From Cafeteria roenbergensis (Eukaryota > Sar > Bigyra > Bicosoecida > Cafeteriaceae), in assembly GCA_008330645.1 (NCBI GenBank), contig VLTN01000005.1, positions 806,001 to 870,000 on the forward strand: a stretch of 64,000 bases of DNA, written 5' to 3'. Of this stretch, positions 1 through 64,000 are shown in pieces. Position 1 is the first letter of the stretch. Each line of letters opens with the position of its first letter. The position numbers were made by a program, and so were the translations under genes. The notes below the pieces were generated by a model. It worked only from the letters and a program-made list of their open reading frames with translations, made no database searches and was not told where the DNA came from.

Positions 1-263
1 GCTGAAGCAAAAACTGCTTTTCCACAGCGATGCGAGTGGCAGGTGCGCGCGCTTGCCTGGACCGACGGATCAGGTGTTGCGCCGACCGTTGGTGCGCCTG
101 CTGCTGTGCTGTGCCTGTGTTGGGGGGCTGCGCGGCAACGGTGACAGGAACACTGTCGCCGCTGAACTGGCTCTGCAACAACGCTCACGACGCGGCTTGA
201 GCTGTGTTCCGAGGCCACCTCCCGCACGCCCTTGAGCAGACCAAGGGCGCGCCAGCGGGAGCC
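1..263. other. 5' flank of receptor gene 1
   Basis: I see no gene here. An in-frame upstream ATG at 204 could lengthen receptor gene 1 by 20 residues. The ATG at 264 is preferred because a hydrophobic signal peptide follows it directly. Confidence 0.4.
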
Positions 264-3200
264 ATGCGGCCTCTGGCTGTCTTTTCGTGGCTCATCGCCG
301 CAGTGGCGGCGAGCAAGCGGCCCTGCCCCGAGGTCATGCACGTGGGCGGGCTGGCGTTCCCGCTCAGTGGCAAGCCGCGGGGTCCTGCCGGGAGGCGCCT
401 CCAGGAAGACGCAGCCGGCGGCGTCCTGATCCCGAACAGGTCAGCGCCGACTGAGATGCTCATCGGCACCAAGTCTGCGTTTCCGTTCAGCTTCGCGGTC
501 AACTCTTCGGCCTCGCCTGGCTTCGCCACTGACTCGGCTGGGCAGCTCAAGTTTTCCGGCTTCGCCTGGGAGCTGTTCGACCGGTGAGTGCGTCTGCCCG
601 GGGCCAGATGCGCGGCGCGGTGATCACGCTGGTCCGGTCTGCGGCACGTTGCGTCGTCGGCTCGCGCCTCCCGGCGCGCGGCTCGGCTCCGAGCGACAAG
701 CGTCACCTGGCTTGCTCGTGTCGAGCGGCACGCGCCCCTTTCGGACCTAGCTCCAAGCTGCCCACCAGTCTCCGCCTCGACCGCTCTCCGCCCCCCCCCT
801 TCGCTCGTGGCACTTTATCGCCCCCTGCAGCTTCCTGTTCCCCATCGCGTCGCGCTTCGGCTCGAACTTCTCAACCTACCGCATCGTGAAGTTCGAAAAC
901 AACGACCAGATCCTCAGGGCCGTCGTGAGCTCGCTGGCCAGGTGGCAAAAAACACACACAAAAACCACGCCGCGCCGGGGTGTTTCCCAGCCCGCGCTGC
1001 AACGCCTCAGCTCGTCGCCAGCCCTGCCCCCCGCCGCTCCCGACCACGCAGGCGAGCGGGATGATCGACGCTGGCCACGCTGCCATCACCAAGACGCCGG
1101 AACGCGAAGCCCTCGTCGACTTCACGACTTCGTGGTGCGTGTCGCCCGCTTGACCCGCTTTTCTCGCCGCGGCCGATTTGCTCCTCCCCGCTCAATCCCC
1201 GAAGGCCCTCGGCGACCCCCCTGGCCGGCCACCTTCCCGCAGGTTCGACACGGGGCTTTCAATCATGACCCGGACCTCGACGGGCATCCCGGTGGACCAG
1301 GCCGTTGCCACCTTGACAGCGGCGACGGGCGTGATCACGAGCGTCGTCGCCCTTGTGGCGTCTGCGGTTCTCGCCATGTCCATCGCGCTGTTTGTGCTTG
1401 AGAGGGCAGTGCCCGGGCCTCGGCCCGTGATGCGCAAGGGCTGCTGCTCGGGAATCAAGGACAGCGGCGTGCTGATCATGCTGTTGCTGGCCCACGTGCC
1501 AGTGCGCATTCCCTCAGGCATGCTGTCTCGACCGGTGGCCGCCATGTGCTCGGTCTCCTCGTCCGTGCTCACAATCGTAGTCACTGCCATTGCCACGGTG
1601 GCGCTCCAATCCGCGACGAACGCGGCCGACGTTACCGGCATCGCTGACCTGGCCGGCAAGTCGCTGCTGGTCCCGGTTGCTTCAACGGCGGCCACGTTCC
1701 TGGACCGCAACTTCTTGGGCGCGCACGTCACGCCTACGGCTACAATCGACGAGGCCCTGGACCGCTTTCGCGGTGGGGAGGGCGACGCCATCCTGTACGA
1801 CGAGCCCGTGCTCGCCGCGTTTATTGGCGAAGACGTCAAGGTTTCTGGCTCTAAGCGGTTCACGCTGGTTGGCGGCACGTTCGAGCTGCAGCAATACGGC
1901 ATCGCCATCAGCCCTGACCTCGGCCTGTCGGTGCGCAAGGCGTTCAACCGCGCGATCCTGTCGGTGTACGGGACCGCCGAAATGGACACGCTTCGCGAGC
2001 ATTGGTTCCACACAGGCGCTGAGGCTGGCAGCATGCCGGCCGCAACGCCGTCCTCCATCACCGACTTCTTGGCCGAAAATTTCATCACCATCAGCATCAT
2101 TGTGGGAGCGGTCGTGGGCACGGCGCTCTTTGCCGGCTTGGCAGCGTTTTGCATTCGCTCGACGCACACCATGTGGCAGTCGGGCAGCTTCAGCTGTGAG
2201 TCGTGCGGCGCGTGGATGGTCGAACGCTGCGCCGGGGAGAAGATCCGCCCCGGGTCGGCAACCCGTCGCCGGCGGCAGTCTGTCGGCTCCGGGCAGTCGA
2301 CCACTGGTCGGGGGAGCGTGCCGCGGTCCGCGGTCATTGCCTCCCGCCCGGTGCCCAGACCGTCTTCCGGCGGCTGCGACTGTTTTCGGAACTGCTGCGG
2401 CTGCCTGGGCCAGCGCCTACCGCGCCGCTCGTCGGCAGGGCCCGTGAGCATCGGCCCGACCTTCTCGAAGAGCCAGCTGACTGCACCCCCCCGGCTCCCG
2501 CCATCGCCGTCCAGCGGGTCCGAGCAGTCAACCGGCAACCCCGCCTCGTGGAAGCCCGACCCCTCGGCAGACGGTGACTGCACCAGCCCCCTATGCCCCC
2601 CCGGGGCCGGCGGGGACACGGCCCAGCCAAGCCGCCTCGAGGCCAAGGCCAGCTGGCGGGTCGGCCCGCTGCGCGACAGCAGCAAATCGCACCCGCGGCA
2701 CTCGAGCCCTGCCGACCAGAAGCCGGAGGAGGGCCAAATATTCCTGCAGCGCATGCCGAGCGACCCGCTGGAGCCCCCGCCCTCGCACAGGCGCCACCGC
2801 GCGAGCAGCTCCGGCCGCCGAGGCAGCGGCCCGGTTCGCCGCGCCTCCCTGGAGCGGATCGAGGCAGCGGCCTCCATGTCTGCGCAGGCAGCCCACGGCA
2901 CCCCGAGCCCCGTGCCTCCGTCGGGTCGATCCTTCTCTCACCGGCGCGAAGTGTCCGGCGCCTCACACCGCTCCGGCTCCCCGTTCGGCTCCGGCCGCAT
3001 CAGAAGCAGGAGCAACGCCCAGCCGCCGTCCGCCTCCCGCGCTGGGCGAGGCACCCCCACGGCCCCCCACGGCCTGGCCCACGTCCGCAGGTCGCCCCCT
3101 CCCAGCGCTCACAGGCGGGCGCGGAGCAACAACAAGACGGAGGTTCGATCGTTCCACTCGGATGCCCTGCTGGGCGCGTGGCGGCCGGCGGGGGGCGGCA

Positions 3201-6016
3201 AGGCTGGCTTTCCGCGGGGGAGCGACGTCAGCAGCAGCGCCCAGAGCGACGGCCGGAGTGATGTGGGCGTGATGGACTTGCCATCCGCTGCTAGCTTGGG
3301 CTCCGACCTGCCGGGCTCCGCCGCCGCGCCGCTCACCGCCGCACAGGCTGCAACTCTGGCCCAGGCCCCGGCAAAGAAGCCCGTGACAGGAGCAGCGCGG
3401 TTTCGCCATCAGCTCAAGGCGTCGGAATCGCGCAATCCGGTCAGTTCGTCGGGCGCGGAAGACATTACCTCGCCGCGGGGCGTCGGTCTGAGCGACTCTG
3501 ATGCGCAGCAGTCGGCGCACGGCGCCGCGGTGGGGGGCGGGGACATAACGGGGCTCGCCAGCACTGCCGCCGGGTCCGGTGTGTCGGAGATGTCCTTTAT
3601 GGGAGACGTTGTGGCTCGGGCGATGGCGGCGGCCGGAAGCCAGCAGAGCGTGGGCATGGGCGGTGGCGGTGGCGGTGGCGGTGGCGCGGGCGGGGGCGGG
3701 GGCGGGGGCGGGGGCGGGGGCGCCACCGGCGTTGAAGCCGGGTCCCAGGTCTCGGTCTGCCCTCCCGGCAGAGCTGCCAGCGGAGCTCACGGTGGGGCGC
3801 AGGAGGCTGCCGCCCCGCAGTCCATCCGGCCACAGCGGCAGACCTCAGCTGACAGTCAGGCGTCGGTCGCAACCAGCGTTTGGAGGGCCCGCGACGGGGC
3901 GTCGCCAGCGGCTTCGCGAGCCGCCTCCGGGACCGGCTTTGACGTCGGCGCGGAGGCGCGACCGGGGCAAGAGCGGCAGCGGCCGCTGCTGATGCAGGTG
4001 CAGGGGGCTGCGGGCGGGGCTGCGTGGGCTGTGCCGAAGGCAAGCCCTCCTGCTGCTGCTCACGCTGGCTCTGCCGTGGAAGTCAGCGCCGCGCCCGTGG
4101 TGCCGGGCGCGCCGGGGAAAGCGGAGGGAGATTCCCGCGGCAGCAGGTGGCGCGCAGACGGCGTTTCCTCAACGGAACTTTTGTCACCGCGGGGGCCGGG
4201 GCTGTCCTCTCCCGGCAACGGCCGTGGCGCCAGCAAGGGCGGCGCAGGCAATCGAGCGGCGGTGCCTGGCTTCAACCGGTGGGACAGCGCCGGGCCCTCT
4301 CCCGTCTCCGGTGCCGCCGTGGGCCTCGACCTGGGCGCCGACGACGCTGGGAAGGCGTACCCAAGCCTTGTTCGGTCGGCGACGACGGGCCCGACGGCCC
4401 AGCCCAGGGCGCCGCCCGGGCAGCTGACTGCTGCGGAGGCGCAGGCAGGGGCGCCCTCGAGGCGCCTCGCCCGCGCTGCCGTCAGGGCGGTGACTGAGAC
4501 TGCCGGGGGGGCGGCCGGAACGCGGAGCGTGAGCGCCTCAAGGGCGAGCGTCTTCGCCGAGGTGGCCGGGCCCGCCCGTGGGGGCAGCGGGCCCCGGGCG
4601 TCGATGGGCCTGCCTCACTCGTTCAGCATGCGGACCCAAGCGGAGATGCCTGCGAGCGACGGCGGTGAGCCTCTGCCTCCGCAGCCGGCTGCAGTGCAGC
4701 CTGCGGTGCCTCTGGAGCAACACCCGTCGTTCGGCATCGACGCCAACGAGCGGCTCTTCCTGAAGCGGGAGCAATGGGCCATGCGCAAGAGCGGAAGGAT
4801 CGCGCCCGTGCTGCCCCCCAACGACCTCCTATGGATGATCTGGGAGCGCGTGGACATCCTCACGCAGCAGGCGCTGCTGCAGCGCGCCATGGGCCGGCTG
4901 GACGTGCCGGCCGACCTGGAGGACGTGCCGCCGGAGGTGATTGAGGAGGAGGCCGCCTTGCTGTCCGACGAGCTTCAGGCGAGGGGCATGGACTCGAAAC
5001 TTGCACGGCGCGCCGGAACGGTGGCCGCGCTTGCGGGCGTGCACGACGATGACAGCGACGACGACCAGCTCGACGACCTCGACAGCGCCGCCGATGGTCG
5101 CTTGGACAGCAGCTCGCAGGCCTCGTATGGCCTGGAGAGCCAGGCCCCCGGCCCTGCTGCAGGGGTTGCCAAGGGCAGAACTCTCGCGCTGGCTATCCGT
5201 GCTGCGCAGCGGTTCAAGTCGCGTCGAGCAGTTGCTGCAGAGCAGGTGGCCTCCCAGGCGCGCAACACGGGCTTCATCGAGTCCGACACTGGCACTGCCC
5301 GAGCTGTGCTGGCCGGGTTTGGGCGAAAGCACCGCAACACGGGGGCCCTTTTTCTCCAAGGTCCGGCTGATGATGGCCCGGCGGGCGGCAGGCCAAGGGC
5401 AGGCCTCGGCCGCAATCTAGCTTGGCAACCCTCGGCGTGCTGCTCGAGGCACCTCTCGGCCTGCAGAGGAAGGGCCGGTCCACACATGACGACCCGGGTT
5501 CGCAGGCTTCGAACCCCTCGCGCTGTCCGCTTTCTGCGGCGGCGGAGGGGGGGTGGTGACGACGGCTCGTTCTTTTGTTTTGGTGATGCTCAAATAAACT
5601 TTGCAGGCTTCGCTTGTTGCGCCGCTTCGTTGCGGATTGGAACGTCCTCGGCGCGCGTTGCCCTCTTGAAACATATGGCATGTGCTTTGCAGCAGCGAAC
5701 AGCTCCGCCGGCCCGCGTGGCGGCCCCTCAGGCTCGCACACGGCAGCATGGGAGACGCACCACAGCCGCCAGAAGCGACGAAGGCGTTTCTTCGGCAGAG
5801 CAACCCCATGAACAATTGCGGCGACGTTCGGGCCACCTCGACGCCTGCCCAGACACGCCTCGCCGAGCCAGCAGCAAGCTTGCCGGCAGCTCGGGGCCCG
5901 CAAGGCCTGCGCGACATTCGCCCCATGAGGCGCCGCGGCCTCATTGGCGCGCCTGGCACGCCTGCCGGTCGTTTGGCGCGCGCGCTGCTGCTGGCCTGCG
6001 CCTGCCTTTTGGCTGA
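264..6016 (+). CDS. iGluR-like channel 1, long cytoplasmic tail (3' end unresolved)
   Basis: Proposed exons are 264-583, 831-924, 1052-1134 and 1243 onward (intron phases 2, 0, 2). The protein starts with a signal peptide (about residues 1-17) and the first part of ligand lobe S1. Exon 3 holds the diagnostic stretch AITKTPEREALVDFT, which matches the TxxxxRE carboxylate-binding motif of AMPA receptors. Exon 4 encodes M1 (about 1315-1400), a re-entrant pore loop and M3 (about 1440-1620), lobe S2, and M4 (about 2085-2165). A disordered tail of more than 800 residues follows, with a glycine run at 3655-3725, then a conserved module at about 4720-5050 and an acidic stretch. There is no amino-terminal LIVBP-like domain. 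The frame stays open past an AATAAA at 5593 to a stop at 6016, inside exon 1 of the next gene, so the true C-terminus is uncertain; a missed 3' intron or a base error is likely. Confidence 0.75.
3655..3725 (+). repeat. GGN/GGC microsatellite
   Basis: An almost uninterrupted GGN tract inside receptor gene 1 encodes about 22 residues that are nearly all glycine. It is absent from the other five copies and probably arose by slippage. Confidence 0.85.
4739..4986 (+). repeat. Tail-module DNA shared with gene 6
   Basis: About 248 bp match 28130-28377 of receptor gene 6 with three differences by eye. The flanking tails of the two genes do not align. This looks like a gene-conversion tract. Confidence 0.85.
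5593..5598 (+). promoter_or_regulatory. AATAAA, possible poly(A) signal of gene 1
   Basis: A single AATAAA lies in the gap between the tail module of gene 1 and the first ATG of gene 2. If used, it would end the gene 1 transcript before any in-frame stop. Whether this organism uses AATAAA is unknown. Confidence 0.3.
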
Positions 6017-9000
6017 TGCCGCGACGCCGACTTGGCAGCTGCCCGCTCGGCGCCTGACCAGCACCGTGCTACCATCGCATGCCGCACTGCGCGCCAAGAT
6101 TCCGAACCGGACCAGTGAGAGCGAGCTGCTGATTGCCACCAAGGAGTCGGGCTCGTTCAGCTTCGTTGTGGGAAACAACTCGCTCACGCCTGGCTTTGTC
6201 ACCAGGCACGGTGGGCCAATCGGGTTCTCGGGCTACTCGTGGGAACTGTTCGAGCGGTGAGACTGCGGTCTGCGAGCCCTTGGGCGGCCCAGCGGCGGCG
6301 GCTGCCGGCTTGGCCAGCAGGCCGAGGCCGCCTGGTGCGCTCGCGCTGCGTGACGGGTTTGTCGTCGCTCCCGCCCGGCATCGTTGTTGCCCCCGCAGCT
6401 TTCTGTTCGAGCTCGCACGTCTGCACGGGAGCAGCTTTCAGACATACCGTATAGTGCTTCTCGCCGACAACGACGAGATTCTCAGGGCGGTGGTGAGACT
6501 GGCCTTCAACGCGAAAGCGCCACTTGCGCCTCGCGTGTCGGCCACGAGGCGGTCGGTGTGCTTGCAGTCAAGGTGCTCAAGCGTCGCTGCCCCCCAAGGC
6601 CGCGCCACCAGACGCACCATGCCATGCCCGCGGTACCCTGTTTCCGCGCGATGTGGTTTCGCCTGTCCCTCCCCTCCGGCCGCGCGCAGAGAGAGGGCTG
6701 GGCGGACGCTGGGCACGCTTCGATCACGAAAACCGCCTCGCGCTCGGAATTGGTCGATTTCACGTCGTCGTGGTGAGTGCACCTCGCAGCCAGCTCGGGC
6801 GGACCTGAGCCGCAGCATCGCTCATGCAGCCTGCCCATCTGGTCACGGCAGTGGGTTGCCGGGGACCGGCGAGCCTGGCGCGTCGACGCCTTGGGCCTCC
6901 TGAAGGACGCTGGCAGCATGCGGACGCGCGGCCAACGCGGATGCCTCCTCCCCCCTCGTGACCCCGCTTCGCTGCTCACTTCGCTGCCCGCCCACTCGCA
7001 GGCATGACAGCGGGCTTGCCATCATGGTCCGCAAACCAGGCCTGATGCAATCCTCAAACTTGCTCAGCATTCTGCAGACAGCCGGAGGCATCATCGTGGG
7101 CACTCTGTCGCTTGTTGGTGCAACGCTTGTAGCGATGGCCGTCGCCCTGTTCATCGTGGAGCGCGCCGCCCCCGGGAAGCGACCCGTCATGCGCCGTGGC
7201 TGCTGCGCGGGCATCAAGGACAGCGCCATCCTGATGGGGCTGCTGTTCACAGGCATGCAGACGCGACTGCCGTCGGGGCCGCTCTCGCGCCCCGTCGCAG
7301 CCTGCTGCGCGATGTCCTCGACCCTCATGGCGGTGATACAGACTGCGCTACTCACGGTGGCACTTCAAACGACGTCGCGCACGCAGTCGGTGTCGAGCCT
7401 GGCGGACTTGCGGGGTAAAACGGTTGTGGTCCCCAAGGCAACCACCGCAATGGACTTCCTGTACGCCAATTCCGTCGGCCAACGGGTGTTGCAAGTGGAC
7501 GCCATCGGCACAGCGCTGGATCTCTTCAAAGCTGGCAAGGGTGATGCAGTCGTGTACGACATGCCAATCTTGACGGCGTTCATCGCCGGCCAAACCCTGG
7601 AGCGCGGAGTCGCCGAGTACGAGCTTGTCGGCGACCTGATGCACCGCGAGCAATACGGCATCGCGCTGCACAAGGGCTTGCCGGCCCAGGAGCTGCACGC
7701 ATTCAACTCCGCCGTCCTCTCGGCGTACGGCACCCCGGAGGTGGCCGCTCTCGGGGAGCGATGGCTGCTCTTCCCTCACAGATCGGCAAACCAGCTGACC
7801 GATTCCATCGAGCTTGAGTCCACCACAGGCCTATTTGAGAGCAACTTCGTGCTCATCACAGAGATCGTTGCGATCATCGTTGGGATGGCCTTGCTCGGCG
7901 GGGCCTTCGTGTTCTGCTACCGCTGGGTTCTCCTCGCTCGAAGCGGCGGATGCTCCAGTGAAGGGGTGCGGGAGTGGCTAGTCCGGCGATGCCTCGGCCA
8001 CTCTTCGGAGTCAGAAGCCCGGATCCGACGGCGCCGCCAGCCCCTGACAGGCAGGGAAGGCAGCCGGGGCTCCGTTGCCGGGCAAAATCCAGATGTGCCT
8101 CAAGTTGCAAGCACGTGGGCTTGCTGTGCTCCCTGCGCCCGCTGCTGCGCGGCAGCCTCGGCGGCCGATGCAGTGCAGCGCCCTCGGCCACCGCGGACCT
8201 CCGTGAGAATCTCTCAGAGTCGAAGCGCCACTGTTGTGCCTTCGCCCTGCGGTGTGCAGACAGAAGTGCAGCAACAGGGCAAAGTTGCATCTGTTTCGGA
8301 GCCCCAAGCAGCTGACTCGACTCGAGCCAGCAGCCGTGGTGGCTGGATCCACTCGCCTCCTCCAAGGCCTGCTGGCGCCGCTGGCATCCTCAAAGCGCGG
8401 AAGCCGTCGCAATGGAGCGAGGATGCGGCGGATGGGCTCGCGAGCGACCCCGCCGCGCCCTCGCGCCGCATCGCGCAGCCGGGGACCTGCCACGTGCACG
8501 CCAGCCCGGAGCGATTCCGGTCGCCCCTGGTAGCCCGGAGGCTCCAAGGCCACACGGCCTCGCCTGCCTGGTGTTCTTCCGAGGCCGGGAGCCCCCATCC
8601 AGCCGGACATCGCGAGCTGCTGCGCGTGCGGAGGAAGGAGACCAGAACCCCCGCCGATCCCTGGAGGCTCGTGGACCAGGCAAGGCTTGGCGGACCGCAG
8701 AGCCCCGTCGCAGAAGCAGGAGAGGCGCTCCAAGTCATCACAACGTCGTGGACAGCACACGACGCGGACTCGGATGACGAGTGTGGTGGCATCCCCGGTG
8801 CCGATTCGCAAAAGCAGCCCGCCTTGCCCAACAAACAAAGGGCCGGCAGCAGGCTGCCCACGAGCGACAACTCCTTGCTGCCTGTTCTGACCTCTGGTCT
8901 GGGGCATGATGCACCAGCGAGTCGCTCCCGCGAAGGATGCGACGATGACGACGAAGACGACAACCCGATGAGTCCGCGCTTGGCCACTCGCCTCGCGGGC

Positions 9001-10200
9001 CCCGCAGCGGGAGGCCGAAGTCCGGCGCTGCGCAAAGGCAGGCACTTGAGCAAGCTGGCGGTGTCGGCCGAGCCCGATTCGCAGCCGCTCACAAAAGAGC
9101 GCCGGCGCTCCCAGAGCGCCGACCGGCGGACCCGCCGCCGCTTCGGCATTCGTGCGGACGGTGCGCCGCTGTCGTCGCGCACAGGCAGCGTTTACGGCAG
9201 CGTGACCAAGTCTGCGCGCTGCGGGGGTCCTGCGAGCCACAGCTCGGCCAGGAGCGGGATCCGGCCGTCGCGGCAGCTTGCCCACCTCGCCGAGCTTGCC
9301 GTCATGGATTCGGTCCTAGGAGGGCCTGGCTCGACGAGCCGCTATGACGACGGCGACGAGCCGGATCCCGTCGAGGCTAGGGCCGACCAGCCAGCAGAAG
9401 TGTCTGCGGACGGCTCAGGCGGCCACAGCAGGCATGCAGCGCCGCCCGGGGGACCCGCCAACGCACTGGAGCTCCACCCTGCGTTTGGTGCGGACGCCGA
9501 GGAGCGCATGGCTCTCAAGCGCGAGCAGTGGGGCATGCGTGTGGAAGGCCGCGTCGCCCCCATCCTGCAGCCGCTGGACCTGATGTGGCTCATCTGGGAG
9601 CGGGTCGACATGATTGCGCAGCAGTCGCTGCTGCAGCGCGCGATGGGCCGGCTGGATGTGCCCCTGGACCTTGAGGGCGTGCCGGCTCAAATCATCGAGG
9701 ACGAGTCCCTGCTCTTGAGCGAGGAGCTCAAAGCAAGGGGCATGCCGCCGCCGCTGGCGCAGCGAGCCGCCATCGCCGCCACCCTCGCAGGCATTCGCGA
9801 CGACGCTTCCGTCAGCTCCGGGAGCAGCGACGTCTCAACCCCGACCGCGTCTCAAATCGCTGACGACAACATGTCGATGCCTGTCCCTGCGGCAGTCGGA
9901 AACGGAAGAGGCCGGGCGTCCTCGGCAGTCAAGCAGGCCACTGCGCCCAACGTGGCCTTGGCCCTCGCGCGTCTCCGCAGGAATGCTGCGGCGGCCGCTC
10001 GGGAAGAGCCGGAGAGCGACGAGCAGGCGTACCTGGCTGCACCGAGTGGCGCCGAGAAGTCGCCCCGGCGCCGGGCACCTCGCCCGCGGGGCGGTTCGCG
10101 CCTCGCATCGCTCGCGATGACCTTTGCTGCATCGTGGTCTGCGACCCCGGCTGGGGATAGCGCGGTGACGAACGATTCTCCAACAGCCTCTCCAACTTGA
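5925..10200 (+). CDS. iGluR-like channel 2
   Basis: Exons 5925-6256, 6399-6492, 6690-6772 and 7002-10200 give about 1235 residues with the same intron phases (2, 0, 2) as its neighbours. The signal peptide is LARALLLACACLLADA. Exon 3 carries SITKTASRSELVDFT, keeping the ligand threonine and arginine. M1 lies at about 7085-7165, the pore and M3 at about 7205-7360, S2 after that, and M4 at about 7850-7935. The tail of about 760 residues ends with the shared module (about 9470-9810). Its module DNA differs clearly from the other five, so this copy has escaped homogenisation. It also has the most divergent pore loop. Function as an amino-acid-gated channel is inferred from the fold; ligand and ion are unknown. 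Confidence 0.85.
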
Positions 10201-10457
10201 ACTGCCCTTCGGCTGGCTTGGTGCCTGCGGCCGCGCCTGGCGCCCCCGCTAGAATTGTGTGTTTCTGTGGCCCGTGGCGGCGAGCGTTTCGCTGCCCGGT
10301 GCCAGTGCGCTGCTTTTGAACCAGCTTTTGGGAGCTGCGTGAAGGTGTGACACGTCTGCAACCAGAGGAGCTCTGCAAAGGACCACTGCATTCGCCAAGC
10401 GCCTTCGCGCGCGCGCGGGAGCGCCCGCCGCGGCACCCCGGTCGCAGAAATCGCGTC

Positions 10458-13400
10458 ATGCGCGCCTTGCTCGTGCTCGTGCTTGCGGCCGCAGCCGCGG
10501 GGTCCTCGGGGCTGCCCGGCCCGGACTTCCTGCACGTCGCCGGGCTGGCGTTCCCGACGGGTCCGGCCTCGAGCCGGCACCACGCGTCCCGGCACCTGGC
10601 GCTGCTTGCCAACTCGTTCCTCTCGACCATCCCGAACCGCTCGTCCCCGACCGAGATGCTGGTGGGGACCAAGACGTCGTTCCCGTTCAGCGTGCCAGTC
10701 GTCGCAAACTCCTCGGATGGGGGACGCTTTGTCACAACCTCGGCCGGGCCCTATCGCTACACGGGCTACTCCTGGGAGCTCTGGGACAGGTGAGCCGCCG
10801 CGGTCGAGCCGTGCGCATGCGCTGCGCCTCTCTGGTTGGGCGCCACGCGGCCGCAGGGCACGGGTCGAGGCGCGACCGGGCGGGAAAGCGCCTGCCGACG
10901 TTGCGGCTGTCCGGTTCACTTGGGCGCAACGCCAAAACACTTTTTTTGCCAGCTCCCGCGCTGCCCAGCCCGCCCCCGCCCCCGCGCGCTCGCAGGTACG
11001 TGTTTCCGCTCGCCCAGCGATACGGCAGCAACTTTACGACCTATCGCATCGTGCCGCTCGCCAACAACGACCAGATTCTGCGCGCGGTGGTGAGTGCGGC
11101 CCAGCAAGCGCCGAGGCACGCGTCGCAACGCGGAGGCCACGCGCTCGCTGGCACGCGCGCGAGTCTCCCTGCGTGCGCCCAGCGTGCCCACTGCGAGCAC
11201 GCGCCCCCCTTCCGCCTGCGCACCCCTGCTGTGTGCCCGCGCTCCCGCAGAGTCTGGGATTGCTCGATGCCGGGCACGCGGCCATCACCAAAACCTCTGA
11301 GCGGGCTGAACTGGTCGACTTCACCACGGGATGGTGAGCGCGGCGGCCGCCTTCCACCCCCCCCGGGGGGGGCGTCTCGCAAGCGCAAGCGGCCACGCAC
11401 TTCGGGCCCACCGTTCGTCCGCGCGAGTGAGTGTCTAGCCATGGTCCCGCCGCCCCGCCACCCCACCACCGCGCGCTCGCAGGTTTGATACCGGCCTCGC
11501 GATCCTGACCCGCACGCTGTCGGGGATTGCCGTCGACCAGGCGCTGGAGACCGCTCGCTCGGTGGGCGGGGTTGCTGGCAGCATGCTGGCGCTCATCGTC
11601 GCCGGCGTGTTTGCCATGGCCATCGCCCTCTTCATCCTAGAGCGGTCGATGCCCGGGCCTCGTCCTGTCATGCGAAAGGGCTGCCTGGCGGGCATCCACG
11701 ACAGTGGGTTGCTCATCACGCAGCTGCTTGCGAGCGCGTCCGTTCGCATTCCGTCTGGATGGCTCTCCTACCCGGTGGCGACATGCTGCGCGTTGACCTC
11801 GTCGGTGCTGACCATCATCGTCACCGCCGTGGTGACTGTGGCGCTGCAGTCTGCCGCCAGCGCTGTGGCTGTCCGGACGTTTTCGGACCTCTCCGGCAAG
11901 ACTGTCGTCATCCCTGAGGCCACGACGGCGCTGTCCTTCGTCAACCGAAACGGCGTGGGCATCAACGTGGTCACAACCAAGAGCCTGGACTCTGCCTGGG
12001 AGTTGTTCCGCGACGGGCTGGGGGAGGCAATGCTCTACGACCAGCCGATCTTGTCCGCCTTCTTGGGCCGCGAAGCGCAGTCGTACGGGAGCAAACGCTT
12101 CGCGCTCGTCGGCGAGATCATGGAGCGTCAGCAGTACGGCATCGCACTCAACCCGGCCTTCTTGAGCGCGGTCCGGAAGGCTTTTGACCAGGCGATTCTC
12201 TCGGTGTACGGAACCACCGAGGTTGCCGACATGCGCTCCCGCTGGCTGTACACTGAGGAAGCAACGGCGGACTCGTCCGCGCTGGAGACCAGCTCCAACC
12301 CGTCGTCCATGCTCGACTTCGTCGTGGACAACATCTTCGCAGTGAGCGTGGTGGTGGGGTCCATCGTGGGCTTTGCGATCGTCGTCGGGTCGATAGCATT
12401 CCTGTGCCGGAGCTCGCTCTCCCTCTGCCGCCGAGGCGAGTGCACGCTGGCCGCGCTCGGGAACTGGCTCGTGGCGAGCTGCCTGGGGGTCACCGAGGAC
12501 AAGGCCAAGGTGCGCCGGCGGCGCCAGAGCGTCATCATGGACGGCCACGCCACCGCCGGCGGCTCGCCGACGAGCAGCAAGACCGCGCCCAAGCCCGACG
12601 TGGCCTCGTGCGCGGGGGCGCGATCTGGCATTTGCGGGGAGTGCTGGAGCCAGTGCTGCGGCAGCGCCCACGGCGCAAGCGCCCCCCGCGCCCTTGAGCT
12701 GACCACTCTCCCCACCGCTGCCGCCGGCACGGGGACCATTGCGTCCGGCGGCGCGTCCAAGGCAAGCGCAGAGCGGTGGCAAAGTGCGGCTCGCGCTGTC
12801 CGCGCCGCGCGCAGCCAGCACCAGCAGTGGGGCGAGGGAGCCGACGCGGAGGAGTCGCAGTTCTTGCAGTCGACGTCCTCAGCCGCCAGGCTCAAGCGCC
12901 CGGCGTCGCACAGAGTCATGAGGGCAGGCGAGCTGTTCGGGGCGGACGCTGCCGCCGCTGCTGCGGCTGCGCGCGGCAAGGCCGCTGGTGTCGCTGCCCG
13001 CCTCATTCACGAGGGCGTGGGCGGGGACTCCTCTGGTGCCGCGGCTGTCGCCGCAACGACCACTTCCGCCACAGCTCCCGGAGCAAAGGCTGGGGCTGGT
13101 GCCAAGCTGGGCGCCGGAGGAAAGTCCCGCCAGCCGCGCGGCGGGGGTCGGGTTGCGCCGGCTTCCGTCGCCTGGGCAGTGCCGGACGACGCCGACGCCG
13201 CCGAAGACGCCGACACGGCCGCCGCCGCCGCCACCGCCGCCGCCGCTGCAACCACCAGAACCGACGCGCTCGGCGGGATCATCGGCGGCGGGGAGGCGCG
13301 TCTGCTGGGGAAGAACGGCTCTGCCGGCGCAGCGGGGACCGTGGACCACGCCGTTGTCCTGTGGGGCGATGAGGACGCTGACACCACCCATGCTGACAAT

Positions 13401-15053
13401 GTATGGGAGTCCCGCGCCGAGCCTGACCGCAAGCAGGGCCCATCAGGCGCCCATCTAACGGGCATCCATGCCGTGTCACCCTTGCGGCGCGAGGCCGCCA
13501 CTGCCTCGCCGTTGTCGGGGCGCGAAGCCACGATGGAAGGACGGGGTACCGGCCCCGCTGGACACGCGCGGTCCGCAACGGACACTGAGGCAGTCCGCAC
13601 GGGGGTCGCCCGAGGGCCGGCTCTGCTGACGCAGGGGGGCGGCGGGGCGTCGGCGTCCCTGCTCCCGGCGCCTGGCACCTCGTCCCCCGACGTGCTGCCT
13701 CCGCGGGGGGCCCACGGGCGGTCCTCGAGTGCCCAGCCGAGCGTGGACACTCGGGCCGATGGCGGAGCCGTCTCAGCTACCGGGTCGGCTGCGCTCGCGG
13801 GGCCCGCTGCGGGGTCCCTGGCGACGGGCTTCGGGACCCCCCTGTCGGGAGGGCGGCGCAGCGGGCCGCTGATGCACGCCGTGGCCATGGCTGTCGCGAG
13901 ATCGGCGCACGGGTCGCTGGGCGGGTCGGCTGCGGTGCCGACAAACGCGTCCAACGGGTCCGTCGCTCCGAGTGTGTCGATCGGCGCGGCCAACTCAAGG
14001 GCCGGTGGGATGGACGTGGGAGAGGCGTCTGTGGCCGGTGTGTCCGTCGCGGGGGGCTCGGTTGCCAACAGCTACGCCAGGCTTGCCAGCGACGCCGGCG
14101 CAGGCGCAGGCGCTGAGGGCGCTGGTGGAGCAGGCGGCGGAGCCGTGGCGCTCGAGGCCCACCCGGCCTTCGGCGTCACCGCCCGCGAGCGGCTCTTCTT
14201 CAAGCGCGAGCAGTGGGCCATGCGCGCCGAGGGCAAGCTCGCCCCCGTCCTGTCGCCCAACGACCTCCTGTGGGAGGTCTGGCAGCGCGTGGACATGCTG
14301 GCCCAGCAGGCGCTGCTGCAGCGCGCCATGGGCCGGCTGGACGTGCCGGCCGACCTGGAGGACGTGCCGCCGGAGCTTGTGGAGGAGGAGTCGCGGCTGC
14401 TGGCCGGGGAGCTGGTGACGCAGGGCATGGACCCGCAGCTTGCGAAGCGGGCCGCCATGGTTGCCGCCATGGCCGGCGTGCACGAGCACGAGGGTGACTC
14501 GTCGGACGATGAAGACTCAGTGGGCGACTTTGGGGGGGCCGATGGCGGCGGGGGCATTGCGTCCAGTGCGGTCAGCTGGGGCGCGCTCAAGGGTGCCCCT
14601 TCCCAGCTCGACGACGAGCCGTCCAAGCTGGCCGTGCCAGGGGCCTCGCTCGGCGCGCCACAGTCGCAAGAAGACGTGGGTGCCCTTGTTCCCTTCGCCA
14701 AGGGCCGTGGTGGCGCGCTGCCCGCTGAACTGGGCCCGCAAGTTGCCGCAGCTGACACCACGAAAACGGCCGCAGCGACTTTGGACGCGGCTGCGCGCCC
14801 GCGCCGCAGCTCTCGGACGGGTCGAGCTGAGACGCGATCAAGGCAGCGCAGCAGGAGCAGGTCGACTGACGTGACCTCGAGCAGGCGCTGGATGTTGCAC
14901 CAGCAGTCGGGCTCGGGGGAGTTTTTGGCGTCTTCCGACCGGCATGAACGCCGGCCACCACCACGCGCAAGCGCAGGGCACGCTGACATCGCGCCGCTGA
15001 TTCAGGGGGCTGTGAGTCCAAGGGGCCGGAGGCACAGCAGGCCCGGCGTGTAG
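10458..15053 (+). CDS. iGluR-like channel 3
   Basis: Exons 10458-10789, 10996-11089, 11251-11333 and 11483-15053 give about 1359 residues. The order is signal peptide (about 1-18), S1 with AITKTSERAELVDFTTGW at the end of exon 3, M1 (about residues 200-224), pore loop and M3 (about 245-290), S2 (about 290-450) with the acidic ligand position in LYDQPILSAF, then M4 (about 455-480). A long Ala/Gly/Ser-rich tail follows, including a GCC-run alanine tract near 13195-13255. The shared module covers about residues 1060-1173, followed by an acidic stretch and a basic C-terminus. Module DNA is nearly identical to genes 4 and 5. Family membership is well supported; substrate and permeant ion are not known. 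Confidence 0.88.
14151..14487 (+). repeat. Tail-module DNA shared with genes 4 and 5
   Basis: About 337 bp match 18238-18574 with one difference by eye and match the equivalent stretch of gene 5 almost as well. The similarity begins abruptly at the module start; the preceding tail is unrelated. Confidence 0.88.
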
Positions 15054-15394
15054 AGGGTCAGGGGGCAGCCGCTCATTCAAGCAGCGCGGCCGTGCGACCC
15101 GACTTGCACAGTCGAGCGGCAGCGCGTCTGCCCTGGCCCGGCGAAGCGCAGTCGCGGGAGCTGCGACGGAAACTCTCAAGCCCCTGCCGGGTTCGGCCTT
15201 GCGTGAGCGTTCGCCTGTCCACTTCGGGCCTTGAAGAAAATGATCGCGCAGCGCACAGGCAACAACACCCACAGCGCCCTGCGCTGCCACGGGCAACCGG
15301 GGCTCTGCGGCTCTGCGGACGGGGAAACCTCCCGTCGTCAGCGTGAGCCCGCAACCACCCGGCCCCGCGTGCCGCGTCCGGCAACCAGCGCAAC
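15054..15394. other. Spacer between receptor genes 3 and 4
   Basis: No gene or repeat is seen. It must hold the 3' end of gene 3 and the promoter of gene 4, but no convincing signal stands out. Confidence 0.4.
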
Positions 15395-18300
15395 ATGCGC
15401 GCGGCACTCTTGGCCACCGTGGCCGCAAGCGCGCTCTTCTCGCTGGCCGCTGCCAACCTGGGGCCTGATTTTTTGCACATTGCGGGCATGGCGTTCCCGA
15501 CGGGGCCGCTGAGCGAACCTGCCCGCCAAGGCCGCGGGCTCCAGCTCGACACGGCCTTCCTTGCGGACATCCCGAATCGCACATCGCCCTCTGAGTTTCT
15601 GATTGGCACCAAAATCGTGGCGCCATTCAGCTTTCCCGTCGACCCAGCCGAGGCCGGCGGCAGGTTCGTCACGGACTCGGTTGGGCCCACCAAGTTCTCT
15701 GGGTACTCGTGGGAGCTCTGGGACAAGTGAGGCGTTCGGCCCGCGCGCGCGGGGGGGGGGGTCTCTTCGGTATGCGGCATTTGGTCGGTTTGACCGGGAG
15801 GCGTGGCAGCGGCGTCCCAGGGCGGCGAGCTGGCATGCCTCCCGGGTGGTGGCCCCGTTTGCCAGCGCGGGGAGTTTCCTGTTTCGAGGTGCTTGCTTGC
15901 GCAGGTTTCTCTTCCCCCTGGCCCAGGACTACGGGTGCAACTACACGACCTACCGGGTTGTGCAGTTCGCCAACAATGACCAAATGCTCCGAGCGGTGGT
16001 GAGACTGCGCCTGGCTGGGCGCCCCTGTGCGCGACGCAAACGAGGCGCATGCCGAGCGGTCATTCAAGCATCGCGTGCTTCGCCCGCTGCGCTTGCCCAG
16101 ACGGCGGTTTGCCGCTCTTGCAGGCCCAAGCAGCCCAAGCCGTTCCCGCCGCTGCGCCCCATCCCCGTGCACAAGACGCAGACGCTCGGGCTTGTGGACG
16201 CCGGGCATGCTGCCCTCACGAAGAACATCCAGCGTGCCGAGATCGTCGACTTTACGACTGGCTGGTGAGGCAGCGCGGGGACGCGTGGCTTTGTGGCCGC
16301 CGCCGGTGACTTGAGGCGCGTCTGCCTGCCGCCCCCCGCCCTGCCACCTGATCCAAAGCAAGCTGCGCGCCCCGCTCGGTGCACCCATTCGCAGGTTCGA
16401 TACGGGCCTTGCGATCATGACGCGCACCATGTCGGGGGTGTCTGTGTCGCAGGCAATGTCAACCTTCGAGTCCATCGGAGGCGTGGCTGCGAGCCTCCTT
16501 GCCCTCATTGCGGCGGGGATTGTCGCGATGGCGCTGGCCATCTTCATCCTAGAGCGTGCCTTGCCCGGGCCTCGCCCGGTGATGCGGAAAGGCTGCTTTG
16601 CGGGCATCCGCGACAGTGGGCTGCTGGCAACGCAACTGCTCGTTGGCGCCTCGGCCCGGGTGCCGTCTGGCTCCCTCTCCCGACCAGTAGCAACATGCTG
16701 CTCCCTGGCATCGTCGCTCCTTACCATCGTCGTGACTGCCATCGTTACGGTGTCGCTTCAGTCGGCCTCGTCAGCGACGGTCGTGGAAAACTTTGCAGAC
16801 TTGTCTGGCAAGACGATGCTCATGCCTGAAGCAACTTCGGCGGAGAGCTTTGTCAACCGAAACGGCGTGGGCATCAAGCTCATTCCAACGGCGAGCATCG
16901 GCTCCGCCCTCGAGCGCTTCCAGGCGGGCGAAGCGGACTCGATGCTCTACGACCAGCCAATTCTGTCCGCGTTCATCGGCAACGATGCGTCCGAGTTTGG
17001 CTCCAAGCGGTTTGCCCTGGTTGGCGAACTCATGGAGCGCCAGCAGTATGGCATCGCTCTCAACCCGCACCTACCGGACCTGGTGCGTGAGAGCCTTGAC
17101 AAGGCGATCCTCGCGGTCTACGGCACGACAGAGGTGGCAGACTTGCGCGCCAGGTGGCTGTACACCAACGAAGTCAACGCTGCCATTCCCGCTCTGAGCT
17201 CCGCCTCGGGCACGACGTCGATGATGGAGTTTCTCGGGGACAACGTGCAGCCGGCCGGCATTATCGTCGGAACCGTTGTTGGCGTGGCCTTGGTGTTTGG
17301 AGTGGGTGCCTTTTGTTGCCGCTCCTCGCTCGCCCTGCACCGCCGCGGCGAGCTGTCGATCGGCGAACTGCGCAGGTGGCTCATCGCCAGCTGCGTGGGT
17401 AACTCCACCTCCGACGCCACCATTAAGAGAAGGCGCAAGAGCATCAGGGATGCTGGCGACGTGGGCGACGCTGAGCCTCCGAGCACGCCCGGCTGCCTGC
17501 CACAGTGGTTGGCACGCTGCTCTAGCACGTCCGCGGCTGGGGCGGAGTCACTGGCAACTGTGTCACACACTCGGACCCCCCCTGCAGCCAACTACGTCCA
17601 GGACTCGGCCTCAGCCCCGCTGCAGCGGCCTGCGTCCAAGCGAGTCCTGGTGAGTGAATCTCGTGGGCGAGCCTCCGGCGCCCAAGGCTCTGTCGACGCC
17701 GCAAAGCTGCAGCAGCAGGCCTCGCTACTGAGGCGAATCGGGTCTGGCCAAGCCATGGACCCGCGCAAGAGTGCTTGGGGCGAGCGCCCCGACGCCGTGC
17801 CCGGACGAGGAGCACCCACGGATGACCGCAAAGCTGCGCCAGCCCCTCAGCACCGCGCCTCCGCGTCTTCCCCAGCGCGGACGGAGCAGGTGCTGCAGGT
17901 GCACGGGGCACTTTCGCCGCCACCAACGTCGTCGCTGCTGCCGGGTGGGCCTTCGCTCGACACGCGCGCTCTGGCCCAGGAAGACGCGTCGACAACCTCC
18001 AATACGTTCGGCGGGATGGCGTTCGGGCCCGACGGCGGATCGAAGGGCGCAGGCACCCCGCTGTCCGCCGGACGTGGAGGTCCCCTCTTCGACGTCGTCG
18101 CCAAGGCCGTGACCGAGACCCCGACCGCCAGGAGCACGCGCAACTCCAAGACCAGCGAGGGAATGCCCGGCCTTGCCGCCATCGGAACCGCCGACGACGC
18201 GGCGGACTGCGGCGGGGGGGGCTGCCACACCGGGGCGCTCGAGACCCACCCGGCCTTCGGCGTCACCGCCCGCGAGCGGCTCTTCTTCAAGCGCGAGCAG

Positions 18301-18684
18301 TGGGCCATGCGCGCCGAGGGCAAGCTCGCCCCCGTCCTGTCGCCCAACGACCTCCTGTGGGAGGTCTGGCAGCGCGTGGACATGCTGGCCCAGCAGGCGC
18401 TGCTGCAGCGCGCCATGGGCCGGCTGGACGTGCCGGCCGACCTGGAGGACGTGCCGCCGGAGCTTGTGGAGGAGGAGTCGCGGCTGCTGGCCGGGGAGCT
18501 GGTGACGCAGGGCATGGACCCGCAGCTTGCGAAGCGGGCCGCCATGGTTGCCGCCATGGCCGGCGTGCACGAGGACGAGGAATGCGAGGAATTTGGCAAT
18601 CCCTCACCGCTGGGCCTCACCGATGGGCGTGCAGCCTCCGCCAAGGTGCACCCAGCACTGCCACCTGGCAGCGGTGTCCCGTAG
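15395..18684 (+). CDS. iGluR-like channel 4
   Basis: Exons 15395-15726, 15905-15998, 16182-16264 and 16395-18684 give about 932 residues, one of the two short copies. A clear signal peptide (AALLATVAASALFSLAAA) leads into S1. Exon 3 ends with ERAEIVDFTTGW; the residues before it read LTKNI, so the second threonine of the motif is replaced while the arginine is kept. M1 is at about 16475-16550, the pore and M3 at about 16600-16760, S2 has the conserved LYDQPILSAFIG, and M4 is at about 17240-17320. The tail is only about 450 residues and ends with the shared module (about 18235-18570) and 37 further residues. It is closest to gene 5 throughout, suggesting the most recent duplication. Confidence 0.88.
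18010..18574 (+). repeat. Long conversion tract shared with gene 5
   Basis: About 565 bp match 21840-22404 at roughly 99 percent identity by eye. The tract covers the last third of the tail and the whole module. The receptor domains of the same two genes differ far more. Confidence 0.9.
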
Positions 18685-19118
18685 TCCAGGTCTGCCCGGA
18701 CCATCCACCCGCCGCCCATCCCGTCGTGGCTTGGGAGCGGCAAGTCGCAGGCAAAATTGTATGACTGTACGTATTCAGGGCAGTGAGATTGTGCTCTTCT
18801 CTCGGGAGCAGGCTGCAAATGCTCTCCGCTTGCTGTTGTGCGTGTCGTCTGATGCCTGACGGGCCCCAAGCGCGGCGCCAGCGACTTGCAGCGACAGCTG
18901 CCACTCGCCCCACACCACGAAATGTCGCGCTCTGAGCCAACGTTACCTTTTGGGCGCGCGAGTCCATGCCTCAGAGGAAGCACAGCACCGAAGGGGGCCT
19001 GCAGCAACCCTCGAGCGGTTTCGGGCGCCTGGGGCTCGTGCTGCGCGAGGCCGGCGAGGTCAGTCAGAGAAGCTCTGCTCTTCAAACACCGGCCGGCACT
19101 CAGCCGTCGAATCCAGCC
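18685..19118. other. Spacer between receptor genes 4 and 5
   Basis: No gene is seen. A relatively AT-rich patch near 18750-18800 contains two TGTA words and may be 3' UTR sequence of gene 4. Confidence 0.35.
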
Positions 19119-22100
19119 ATGAGGGCGCGACCCAGCGTCCTTTGGGTGGCATGGATGTGCGCTATAGCGTCTGGGTCATCGGCGGCAGGAGTCGCGACTG
19201 CCGTGGCTGCGAGGCGACCGTTGCGCCCCCGCGCGGGTGGGCCTCGCGGCTTGCAGCTCGACACGGCATTTCTGGCGAACATCCCCAACCGGTCGTCCCC
19301 GACCGAGCTGCTCATTGGCACAAAGATCGCAACTCCATTCAGCTTCCCGGCTAGTGCGGCGAGCGTGGCCTCTGGGCAGTTCGTTGCCAACTCCGTCGGG
19401 CCCACGAAATTCTCTGGCTTCTCGTGGGAGCTTTGGGACCGGTGAGCATCGGCCCCGGAACGAAGCCTGGCTGGGGCCCTCGCGCAGACCTGCTCGGCGA
19501 CCGCGCATGCCTGGGCTCGGGACCAGAGCCTCCAGAAGCACGAGCCCGGCTGGGAAGGGGCATGCCCTGTCTTTTGGGAAACCGCCGACGCTCTCGATGC
19601 CATCTGGTGCCAGTGCCTGCGCAATCACCGCTTTCAAACGCTCGCAGCTTCTTGTTCCCTCTGGCAACGAGGTACGGCAGCAACTTCTCGACGTATCGAA
19701 TCGTCCAGTTCGCCAACAACGACCAGATGCTCAGGGCCGTGGTGAGAACAGCTCGGCTGCAGTGACGACCAGGCACGCGCCAGCGGCTGACTTTGGCACC
19801 GCGACGTGGCCAGCGCGAGCGTGCCCCGCTGGGCGCCGGCAAGCCGGTGCCGACCGCGCTGGCCCACCGCCTGCTCTTGCCCCGCGTCGCGGAGCGTTTC
19901 CAACAGCTGCGGCCGGCGCGTGGGTCAGGCCTCACGCGGCCGCAACCTGGGCGGCGCAAGGCTCGCATTGAGCGTGACCTGGCTGCGAGCGGTCTCGCGT
20001 GCCTTCTTTGTCTTGCAGATGCTCGGGCGGGTGGACGCTGGCCATGCTGCCCTTACGAAAAACATTGAGCGCGCCGAGATTGTGGACTTTACCACTGGCT
20101 GGTGAGCTGATTGAGTCGCCGCCGCTGCGAGCTGCTTTGACGCGGCGAGGCTGTCGACAAGCTGCTTGGTCAGCATGCTCCTCGCGCCTCTCCCGCTACG
20201 CTCCCTCAGGTTTGATACTGGGCTTGCCATCATGACTCGGACCATGTCCGGGGTCTCGCTGGGGCAGGCCATGTCCACGGTCAACTCGATAGGCGGCGTC
20301 ATCGGCGCTGCCGCATTCCTCCTGGTTGCCGGCCTGCTGTCCATGGCGCTCGGGCTGTTCATCCTCGAGCGCTCCATGCCAGGGCCGAGGCCGGTGATGC
20401 GCAATGGCTTTGCCGCTGGGTGCCGAGACAGCTTGCTCCTGACCACTCAGCTTCTCGTGGGAGCGTCGGCCCGGATTCCGTCGGGCACGCTCTCCAGGCC
20501 CGTCGCGACATGCTGCACGCTCGGCGCGTCGGTCCTCAAGATTGTGGTGACTGCCATTGTGACCGTGTCGCTGCAAGCTGCAGCTTCGTCGATGGCAGTT
20601 TCAAGCTTTTCTGACCTGTCGGGAAAGACGATGCTGATGCCCGAGGCGACAACTGGCGAGATTTACGTGAACCGCAACGGTGTCGGGATCACCATGATTC
20701 CCGCGGAAAACATCGACAGCGCCCTTGTGCGATTTGCTGCAGGCGAGAGCGAGGCAATGCTCTACGACCAGCCGATTCTGTCCGCCTTCATTGGCCGGGA
20801 TGCCGTCACGAACGGCGCAAAGCGCTTCGCCCTCGTCGGAGAAATCCTGGAGCGGCAGCAGTACGGCATCGCTTTGACCCCTGGACTTGACAACCTGCGC
20901 AAGTCCTTGGACAAGGCCATCCTCGCCGTATACGGAACTACTGAGGTCGCCGAGCTTCGCGCCAGGTGGTTGTACACAGAGGAGGCAAATGCAGCGGCCA
21001 AAACCACCAACGAGGTGAGCGCATCTTCGTCGATGATGGACTTCATTACGGACAACGTTCAGCCGGTCAGCATCGTCGTCGGCAGCATCGTAGGCGTCGC
21101 CTTTGTCGTCGGCGTCTTGGCGTTCGTTTGGCGGTCTTCCTGGACGCTGCACAAGCAGCGCAATCTCTCCTGCAGGACGCTGGGCAGCTGGCTGCTGGAC
21201 AGTTGTCTCGGCCAAACTTCGCAAGGCTCTGCCATCCAGCGCCAGCGGACGAGCGGCCTTGGGAACTACAGCACTGGCGACAAGAGCACTTCGGCCATGG
21301 TCCGCTGCTGGCGACAGTCCAAGCAACGTCTCCGCGACTGCTGCAGCGGCAGAGCACCCCAGGCAGCTGCGTCCGGCGAGGCGACGCTCGATGATCCCGC
21401 GCATGCCCAGCCAACGCCCTCCGAGAACTTTGTCCAGGATCCGAGTGCCGCTCCGCTGCGCCGCCCCCCATCACACCGGGTTATGCTTCGAGACGCAATC
21501 GGCGCCCTCACAACCAGCGACCGGGGCACGGACGCAGCCACCGCGAGGATCATTGCGGGAACTGAGGCCCGTGTCTCGCGTCAGGCTGCGCTGCTACGAA
21601 GCATGGGGTCCGGCGACACAGCTCCGGGAGCGGCCTGGGCCGAGCCTGCAGCCTCCGCCGACCTTGACGACAAGCTCTTGCGCGGGGACACCAACAGTGA
21701 TGGCGACGAACTCAAAGCCCCCGCGTCCAAGCACCGCGCCTCCGCGTCTTCCCCAGCGCGGACTGAGCACGTGCAGCAGCTCCCGGGCGCTGCAGCGTCC
21801 ACTCCGAACTCACAGGCGCCCACAGCGGATGTTGCATTTGGCGGGATGGCGTTCGGGCCCGACGGCGGATCGAAGGGCGCAGGCACCCCGCTGTCCGCCG
21901 GACGTGGAGGTCCCCTCTTCGACGTCGTCGCCAAGGCCGTGACCGAGACCCCGACCGCCAGGAGCACGCGCAACTCCAAGACCAGCGAGGGAATGCCCGG
22001 CCTTGCCGCCATCGGAACCGCCGACGACGCGGCGGACTGCGGCGGGGGGGGCTGCCACACCGGGGCGCTCGAGGCCCACCCGGCCTTCGGCGTCACCGCC

Positions 22101-22499
22101 CGCGAGCGGCTCTTCTTCAAGCGCGAGCAGTGGGCCATGCGCGCCGAGGGCAAGCTCGCCCCCGTCCTGTCGCCCAACGACCTCCTGTGGGAGGTCTGGC
22201 AGCGAGTGGACATGCTGGCCCAGCAGGCGCTGCTGCAGCGCGCCATGGGCCGGCTGGACGTGCCGGCCGACCTGGAGGACGTGCCGCCGGAGCTTGTGGA
22301 GGAGGAGTCGCGGCTGCTGGCCGGGGAGCTGGTGACGCAGGGCATGGACCCGCAGCTTGCGAAGCGGGCCGCGGTGGTAGCCGCCATGGCCGGCGTGCAC
22401 GAGGATGAAGAGGACGACACAGTCCGACCTGCGGATCCTGACCAGGGCAAGTCGTCTGCCGCCTTCAGCGTCGTGGCCGTTCGTCCAGCAGATTCATAG
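19119..22499 (+). CDS. iGluR-like channel 5
   Basis: Exons 19119-19441 (9 nt shorter than the usual 332), 19648-19741, 20019-20101 and 20210-22499 give about 929 residues. It has a signal peptide, S1 with ERAEIVDFTTGW at the end of exon 3, M1 at about 20300-20375, pore loop and M3 at about 20420-20590, S2 with LYDQPILSAFIG, and M4 at about 21065-21145. The tail is short, like that of gene 4, and shares with it a phrase near 21737-21775 as well as the 565-bp tract. The shared module covers about 22070-22400 and is followed by a short acidic end. The proposed role is a ligand-gated channel in the plasma or an internal membrane. Confidence 0.88.
21840..22404 (+). repeat. Long conversion tract shared with gene 4
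   Basis: Partner of 18010-18574, with about five differences by eye. Three of them cluster at the end of the module (GCCATGGTT against GCGGTGGTA), which may mark the tract edge. Confidence 0.9.
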
Positions 22500-23053
22500 A
22501 CATGGGGCTCGCTTCATTTGACTTTCGGATTTTCGGTGGCTGAAGCACGTTCGCGAGATTCTACCAGTGGCTTGCTCTGCCTGTTGAGGACTGTATTTTG
22601 ACTGGCGGCACTCAGCCCAGCTCGGCGCGGAGGCAACGTACGAGGAGCTCGGCTGCATGGCATGGCCCTTGCAAGCCTCCGCGTGCCTACGCCTCTGGCC
22701 AAGCGATGCAGGTTTTCTGTGTGCGTGAATGCGATCAGCCAGTGCCGTGATTTTAACAACGCCGACAGCAGCGCAGGCCCGCAGGCCGCCGCATTGCCGC
22801 GCGAGCCAGCCCAGCGTCCAGCCCATGCAACAGTCGCGGACCTCGCCCCCGTGCCCGTGCTAGGCCGTGCGCGCTTGTCCGGAGCACGCTCGAACGGCGC
22901 GCCAGAACGCGCGCACGTTTCCCCTGCAAGCCGGTGGCTCTGCGCGAGCTGAGCGACACGGCGCCGCAAACACGACACATCCGCGACCCACGCTCCCCGC
23001 CCCCGGCGCATCCGAAAAGAAGCGCCCCCCACGCTTACCACGGCTTTCTCGCA
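22500..23053. other. Spacer between receptor genes 5 and 6
   Basis: I see no supported gene, repeat or RNA here. It is the longest gap in the array. Confidence 0.4.
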
Positions 23054-26000
23054 ATGAGCAGCGTGCTGCTTGCGGTGGTGTCTGTGCTGGTGGGCGTGGC
23101 CTCCGGCCTGGAGCCGCCCTCGTTCTTGACCGTCGGCGGCCTCCGATTCCCGCTGAGCGCCGCCCTCGCCGCGCGGGGCGCTGAGCGCCAGCTCGCCTCG
23201 GCGGAGGCAGCTGGCCTCCCGGCCATCCCGAACCGCTCGTCCCCCACCGAGATGCTGATCGGCACGAAGACATCCTACCCGTTCAGCTTCCCAGCCGGCG
23301 GGAACAGGTCCGTCCGCGGCAAGTTCGTGGCCGACTCGGTGGGGCCGCACCAGTACTCGGGCTACTCTTGGGAGCTCTTCAGCAGGTGAGCACCGGGCCG
23401 AAGCGAGCCGCCAGGGTCATCCGAATGCTCTGGGGCCAGGCAGGGGGCACTGCGGGCGGCGCGTGGCACGCGTTCGGGTGCACGCGTGGAGCCGGACTCG
23501 CCAAGCGCCCTGCGCGCTGACGAATGCATGCTTCGACTCGCCCTCGCTCTCCCGCAGGTTCCTCTTTCCGCTGGCGCAAACGTTTGGCTCCAACTTTACG
23601 ACGTTCAGAATCGTCCCCTTCGCCAACAACGACGAGATCCTGCGCGCCGTGGTGAGCCGCGCGCTCCGCTGCTCGATCGGCGCAGGGTTTGCCGTTGCTC
23701 GCTGAAGCACGCAGCCCGCAGAGTCCCCCTGCTCGGCGCGCGCGTGCGAACTCGGGGGCGAGCTTCGGCCCCGTCCAGCCTTTCCCAGTGCCCGCGGTCG
23801 CAGAGCCTGGGCCTCGTGGATGCCGGCCACGCCGCCATCACCAAGACGACCCAGCGCGAGGCGCTTGTGGACTTCACGACCGGCTGGTGAGGACATCGCT
23901 GGCTTGCGGGAAAACTGCCCGCCGGCCCCGCTGTGGAGCCCGGCGCCGAGTGCTCTGTGCCCGGCCCCTGCCACAGCGAGAGCTGCGGGGAGCAGCGCGG
24001 CAAGCGCTGCGTCAGTGGCAGGGGCGATGCATCGGGCGGACGGGCGCGGCGAGCGGAGGTGCCGACGCAGCGCCGGCAGCAACAGCCTGCACCGCCTGGG
24101 CGTCGCTCTCGCGCCTCCCCGCCCCGCGGGGACTGCACCAGGTTCCCTTGGCGGCTTTGAGCGAACGGGTGTCCCCGCGCGCCCTTGCGCGTGCGTGGCT
24201 CGGCCGCGCCGGAGAGCGATGCGCCACGCAACGACCGTGCGTGCTGGGGGCGTGATCCAGCAAACAAGCCCGCTGGTATGTATGGCTTGCGATTCCGGGC
24301 GCCTTCGCAGGTTCGACACTGGACTGGCGCTGATGACTCGCACCGTGACGGGCATCCCTGTAGACCAGGCCATTGCCACCATTTCGGCCGTCGGGGGCGT
24401 GCTAGCCAGCACAATCGCGCTGATTCTGGCAGCTGTCCTGTCCATGTCCATCGCGCTGTTTATTCTGGAGCGAGCAGTGCCCGGGCCACGGCCCGTGATG
24501 CGCAAGGGCTGCTTCTCGGGGATCAAGGACAGCGGCGTGCTGATCATGCTGCTGCTGGCCAACGTGCAGGTCCGAATTCCCTCAGGCATGCTCTCGCGGC
24601 CGGTTGCAACGCTGTGCTCCATCTCATCGTCGTTCCTGACCATCGTGGTGACGGCGGTTGCAACGGTGGCGCTGCAGTCCGCAGCCAGCTCCGTCGCGAT
24701 CACTGGCTTTTCGGACCTGTCGGGCAAGACGCTCGTGATGCCAGCCGCCACCACCGCGGCTGCGTACGTGGACAGGAACGGCGTGGGCATCACCGTGACT
24801 ACCACGCAAACGCTGGACGAGGCGTTGGAGCGCTTTGCAGCTGGCGAGGGCGACGCCATGCTGTACGACCAGCCCATCCTGACGGCCTTCATCGGCACCG
24901 ACGCCGCCGAGACTGGCCGCAAGCGCTTCTCCGTCGTCGGCCAGGTGGTCGAGCGACAGCAGTACGGCATCGCGCTCAACCCAGCGTTTGGCGAGGACCT
25001 CCGCAAGGCCTTTGACCGCGCCATCCTGGCCGTGTACGGCACCAACGAGGTGGCAGAGATGCGAGCCCGCTGGCTGTACACGGACGAGGCGGCAACCGCA
25101 ACGTCCGCGATCGACAGCGCGACGTCGTCCCCATCGTCCATCACAGAGTTTCTCCGGGACAACTTCGTCTCCATCGCCGTGCTAGTGAGCGCTGTGGTCG
25201 GCGTCTCTCTCCTGGTCGGCCTGCTCGCCTTCGCCATCCGCACAGCCCTGAGGGCGCGCCGGAAGGGCGACTGCACGCGGGCCGCCCTTGCCGAGTGGGT
25301 CGCAGCCAGCTGCACCGGGGAGCGGCGCAAGCAGGCCGTCAACAAGCGCCGCCGCGTGGCTGGCCACGGCAGCATGGACGCCCCCTCAGAGGCCGGCGGG
25401 TCGAGCGTTGCTCCAAGCCGGGCCGGAATGAGGCCGAGCGACGCGGCGTCCATGTCCAGAGTTGGGTCAAGCAGGGCTCGCCAGCACCTGACGTCGGCCT
25501 CCGACGGCGCGCAGTCGGCACCGAGACCCCAAACGACTCGCTCCTGCAGCTGCGGCAGTCGACGGCTCTGTCGCTGGCTCTGCTGCCTGCCGGCGACGTC
25601 AAACACCATCCTTCCGTCGCTCACCGCAGCTGTGCCCCCTATGCCTTCCCCGCCTCCGGCAGTGGGCCCCAAGTGGGCGTCTTCGGACCATCAGCGCTCC
25701 ATCAAGGGCAGGTCAAGCCGGCGCGGACTCGTCCCGTCGTCCACGGCCCCTGGCGTCGCCGTCGGCAGAGCCACAGGCAAGGCTGGCACCAACGGGTCCA
25801 CTCCTGCCACGCTGTGGGCAATTCGGGGGGCCACGTCTGCGATCGACGAAGCGTCTGCCGCAGCCGGCAGAGCAGAGCCGCCCGGCCAAATGGCAGGAGC
25901 GCGTGCCGCACTCTTGTCGGCAGAGCCGCTGATGGCCTGGCCGGACGGGCCCACCGCGAGCCCACCAGGGGCGCGCGTTCGCTCGCGGGTCCGCACAGGC

Positions 26001-28951
26001 TCGCCCAACTTGGAGGGGCACTCAGGCCACGACCTCACGGCGGGGCCGTCCACGCCCGCCGAGAGCGACAGGGTCGATGACGGCGGTTTCATGACGTCGG
26101 GCAGAGCCCTTGTCCGTCGGCCCTCGTTTCGCCGAGTCGGGTCGGACCGGCATCGCGGACCCTCTTCCAAACCGGCTCGGCAGAGCCCAAGCGTGACATC
26201 CGGCAGAGCAGGCAGAGCTCCAAAGCAGCCAGCAGACAGCCGCGCCGCAGCCTCGCCTCTTGCAGGCCGGACCTGCGCCAGAATCGAATCCTTCCCAGCG
26301 GCTGACACCGGCACGGCGGAACAAGTGTCCGTCTCCATCCCAGCTTCGGCGGTGCTCTCGTCGCAGTCGCACGTCGCCTCCGCAAGCGACAGCTTCCCCG
26401 CGCCGACGCCGCAGGCGAGGGAGCTGGACCGCTGGCGGCGCTGGCGGCGGCCTCCCCGGGCGCGGCCGCGGCTGCCGTCGGGCTTGCCTCCCGAAACGTG
26501 GCGCGCCCAGCGCCGGTAGAGCCGGCAGAGCCGGTTGAGCCGGATGGCGCGGACGGGGGCCCGGTCTTGTCGCCGAGGATGCCGGTGTCCGCGTCGCTCG
26601 CCGCGGCGGCGAGCTCGCTCGTCGTCGGCGGCGGCGGAGGCCGCAGCGGCGTGGGCAGTGGAGCCCGCGGAGCCGTCGGTGCCGACGCCACTGCCAAAGC
26701 CGGAGGCAGCCCGAGCAACGCCCACGGGATACACCGGAAGGATTCAGCGTCAGCTGACCGAGAAGGAGGAGGCGTCACGGTCACCAGACCAGCCCGGATA
26801 TCGCGCGTCGTCACCTCAGAGGCAGGCGATCGTCCACCCAGGAGCTCTGCTGCACAGAGCTCTGCTGGGTGGGGCTCTGCCCACCGAGGTGCACTGTCAG
26901 CTGACGCCGTAGCGTTTCCAGCAGGAGACCTGAGTCCGAGCCACGGGGCCATCGACGCCCCGGTCAGACCCGCATCGAAGTCACGTCAGGCCTCTGTCAT
27001 GGCCAGGTCGAGCTTGAGAGCCAACCCCACGCAGTCCAGCGCCGGCACGCTCCCGGGGGCCAAGGAGCCGCGAAACCGCTCGAGGCGGGACTCGTCCCTC
27101 GCGACGATTGGAGCTCCTGACGACTCGGCGGTGGTCGAAGGGCCCAGCGCGGAATCCCAAGCCGCGCCCGGCTCTACCGGCGACCCGTGGGGCTTCCTGG
27201 GGACAGGGCAGCATCGTGCCGGGGCGGCGGAGAAGCGGGGCGGCACCGGCGATCGCAGCTCGGAGGGATCGGGGTCAGACTACGACGTCGTCGCCCAGGT
27301 GATGCGGCGGGCGTCAGAGGCCAGCGGCGCTGCCGTCGGCGCGCCCTCGCGCGGCGCAGCCGCTGCTGGAGCCCAGGCGGGCGACCCGGCGCTGCTGTCG
27401 CGGCCCAGCGAGGCGACGCATGCTCCGTCCGCCTCGCAGCCCAACTGGGCCACAGTGGCTCTGCCGGGAAGTGTCCGGCAGAGCCAAGACCCCGGTGGGG
27501 GCCTAAGCGCCGGGAGGTCCAGGGCCTCCGCGGGGCGGGTTTCGCCGGGGCTGGGCCTGTCGCCCAAAGCGCGGTCGGTGAGCGGCACCCTCGGGGCGGG
27601 CCTGCAGGGCTTCGCTGGCTTGATTGTGCCGTCGGAGGCGCTTCAAGAGGGCAGCCCGGCCGTCCGGGTTGCGCGCAGCCCTTCTGGCAGAGCCAATGGC
27701 AGAGCCAATGGCAGAGCCGCGGGCTTGTCCCGACCCTCCAGCGGTGTGTCGTGGGGAGCTGGTTTGCACAGCGGTGCGGGTGACGGCGCCCCGGCAACAG
27801 TGGGTCCGCTGCTGGTCGTGACGTCGACGCAGCGGGCTGGCGGTGGGTCCGGTGTGGCGCTGGGCGTTGGTGCTGCCAGGGGCGTCTTGGGTGCCGACGA
27901 GGGGGCAGTCGGACAGGTCAGGGCCGCATCAACCCCGCGTCACACCCTGGTCAGGGGGGCTTTTGGGGGGGGTGCACTGGGCGCGGGGTCCGTTGCAAGG
28001 TCAGATTCCGCGGGCAGGTCCCCGCGATTCCAAGGAGCCGGTTCGGGGCCTCATGGGGGACTCCACGGCCCGCCATCCAAGGGCCCCTCGTCGGCCCCCG
28101 CTGACCACGCTGTCAAGCCGGCAGAGCTTGACGCCGACGAGCGGCTCTTCCTGAAGCGGGAGCAGTGGGCCATGCGCAAGAGCGGAAGGATCGCACCCGT
28201 GCTGCCCCCCAACGACCTCCTATGGATGATCTGGGAGCGCGTGGACATCCTCACGCAGCAGGCGCTGCTGCAGCGCGCCATGGGCCGGCTGGACGTGCCG
28301 GCCGACCTGGAGGACGTGCCGCCGGAGGTGATTGAGGAGGAGGCCGCCTTGCTGTCCGACGAGCTTCAGGCGAGGGGATTCCTGCCCAGGGTTGCCAGGC
28401 GTGCCGCGATGCAAGCAGCGCTCGCGGGGCTCGACGACGACGACGACGACGAGGACGAGGACGACGGTTACGACGACGACGACGACGACTACGGGGACCA
28501 CGACGATGACGAGGGCGGTCACGAGGAATCCGCCCTGGGGGCTAGGGGTGTCACTCGCGGCGGCGTAGCCGGCAGATCCATCGGCGCTCGCGGGGAAGGG
28601 GGCTCTGAGAGCGCCGGCAGAGCCACTTCGACAGCCGCTGGGAGCAAGCCGCCCATGCTGAGAGGGCGCTCCACCCTGGGGGCCACGCTTCTCGTGCAGC
28701 GGCTCGGCAGAGCCGCGAAGGAGCGGCGGCTGAAACGCGCAGGGAAGGCTCTGCCGGCGCGATCGCTCGCCCCGCCCCCCGCCAACGACTTCATCGCCGC
28801 AGACGGCGCAGTGCACGCCCCGACGAAGCGGGGGCGTCGCCGGCCGAAGCGGTTCTCCACGCTGGGGCACTTCGCCTCCAAGCTGGTGGCAGAGCAGCGT
28901 GCCAAGCCTGTGGGAGCGGCGCAGGTGCTTGACCTCATGAAGAGAGCGTGA
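23054..28951 (+). CDS. iGluR-like channel 6, very long tail; frame change near 26.4 kb
   Basis: Exons 23054-23385, 23558-23651, 23804-23886 and 24311 onward have the array's phases. The receptor part is intact: signal peptide SVLLAVVSVLVGVASG, exon 3 with AITKTTQREALVDFTTGW, M1 at about 24390-24470, pore loop and M3 at about 24520-24680, S2, then M4 at about 25150-25235. The frame used from 24311 closes at 26519, while the tail module and C-terminus lie in another frame that runs to 28951 and is open well upstream of 26.4 kb. Either a small intron with no obvious sites or a base error links them. The tail is rich in the GGCAGAGC word, unlike genes 1-5. The module (about 28125-28450) is followed by a nearly pure Asp/Glu stretch (28430-28530) and a basic end. 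Confidence 0.72.
28130..28377 (+). repeat. Tail-module DNA shared with gene 1
   Basis: Partner of 4739-4986, with three differences in about 248 bp by eye. It lies at the far end of the array from its partner. Confidence 0.85.
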
Positions 28952-28988
28952 TGCTGCCGCGATGGGCTGGACGGCTGCATCGCGCCCC

Positions 28989-29150
28989 GAGACCGCTGCA
29001 GCGCTGGCGTGGCCCCCTGAGAGCACTGCAGCGCTGGCGTGGCCCCCTGAGAGCACTGCAGCGCTGGCGTGGCCCCCTGAGAGCATTGCAGCGCTGGCGT
29101 GGCCCCCTGAGAGCACTGCAGCGCTGGCGTGGCCCCCTGAGAGCACGTGG
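28989..29150. repeat. 30-bp minisatellite, about 5 copies
   Basis: A unit beginning GCGCTGGCGTGGCCCCCTGA repeats every 30 bp at 29001, 29031, 29061, 29091 and 29121, with one C/T change. It starts within about 50 bp of the gene 6 stop. Confidence 0.95.
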
Positions 29151-29427
29151 GCCGCGCTTGCGGGCAGGGCTCCAAGGCAGTGGTGTGTGAGTGCGTGTGT
29201 GTGTGGAAGGGGTTGGGGGGGGGCAGGGGGCGCTTGTCGCGGTGTCAGCCGGAGCCAGCAGACGGCCGCTCGGCGCTGCAGCTGAGTGTTGATCGCGGCA
29301 GCGCCCCGTGCGACGGATGCGCCCAGCGACACATGCACGACTGTCGGGTGGTCGCGCTCCGGTGGCTGGCTGCCGCGCCGAGGCAGGCTGGAAACCGTCA
29401 GAGCAACACGCGCAAAACGAGAGCGAT

Positions 29428-29655
29428 GCATAGGGGGTCTCCCACCGCACTGAAACGAGGGCGACGCATAGGGGGTCTCCCACCGCACTGAAACGAGGGC
29501 GACGCATAGGCGGTCTCCCACCGCACTGAAACGAGGGCGACGCATAGGGGGTCTCCCACCGCACTGAAACGAGGGCGACGCATAGGCGGTCTCCCACCGC
29601 ACTGAAACGAGGGCGACGCATAGGAGGCACTAGGGGGCAGCCTCCCACTGCACTG
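29428..29655. repeat. 38-bp minisatellite, 6 copies
   Basis: The word GCATAG recurs at exactly 38-bp spacing (29428, 29466, 29504, 29542, 29580, 29618). Units differ mainly by GGGGG against GGCGG after it. The array reaches the stop codon of the RUS1-like gene on the opposite strand. Confidence 0.95.
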
Positions 29656-31420
29656 AGACGCGCTTTGCTGTGTCCTGCTCGACCAGGGGGTGGCCCACCC
29701 ACCACCCCGCCTGTTCGAGCGCCGCCACGTACTCGGGAAGCCTTGACCAAGCCTCGGCCATAACGGCGCGGGCGTCAACACGTGCAGAGGCGTCCTCCTC
29801 AACGAGCTGCTGGGCCCGCGTCGCGGCGAGGTGGCCGCCGAGCGACACCCACCAGGGCGCGCCTTGCTCGACTGCCAGGCACACGGACCCGTCCGCCGAG
29901 CTCCGCCACACGCAGGCGCCGAACGCGAGCGCGGGCTGCGCGGTTTCGGCGGCCGCGGCAGGCGCAAGCGCCGACGCCTCGCTCGCTACCCGGGGCGTGC
30001 CAGCGGCGCCGCCTCGGCCGAGTCCCCGATCAGCGACCTCCCCCCGCCCTGCGTCGTCTGTCCGACTCTTCCGGCTGGTCCGGTGAATCGCCGCCGCCAG
30101 CCCTGCCCCGGCGCCGCTCTCGGCCCACGCCTGCCTTGACGCTGTCATGGCGGGCCCGAACGCCCGACAGGCCACGCTGACGTCGGGGTTCACCGCGAGC
30201 GGCACGCCTGAGGCCGGCGGCTGGCCGCGCAGCAGGTTGCTCCCCCAGGCGCCGATCAGCCGCTCAGAGCCACGGACCTCGTCAACAGAGGGGACGCCCG
30301 ATGCGCCGCGTCGCCAGAACGCCCTCGCAACGGTTTCCGCGCGGAACGGGTTGAGGCCGGGAAGCGAGAGACGCGCCAGCGCTCTGTGCAGGGACAGGAG
30401 ATGCACCCCGGCCAGGCAGGCCCAGGCTGCCATCACAGACGGGGTGGCGGTTCCCACCAGGGGGCTCAGCGCGATGCCGAGGCTGGTCCCGGCGAGCGAC
30501 GCAGCGATGCTCTGCGAGCCAGCGCGCGCAGTGACGTCAGCGAGGTTGCCTGACGTGGCCAGGGCCTGGTGGATGCCGGCACGAGTGGCTGATGCAGAGA
30601 GGAAGGAGATGTTCTTCCCGACGTTGGCCAGGGCGGCAAGCGGGAGGAAGAGGCCAGGCATGGCCGGCGTGAGCACCTCCAGCAGCGTGGCTGCCTCCAG
30701 CGCAGTGGCCGACACAAACCTCCACCGTTTTGCGTCCGAGTCGAACCTGGTGTTCACGAAGGACACAAACAGCACCCCTCCGAGCTGCCCAAGCCCGTCC
30801 TTCACCACCCACTGCAGCGCTGCTGCCATGGGCACTGCGCCCGCTCCTGCCCCCACCGCGTGCAGCAGCGCTTGCATCGACAGCACGCCCGCCGCAGCGC
30901 TCGCGGTGCTCCCCACCGCGGACCAGGCCGCGTACTGTGCGTACGACGGAGCGACGCTGACGGGGTAGCCCTGAGGCAGGACGTGGCGCAAGACCTTGCG
31001 CTCGAGGAGCGACGCCCACCTGCCGCCAGGGGCGGCCGAGACGGCGGCAGCACCCTGCGAGGGAACTGGAGCAACAGAGCGGACCGCGCCGTCCTCGGAC
31101 ACCGCCACTCTGCGCTCAGCCTCGCCACGGCCCTGGTGGGCAACAAACGACGCGGCGCGCCCCTGATGAGGCGCGAGGCCAGCGGCCCACCGCGCGGCTG
31201 CCCTGAGGCCGCCGGGAGCCCGCATCGACCCACGGAGCATCCCGCGCGCCTCTGGAGCAAGGCTTCGACCCAGGGCCTGCTGTCTTCGGGCCAGAGGTGC
31301 CAGACCGGGGGGGCTGGCGGGCGTCGTGGCGACGCTGCACCAGCTCATCGCCGGCTCTGCCGGCTGCTGGTGACAACACTCGCGCGCACGCGCCACAAGA
31401 CGCACTCTCCGGGCAGCCAT
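29630..31420 (-). CDS. RUS1-family protein (DUF647)
   Basis: A single exon of about 596 residues from the ATG at 31420; an internal ATG at 31348 gives 572. The centre matches the root-UVB-sensitive/DUF647 family closely: VLPQGYPVSVAPSYAQY, then LQWVVKDGLGQLGGVLF, NTRFDSDAKRWRF, LANVGKNISFLSASATRAGI and NLADVTARAGSQSI in the expected order (about 30980-30480). The C-terminal arm ends with the family-like KRVSVQW. Plant members act in UV-B and vitamin B6-related signalling and auxin transport; the biochemical activity is not settled. The Arg/Ala-rich N-terminus could be an organelle-targeting peptide. The gene is divergent from the FAH gene and convergent with receptor gene 6. Confidence 0.88.
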   Translation of the reverse strand: MAARRVRLVARARECCHQQPAEPAMSWCSVATTPASPPGLAPLARRQQALGRSLAPEARGMLRGSMRAPGGLRAAARWAAGLAPHQGRAASFVAHQGRGEAERRVAVSEDGAVRSVAPVPSQGAAAVSAAPGGRWASLLERKVLRHVLPQGYPVSVAPSYAQYAAWSAVGSTASAAAGVLSMQALLHAVGAGAGAVPMAAALQWVVKDGLGQLGGVLFVSFVNTRFDSDAKRWRFVSATALEAATLLEVLTPAMPGLFLPLAALANVGKNISFLSASATRAGIHQALATSGNLADVTARAGSQSIAASLAGTSLGIALSPLVGTATPSVMAAWACLAGVHLLSLHRALARLSLPGLNPFRAETVARAFWRRGASGVPSVDEVRGSERLIGAWGSNLLRGQPPASGVPLAVNPDVSVACRAFGPAMTASRQAWAESGAGAGLAAAIHRTSRKSRTDDAGRGEVADRGLGRGGAAGTPRVASEASALAPAAAAETAQPALAFGACVWRSSADGSVCLAVEQGAPWWVSLGGHLAATRAQQLVEEDASARVDARAVMAEAWSRLPEYVAALEQAGWWVGHPLVEQDTAKRVSVQWEAAP

Positions 31421-32360
31421 GGCGGTTGCGCGCTCGCTTGTGAGGCCCCTGGCGTCAAGCGCGCTCTTTGGCGTGCGCGCTCTGTCCTCCGAGGCGACCG
31501 AGCCGGCCGTCAAGCTTTGGGCGCGCGTGGTGCGCTTCGAGGCGGCCGACACCAACGACGAGCACTTTGGGGTGCTGAGCGACGACGGCGCGACGGCCCG
31601 CATCGTGACGCAGGGGGCCGACGGGAAAACGAGCATCGCGGACGCTCCCAGCCCCGTCAGCGCAGTGCGCCCGCCGGTCGAGCCGTCCGTTTTGTACGGC
31701 GTCGGGCTCAACTACCGCGACCACGCGGCCGAGACCGGGATGGAGTCGCGCCCCGACTACCCCGTCGTGTTTCTCAAGGCCCCCACGACCGTGATCGGCC
31801 ACGACCAGCTCATCGTGGTGCCGAGGTGCTGCGCCGACCCGGCAGAGGTGGATTACGAGGGCGAGCTCGCGGTGGTGATCGGCAAGCCCGCCCGCAACGT
31901 GTCGGAGGAGGACGCGCTCTCGTACGTGCTCGGCTACACCATCGCCAACGACGTCACGGCGCGCCGGTGGCAGGGGATGAAGGGGGGGAAGCAGTGGGCA
32001 CGCGGAAAGAGCTTCGATACCTTCTGCCCGCTCGGGCCGGTGCTCGTGCATCCGTCCCTGCTGCCGGACCCCCAGGACCTCCACATCACCACGCGCCTCA
32101 ACGGCGACGTTGTACAGAGCGCCTCGACGTCGGACATGGTCCACAGCGTCGCTCGCATCATCTCCCACCTCTCGCAGGGAACCACCCTGCCGCCGGGAGC
32201 CGTCATCCTCACCGGCACCCCCAGCGGCGTGGGCTACGCCCAGGACCCCCCCCGCTACCTGCGCGCTGGGGACGTCGTCGAGGTCGAGATCTCTGGCATC
32301 GGCACGCTGCGGAACCGCGTCGCCGAGGAGACAGACGTGGACGGGGAGCTGCGCGTGTGA
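31419..32360 (+). CDS. FAH-domain hydrolase, probably mitochondrial (FAHD family)
   Basis: An intronless 313-residue protein. Residues 1-26 (MAVARSLVRPLASSALFGVR and a following RALSS-like end) look like a mitochondrial presequence. The rest is a complete fumarylacetoacetate-hydrolase fold: GVGLNYRDHAAETG, the metal-binding acidic residues in DYEGELAVVIGK, ANDVTARRWQ with the catalytic region and Asp ligand, KSFDTFCPLGP, and TGTPSGVGYAQ. Relatives act on acylpyruvates, oxaloacetate or related ring-cleavage products with a divalent metal; the exact substrate cannot be read from sequence. The length is normal for the FAHD1/FAHD2 group plus a presequence. Confidence 0.92.
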   Translation: MAVARSLVRPLASSALFGVRALSSEATEPAVKLWARVVRFEAADTNDEHFGVLSDDGATARIVTQGADGKTSIADAPSPVSAVRPPVEPSVLYGVGLNYRDHAAETGMESRPDYPVVFLKAPTTVIGHDQLIVVPRCCADPAEVDYEGELAVVIGKPARNVSEEDALSYVLGYTIANDVTARRWQGMKGGKQWARGKSFDTFCPLGPVLVHPSLLPDPQDLHITTRLNGDVVQSASTSDMVHSVARIISHLSQGTTLPPGAVILTGTPSGVGYAQDPPRYLRAGDVVEVEISGIGTLRNRVAEETDVDGELRV

Positions 32361-32474
32361 GACGTGCGCGCGTCGTCTCGCTTGCCGGAGTAGGGAGTCA
32401 TATCCGAAGCGTCAGAGCGTGTGTTGCGCGCTGCCTGGCTGCAACCCGCTGCCGTGTTGAGACCTTCGAGCGCC

Positions 32475-33070
32475 TGCGCACAACCGGCACACTGCCAAGC
32501 TGCCTGCGCACAACCGGCACACTGCCAAGCTGCCTGCGCACAACCGGCACACTGCCAAGCTGCCTGCGCACAACCGGCACACTGCCAAGCTGCCTGCGCA
32601 CAACCGGCACACTGCCAAGCTGCCTGCGCACAACCGGCACACTGCCAAGCTGCCTGCGCACAACCGGCACACTGCCAAGCTGCCTGCGCACAACCGGCAC
32701 ACTGCCAAGCTGCCTGCGCACAACCGGCACACTGCCAAGCTGCCTGCGCACAACCGGCACACTGCCAAGCTGCCTGCGCACAACCGGCACACTGCCAAGC
32801 TGCCTGCGCACAACCGGCACACTGCCAAGCTGCCTGCGCACAACCGGCACACTGCCAAGCTGCCTGCGCACAACCGGCACACTGCCAAGCTGCCTGCGCA
32901 CAACCGGCACACTGCCAAGCTGCCTGCGCACAACCGGCACACTGCCAAGCTGCCTGCGCACAACCGGCACACTGCCAAGCTGCCTGCGCACAACCGGCAC
33001 ACTGCCAAGCTGCCTGCGCACAACCGGCACACTGCCAAGCTGCCTGCGCACAACCGGCACACTGCCAAGC
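32475..33070. repeat. 30-bp minisatellite, 20 perfect copies
   Basis: The unit contains ACTGCCAAGC at 32491 and every 30 bp to 33061, giving 20 copies with no differences that I can see. All six frames are open across it, so long frames here are artefacts of the repeat. It lies 115 bp past the FAH stop. Confidence 0.97.
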
Positions 33071-33073
33071 TGC

Positions 33074-33168
33074 ATGTTCAATCACCCCAGCCATGTTCGA
33101 TCACCCCAGCCATGTTCAATCACCCCAGCCATGATCAATCATCCCAGCCATGTTCAATCACCCCATGC
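33074..33168. repeat. 19-bp minisatellite, 5 copies
   Basis: ATGTTCAATCACCCCAGCC recurs at 33074, 33093, 33112, 33131 and 33150 with a few substitutions. The last copy overlaps the stop codon of the CLU-like gene (minus strand). Confidence 0.93.
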
Positions 33169-36100
33169 GGGCCATGAGATCGCTCACCAGCTGCGCGGCG
33201 CCGCGCGAGTCTGGGTGGTCGGCACCCAGCGTGGACTGGCACACGTCCATCACGTGAAACGCCAGCGCTGTGCAACCCTCGTCCGCGGTGCCCTGCGCCA
33301 CACGGGCCCTCACCAGCGTCGAGGCAGCCCTCGCGAAGTTGGGGTGATCCCGGCCGAAGACGGCCTCGGCGTCAGACACCGCCGTCGTGGCCGCCGAAAC
33401 CGCGGCATCCACGTCCCCCACACGAAGTGAGATGTTGACGCTCTTCGACAGGACCATCACGCTCTCTCCGGTGGCAGAGCCGCGCGCCAGCTTGATGGCC
33501 TCGTTGCACTCCCGGTAGAATCCAGCAGCCTCGCGTCCCAGCCCCAGCTGCATCGAGCAAGCCGCCGCCTGGGCCAGCGCCTGCGGCAGCATCAGGGCCG
33601 CAGCTTGGCCGTCGGCACCGCCACCGCCAGCGACGGCGCCAGCGACGGCGCCAGCCGCGCCAGCCTCGGCGCCAGCAGCGCCTGCGAAAACCCGCAGCGC
33701 GTCGATAGCATCCCTCCACACCGGCAGAGCCATCTCAGGAGACGACGTGCGCTGCAGAAGCTTGGCCAGGGAAGCCAGCGCGGTCGCGTGGGTTGCGCTG
33801 CCCGCCGGGGCTGTCTCCAACAAGGCCTGGATCACCGCCAGGGACCTGTCGGGGTCCCCCTGGGCCTCCAGAGCCATGGCCAGCTTCAGGGCAAGGCGGC
33901 CATACTCGGCAGAGCCTTGGCCGCCGTTGCTCGCAAGCAGAGCCAGAGCCTGCTGGAACCACCTCGCGGCATCGGCCACGCTGCCCAGGTCGAAACGACA
34001 GAGCCCGAGATTCTGGATTGTGGTCACGCGTGCGGGGTGGTCGGGCCCCAGCGCCTCCAGCTCGATTCCCACGCTCTGCTCAAGAAGCTCTGCCGCCTCT
34101 GCCGTCCTGCCCAGCCGCCGCAGGCACATGGCTAGGTTGTTCAGCGCCTCTGCGTGCATGGCAGAGCTGCCACCGAGCACTTCTTCGCGTTCTGCCCGGC
34201 ACTGGTCGAAGAGCTCTGCCGCCGCCTCGATGGCGCCCATTTTCTCGTGGCACAAACCCATGTTGTTGAGGGTGGTCGCGAGGAGAGCCCTGGCCTCGCC
34301 GCCCTCGTGCGCGGCCTGAATGTCCCTGACCCTGCCAAAGAGCGACAGGGCGGTTTCGTGGGAGCCCATGTTGAGGTGGCACATTGCAAGGTTTCCCAGC
34401 ATTGCGGCCATTTCACGGCTCTGCGGGCCGAAGTGAGACGCTGTTGGGGCAACGTTTGCGGCGTACAGCTCCGCAGCGCAGTCGACGTGGTCTGCCTTGA
34501 AAAAGCCCGCCGCCGCCGCCCCCAGCGCGACCACGGCCGCTCTGGCCGACCCCTCGCTGGGCGCCCTCAGGGCGGCATCGGCGGAAAGCACTGCCGCTCT
34601 GGACAGAGCCAGCAGGCGCAGCGCCGGCTCCCACTGAGCAAGCTCCCCGAGCGATGCGAGCTCGCTCAGCACGGCGGCCTCCCCGCTGACGTCGCCGCGG
34701 TTTCGCCACTGTTGCCGGTGAGCGAGCTCGTTGAAGAGCGTCGCTCGCAGCTCCGCCACGCGACCGACAAACGCCGACCCGTGACCTGTCTCCGTGCCTG
34801 CCATCGCGTGACTGGCGCCAGATGGGGCATGCTTCAGCGACACCGTGACTGCGCACTGCCAGCCGAGCCAGAGGCGCAGCAAGGCCGCAGACACCGAAGC
34901 CGACCGGACGACTGCCCGCGCGACGGCGGGGCCCTGCCCGCGGGCCCCCTTGCAGGCGGCGGCCCGGCAGGCGAAACACGCCACCAGCGCAGCCGGGCTC
35001 AGGCTGAGCGCCTCGGTGACTGAAGAGGCCGTGGCGCCAATGACCGGAGGGTGACACGCGCGTGATGGGGCGTCAGGGACTGGCAGGGCATCGCCATAGC
35101 CAGTGCCAGGGTCGGACACAGCCGCGAAACCGCTGGATCCTTCCACATCCGCTCGCTCCGAGCCCTCGCCACCCAGACCGGCTCCAGGCTCTGCCCGTCC
35201 AGCCGAGGCAGCTGCCCAGCGGCAGAGCTCCTCCAAGGCAAGCGCCGCAGAGGACCCGGGCCGGGGCAGGCACGCCGCGAGCAGAGCCAGCTCGCACTGA
35301 CGAGCCGCGGTTTCGCCGCCCGTTGCCGTCGCTTGGTCGATCGCAGCCTGCCAGACGCTCCCGACGTGTCGGAGGCCAAGGCCGCGCCCGTGGAGCGCCC
35401 GCTTGACGGCCGACCGCAGACGGTCGAACGACGACGCGGCGTCGCCCGCATCGCCGGCCTTCCCGCTGCCGTGCGGCGGCACGCCGTCCGCCTCCGGAGG
35501 AGCGAGCCACCCCAGCGACGCAGAGCCAGACGCAAACGTCTTGTCGACTGCAACTGCAACTGCAACTGCTGCCTTGCGGATGTTGGCTTCGCCCAGAAGA
35601 CACGCCGTCGCCGCGACAAGCTCCGGGCTCGTTCGCCCACCGATACCGTCGTCCGGTGATACACGCGGGGCCCCCTGCTCCTTGAGCACCGCCCCCGCCG
35701 ACGGCGGGAAGAGGGCGGTGAGGAACCCGGTTCGCCAGAAGCAGCGCGCGTCGGCGACGAGAGCACTCACGCCCGACGCCGGCCACCGGAGACAGAGCGT
35801 GCCGCAGCCGGCAACCACGCGCGCCTCGGGCTCGGCAACGCAGCCAGCCGCCTTGGCCACATCGCCAGCAGCGTCGGCAGCGTCGGCAGCGTCGGTCGCG
35901 GCCACCGATACCGCGGCCACCGCTGCCGCGGCCGCGGTCTTGGCCGCCGCCGATGCCGCCTCAAGCCACGCCTGGGAGCCAGCCTTTCCCGGCAGCGCGA
36001 CATCCAAGCGCGAAACCGCGGGCGCGGCACTCTGACCCGTCGTCCAGACGATTGCTACTGCTGACGTTTCGCTTCCCTCCAGCGGTTTCGCCTCCGGGAT

Positions 36101-37750
36101 GCAGAGCCGGTGCGTGTCAGCAACGAACCTCTCCCCGCTGGGCAGGATGTGACACTCGACGTCGAACGGCAGCGGAAGCCGCAGCAGGCCGCGGCACCGC
36201 GACTGGAAGGGTCGGGGCAGAGCCGTTGACGTGCCCTTGGTCTCCACCGCCAAAACGGAAGGATCGGATGGAGTGGAAGGATCGGAGGCGGGACGCTCGT
36301 CGTCACGGCCCGCGTCGCTCGCCTGGGAGGCGACTACGCACACCGGCCCTCGAAGCGGCTCTGCATCCGCCGGCAGACGTTGCTCAAAGGGGTTGAGAGT
36401 CGCGGCGGCGCACGCCGGAAGGGTGGCGCACGGCGAGTCCTTGGCCGATCTCCCATCCGGCAGAGCCCCCAGTGACTCCAGCAGAGCCACTGTCCGCGGC
36501 CCCAGCCCCCGAGGCGCCGACGTCGCCTTCTCGGAGGGCTCTGCAGCTTCGTCTCCAGAGCCGACCGAGGCAGCCACCAAGGCCTCGACGTCTGCCGGGT
36601 CAGCTGACGCGGCCGGCAAGTCCCAGCCCCCGGGGACGACCTCCGCCGGCAGCGCCCGGTGAAGTATCACGCCGTCCGGCGGCGGTGGGCGGTCGCTGGG
36701 CTGCAGGTGAAACGCGTCCACCAGCGGTTTCACGGCATCGATACATCCCTCGCAGAGGTTTGAGGTCCGCCCGCCGTCGCCGGACCCCAGCCGGAGCGTG
36801 CCGTCTCCGATGGGCAGCAGCGAAGTGGCCTGCACGCGGTAGCAGGTGGCTCTGCCGTCGGCGCGCACCGTCACGTCCACGCAGGCGGCCATCGGCGCTG
36901 ACAGGTGCGCGCTATCTACGACATCGTGCAAGTATGTAAGCGCGGCCAGCTCGTGCTTGGCCGCCTTGTCCGCCATCACGGAGGAGCCCCCGTAGATGCG
37001 CAGGTGGTCCTCAGCGATCTTGAAGAAGGTGTCCTGGGCCAGGTCGGCGACCTTCACTCCTCCCGCGAAACCGCGAGACACCACTCTGAGCGACCCATCA
37101 GGACGGACGCGAAGGAGGGCCTTGGCCAGTGCCTTGGAGCCCGCGTCGGGGCCCTTGCCAGCGCCCGCGCCTGAGCGCGCCTCGGCCTTGGCCCTGTGGT
37201 AGGCGGCCGCGATGGCCGCCGACGTGTCTCTGGAGTCCTCAGCGAAGTTGTCGCGGATCCGCGCCAGCTCGTTCAGACGGCTGGCGTGTGCCTCCGGAGT
37301 GATGGTAACGCGGGCGCGGGCCGAAGCCAGCAGCGTATGCAGCGGGGAGTGCCACTTGCGATTGACCCCGGGGCGGAGCGGGGGCCGCGAGCCGGCGGAC
37401 GAGGCTGTGGCCGCGCCCGTGGCCTGAGCCGGCGCGTCAGCGGTTGACCTGCCGGCATCCTCGTCGGCGAGAGCTTCACCGGCCAGGGCTGGGACATACT
37501 GCTGCTGGCCCACTTGGGCTGGTGCGGCCGCTAGTCCGCCGCTCGCCGCGCGGGCGGCCGGCCCAAGGGCTGCGGGCTCAACGGCAGCCCTGTGAGACGC
37601 CTGGTCTTGCCCTGCTGGGCCAGGTGTCGCTGCGCCAGCTTCCTGTCCTGCACCAGCAAGGCATTCGTCGTAGGTAGAGTGCTCGGGACGCACGGGCGGC
37701 CCGGCTGAATCACCGTCAAGCCCGCTTTCGTAGCGCTGGCCGGCCGACAT
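33158..37750 (-). CDS. CLU-domain and TPR protein
   Basis: An intronless frame of about 1530 residues from the ATG at 37750. The N-terminal third contains features of the CLU (clustered mitochondria/TIF31) domain: YRVQATSLLPIGDGTLRLGS (about 36850-36790), as in the family's RGFRxxAxSLLPI...TLxYGSxDxG, and later LPLPFDVECHILPSGERFVA (about 36185-36125), as in DVEGHxGxDGRxYxxD. Large Ala/Ser-rich inserts separate the pieces. The C-terminal third (about 34510-33300) holds repeated TPR helices such as LGNLAMCHLNMGSHETALSLF and ALNNLAMCLRRLGRTAEAAE. CLU proteins bind mRNAs for mitochondrial proteins and affect mitochondrial distribution. The divergence leaves a general TPR scaffold possible. The GGCAGAGC and GCGGTTTC words are frequent. 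Confidence 0.72.
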   Translation of the reverse strand: MSAGQRYESGLDGDSAGPPVRPEHSTYDECLAGAGQEAGAATPGPAGQDQASHRAAVEPAALGPAARAASGGLAAAPAQVGQQQYVPALAGEALADEDAGRSTADAPAQATGAATASSAGSRPPLRPGVNRKWHSPLHTLLASARARVTITPEAHASRLNELARIRDNFAEDSRDTSAAIAAAYHRAKAEARSGAGAGKGPDAGSKALAKALLRVRPDGSLRVVSRGFAGGVKVADLAQDTFFKIAEDHLRIYGGSSVMADKAAKHELAALTYLHDVVDSAHLSAPMAACVDVTVRADGRATCYRVQATSLLPIGDGTLRLGSGDGGRTSNLCEGCIDAVKPLVDAFHLQPSDRPPPPDGVILHRALPAEVVPGGWDLPAASADPADVEALVAASVGSGDEAAEPSEKATSAPRGLGPRTVALLESLGALPDGRSAKDSPCATLPACAAATLNPFEQRLPADAEPLRGPVCVVASQASDAGRDDERPASDPSTPSDPSVLAVETKGTSTALPRPFQSRCRGLLRLPLPFDVECHILPSGERFVADTHRLCIPEAKPLEGSETSAVAIVWTTGQSAAPAVSRLDVALPGKAGSQAWLEAASAAAKTAAAAAVAAVSVAATDAADAADAAGDVAKAAGCVAEPEARVVAGCGTLCLRWPASGVSALVADARCFWRTGFLTALFPPSAGAVLKEQGAPRVSPDDGIGGRTSPELVAATACLLGEANIRKAAVAVAVAVDKTFASGSASLGWLAPPEADGVPPHGSGKAGDAGDAASSFDRLRSAVKRALHGRGLGLRHVGSVWQAAIDQATATGGETAARQCELALLAACLPRPGSSAALALEELCRWAAASAGRAEPGAGLGGEGSERADVEGSSGFAAVSDPGTGYGDALPVPDAPSRACHPPVIGATASSVTEALSLSPAALVACFACRAAACKGARGQGPAVARAVVRSASVSAALLRLWLGWQCAVTVSLKHAPSGASHAMAGTETGHGSAFVGRVAELRATLFNELAHRQQWRNRGDVSGEAAVLSELASLGELAQWEPALRLLALSRAAVLSADAALRAPSEGSARAAVVALGAAAAGFFKADHVDCAAELYAANVAPTASHFGPQSREMAAMLGNLAMCHLNMGSHETALSLFGRVRDIQAAHEGGEARALLATTLNNMGLCHEKMGAIEAAAELFDQCRAEREEVLGGSSAMHAEALNNLAMCLRRLGRTAEAAELLEQSVGIELEALGPDHPARVTTIQNLGLCRFDLGSVADAARWFQQALALLASNGGQGSAEYGRLALKLAMALEAQGDPDRSLAVIQALLETAPAGSATHATALASLAKLLQRTSSPEMALPVWRDAIDALRVFAGAAGAEAGAAGAVAGAVAGGGGADGQAAALMLPQALAQAAACSMQLGLGREAAGFYRECNEAIKLARGSATGESVMVLSKSVNISLRVGDVDAAVSAATTAVSDAEAVFGRDHPNFARAASTLVRARVAQGTADEGCTALAFHVMDVCQSTLGADHPDSRGAAQLVSDLMARMG
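35548..35569. repeat. TGCAAC hexamer run
   Basis: About 3.7 copies of TGCAAC inside the CLU-like gene. The same hexamer on the other strand forms the run at 41708-41739 in a different gene. Confidence 0.8.
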
Positions 37751-38120
37751 TCCCGCACGGGCAGCCTCCGGAGGAGCGAAGTCCGGCGCGTCCGGGCCTT
37801 GCAAGGAGCTGCAGTGTGGCAGTGAGGGTGCTCTGGCGCGGAGGCAAACACGCCTTGGGCCTCCCGTGGGGGTGTGGCAAGCACGATTTTTGTTTTTTTT
37901 TCATTGTTCTGCTGCAGCGTTTCTCTCTGTGGAGTGAAGGCAGAGCTGCAGGCCGATGTTTCAGCAGCGCAAATCGTGCACACACCGCGACATCGGTCAC
38001 ACGCCGCGCCTTGCGCTTCACACGAGCGAGAAATGGGGCGCTGGGAATCGACTTGCGATGCCCAGTGTCGCAAGCGGGCAGTTGCTGGCGCCCCATCCCC
38101 CCCCCCCCCCGCCCCCCTCC
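37751..38120. other. Gap between two minus-strand genes
   Basis: It holds the 3' flank of the giant Gly-rich gene and the 5' flank of the CLU-like gene. At about 37884-37902 the plus strand has an interrupted T tract (A-rich on the coding strand), unusual in this GC-rich DNA; it could be a poly(A) or promoter element. A long C tract lies at 38097-38118. Confidence 0.5.
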
Positions 38121-41100
38121 TCAGCGCTCACGCAGGCCGGCAGCATCGCTCGGGCCACCGTGGCGGCGAGGCGAGCTGAGCGCCGGGGCGCCAGACACCG
38201 CCGCAGCCAGCGCGTCCCTGAGCGACACCGGATCGCGGATGTCGCTCAGCTCGCTGACAATGGAGCGCGCGGTGGACTGGCCGCCTTGCTCATCCCAGCG
38301 GGGCGGATCGGGGGCGTGCTCGCGGCTGCCGGCGCCGCCGCCGACAGGACCGCCTGTCGTCCCGGCTGCAGAGCCGCCGGAAGGATTACTCGCGCGCCTT
38401 GCCGAGCCAAGGATGGGCTGCCTACTGGCAAGCCCCAGCTGCGGAGCAAGACCCCGCCCGCCACCGCCGGCGAGCCCTCCATAGTGACGCTGCGCCGTCG
38501 CGTCTACGCCCAGCACGCCCCGCCACCCGCCCCGCCCGCGATCAGCCGCCCTTCCCAGTCCTCCGCCCACTCCCCTTCCTCCTCCTCCGCCTCCTCCTCC
38601 TGCTGCGTCGTCTCCCGATCCCGCCATCGCTCGGCTTTCGCCGCACTCCGCCTCCGCAAGCAGTGACGCGATGAGTCGCGGAAGAACAATAGCCCGGGCG
38701 GCCAAAAGAAGCACCGGAGCAACGAACCCTTGCCACCCCAGCCACGGCAGCAGCAGCACTGCCAGCAGAACGCCAGTCCCAGCCGAAACCGCGCCAGACG
38801 CGTTGAACCGAGCGTGAAGCCGCAGCGCCCACGGCGCCTGGCTCACGACCGCCACCGCGTCAGCCACGCACGCAATCAGGCCGCCCAGAGGCGGAGCTAG
38901 GGCCAACACAACCAGGCCCCACGCGTGGCACGTGACAGGCCCCTCCACCGCCAGTGAGGCCGGGTCCACGACGCAGCTGTACTGGGCGTGCACCACAGCC
39001 GTCAGAAGCAGCGCCAGCGACGCGGTGAGCGACGCTAGGCACACCGTCGTCCACCGACCACACCCGGCAGAGCCGCCACAGCACCCCACCGATAGGCCCG
39101 ACAGACACCACCCTGCCGCGTCGACGTCGTCCGCGCAGCCGCACCTTCGGCACCGGCGCGCCCGGGACAGCACGACGACTTCGGCGGCAGCCGGCGGCAG
39201 AGCCGGCGGAAGGATTAGGGCAGATCCCACGTGCACGCACCATGCGGTAGACCCACGAAGAGTGTCCGAGCAGCAGGCAGAGCAGCTGCTCCGGCCCCCT
39301 CGGGGGCCCGCGTGGCCACTTCGGCCAGCGTGATGGCGTCGCGACTGGTGGGAACTTCCCTTGCGAAAACTACCGGAAATACTCTCGTCGGCGAAATGAA
39401 GGGCCGATGTGAAGCTGCCATACGGACTGGCCAACCCCTCAGCGCCGGATTGCGCGCGGCCGCCTGTTGGGTCACGGGCGAGTCGACCGCCAATCACGCT
39501 CCCATCGCCTCTCGCCCGCACTCCGCCTCCACCGGCTTCGGGCAGAGCTGGACTGCCCGTGAGAGGCGTCTGGACCTCTCCGAGCGCGGACGCCGCCGTG
39601 TCGAAGCGGGCCCGCCTGATGTGCAACTGATTGGCGCGTGACCCCTCCCTGTCTGCGGGGCCTGATCCGTCGCCCCCGCCAGCTCCACCGCCAGCTCTGC
39701 CATAGTCTCCGCCTCTGGCAGAGCCATCGCCTCCGCCACGGTCGTCAGAAACACCGCCCCCGCCTCCGCCGCCCGGCCGGTCGAGCAGGAACGTCAGGTG
39801 CGGGGGCGGCGGCACGATGCCAGCCTCTGCAACGTCGGCAGAGCCCCCCACCATCGCTGCGGCGAGGTCACGGGGCCCCATCGGGGCTCCCCTTGGGTCT
39901 GGAATCTCCGTCCCGATTGACTCCGATAGCAGCGCGGTTTCGCCGCCTGCCGCGTCCAGTCCCTGCCCCGGCATCTCCGCGTCGCGAAACCGCTGAACTC
40001 CGTGGCGGCGGCCCTCCCTCATCCAGCGGCGCCCCCTGCGGCAGCAGCCGGGCCCCGCCAGGGTGGCCACCACGCCGTCCGGCAGAGCCGCAAGAACCAG
40101 CGTGGCGCCCGCCTCAGCGTGACCAGGCAGCGCACCCAGCCTTCCCAGAGGCACCACTTGCAACGACGTCGGCGAAACCGCCGTGCCTCCCAGGCTGTCG
40201 CGCACAAATGCTCCCGGCATCAGCCCGGCATCAAGCCCGCTGCCAGCGGCAACGTCGGCGAACCCGCAACCGTAACCGTTGTCGCCGCCTCCGCCTCCAC
40301 CGCCTGTGGACGCCCCGTGCGGATCCAATCCTGCCGGCGAGACCAGCGACGTCGCGTCTCTCAGCGATCGGCCAGCTGGCTCCCACCCGGCGTGCCACGC
40401 ACCCGCACCAGCCACCATCGAGGACACCCCACCAGCTGCGCCACCTCCACCAAGCAAGCCGCCAGCGCCGCCAGCGCCACCAGCTCTGCCAGCTCTGCCA
40501 GCGCCACCAGCGCTTCCCAGGGACACACCCAAGGCAGCTGCAGGCATGTGCGCGGCCGGCAGAGCCTCCCACACCCTGCCTTCGAACGAGGCGCTCTCCG
40601 GCAGAGCTGACCGAACCCACGAAACCGCCCTTGCCGGCGTCACATCCAGCGAGCACGCTGGCAAGCAGGTGCAGCACCAGCCCAGCGACTGCCACGCGCC
40701 CGGCTGGGGGGCGGGTCCCGCCGACAGGCTGGCGCCCGCCGTCGAGACCACGGTGCGCCGGCGAAACATTCCGCCGAAGCCCCGCGACGACCGGCCCGGC
40801 GCCGCGGCCGCTCTGCGGCTGCTCCTGCCAGTGGCCGCCTTTGCCCACGGCTGCGCCGAGCCCTCGCCCGAGCCGGCCGCCTCTCTCGCGGCTCTGCCCG
40901 CACGGGGCATCCCCGTGGCGTCGCCGGCAGCGCGAGGCAGCCGCGGCCCCTCCCCGGCACGCCGCCCCGACCCGATCGCCTCGCCGTCCGACCCGTCCTG
41001 CGGCGGCGCGGCGTGAACCCCCTCGCCGCCCGCTCCCAGATACGGTCGCGCAGCGCGTGGCGCCGCCGCCGGACCATGCGCGCTGCCCACTGGCCCCTCC

Positions 41101-42491
41101 CTCGCCACGCCGCCGTCCGGACCGGAGGACGCGAAACCGCCAGAGCGGGAAAAGGGCGCAGACGAAGTGTCCATCAGCGCGGCATCAGGCTTTGCTCTGC
41201 CCGCCTTGCGCCGCTGGCGGTTTCGCTGCGAAGGGAGCAGCTGACTTCCCCGCTGACCCTGCCCAGCAGAGCCGGTCCGGGCTTTCAGAGTTGCCTTCGA
41301 CGAGGCAGACCTGCCAGAGGCACGCGACGTGATGGAGCTTGACTGGGTCGCGATCGCGGCAGGGTCGGTGGCGGGGTCAGACCACGCATGCCTGCTGGGG
41401 TCCCATTGAGAGCCAGCGCGGGCAGCGCTATCGGCTCCGTCGACCGTTGTAATCGCGTCAACGTCTGAATGGTCAGCCTGCTGTCGGCCAAAGGTTTCGC
41501 CGGTGCCCGGATGCGGAGCCCCGAGCGCATGCGCTGCAGCGTCGCCCACCGCCGCTTCCTGCCGCCAGTCACGACCCAGCCCGTTGCCAGTCACACCGGC
41601 ATCGGCCCCCTGCTCGCATGGCGACGCAGCCGAGTCCCCCTGTGAGCCGCTCTCGAACAGCGACTGCGCCGCGCTCAACGGCTCCCAGCCACCGCCATCA
41701 TGCTCGTCAGTTGCAGTTGCAGTTGCAGTTGCAGTTGCGGGTCTCGGGTTATGGCTTGGCCCAAAGGCCACGGATCCGAACCTGTCGCCCGGGAGGGCAG
41801 CGTCGGCGTCGCTGGCGCCGTCTGTGGTCACGGCCAGGGCCAGCCGCGCGCGCTGTACCGGTACAAAGGACGTCAACCGGCCATGTCGACGTCGGCCGCT
41901 GCCGCCGTCACGGCCCGACCGCCTGCCGGCCCCGGCTCTGCCCTCGGCCCTCAGCTCGCTGTCCGCGCCCCAGCCCCCCGCCGCGCCGGCGGCTCTGCCG
42001 CCTCCGTCTCGTCGTCGATCGCTGGCGAAGCCGTCGCTGGTGTCGCTGCCAGAGCTGGCAGAGCCCGACCCGTCGGAGCTCAGAGATCCCCACTCCGCGT
42101 CTTGGCGCGACGAAGCGTCGTGCTGACCTGCCGGCAGAGCTCTGGCAAGAGCGTGGCTGGAAGCGTGCGCAACCCCCAGCCAGCCGCCCTCGGCAGAGCC
42201 TCGACCGACGTCTACGCCTGGCTCTGCCGTCGGTGCAAGCACCGAGACGTCGGCTCTGCCGAACGCGGGACCATGATAGCCAGCCGACGAGCTTGTGTCG
42301 TACGGTTGCCCGAGCAACGCTGCTCGTTGATTGCCAGCTGACCCGACAGTGCCCGGCGCCGCCAGCAAAGACGCTGACCCGAACCCAGATCCGCCCATGG
42401 CAGAGCCGCGCCGCGGTCCGGGCAGCGCAGTCGACAGAGACCCGCCGCCGCCAGCCGCGCCCCGGCCGCCGCCGCCGCGCCTGACCCGCCT

Positions 42492-42523
<32 letters not shown>

Positions 42524-45500
42524 TGCCGCCGCTGCCACCGCCGCCACCGCTGCCGCCGCGAGCCGTGTCTGGGCTGTCGTCAGCCACGACCCACACCATC
42601 TGAAGGCGGATGCCGGCTCTGCCGAGCACTCCGTACCGCGGATGGGTCGCTGCCCGCACAGCGCCAGCTGCCATGCCTGCTGTTCCCGGCACATCGTTTC
42701 GCCGGATCAGCCGGAAGGCTGCGTTCAGAGCCGTTACCGTGGCTGGCCACTCTTCGTCCACAAAGTCACGCAGCCCGCGTAACCGCGGCACCGCCCTCAC
42801 GACGGGGTCACTCGGGTCCAGGAAGAGTGGTTGGGTGACGGTCCCCTCCCCGCCAAGGACCAACACCAAGGGACTCCGCAGACCCCGGTCAGCCAGCGCC
42901 AGGGTGTCGGTGTCACTCCGGCCAGCGTCCGGCTGACCCGTGTGCCGCGGCGAATGCGGCTTGCCAAACGGCAGCTGGTCCCGGTTTCGCCGCTGGTTGG
43001 TCGCCTCAGGCTGCGACGCCCCGGCCCCAGCAGAGCCACCCCCTGCTGACCCGGCGAGCGAATTTGTGGGCGCGAGCACGTCGACCGACGCGCTCGTGAG
43101 GTCAGCTGATACCGTCACACGGATGCAGCCACCCTCCGCCCTCGCCGAGGCGCTGCGGAGAAACCTGTCCGGGCGGAGCCACCCGCCGCGCGCCCCAGAG
43201 GCCTCGCCACTGTCCGTGGCGCCGCCGCCGTTGTAGCTCCACGGATCAGGCGACGTTGCAGCTTCGTCGGCGAAATAATCGGCCGAGGCAGGCCCTGACA
43301 GGGCGTCGACGAGCAACTTTGCTCGGCGAAACCTTCCCCCGCCCAGAAGCAGCTCTGCAAGCCCAGGTGACGCAGCGGTGACCACCGCTATCAGCCAAGC
43401 CTCAGCGCCCCATCGAAGCTGTCGGTTGAGCGTGCGCGCAACGCGGTGAAACTGCAGCGCATCGACGATGCCAGCGGTTTCACGAGGCGGCGAGAGCGGC
43501 AGGCGCCAAGGGTTTCCGGGGCGGTTCGTCCCCTCGAGGTGGATCCGCTGAACCAACCTGGAGACGTCAGACGACCGCAGCGTCGTGAGCGGGGCGGCGC
43601 CCTCGAGGCCCGGCACCCCGCAGCATGCCCTGGGCAGGCATCCAACGGACCCGTTGCCGTCCCGAGCGACGTCGGGCGAGCATGCACAGCACGACCCTGG
43701 CCGGCTCTGCTTTGAAGTGGCTCTGCTGGAGAGTGCGGGCGCAGTCGGCTCCGCCGTCGCCCCGTACCCTGTGCCGCCGCCCCGCGCACGGAGGCCACGT
43801 GCCTGCTCGAAGAGCGACGCCTTTTCGGAAGGATCCACATCGGCTCTGCCGGATGAGCAGCAGCAGCCCCGGCGGCAGCTCCGGCGGCAGCGGCGGCCGC
43901 AGCAGCAGCACCACCGCGCGGCAGCGCTCGGCTCATCAGAGTCGCTGACCGCGGGCACCCCACGCCCCGCGCCCCCACCAGCCGCCACCGCGGCTGCGGC
44001 ACCGCTCACAACAGCCGCGACCACGACCACGCCGCCCAGCACCGCCGCCCCGCCCACCGTGCCGACGTCGAGGAACGCTGCCTCAAGGAGCCCCAGGCAC
44101 TGCGGGTACACCAGCCCCGGCGCGCACGCGTAGCTGCAGCTTGGCGTGCTGGCGCCCGCCGTCACGAAGTGGGCGTGCCGCGGAATCGGCCCGCAGCGCT
44201 GGCAGGGCCCCGCCCCCTCTCCGGGCCGGAACGTGCCTTCCGGGCAGAGCTCGCAGTTGATTCCTGCTCTGCCGGCAGAGCACACTGGTCCGGCAAGCGA
44301 CCCATCCTCGCCGTCGAAACCGCCTCCTGCTCCGGCGCCGCCCGCAACGCTGGCAGAGCCGGTGAATGCGTTGGACGCGGCAACCGATCCGTCTGGGGTT
44401 GCCACGAGAATTCTGCCGCCGCCGCCGCCGCCAGCGCCGCCACTGCCACCACCAGCGCCAGCGCCGCCGCTGGCACCGCCGCCGCCGCCCACGGCGGGTC
44501 TGGCCGGAGCCCCGCCCCCGTCGCCTCCAGCGGCCGACAACGCACCTCCGCCTGTCAGAACTTGGGCCAGAACGACCACCGATCCGCCAGACCCGCCCCC
44601 CCCCAGGCCCTGGGAGGCAGCACCGTCGCAGGCGATGCTGCCTTGAACCGTCACCCGCTCCGCTCCGACCCTCGCGAAACCGCCGCCTGCCCCGCCGGCA
44701 GAGCTGAGACCGCCAGTACCTCCACCGCTCCCGGTGAACAGCACCTGACCGGCACCTGACCCGCCGTAGACAGGTCCCCCCGGATGGCCCATTCCGTCCC
44801 CCCCGCCCCGGCCGCCGTGGCCCCCACCCGTCACGCCTCGCTCAGCCAGCAGCCGCAGCTGCTGCTGCCGCTGTGCTGCTGCTGCTGCCGCTGCTGTTGC
44901 CGCTGCTGTTGCCGCTGTTGCTGCCGCTGCCTCGGCTCCAGTCCCGGCCACGGCTGTGCAGCCACGGCATCCCACGGAGGCACCTGCGGCAGCCTGGAGT
45001 CATGAGCTCTGCCGCGCCCCACTTCGTCCCGATCTCCTGTGGGTCTGCTTGCCATCGCGTGCAAGTCATACTCCGCGCCGGCGCCGGGGCCGTGGCCCGC
45101 TTGGCAGCCGCCTCCGCTGGTGTCGAGCGCCCCTGACACGGTTGCGTTGAGGGTCGCGCACATTGCAACGGCGGCTGCCTTGAGCTGCGCGGGGCTGGCT
45201 CTGCCAGACGTCCACGGGCCCAGCACCGCCCAGCTGCCGCTGACAAGGACGGCGGAATAATTGCCCGGCGCCGGGGCGGGCCGTGTCACGCTGGGTCGCC
45301 ACGCCATCAGGTCCGCGCACGTTGCTCGCGGAGCGACACTGAGCGACTTTTGGCAGGCATGGTCCGAGGCTGATGCAACCACCGTGCCAGTGACGGTCAA
45401 ATTAAACCCCGCCACGAGCGACACCATGCTCGCCTGCACCTGGCCAGACACCAGCAGCAGCCGGCCCGAGTGCGCCGCGAAGGACAGCTCTGCCGAAGAG

Positions 45501-47584
45501 ACGCCCAGATCCCTCCAGTCGTCGGAACAGGCAGCCAAATCGCCGCCAAGCCGGAGGCCAGCCTCGCTCCGCTGACCCGCCTCGCCGGCTAGCCGGCCGT
45601 ACCGGACGGCACCCACGGCGTCCACGCGCACCGCACCCTGCACGGTGGTGGTGTCGCTCGACCACACGATGATGGTCCTGTCGCCAGCCACCTGCGACGA
45701 CGCGGAAACGCTCACGTTGACCGCCTCCAGCCGCACAGGGGCGCCCTCCGCCACGGCCGCCGCCTGGCCCAGAAGCGACACCAGCCCCGCGCTCACTCGC
45801 GGCACCGCCTCACCGACACCGCCGCTGCCCGCCGCACTCGCGTCGGCGTCGGCGCTGCCGTCGTCGTCGAAGGAGGCGTCGTCGTCATCCGTCTCCGCTG
45901 GGCCGTCCGCCGAGCGTCGCACGATCAGCGTGGCGTCCTTCACCAGCAGCTGGCTATAGAGCACGGCGACGGGGTCGCCGCTGGGGGCTGCCCCGCCCGC
46001 CAGCACACGCGGCTCTGCCCGATGTTGGTCCGAGCACGAGCTCTGCACTCCTATCCTGCAGAGCCAGCGGCTCCACGCCGCGGCAGAGCGGCCCATAGGG
46101 GGCGGCGCAGCGCTGGCCAGACGAGGCTGCTGCCGCGTGGGCTGCAGCTGCTGCGGCGGCGGCGGCGGCGGCGGCGGCAGCGTGAGCGGCAGTTCGAGAG
46201 TCGCTGTCAGAGCGTTCGCGGCCGCCTCCACCACCACAGCGCCCACTGCAGCCACCAGCGGCGGCGGGTCCCGGGCAGAGCTGGCCATCACGTCCACCGG
46301 GGTCAAGCCCCAAGTCAGCATGTTCGAGTTGGAGATGAGTATGCTCATAGTTGGAGCCCCGATGCCATAGTGCTTGTCAACTATGGACACGGTGCCCGCC
46401 GCCCCAGAGCGGCAGCTGCGGCTTCCTGGGGCGAGCCACCGCGCGCGCAGGCCGCGGGCGAGGGGATTCAGCCCGACGTCGTGCGAGGCCTCCTGGTCGG
46501 CCTCCATAGTTGAATCCATATTTGAGTCCGTAGTTGGAGCGGCTGATTTGTGAGCGCTGCCCCCGATTGCGGAAACCTTGTCGAAGTCGAAGCCCCCTTT
46601 GGGGTCATCCAGGAGGAAGAACACACGCCCCCCGCCCCCGCCGCCGCCCAGAAGAGCGTCCCCCACAGCGGACGCCCCGGCAGAGCCGGACGCAGCGCCG
46701 TCGAGGCCGACGTCGGCTCCGTCGCCAGCCGCAGCCGCGCCCCCGTTCGCGAACACCCGCCCCGCGCCCTCCAGTGAGCCCGCCGCGATGACCACCACCC
46801 CGCCCGCGCCCGCCCCGTGGGAAGGGTCTCGTGCAGGCAGGCCCGACGCCGTGACGACTCCGAGCAAGTCGGCGTGGCCTCGGGCCTGGATCCACACCCT
46901 CCCGCCCCCGCGGCCGGCGAGGGGGCTGGCGGAGGCGGCAGAGCCCCACCCCGCTGCCCACGACGTGTTGACATCGGTGGCAGAGCCGAGCTGCGCCAGG
47001 TCGCTGGCGTTGGGAGTCGGCGTGAAGTAATCGGCGCCGGAGCAGCAAGGGGCGGCGCCGGCGGGCAGACCCGACAAGGGCGCCGAGGGCCGGCGCAGAG
47101 AGGAGCTTGAGCAGGGCGGGCGGCCCCCGCTGCCGGCGTGGGACGCGCCGTTGGAGGCGCCAGTCGCGCCCGGCCCCGCGAGCACGGGCGACTGGCCATC
47201 CGCCGTCAGCACACTGCTGTCATCGGTGCGGAACACGTACGCCGCGATGTCGATGGTGCTGGCGTTGATGGTGCTGGCGTCCACAACCGCGACCGTGGCG
47301 GCGGGCGCATGCAGCTGTATTCTGCACGGCCACGGACCGCACTGCAAGTTGGCCGCTTGCACCAGCACGACGGACGCTCCCGCCGTGTCAACCTCGCACA
47401 GGGCCTCAACGGGCCCCGGGGTGCAGTTCGCGAGCACATTCAGGCCCGTGATCACGCACTCGCCGCTGGGCGAGTCGGCCTCGCACAGAGACGACTTTTG
47501 AGGGCGCACCGCCACTGCAACCCCCAGCACCAGAAGCGCGGCCCGCACGAGAGCCCCGCAACGGGTGGGCGCCTCTCGGCTCAT
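38121..47584 (-). CDS. Giant Gly-rich transmembrane protein, plant-type family
   Basis: The ATG at 47584 is followed by a signal peptide (LVRAALLVLGVAVAV). The first frame (47584 to about 44984) and second frame (about 44840 to 38121) are best joined by an intron across the CAG-rich tract (candidate donor after 44984, acceptor before 44840), giving about 3100 residues. The ectodomain has repeated Gly-rich GGGGGGGRVFF and GGGGGGRILVA blocks. A Cys-rich unit CELCPEGTFRPGEG and CSYACAPGLVYPQC (about 44260-44080) is followed by a membrane segment. Conserved blocks RIHLEGTNRPGNPWRLP (about 43550) and LVLVLGGEGTVTQPLF then LNAAFRLIRR (about 42880-42710) match the land-plant transmembrane family, which has FGGDGSxMAPF and LNAQLRLVRR there. 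At least three membrane helices end the protein (about 39050-38670). Plant members are about 1450 residues; the excess here is low-complexity sequence. Function is unknown. Confidence 0.75.
41708..41739. repeat. CAGTTG hexamer run
   Basis: About five copies of CAGTTG within the Gly-rich gene, encoding alternating Ala and Thr. It is the reverse complement of the run at 35548. Confidence 0.85.
42485..42560. repeat. CCG microsatellite
   Basis: CCG repeats with a few CTG and CCA interruptions encode a Gly/Ser run in the minus-strand giant protein. Confidence 0.85.
44858..44935. repeat. Interrupted CTG/CAG tract at frame junction
   Basis: GCTGCTGCCGCTGCTGTTGC-like units. On the coding strand they would read as Gln/Arg in one frame and Ala/Thr in the other. 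The tract lies exactly where the two halves of the Gly-rich gene change frame and is probably intronic. Confidence 0.75.
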
Positions 47585-48231
47585 TGCACCCGCAGGGGCC
47601 AGGGCCGGAGAGCTGCCCTCCGCGGCCTTCCCCGCTGCGCAGTGCGCCCGAGCGGAGCGGCATCCAATCGGCTCTGTCACCAGTTCGGCAGCCCTCTGCA
47701 GGCTCGCACACACATGGTGCCCGCGGCCGCGCGAGGCTGACCCGGCCGCGTGCTCCTTCAACGGAAGGGCAGGCGGCGGGGATGGGGGGAGGGGGGGGGA
47801 ACGCACCGAGGCCGCCGCCAGCTCGGACCCGTTCGGACTCGCGACGCGCAGCGACTCGACTGGCCCGACACTGGACGGCTGCGAGCCCACCCCTCGGCCC
47901 CGACGATGGGTGGACTGTGAGCGGCCACCCAGTTTGGGCCGTATCTGTTCTGGTATGTGTGTGATGTCTGGTGGAGTGGCTGCTGCTCCCGGCAGCAAGG
48001 CGCGGAGCGAGGGCAAGTGTCGCACGGTTAAACTGGCGAGCACCACCTTGGCGCTGCCTGTGGTTCACGCAGGCACTCCGGTCATAGCCTGGCCCGCTGG
48101 GGCACTGTCGCCTGCTCCGGACCTCGCGGACGGACGGAAAGGGCGGAATCAGCGACGGGCGCGGAGGCGGGCTGGCGGCTTCGGAGCGCTCGACATTCGG
48201 CTGACCACAGGCGCCACCCCCCCAACAGCGC
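47585..48231. other. Gap upstream of the Gly-rich gene
   Basis: The frame of the Gly-rich protein stays open upstream to 48046, but without a better start than 47584. I see no other gene, repeat or RNA. Confidence 0.4.
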
Positions 48232-50723
48232 TCATGCCTCGGAGGCTGCGGCGCCAGCGGCTGTGGCGGTTGTAGTGACCTTTTTCAAATACGCCGCCAG
48301 ATCGAACTTGGCCTCGGCCTTGATTTGGGCGACAGAAGGCATCTTGCCGAGGCGCATCAGGTCTCTGGCGGCAACTGCCTGTGGGTCGTCCTGCAGCGTG
48401 GCCACGGCCGCGACCTGCGATGGCGGCGACAAACGAAACAGCCCTTTGAAGCGCGCACGTGAGGCACTCCGAAGATCCGAATCCCCGCGTCCGCAGGCGC
48501 AGCCTGGATATTGCGGCGCCGCTTGGAACAAGCGCCGGCATGTGTGCGTGCGCGCGAGCGCGCGAGCAGCTGCGGCGGCGGCGGGCGCTGGTGCGGCCGA
48601 GTCTCACCTTGTCGCCGCAGCAGTAGAACACCGTGGCCTTGGGGGTGGCCAGGCTGCCCTGCACCAGTGCCTCGTCCCAGCGCATCGCATTGCCCGCATA
48701 GCGGATGTTCTTGCCGAGCTGGCCCGACCAGAAGAAGGGCACGGCGTCGAAGGGCACGTCGTCCCCGAGCATGTTCCGCGCCGCGGTGCGCCCGTGCGCG
48801 ATGGCCACGTCCCAGTGCTCCAGCCGCAGCTCCCTGTGCGAATCGTCCACAGCATGGGCGTACGGGAAGCGGGCGATGTCACCGCAGACGAAGAGGTCTT
48901 CGGCCGCGCGAAGGCGGCTATCCACCTTCACCCCGCCGGCCCGGGGCAGGACCTCCACGCCTGCGGCCGACTCAAGGTACCCCAGCGCCGGGATGATGCC
49001 TGCCCCGACCACCACCACGTCGGCGGGGAGCGAGGAGCCGTCCTTGAGGGTGACGCTGCCCACCGCCGCCGCGTCGTCGGGCCGAGGCGCCATGGCCGAG
49101 GCCGACGTCCCCATCCGGAAGGACACGCCCCTGGCCTCGTGAAGCGCCCGCATCGCCGCCCCCAGGTCGGGTCCCAGCACCCGCTCAAACGGCTCGGCCT
49201 CCATGCCGACCACGGTGACGCTCCCCACGGTTGCGTCCTCGGCGCCAAGCTTTCCCGACGTGGCGATGGCGGCGGCGGCCTCCATCCCGATGAAGGAGGA
49301 GCCAATCACGACCACATCAGGGCGGGGCCGCGCCTTGACCGCCGCCGCGATGGCGGCGCTGTCTGCGGGCTCGCGGCACACAAAGACGCCTCCCAGCTCC
49401 GCCCCGGGCACGCTGAAGCCCTCGGAACGGTCGGCGCGGAGGGTGCGCGCGGGGCCCGAGGTGGCGCAGAGGCACGCGTCGTACGGCACAGTCTCGCCGG
49501 CGGAGGTGGTGACAGTCTTTGCCGCCGGGTCCACGGCCGTGACCTCAGTGCCCAGGCGCAGCTCGACGCCCCGCGCACCCCACCACTCCTCGGGGCGCAG
49601 CTGGATCTTGGCGGGCGTGGCGCCGGCGGCCATGTTCTTGGAGAGCACAGTTCGGTCGTAGTGGTGCGCGGCGGATTCCTTGCTGAACACGGTGATGCGG
49701 CCCTCGAAGCCCCGCTTGCGAAGCTCCTCCACGGCCGCGTGAGAGGCAGCCCCCGCGCCGACGACGACAAAGTGGCGGCCGTCGGTGGGGCGCGCGTGGC
49801 AGTAGGCCGGCGACACGGCCGTGGGAACCGGGCCGTCGGCCGGAAGCGCCACGTACGCGAACCCGTCAGCTTGCACCGTCACTGGGAACACGGGCAGCTT
49901 GTCAAAGGCCGGCCCGTCCTCGATGTCGCCGGTGCGCAGGTCAAACTGCGCCCCGTGGAACGGGCAGCTGATGGAGCAGTCAGCGACGGTGCCGCCAGCC
50001 AGCGGCAGGCCGTAGTGGCTGCGGGGGGGGGGGACGCACGGCGGGAGGGCGGCGGCGACGGCAATGTGTCGGCGTTGTTGCACTCTAGCGTGGACTTGGC
50101 GCGGGACGCCGCTCGCTGGCGACGACCACAGCGCGCGCATGGCAAGCAACTGGCGATGCCCGAAAGAAAGAAGCGCGCCCAGCCGCTGCCCTGCTGTGCA
50201 AGGCCCGCCGCAAATGCCGCAGGCTGCGCCTTGCGGAGCGGCAGGCCGCCGATCCTCACGTGCACTTGTTCACGGTGGCATAGAGCTCGCCAGAGGCACC
50301 CTGCGCGTGATCCGAGGCCACTTGCACGTGTGAAGGAGGGGGCGGGGATGGGGTACGGCTCGCGCCCGTTCTAGGTGCGCTGTCCGGAATAGTGGCGTGC
50401 TCACCTTGACCAGAAGCAAGCTTGCCTCGCTGCCGCCCGGCGCCGTCACCTTGAGCGGGTGCGTGGACGCAGGCTTGATCGAGTCCGCCAGCACCGTCTT
50501 GACAAGCTGCGCTTTGCGCAGGGGAGGTCGCGGGGACGGCCCGTGGAATCGCCTCGGCGGCAGCTGCGGCGCTAAACGTCAGCGACTGTGCGCGGCGCCC
50601 CGGACGCGGGCTTCTTACCGACACCGGCGAGCCAGAGGAGGCAGCTGCGGAGGCCATTGCCCTTGCGTGCGATCGAAGTGCCGAGGCGGCGCGACTGGAG
50701 GCAAGAGCACCGCGCGCGAGCAT
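48232..50723 (-). CDS. AIFM3-like Rieske/FAD-NAD oxidoreductase
   Basis: Proposed exons: 50723-50619 (Arg/Ser/Ala-rich presequence, likely mitochondrial), 50506-50405, about 50320-50260, 50018-48608 and 48414-48232, for about 620 residues. Joining exons 3 and 4 gives Rieske motif one KCTHYGLPL; motif two is SCPFHGAQFD. The pyridine-nucleotide-disulphide reductase part follows: FVVVGAGAASHAAVEELR (FAD), VVVIGSSFIGMEAAAAI (NAD), and LFVCGDIARFPYA (FAD). A reductase C-terminal domain contains FFWSGQLGKNIRYAGN. This Rieske-plus-AIF arrangement is typical of AIFM3. The second intron does not resolve as canonical GT-AG in frame: one base is missing unless the intron ends in AA or the sequence has an error. 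Confidence 0.85.
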
Positions 50724-51029
50724 GCGTCCGCGTGGCCGCTGGCAGGACGGATTCGACGGGTCGCTTGCGTCAACAGAGCCAGCTCGAGGCGGCCCCGCAG
50801 CGCGGGTCCGCCAAGGCGGAGGCGGGCACCGCCGGAGCCGCCCAGTCGAGTGATGGCAGCCGGGGCGGGCACTGGGCAAACGCGGAACAAGCGGGCAAGG
50901 CCGCGCAATGCACCTTGAGAGGCCGCAGCAGCGCAGGTCACTCATCCCAACGGGCAGCCTCCAAAGTCTCGCACGCGCCCCGCACAGACCACTCGCCAAG
51001 TCTGCCGTGCGCGACCGAGCTGTGCCTGT
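50724..51029. other. Gap between AIFM3-like and sirtuin-like genes
   Basis: About 306 bp between two minus-strand genes, holding the 3' flank of one and the promoter side of the other. No distinct element is seen. Confidence 0.35.
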
Positions 51030-53006
51030 TCACATCGCCGCGAGAGCGGCCTCGGCCTCTTCGGGGGTCATTTCCAAGTCAGCGAGAGCGTCAGCCTCCA
51101 GGTCCAGTCCCGCAGCGCCAAGCCTCGCCGCCGCCGCGGCAGCCTCGGCATCCGTCACCGTGGCCCGAAGGAGAGACGCCACGGTGGCCTGCTCCACCCC
51201 ATACACGCCACCGGCGAGAGCGGGGGGCCTGGGAAACGCAGCCTCGCCCGGCCCGTCGCCCGCTGCCCGCCCGGAAATCTCGCCGCCCCCGGCTGCCCCG
51301 GCGCCGCCCCCGGCCGCCCTGGCCCTGGCCCGCCGGTCGTCCGCGTCGGCGCTCGCCAGCACCAGCCTGCTGAGGGGGTCATCTCCCGGCTCGGCCGCCG
51401 CCTCCGCCCCAAGCCGCGCACCGGCCCCGGCCGCCGACCCGACTGGCCTCAGCCCCGCTGCCCCCGCTGCCGGGACTGCGGCCGCCGCCTTGGCTGCCTG
51501 CGCGCGCAGCACCGTCGCCCGCGCCGCCATCATCGCCACGCCACCGTGAGCGACTCTAGCGGTTTCGCCGCTCTGACCCGCCTGCAGCGCACGGCAGAGC
51601 TGCTCGGCGCCCGCCGACGGCTCCGCCTCCACCCACACGTCGCGAACGCCGTCGCGCCAGTCCGCGCCCGGGACCGCGGCGGAGCCCTCGCCGCCGCCCA
51701 TGGGACTGTCGCGGTCGCGGTCGCGGCCACCGGCGTCGCTCCATGCGTCCGCAGCCTCGCCGGCGTCGCTCGGTTCCAACGCGCCGCCACCACGGGTGTG
51801 CACACCCACGCGCGGGCAGGCGGCTGCGACGCCCTGCCACACCCGCAGGCAGGCGGGGTCAGACCGCGGGTCCCCCAGGGACACCACCAGGTCGCAGCTT
51901 CCCGCAGCAGCAACTCCCACGGCGCGAAACCGCGGGTCCTCGTCGCCGGCGGGCGCTTGACGCAGAGCGCCCCCGCACTTCACGCAGCTGCCGACGTCAG
52001 CTGACGGGGGCAGCGCAGCCACGGCGTCGCGCCACGCCGCCGCCACTGGCGCCGCTGACGCCGCGGTGCCAGCTGGGAGACTCGGAGGCCGGGCTGCGGA
52101 GGCGGCCTGACCCGCGATCGAGGCGGCGCCACAGCCGCCGGCGGCAGGCGGGCTCGGGGGGACGACGGCCACCGCGGCGCCGGCCGGCCGCGCAGAGTCG
52201 GCGCGAGCAACGCCGTCGCGGTCTCGCGGCTCAGCCGAATCGACCTGCTCCGCTGCGGACGTGGGCGGCGCGGCCTGAGTGGAGGCGGCGCCTTGGGGCG
52301 ATGGCGCTAGCGCCTCGTCGATCGCGGCGCCGAGCGGGCCGGCGACCGCGGCAGGCAGCCAGTCGGCAAGTGCGGCCGCCTTGCCACAGGCGGCGCAACA
52401 CGCCACCAGCGCCGACGCGCGCACCGGCACGGCGTCAGCGGGCCGCACGCCGGCGAGAGCGACTGCGCTCGCAACTGGGCCCCTCGCGAACCAGGCGCTG
52501 AGGCGGCCTGACGACCGCAGGGCGCTCGCGAGCAGCTCGGCGCCGCCCGCCTGCACCCTTGACAGCTCCATGCACGCCGAGGCCGCAGGGGAAAGGAAGG
52601 CCCCACTTGCTGCTACTGGAGGCGAGGGGGCGGTGCAGTCCAGCACGACGACTCGGCTTGATCGCTCCATGGCCCAGAGGGCCGCCTCCAGTCCCTCGCG
52701 CCCGCCCAGCAACGGCGGCGCAGCTTCCGACGCCATTCGGCAGCCGCCGTCGCCGCAGATGCCGCTCCTGCTGCCGCCAGAGAGCTTGGTCCCGCCGGCA
52801 GCCGGAAGGGTGCTTGCTGGCGAGGACGACCAGAGCCTTGGGGAGAGCGCGGGCGGTCTGTGGGACGGGCTGCGCGCGTGCGAGCGCTTGCAGAGCCCAA
52901 GCATTGCGGCAGGCTGGGCGGAGCTGGCAACCAATGCGGCACTCGCCAGGACCGCAGGCGGGCCGCTGCGCTGCGTCGGGTCGAAGCGGCGCCCTTCCCG
53001 CGTCAT
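51030..53006 (-). CDS. Degenerate sirtuin-like protein (tentative)
   Basis: A single open frame of 658 residues from 53006, or 568 from a neat internal ATG at 52736 (MASEAAPPLLGGREGLEAAL). Several pieces follow sirtuin order: SSRVVVLDCTAPSPPVAASG where the fold has VVxTGAGxSxxSGIP; VPVRASALVACCAACGK where sirtuins have ELHGSLxxxxCxxC; SCVKCGGALRQ like CxxCGGxLRP; and SCDLVVSLGDPRSDPA like CDLxLVxGTSxxVxPA. The two CxxC pairs could still bind zinc. The GAG loop, the catalytic histidine (Arg here) and the TQNxD segment are absent, so deacylase activity is unlikely. A long Ala-rich C-terminus ends in an acidic helix. The alternative is an unrelated Ala-rich protein; I give the sirtuin idea about even odds. 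Confidence 0.5.
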   Translation of the reverse strand: MTREGRRFDPTQRSGPPAVLASAALVASSAQPAAMLGLCKRSHARSPSHRPPALSPRLWSSSPASTLPAAGGTKLSGGSRSGICGDGGCRMASEAAPPLLGGREGLEAALWAMERSSRVVVLDCTAPSPPVAASGAFLSPAASACMELSRVQAGGAELLASALRSSGRLSAWFARGPVASAVALAGVRPADAVPVRASALVACCAACGKAAALADWLPAAVAGPLGAAIDEALAPSPQGAASTQAAPPTSAAEQVDSAEPRDRDGVARADSARPAGAAVAVVPPSPPAAGGCGAASIAGQAASAARPPSLPAGTAASAAPVAAAWRDAVAALPPSADVGSCVKCGGALRQAPAGDEDPRFRAVGVAAAGSCDLVVSLGDPRSDPACLRVWQGVAAACPRVGVHTRGGGALEPSDAGEAADAWSDAGGRDRDRDSPMGGGEGSAAVPGADWRDGVRDVWVEAEPSAGAEQLCRALQAGQSGETARVAHGGVAMMAARATVLRAQAAKAAAAVPAAGAAGLRPVGSAAGAGARLGAEAAAEPGDDPLSRLVLASADADDRRARARAAGGGAGAAGGGEISGRAAGDGPGEAAFPRPPALAGGVYGVEQATVASLLRATVTDAEAAAAAARLGAAGLDLEADALADLEMTPEEAEAALAAM

Positions 53007-56000
53007 GGCAGACCCGTTCGCCAAGTCCAAGGAGCTCTTCGAGCTGGTGAGGCACGCGGCGGCAAGGCGGGCAACTGCCCGGCAAGTTCCTCCGCCTGCG
53101 CTGCCCACACTCCCGCCGCCCCCCGCCCCCCGGCCACGCTGCCCCGCCCGCTCGTCCTCGCCTGGGCCACCATGACGTGTGCGCTTGCGCAGGCAAGGAC
53201 GCACGAGTCCTGCAGCAACGGCATGTCGGCCACGGCCGTGACGCACCAGGCTGTTCAGGAGCTCTTGTCCACGCTCGAGGGCGGAAACGGCACCAGCGAC
53301 GCGTGAGCACGCCGCACGGGAGCGTTCCCCTTGCCCCACAACCCGCGCTTGCTGCTTGCGTGCGTCTGCTGCGCCCCAACAGAAATCCGCCCGCCGGCCG
53401 CGGGCGCATGCCCCGGCAACCAGGGCCGGCTCCGCGGCAGCGATTCCCGCCCGCCTCTCGCCCCTCCGCAACGCCGAGGCCCGCGCTCACGCCCCTTCTG
53501 GCGCGCTCGTGCACCCCGTCCGGCGCGGCCGCAGGCGCGCTTCGTGGCGCCGGTACCTGGAAGCCAGCATCGCTCACCTGAAGGAGCTGGAGCCGGTGGC
53601 CAAGCATGTGTTCGCCTGGAGGGGCACCCTCGACCGCGCATACGCCCTCGCTGCCGACGGCGAGCGGGCAGCAGGCCTGGGGGAGCCCGCCGTGGCGGCA
53701 GACCGCCTCAGCGGCGCCGCCTGGGCCTGCCTCAAGGTCTGCAAGGCCATCGAGGCCACGACGGGGCCCGGCTCAGCGGGAGCTGCCACGACCACGCCCT
53801 GGGCGTGGTTCTCGGCCGACACACGCGGCCTCTTCGAGCGGGCGACCGGCGCTGCATCGCGCTTCATCGAGCGCGCCGAGAAGCTGAAGGCCCGCCGACC
53901 GCCAGCGGGCGCGGCCAGCGGCACAGGCGCGTCCAGCGGCACGGGCGCATTCGACATGTCGGGCATGGCGGCGGCCCTGCCGGCGGCGGGGCCGGGGCCG
54001 GCTGGGGCCGCTCCGTCGTCGTCGCCGGCCGGCCGCAGCCCCGGCGCGGGGCCGGCGGGGCCGGGCAGAGCCCTTGACCCGGGAGAGCTGGGCGTGCTCC
54101 GGCGGACCTCGCGGATCCAGGGCCGGGTGTTCCTGCCCTGGGCCCCGGCCGACGCCACCGCCCACTTCGACGGGCCGCCCAAATCGTTTGTGGACCGTGA
54201 TGGCGCGCTGGAGCTGTCGGCGCCGCAGCGCGCCCGGTTCAAGGCGTGGCGCCGCGCGACGGACCTGTTCAAGCGCCCCACGGTGCTCGCGGGGGAGCGG
54301 CCGTCCGCCTACAGCGTGACGCAGGAGCTGGTGGGCACCTGCTCCTTCCTCTCCTCCCTGTGTGCGGGAGCGGAGTTTGAGCGCCGCACCGGAAAGCGGA
54401 TCATCTCCGCAGCCATCTACCCCCAGGACGCGGCGGGAAGGCCCGTGCTGAGCCCCAGCGGCCGGTACGCGGTGCGGCTGCAGCTGAACGGCGTCTGGCG
54501 CTGCGTCGTCATCGACGACTTCCTTCCCGCCGACGCGTCCGGCCGCGTGCTCTGCTCGCGATCGAACAACGAGGGCGAGCTGTGGGTCAGCCTGCTCGAG
54601 AAGGCCTTCCTCAAGGTGGTGGGGTCCTACGCGTTCGCGGGCAGCACCTCCTCGAAGGACCTCCACGTGCTCACGGGCTGGCTCCCCGAGACGTGGCGAG
54701 CCTCCCGGAAGGGGTTCGACCCAACGCACGCATGGAACCGCCTCCTCGGTGGCCACCGCTGCGGCGACGTGCTCGCCTCGCTGGGCACGTCGGAGCTCTC
54801 CAAGGCGCAGGAGGAGTCTCTCGGACTCGTCTCCGGCCACGCATACGCCGTGCTCGACGTGGCGGAGGTTCCCCCGGCCGCGGCGCCCGAGCCGCTTCGG
54901 CGCGCAGCGGCGGCCCGGGCGGCGGCCTCCCCCGGCGGCTCTGCAGGGAGCTCTGCCGTGCGCGTGATGAAGATCAAGAACCCGTGGGGCCGGCGGCGGT
55001 TTCGCGGAAGGCTTGCCTTCGAGCGCCGCGAAGTGTGGACGCCGGCGCTGTGCTCGGCGCTGCGGGTGGGCGACGCGGACATGGCGTCGGCCGTGGACAA
55101 CGGGGTGTTTTGGGCGACGTGGGAGGAGGTGCTGGAATATTTCCCGGACATATACTTGAGCTGGCAGCCGTCGCTGCTGCCTCACAGGGCGGTGCGGCAC
55201 GGGTGCTGGCCGCTGGCGTCGCCCGGCCCGCGGAAGGACAACCACTCGTTCATGTACTGCCCGCAGTACCGGGTGCAGCTCGACGGCGCGGACGGGGCGG
55301 GGGCAGGGTCTGGCCGGGGGCAGGTGGTGTGGATGCTGGTGACGCGCCACGTCACGGCCATCGAGACGGACAAGCAGGAGGCGTTTCCCACCGACGCCTC
55401 TGGTCAGTACGTTCCGCGCGGGCGGAGCGCGGCGGCCGCTGCCGACGCGGGCGGGCCGGCGGCGGAGCGCGCGTTCATGGCTCTGCACGTGTTCGCGGCG
55501 GAGGGGACGATCGACGAAGCCGGGTCGCACGCGTCGACGGCGGGAGTGGCGGGCGGCGTGGGCTTCAGCTCGGTGCACTCGCCCGCGGCGGCCGCAGCGG
55601 ACGGCGATGGCGCCGGCGCCGGCGCTGCCCGGTCTGGCGCGGGGGTGGCCTGCTCGAGCGGCGCGCTGGCCGGCGAGCGGGTGTTCTTCCCGGCGGACGC
55701 CAAGGTCAGGGGCATGTACAGCAACTCACCCTACCTGCTCACGCGCGTGGAGCTGGCGCCGGGCTCGGGCGAGCAGCTGCTGACGCTTGCGCTGTCGCAG
55801 CTGGAGCGGACGGCCGACGTCGACTACACGCTCTCGGTGTTCGCGTCGTGCCCCGTGTCGCTGGCGCCGGTGCCGCAGACGCTCTCGCAGTTTGCGCCCG
55901 TGGCGTCGGGTGCCTGGGGGCCTGGCACGGACGGCGGTCGCTCCTCCTCCGGGCGGTTCTTCGAAAACCCCCAGTTCTGCCTCGAGGTCGCCGCCGAGGA

Positions 56001-56271
56001 CGACGTGCAGCTCACGCTCAACGGCCCGTCCTCGCAGTCCATAGGCATGCGCGTCTTCAAGGGTGCGGACGGGGCGCGAGTGACCTCGTTCCGCACCGAA
56101 GAGGCCTTCGCCCCCAAGTTCTTCGGCAAGTGCTTCGTCACGTGCATCGCCCGAGCGCTGCCCCCGGGCAAGTACACCGTGGTTGTCGCCACGTGGGACC
56201 AGGGCGTACACGCCAGGTTCAACCTCATCGCATCGGGGTCGCGCGCCGCGCCCAGGCTGACGCCGCTCTGA
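53005..56271 (+). CDS. Calpain-7/PalB-type cysteine protease
   Basis: Exons 53005-53046, 53193-53302 and 53535-56271 give 962 residues. The first about 130 residues form an MIT-like helical bundle starting MADPFAKSKELFEL, the part that binds ESCRT-III in relatives. The CysPc domain (about 54280-55180) carries TQELVGTCSFLSSL with the oxyanion Gln six residues before the catalytic Cys, GLVSGHAYAVLD with His, and MKIKNPWG with Asn, so the triad is complete. DNGVFWATWEEVLEYF and IYLSWQPSL follow, then two C2-like beta domains with YSNSPYLLTRVEL, as in CAPN7. An Ala/Gly-rich linker separates MIT and protease parts. The family acts at endosomes and, in fungi, in pH signalling. No EF-hands, as expected. 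Confidence 0.93.
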
Positions 56272-56671
56272 GAGGCCCCCAGACCGCCACGCCAAGTCAG
56301 TGAGTGCGCGTATGTGCGTATGTGTGCGTATATGTGTGCGTGGGTGTTCCTGTCTGTGGAGCTCGACGCTGTCGCGGGCTGACGGGAAGGCTCGGCCTCG
56401 AAGCGGAATCGGACATCGACCAGGCTCGCACTCTCAACGCACGCAGCGCATGCCAACGTCGACTCCGGGGCTGGGCCGCGAGGCGCGCACCCTCTCGACG
56501 ACCTGGCGGGCGGCAGCAGCAGCGCTGGCGATTTGCAGAGCCGGCAGAGAGATCTGTCGACGGCAAGCCAATCGATCGAAGCCACGCACGGGTCTGCTCA
56601 CGCACTCCCGCAGGCTGACAAGCCGGCCCGACTCCGTGACGGCAGTCCGATCCGCAGCCCGATCGCTCTCC
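56272..56671. other. Gap with TG-rich tract
   Basis: A tract of GTGCGTATGTGTGCG-like units at about 56297-56347 begins 26 bp after the calpain stop and may belong to its 3' UTR. The rest shows no gene. Confidence 0.55.
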
Positions 56672-58128
56672 ATGGCCGCCTCCACCGCCACCAAGCTCAC
56701 TCTGGTGGTGCGTCCGGTCGCGCCAAAGACGCAAGCGACGCAAGTGTGGCTGGTGACGAAAATGGTCTGCTGTCGCCGCGCTGTGACGGGCCACGCGCCC
56801 CTCACCCCGCTCGCCGTGCTCGGTGGTGCCTGACCGCGCGCAATCGCAGAACAACCCTGTGTGCCCCTTTGGCGCGCGCGCACACATCGCTGCGGCCGAG
56901 GTGAGCACCGCGTCGCCCGTTTGCACTTGTGACGGACCCTCGCGGGGCTGCCGCTTCCCGCTCCGCCCCGCGGCTCCCCGCTCCCCCCGCCTGTGCTTGG
57001 CCCGTACAGGCCCGCGCACGCGTAGCCTTGGGCGGGATCTACCTCAGTCCGCCTCGCCTGTTGTGCTCGTGCGTGCCCCCTGCGCGCTGCAGCACCTGAA
57101 GGAGGGCGACTACGAGGTCCGCGTGGCGTCGCTGTCTGACAAGCCCCAGTGGTTCACTGACATCTACCGCAAGGCCATCGGCAGCGACCAAACCAGCACC
57201 GGTGAGTCTTCGCAGGCGCTCGGCCTGCCGCTGGCGCGTCTCGGTATGTGCGGGCAGGGGGGGCTGGTCGCGCAAGCATCGCATCGGCGCGCTGGAGGAT
57301 GACGTGTTTGGCATGCTGCTGCCCGCGGCTTGTCGTCCCCGAATGCGCTCCCCAAGGCCTGCGCTTGCCGACTGTGGTTCCCGCGAGTACGCGCAGGCAA
57401 GGTGCCGGTCATGCAGGACGGCGACACGGTGCTGTGCGAGTCGGCCATCGTCGCGGAGTACATCGACCGCAAGTTCGCCGCCGACGAGGGCTCCCGCCTC
57501 CTGTCCGACGACCCCCTCAAGCGCGCGGAGGCCCAGCTCTTCGTTGAGCAGTTCGGCAGCCGCGTGGTGGGCGGCTTTTACAAGATGCTCTGGGCTCCCG
57601 CTGGCGAGAAGCGCGACGCCGCACTCGCGTGAGCCAAGCCGCTGCCTGTCGACCGGCGCGGGGCTGATTCCCGGCCGGAGCCCCCTCACGGCGCCCGTCT
57701 GCAAGCGCGCGTGGCGTCCGGCCCCGCCCCTCCCCTTCCCCCCCTGTAGTGGCCACTGCCAACCCCCCCCCCCCCCGCGTCCCCCCCCGCCGCCGCCTCA
57801 ACGCCGCAGCGCGTACACGGAGACGATGAAGGACCTTGACGAGGCGCTCCGGGCGAAGGACGCTCGCTCCGGCACTGCCGGCCCGTTCTTCGACGGCGTG
57901 CGCTTCGGGTGGGTCGAGGTGATGCTCTTCCCTTGGCTGGCGCGCCGCTCCGCGCTGTCTGTGCACCGCGGGTGGGAGTTGCCGTCGGGCGCCGGGTTCG
58001 AGCGCGTCAACGCGTGGGTTGCCGCGTGCACCGCACGGCCCTCGGTGGTCGCCAACACCACCCCGGGCGACTACTACGCTGCGCAGTACAAGTCCTACGC
58101 TGAGAAGGGCGACGCGGCAACCGCCTGA
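56672..58128 (+). CDS. Glutathione transferase, omega/lambda-like
   Basis: Five exons, 56672-56707, 56850-56900, 57093-57201, 57397-57628 and 57810-58128, join in frame to 248 residues. The N-terminal thioredoxin fold reads LTLVNNPVCPFGARAHIAAA, with the cysteine-type active site CPFG found in omega, lambda and dehydroascorbate-reductase GSTs rather than a Ser or Tyr site. The glutathione-binding KVPVMQDGDTVLCESAIVAEYID follows. The all-helical C-terminal domain ends DYYAAQYKSYAEKG. Such enzymes reduce dehydroascorbate or deglutathionylate substrates in the cytosol. The cis-Pro is in KVPVM, and Glu-Ser after it contacts the gamma-glutamyl group. Intron 4 contains long C tracts before its acceptor. 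Confidence 0.9.
57758..57790 (+). repeat. Poly-C tracts in GST intron 4
   Basis: Runs of C precede the acceptor at 57809. A similar C run precedes the CAG acceptor of the large exon of the AIFM3-like gene (near 50020-50032). In this genome the polypyrimidine tract appears to be C rather than T. Confidence 0.6.
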
Positions 58129-58407
58129 GCCGCTGCCACAGTGCGTGTGTCCCGACGTGCATGCATCGCGATGCGCCGATCGAGTGCTTGCGCCCGCCGC
58201 CACGCACCCCCCACACGCGACTGCGCACGGCTCGTGTCAACCACGGGTTTGCGGGCCAGAACCCAGTCTCCCTGTGGGCCACGCTGGCGCCAGACACGGT
58301 GTGGTGCCGGCTCTCTTGAGCGGGGCAGAGCAGGCAGTTGCCGTGGAAGGCATGCCCGCCGAGGCGGCGGCGGCAGCCGGCGGCGCGCACAGCAGCCCGC
58401 CCCGTTG

Positions 58408-60302
58408 ATGGCGAAGCCCTCGGCTCTTCTGCAGGCCCTCCTGCTCCTCGCCGCCGCGTCTGCGGAGGCGGGCGAGGATGCGGGAGGCCTGCTCTGGGTC
58501 GACGCGCAACCAGCGCAGACCTGGGCATCCGGCGCCCTCAGTGCGTCGAACGCCGCGGCTGCCGCGGGCGTGCGTGGCTCCGCCCGGCGCGTGAGCGAGT
58601 CAGATGCGAGCGAAGCCGCCACCGCGGAGGCATCGCGGCAGCGGTGCAGCGCTTCCTCCGGCTGTGCGTCGTGCACGGCCGAAGGAACCTGCGAAAGCTG
58701 CGTCAACTCGGACTTCGCGCTGTCGTCGGGCCAGTGCGTGTACTGCCCGGTGCGCTGGGGCTTCAACGCTTGGGAAGGAAACTGCTATTACCCGTGCCGT
58801 GAGCCAAGGGGCAGGCGATTCCGCCCGTGGCGCAGCGCGCGAGGCGCGAATGCGGGTCGCCGTCGCGCGGCGCATTTCCGCAAGAAGCCACGGAGAAAGT
58901 CGCTCCCGCCGCATGTCGCGTGACCTTTGCTCCCCAATCTCGCTCCCCGCCCCCCGCCCGCGCCGCAGCCTCTACCCACCCAATCTTTGCCATGGGAAGG
59001 TGCTACGGCTGCAAGGCGGGCATGTACATTTCGTCCTTGTCCGCGGGCTGCCAGCCCTGCAGCACCGGCTGCGAGACCTGCACCGGGCCGGGCATCACAC
59101 CAGACACCTGCTCGTCGTGCGCGGCTGGGCCTGCTGGCGAGGCGTGCCGCTTGCTTCAGCCGGCCTCGCCCACGCCGTCCCCCACACGCACGCCTCCGTC
59201 CGCATCGCCAACGCGGCCGCCGCCCTCGAGCTCGCCGCAGCCCCAGCCCTCCGTCGCTGCCCCGCCCCCCGTGCGTAGCCCCGCTATCCCGGTTCCGACC
59301 TCCACTTCCGCCCCGTGGCATGGCCACGACGACGATGACGACGGCCACGACGATGATGACGGAGGGCCAGGCGGCGGTCTCTCGCCCAGCCCCTCCGCCC
59401 GCCCCGACTCCGCGCTCGACGGCGCGTCCAGCTCCTCGGGCGACTCCACCTTGCGTGAGGGGGCCCCATTCGGGTTGGTTCTGGGGGTAGCGGGAGCGTG
59501 TTTCGTGGTGCTCGGCGCGATGGGCGCAGTTGTCCGTTGCATCACCGGCCAGCCGAACGTCCTCTCAGCAGCCTCTGATCTCTCTCGGCACCGTGCCCCG
59601 AGCCCCCTCAGCTTGGCTGGGGTTGTGCACGCCTGGCGGGTCCGCGCTGCCCGTCGCCGACAGGCCACCCGTGTCGCGTCAGCAGACGCATCGGCGGATC
59701 TTTCCTCCGGATCCATCGCTGACGCGGCAGCAGGTGAAGGCGCCGGCACGCGTCAGCCGCGCGACGGCCATGTGCGGCATCCCGGCGCAGCCGCTGCCGC
59801 ATCCGCCGCTGCCGCCGCCCCAATGGCAGCAGCAGCAGCAACAACAACATCAGCAACAGCAGCAGCAGCAGCAGCCCCCCGGGTCCCGTTCCACAGGCTC
59901 AGCCCCGGCAGCGCCACTCGCCTGGAGGCGGCTCGGGCCAGACGCGCCGCCTCCACCCCTCCCCGCCGGCCCAACCGCCGGCAGCCGCCGTCCCCGCCAG
60001 CGAACGAAACCTCATCTGCGACTGCCACGGCAATTGCCTGGCCGGGCGAACCCGCTCCTGCGCCCGCCGCGCCCGCCACCCCCCGCCGCCCGGCCCCCGC
60101 GTCTGAGGGCGGCGGACCCACTTGCGTTCTCTGTCTGTGCGCGCCCGCTTCGGTGGTGCTTGCGCCCTGCGGCCACGTCTGCATCTGCGAGAACCAGGCG
60201 TGCGCGGGCGGGTTCGCGCGCCTGGAGGAAGCTGCGAGGCGATGCCCCCTCTGCCGCGTGCCGGTGGCGCACATGATCCACGGCACGGGGCCGAAGCGCT
60301 AG
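58408..60302 (+). CDS. Membrane protein with Cys-rich ectodomain and C-terminal RING
   Basis: Exons 58408-58798 and 58969-60302 give about 574 residues. The signal peptide is ALLQALLLLAAASAEA. The ectodomain has furin/growth-factor-receptor-like cysteine spacing: CSASSGCASC, TCESCVNSD, QCVYCPVRWG, then after the intron CYGCKAGMYI, CQPCSTGCETC and CSSCAAG. A Pro/Ser/Thr stalk with a His/Asp cluster (about 59310-59360) leads to a membrane helix FGLVLGVAGACFVVLGAMGA (about 59470-59530). The cytoplasmic part is Ala/Gln/Pro-rich and ends in a RING-HC finger, CVLCLCAPASVVLAPCGHVC then CPLCRVPV. It is probably a membrane E3 ubiquitin ligase. The exact acceptor of exon 2 is inferred from frame. Confidence 0.82.
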
Positions 60303-60657
60303 CCGAGCGCGCGCGCCCGTGCGGCCCGGTCCAGCCGGCCAGCGGTTTCGCCTCAACAGCGCGCTGCAGCAGCGTGCTATGCGCAAGCGGGGCCAGTTGC
60401 TTGGGCTCTGCTTGCCATGGCCCCCACACCCGTCGCCATCTGCAGCGCAGCGGCTTACGGGATGCGCTGCCGAGCTGCCGCTGGGGAGGAATGGCTCGCC
60501 CTCCGGTGCGCCCGGCAGCAGCGCGCGGCCCCGCATTCGCGGCCGCAATTGCGAAATGAAATATGAGTGTGTTGTCGTTTTGTGTTGGGGACTCAGCCAA
60601 CGGATGCCTATTTCAAGCAGGACTCTGACACGCCGGGCCGCGGCCCCGGACAGCACC
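60303..60657. other. Convergent gap, RING gene and ELP3
   Basis: No minisatellite is seen here, unlike the other two convergent gaps. An AT-richer stretch (about 60540-60600) may hold the ELP3 poly(A) region. One GCGGTTTC word lies near 60343. Confidence 0.45.
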
Positions 60658-62837
60658 TCACACCCACTCCTCAAGGGGGCTCTGCCCGCTCTCCGCCGCT
60701 GCTGGCAACTGGCTGCAATCAAGTCCCTCCCACTGCAGCGCAAGCGACTCCCACTCGGCCTGGGGGCTGGCGGCGGCATCGCCAGCAGCTCCGCCGGCGG
60801 CATCGCCGGCAGCTCCGCCGGCGGCATCGCCGGCAGCTCCCGCGCCACCCCCGTTCGCGGCAGAGCTCCCCCCAGCCGGGGCGCCGGCTCCTGCGCCCCG
60901 GGCAGCCACGCCGCCGCCGACAGCGGGTCCGGGCTGCGCTGCCCCGCCAAAGTCGCGCACCATGTACGGCCCGTGGAGGCTGTATCCCATGCGGCGGTAG
61001 AAGTGACGCGTGCCCACCCCCGAGATCACCAGCACCCTGGTAGAGCCGTGCTCCTGCGTTGCGATGCGCGCGGCCTCCGCCATGAGGAGCGTGCCGAATC
61101 CGCGGTGCTGAAACTTTGAGTTGTCCCGCCCGCCCACGGCAACGGCCGTGCCGTACACGTGGAGCTCGCGCACCATGCTGGCCCGCCGCCCCGCCGCCTC
61201 GGGGCGGAATGCCTCCCCGCTGAGGCGCCTGAGGCGGAGCATCCCCACGAGGATGTCCTGGTCGGCGTCCTCGAAGCTGAGGAACGTCTCCCAGCCGCCG
61301 TTGGCCCAGTAGTCCCGGCGCACCAGCTCCACGTGGTCGGGCCGCACGCGGTGGTGGATGTCCTTGATCCCCACCTCGCGGGCGCGGATGTCGCGGCACG
61401 CCAGCCCCAGGTCCCGCATGCGAGCGAGGGCCCGCTCGCGGAGGTTCCCGTGCTCCACCCCCGAGGTCACGAGCGGCATGGGGATGTCGCGCTGCACGCG
61501 GTACACGCGCGTCCACGGCGGCACCATCGCGAGCACGCGCGCCGTCAGGTCCACCAGCACGTCGGGCGGGTAGTTGCGGTAGGCGCCCGCGCGCCACAGC
61601 TCGTACAGCCCCGTGCCGCGCAGCACCAGCGTCGGGTAGAGCTTGATCCCGTCGGGGCGAAACCGCGGGTCCTCGAACAGCTCCCGGAACCCCTGCAGGT
61701 CCCGCTCGAACCCCATGGAGGGTAGGTCCGGCATCATGTGGGTGACCACCTTGAAGCCAGCGTCCTTTGCCAGCTCGAAGGAGTGGGACACGGCGGCGAC
61801 GGTGTGCCCGCGGTTCGTGTCCCTGGCCACGTCCTCGTATACGGACTGCACGCCGATCTCGATGCGCGTGCAGCCGTAGCGCAGCATGTCGTTGAGGTGC
61901 GGGCGCAGGCAGTAGTCGGGCCTGGTCTCGATGGTGATTCCCACGCACTTGGCCGAGGACTGCTCGGACAGGCGGACGGCCTCGTCCACGCCGCCCGACG
62001 AGTGGCCCGACAGCGCGTCGTGCAGAGCCGCGATGAAGCCCTCCCTGTAAGCTGGGTCCAGCGACATGAACGTGCCGCCCATCACAATGTACTCCACCTT
62101 GTCCGCGGGGTGACCGAGGCGGCGCAGGGCGTCCAGCCGCGTGCGGGCCTGCTCCGCGGGGTCGTACCGCGCGCGGATGGCCCGCATGGAGGTGGGCTCG
62201 TACCCGGTGTACGCCTGAGTGCTGTACTCGAAGTCGCTGTCCGGCCCGCCGGGGCAGTACACGCAGACGTCGCCCGTGTACGCGATGTGAGGGCAGCGGT
62301 GCGGCTTGCACATGAGCGCAACGACGGCCACGCCCGAGGCCGACCGCACCGGGCGCGCCTTGAGGAAGGGAAGCAACTTCTCGCGGTGCGTCGACGGCAC
62401 GGCCTGGATGATGTCCACCAGCTTGGGCATCCCGCGCATCCCCACGCGCCGCGCCGCATCGGACTTGAGCTGCGTCAGGTTCACCGGCGTGCGGCTGTCG
62501 TAAGCCTGCGGACACGGGCAGCCCGGGCGAGAGCAGCATCGCCAGCAGCGCGGCAGCGCGCTGCGCCTGCAAACGTCGCAAGCCGAACCGAGGCGCTCGG
62601 GCCGGCGCAGCCCAGACGCACCCTGATCAGCTCCTGCACGACCTCGTCCACCGCCGTGTTGTAAAGCTTGCGCTCGGCCGACACTGCGAGGGCACCGCAA
62701 GCAAAGCGAACACAAGCGCAACCTGGCCCCGGGCAGCCCTTCGAGCCCCTCGCCGCTCGTGGGCGCTGTCACAGCGCGACAGGCTCACCGTTGTCGGCCG
62801 CGTTGGCCTTGGCACCGCGAATGCCGGCGCCTGGCAT
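60658..62837 (-). CDS. ELP3: Elongator catalytic subunit 3 (ELP3)
   Basis: Exons 62837-62789, 62683-62622 and 62505-60658 give 652 residues. The N-terminus reads [16 protein letters not shown], then [18 protein letters not shown]. The radical-SAM cluster cysteines are in [19 protein letters not shown], followed by [20 protein letters not shown] and [13 protein letters not shown]. The acetyltransferase domain has the acetyl-CoA loop [15 protein letters not shown] and ends [22 protein letters not shown]3 places the acetyl-derived carbon on wobble uridine of tRNAs as the catalytic core of Elongator. Normal ELP3 is about 550 residues and ends near GPYM; here about 90 extra Gly/Ala-rich residues follow, encoded partly by a 24-bp repeat. 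Confidence 0.96.
60770..60842. repeat. 24-bp repeat in ELP3 tail
   Basis: GGCGGCATCGCCGGCAGCTC recurs about three times at 24-bp spacing and encodes alternating AAGG and AAGD units in the C-terminal extension of ELP3. Confidence 0.85.
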
Positions 62838-63008
62838 GGCCGCCTCCGGCGCGCGGTGAGGAACTCGCAGCGCCCAGGGCCAGCACCAGTCAGCCCCGTC
62901 AGGCCTTGGCAGAGCCAAACAAATCGGAAATTCTCGTCGTGGGCGCAATCGCCACTCCTGCCGTGGATCGCGCGCACGGCACCCAGGCCACGTGCCCAGC
63001 CGCCTGCA

Positions 63009-64000
63009 ATGGCTTCCGATGCTGCTGCTGCTGCTGCTGCTGCCGCCGCCGGCACAGACCCCGCATTCAGCAAGTACGAGAAGATGTCCCAGGGCGAGCT
63101 TGGCAAGGCCCCGCCCCCAAGTGCGCAATTTTTCGTGCACGAAAAGATCCACGGTGCCAACCTCACGGTCATCTGCACTGCGGACGGCGTTCGATTCGCA
63201 AAGCGCACCGGCCTCATCAAGGCAACGGGCGAGGCGTTCTTCGACTACCAGACGGTTGCCTCGTGGTTGAGGCCACGCGCGACGGCGCTGTTCGAGACCG
63301 TGAAGCGTGCGTTCGAAGCGGCAGGCGGTGCCGCTCCGCTGCAAGTTGACATTGTGGGCGAGCTGTACGGCGGCGCGTGGCCCGGCCCGGCGTCGTCCCA
63401 CGCCGCCCCGGTGCAGAGCAAGCCGCTGGTGTTTTACAGCCCGGCCATTGAATTCGCCGCGTTCGACCTGGCCGTGACGCCCGCCGCCGGGTCGGCCCGC
63501 AAGTACGTCGACTGGCCCGTCGCCAGCGTCCTCCTCGAGCGCCACCGCATCCCCATGGCCCCCTGCTTCGGGCTCGCTCCGGTCGGCAAGGCCCTCGCCT
63601 GGTCCCTGCCCTTCGACTCCGCCGTGCCGGCTCACCTCGGCCACCCTCTCCCGGAGGCGGAGAGGCGCGGCCGCCCGGCGGAGGGCGTCGTTGTGAAGTG
63701 CGAAGTGGAGGCGAGGCCTCTGCCGCTGGCTCTGCTCTTCGCCCTCGCCGAGGCGGCAGGCCTGACATCGCGCGACGGCTCCCCGGTCAAGGGGGCGGGG
63801 GCGGATGTGGCCCGCTGGGCGGCGCGGGCGGCCCAGCACCGCGAGCTGCTAGACCGCATGTTTGGCGACGACCAAGGCGGCGGCTGCGAGGCGGCTGGCT
63901 CTGCCGGCGCGGAGTCCGGCGCCGGAGCAGAGGCGGCCGCCCCTCCCGGCGCGAGCGTGGCCGCCCGCCGCGCCCAGGGCATCGCCGCCTCTGAGAGGAA
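63009..64000 (+). CDS. Rnl2-type RNA ligase (3' truncated by window edge)
   Basis: The frame opens at the ATG at 63009, 171 bp from the ELP3 start on the other strand, and has no stop before the window ends (330 residues seen). An Ala run from GCT/GCC repeats follows the start. Nucleotidyltransferase motifs appear in order: motif I FVHEKIHGANLTV with the adenylated lysine, RFAKRTGLI, motif III VGELYGG, motif IIIa EFAAFDLAV, and motif IV EGVVVKCE. This set and spacing fit T4 Rnl2 and trypanosome editing-ligase relatives, which seal 3'-OH/5'-phosphate nicks in RNA using ATP. I do not see a clear motif V; it may be divergent or lie in a later exon. The Ala/Gly-rich end at the edge may be a linker. 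Confidence 0.85.
   Translation, partial: MASDAAAAAAAAAAGTDPAFSKYEKMSQGELGKAPPPSAQFFVHEKIHGANLTVICTADGVRFAKRTGLIKATGEAFFDYQTVASWLRPRATALFETVKRAFEAAGGAAPLQVDIVGELYGGAWPGPASSHAAPVQSKPLVFYSPAIEFAAFDLAVTPAAGSARKYVDWPVASVLLERHRIPMAPCFGLAPVGKALAWSLPFDSAVPAHLGHPLPEAERRGRPAEGVVVKCEVEARPLPLALLFALAEAAGLTSRDGSPVKGAGADVARWAARAAQHRELLDRMFGDDQGGGCEAAGSAGAESGAGAEAAAPPGASVAARRAQGIAASER

Follow-up and report, generated by a model that had tools for sequence, protein, structure and literature searches.

The window analysed here, a 64,000-nucleotide stretch of the Cafeteria roenbergensis genome (C5:806001-870000; probably strain BVI, now called C. burkhardae), has a GC content of 64-75% in 2-kb steps. The genome searched comprised 36,303,456 bases in 167 contigs. 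By six-frame reading and splice-site inspection, six genes were located at 264-28951, all on the same strand and head-to-tail, with an identical order of parts: an N-terminal hydrophobic segment, S1, M1, a pore loop, M3, S2, M4 and a long tail. An earlier note on this DNA had claimed six head-to-tail genes at this place, and the claim stands, as strand and part order are common to the copies and 6/6 cores were matched. At the level of sequence, we consider an array of six four-exon genes at this position confirmed. Its features are:

264..6016, forward strand: g1, exons 264-583, 831-924, 1052-1134 and 1243-6016, core and long tail (from splice sites, frame and core match)
4712..5062, forward strand: g1 tail domain, ~117 aa, predicted helical
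5925..10200, forward strand: g2, exons 5925-6256, 6399-6492, 6690-6772 and 7002-10200 (splice sites, core match)
9463..9813, forward strand: g2 tail domain
10458..15053, forward strand: g3, exons 10458-10789, 10996-11089, 11251-11333 and 11483-15053 (splice sites, core match)
14148..14498, forward strand: g3 tail domain; the 351 bp at 14143-14493 are shared with g4 at 99.1% identity
15395..18684, forward strand: g4, exons 15395-15726, 15905-15998, 16182-16264 and 16395-18684 (splice sites, core match)
18235..18585, forward strand: g4 tail domain, within a 569-bp block (18007-18575) 98.9% identical to g5
19119..22499, forward strand: g5, exons 19119-19441, 19648-19741, 20019-20101 and 20210-22499 (splice sites, core match)
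22065..22415, forward strand: g5 tail domain; block 21837-22405 is common to g4
23054..26519, forward strand: g6, exons 23054-23385, 23558-23651, 23804-23886 and 24311-26519; the frame ends before the tail domain
26306..28951, forward strand: open frame after g6, carrying the sixth tail domain in a frame different from that of g6
28103..28453, forward strand: sixth tail domain, after g6; the 248 bp at 28130-28377 match g1 4739-4986 at 98.8% identity

The three introns per gene that had been proposed earlier are borne out by the predicted splice sites. All 18 introns read GT...CAG, with the donor GTGAG in 17 and GTGCG in one, and they lie at homologous places in phases 2, 0 and 2 in each gene. 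Exon 2 (94 nt) and exon 3 (83 nt) have the same length in 6/6 genes. The N-terminal segment and the first part of S1 come from exon 1. S1 continues through exons 2 and 3, and its last residues are encoded by exon 4 together with M1, the loop, M3, S2, M4 and the tail. Tail length across the array ranges from about 430 to 1290 residues (uncertain for g1), in line with the long tail in a protist host that had been described.

Protein identity between the cores is 40-66% pairwise (dN 0.28-0.61, dS 1.0-1.65), g2 being the most diverged of the six copies. Based on these values the six cores are old copies, and the core identity and dS rule out an assembly artefact or a recent duplicate. The core dN/dS ratio was below 0.5 in 15/15 pairs, with dS near saturation. 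A search of the organism's own genome (E<=0.01) yielded six core matches and six tail-domain matches in 36.3 Mb, all within the array; the count of cores rests on a single-protein query, not on Pfam genome scans. In the whole-genome search, PF00060 and PF10613 had no match and PF00497 had one sub-threshold match, in g1. These genome-wide Pfam blanks do not show absence, because the genes are intron-split and diverged. Among 14 control genomes, PF00060 matched in 0, PF10613 in 11 and PF00497 in 12.

Two parts of the array have irregular frames. First, g1 and g2 overlap: the start of g2 (5925) lies inside the end of the g1 open frame, and the 3' end of g1 (6016) is uncertain. Second, the g6 frame breaks at 26306-26519, beyond which the conserved tail domain is read in a different frame; the best intron joining g6 to that frame scores 9.2, compared with 10.0-11.8 for the 18 accepted introns (ad hoc scale). 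The end coordinate given earlier, 28951, lies in a frame other than that of the rest of g6 (24311-26519). It is conceivable, although we consider it unlikely, that the array is partly decaying, with broken tails in g6 and perhaps g1, and that only some copies are working receptors. The overlap of the g1 and g2 reading frames is consistent with such decay, as is a g6 frame that stops before the tail domain and has no good joining intron. However, the cores are open in 6/6 genes and the dN/dS ratios are low in every pair, and an assembly base error or an unusual intron could account for g6.

Several other features flank the array. A repetitive open frame of 1920 residues (L017:2-5764), with a hydrophobic stretch at its C-terminus, lies just upstream of g1 and stops about 240 bases short of the window. 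Two short tandem arrays lie directly 3' of the receptor genes, at 28985-29146 (30-bp unit x5.4) and 29415-29624 (38-bp unit x5.5). On the reverse strand, the open frame at 29630-31711 has a vitamin B6 photo-protection domain (UVB_sens_prot, PF04884, E 3.6e-64), and the long open frame at 33158-37900 contains tetratricopeptide repeats (TPR_12, E 4.5e-29).

The ligand-binding core was recognized in all copies. PF00497 (solute-binding family 3) matched 6/6 cores at E<=0.001. The earlier note had also suggested PF00060 and PF10613 as profile checks, and these gave a divided answer: PF10613 matched 4/6 cores at E<=0.001 and 6/6 at E<=10 (below the Pfam cut-off for g1), whereas PF00060, the Pfam channel model, was found in 1/6 at E<=10, with an E value of 0.035, which is below its cut-off. 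Models of glutamine- and basic-amino-acid-binding proteins matched 6/6 cores at E<=0.001, although the g1 scores (57 and 42 bits) are to be set against cut-offs of 303 and 256. When a profile of the six cores was compared with the PDB (381 sequences at E<=1), the best match was 2pyy, the ligand domain of a bacterial glutamate receptor (5.9e-20). Its first alignment, at 85-180, crosses all three splice joins and thereby supports the exon model. GluN2B (5un1, 1.2e-14) was aligned in one stretch, profile 151-444, which covers late S1, M1-loop-M3 and S2 up to its end but not M4; GluN2 was the best eukaryotic match among the best 60 of the 381. Residues T151, R156, S/T313, S/T314 and D352 (g1 numbering) are kept in 6/6 copies. 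By GluA2/GluN2 positions, we take T151 and R156 to be the carboxylate-binding Thr/Arg pair of S1, and S/T313-314 and D352 to be the S2 ligand residues. A predicted binding domain of the solute-binding-protein type, split by a putative channel segment, is well supported by the sequence.

Hydropathy above 1.5 marks M1, M3 and M4 in 6/6 genes. The signal peptide and pore listed in the earlier note were recovered in part: the N-terminal segment exceeds this value in every gene except g1 (5/6), the pore-loop segment in 2/6, the rest being below 1.5. M4 is indicated by a hydrophobic segment after S2 in 6/6 genes and by a long helix in the model of exon 4, and lies outside the PDB sequence match. With PF00497 in 6/6 cores and the 2pyy and GluN2B profile matches, the described glutamate-receptor-type core with M4 is upheld. 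The segment M1-loop-M3 alone had no match in the PDB at E<=10, and a query with the 200 residues at the start of exon 4 gave significant matches to the S2 part only (GluN2B at 3-197 had an E value of 0.36, not significant). Among the copies the segment is conserved, with 73% mean column identity and invariant residues in the loop and in M3. One of these is Arg254 in the pore loop; it presumably lies near the site that is acidic in AMPA/GluN1 pore loops, a hand comparison with a register of plus or minus one or two residues that serves as a lead only. The pore loops read L[LF][AVT]xxxxR[ILV]PSG in 6/6 genes, and a TxVGYG-type K+ filter is absent from them. The SYTANLAA gate motif is also absent from M3 in 6/6 genes, where T-A-x-x-T-V-[A/S]-L-Q is found in its place; in a plant review, this motif is described as highly conserved among glutamate receptors (PMC3483616).

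Structure prediction, which had been proposed as a further check, was carried out for the exon-4 part only, and the clamshell spans spliced exons. Within this part, an AlphaFold2 model contained, in order, a strand, M1, a pore helix, M3, an alpha/beta S2 lobe and M4. Confidence in the model is modest (pLDDT 62.7, pTM 0.38; nine aligned rows, three of them bacterial receptors). In a Foldseek search, AMPA/NMDA chains (best E 3.2e-7) made up 46 of the 50 best rows and glutamine-binding protein the other four; TM-scores of the receptor rows were 0.25-0.33 by query length.

Two alternatives to a working channel can be weighed on these data. The proteins might be amino-acid uptake proteins, i.e., a binding protein fused to membrane helices, given that the top curated models describe bacterial solute-binding proteins that belong to uptake systems. 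We regard this as very improbable: M1-loop-M3 interrupts the binding domain and M4 comes after it, as in receptors; a Pfam scan (E<=1) of the six exon-4 products and of the open frame following g6 detected neither a permease nor an ATPase domain; and Foldseek aligned receptors along the exon-4 piece. The other alternative is that the copies are non-conducting amino-acid sensors, which have retained the clamshell and helices, have a decayed pore and signal via the tail domain. It would fit a transmembrane part that has diverged past sequence detection, the missing gate motif, the invariant arginine in the pore loop, the PF00060 score below cut-off and the conserved tail domain. However, the conservation of M1-loop-M3 among copies, with its invariant loop and M3 residues, the pore-helix arrangement in the exon-4 model, and dN/dS below 0.5 in all pairs (with dS near saturation) argue against pore decay, and we give this reading limited weight, well short of probable.

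The absence of an amino-terminal (LIVBP-type) domain, as stated in the earlier note, was confirmed. The distance from the start codon to the preceding open frame is 499, 257, 341, 434 and 554 nt for g1, g3, g4, g5 and g6, and there is none for g2, while the model of the domain (PF01094, ANF_receptor) has 353 positions. On the array contig C5, PF01094 had no match; other contigs gave 14, of which 13 were over the cut-off. An amino-terminal domain (ATD) hidden in an upstream exon was ruled out by this spacing and by the absence of PF01094, for which the 14 other matches were a positive control. Because of these 14 matches on other contigs, the LIVBP-type ligand domain that is missing in the array exists elsewhere in this genome. 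They were found on contigs C11, C7, C13, C56 and C28 (L019-L023), and also on C1 and C71, in large open frames of up to 3296 aa, three of which have three matches each.

The C-terminal part of the tails contains a conserved domain of ~117 residues (81% mean column identity), and its six matches in the genome are only in this array. No Pfam family was found for it (best E 0.092, CbbQ_C, in 2/6 copies, not credible), and the only PDB match by sequence was at E 0.7, for the g3 copy alone. Its predicted structure is a low-confidence four-helix model (pLDDT 63.7), for which the best Foldseek E value was 1.7.

The tail-domain DNA of g3, g4 and g5 is 97-98% identical, with blocks of 98.5-99.1%, whereas core DNA in these pairs is 61-66% identical. 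Differences at fourfold sites were 0/69 in the tail domain versus 120/207 in the core for g3-g4 (Fisher p 3e-21), 3/69 versus 130/206 for g4-g5 (p 1e-19) and 3/70 versus 138/193 for g3-g5 (p 1e-24). The 569-bp g4-g5 block also includes adjoining tail. Between g1 and the domain after g6, 7/52 fourfold sites differ over the whole domain and 96/184 in the core (p 3e-7). No such tail/core contrast was seen for g2-g3 (21/43 versus 89/144, p 0.16). The conversion groups roughly match the relatedness of the cores. Since fourfold sites in the tail domains are nearly unchanged while core sites of the same pairs have diverged, gene conversion in the tails appears to be the best explanation of near-identical tail DNA over diverged cores. 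A conserved tail domain restricted to these genes, with apparently homogenised DNA, is what we consider new here.

The S1-M1-P-M3-S2 core without ATD is common to the array and to prokaryotic GluR0-type receptors (Synechocystis GluR0; groups 1 and 2 of PMC2950845). According to two papers, bacterial members consist of a ligand domain and a channel with M1 and M3 only (PMC3483616, PMC2950845). They differ from the array, which has M4 and the long tails, in lacking M4 (PMC3483616), and a K+ filter, absent from the array, is given for 12/22 bacterial forms in PMC2950845. A scan of genome contigs revealed 3 relatives among 26 stretches, with open frames that end after S2 and lack M4 (by eye); these bacterial loci (L014-L016) align to the array protein at 24-25%, over residues 84-386 or 84-421. 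On each of these three MAG contigs, the glutamate-receptor-like gene, which by eye lacks both M4 and a K+ filter, adjoins a similar neighbour gene. No relatives were found among 40 stretches in a scan of viral contigs. With animal ionotropic glutamate receptors (iGluRs), of which NMDA GluN2 was the best eukaryotic match among the best 60 of 381, the array shares the order S1-M1-P-M3-S2-M4 and the Thr/Arg and Ser/Thr-Thr/Asp ligand residues, by GluA2/GluN2 positions. The array differs from them in having neither ATD nor SYTANLAA, and in a tail domain of its own.

In insect ionotropic receptors (IRs), M4 is present and the tails are short. The tuning members are similar to the array in the absence of the ATD, in their tandem arrays and in being chemosensory, as described in PMC2924276 and PMC6472016. 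The same papers report that most insect IRs have no ATD, that the Pfam domain occurs only in IR8a and IR25a, and that a few others have long N-termini of very low similarity to the ATD; the earlier assertion that known animal receptors carry the clamshell ATD is thus not supported as a general rule. IRs lose at least one glutamate-contact residue (PMC2924276), whereas the array keeps these contacts and has long tails. In favour of the earlier note, the plant review attributes an ATD to eukaryotic receptors in general (PMC3483616).

Distribution among unicellular eukaryotes was also considered. A 2010 survey that included unicellular eukaryotes detected no receptors in those it covered (PMC2924276), which also favours the earlier note. 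According to later papers, diatoms and brown algae have glutamate-receptor-like proteins (GLRs), expanded in some species (PMC11085791), and receptors are reported in Amoebozoa and Discoba (PMC12226733). Against these reports, the suggestion of an undescribed receptor system was too strong. What the diatom and brown-algal GLRs (PMC11085791) share with the array is a stramenopile host. Among the open-licence papers listed, none described this array in its title or at the start of its abstract, and no open-licence article joining Cafeteria, glutamate receptor and stramenopile was found; the Cafeteria genome paper of Hackl et al. (PMC6972860) has no mention of glutamate, receptor, ion channel or tandem. 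Since ATD-less eukaryotic receptors and stramenopile receptors are already known, we consider a lineage-specific variant a fair description of the array.

Taken together, the sequence and model data suggest that the six genes probably encode ATD-less subunits of the ionotropic glutamate receptor type, forming tetrameric amino-acid-gated cation channels that serve as chemoreceptors. We infer the channel function from the architecture, and the ligand, selectivity and cellular role are put forward as proposals. Four subunits, same or mixed, would assemble into one channel. An outside amino acid may be held by Arg156/Thr151 of S1 together with Ser/Thr313-314 and Asp352 of S2 (g1 numbering); the ligand would close the clamshell, which would pull on M3 and allow entry of cations, perhaps including Ca2+. 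The tail domain might anchor the subunits or couple them to one intracellular partner, with conversion keeping this domain alike among paralogues, and the diverged sensor halves could reflect different ligand preferences. A likely use is chemosensing, by which the flagellate would detect amino acids in solution or its bacterial prey. It has also been considered that the array retains an ATD-less, M4-bearing form between GluR0-type and ATD-bearing receptors, instead of having lost the ATD, and that the tail module is an output common to six sensors; we view this as rather doubtful.

If the proposed function is correct, a cultured bacteria-eating protist would possess a set of small receptor channels for amino acids. 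This would bear on prey sensing by single cells and on the question of an ATD in the glutamate receptors of early eukaryotes. Variable sensors joined to a homogenised output end would be an unusual arrangement, if the tail module is indeed under gene conversion.
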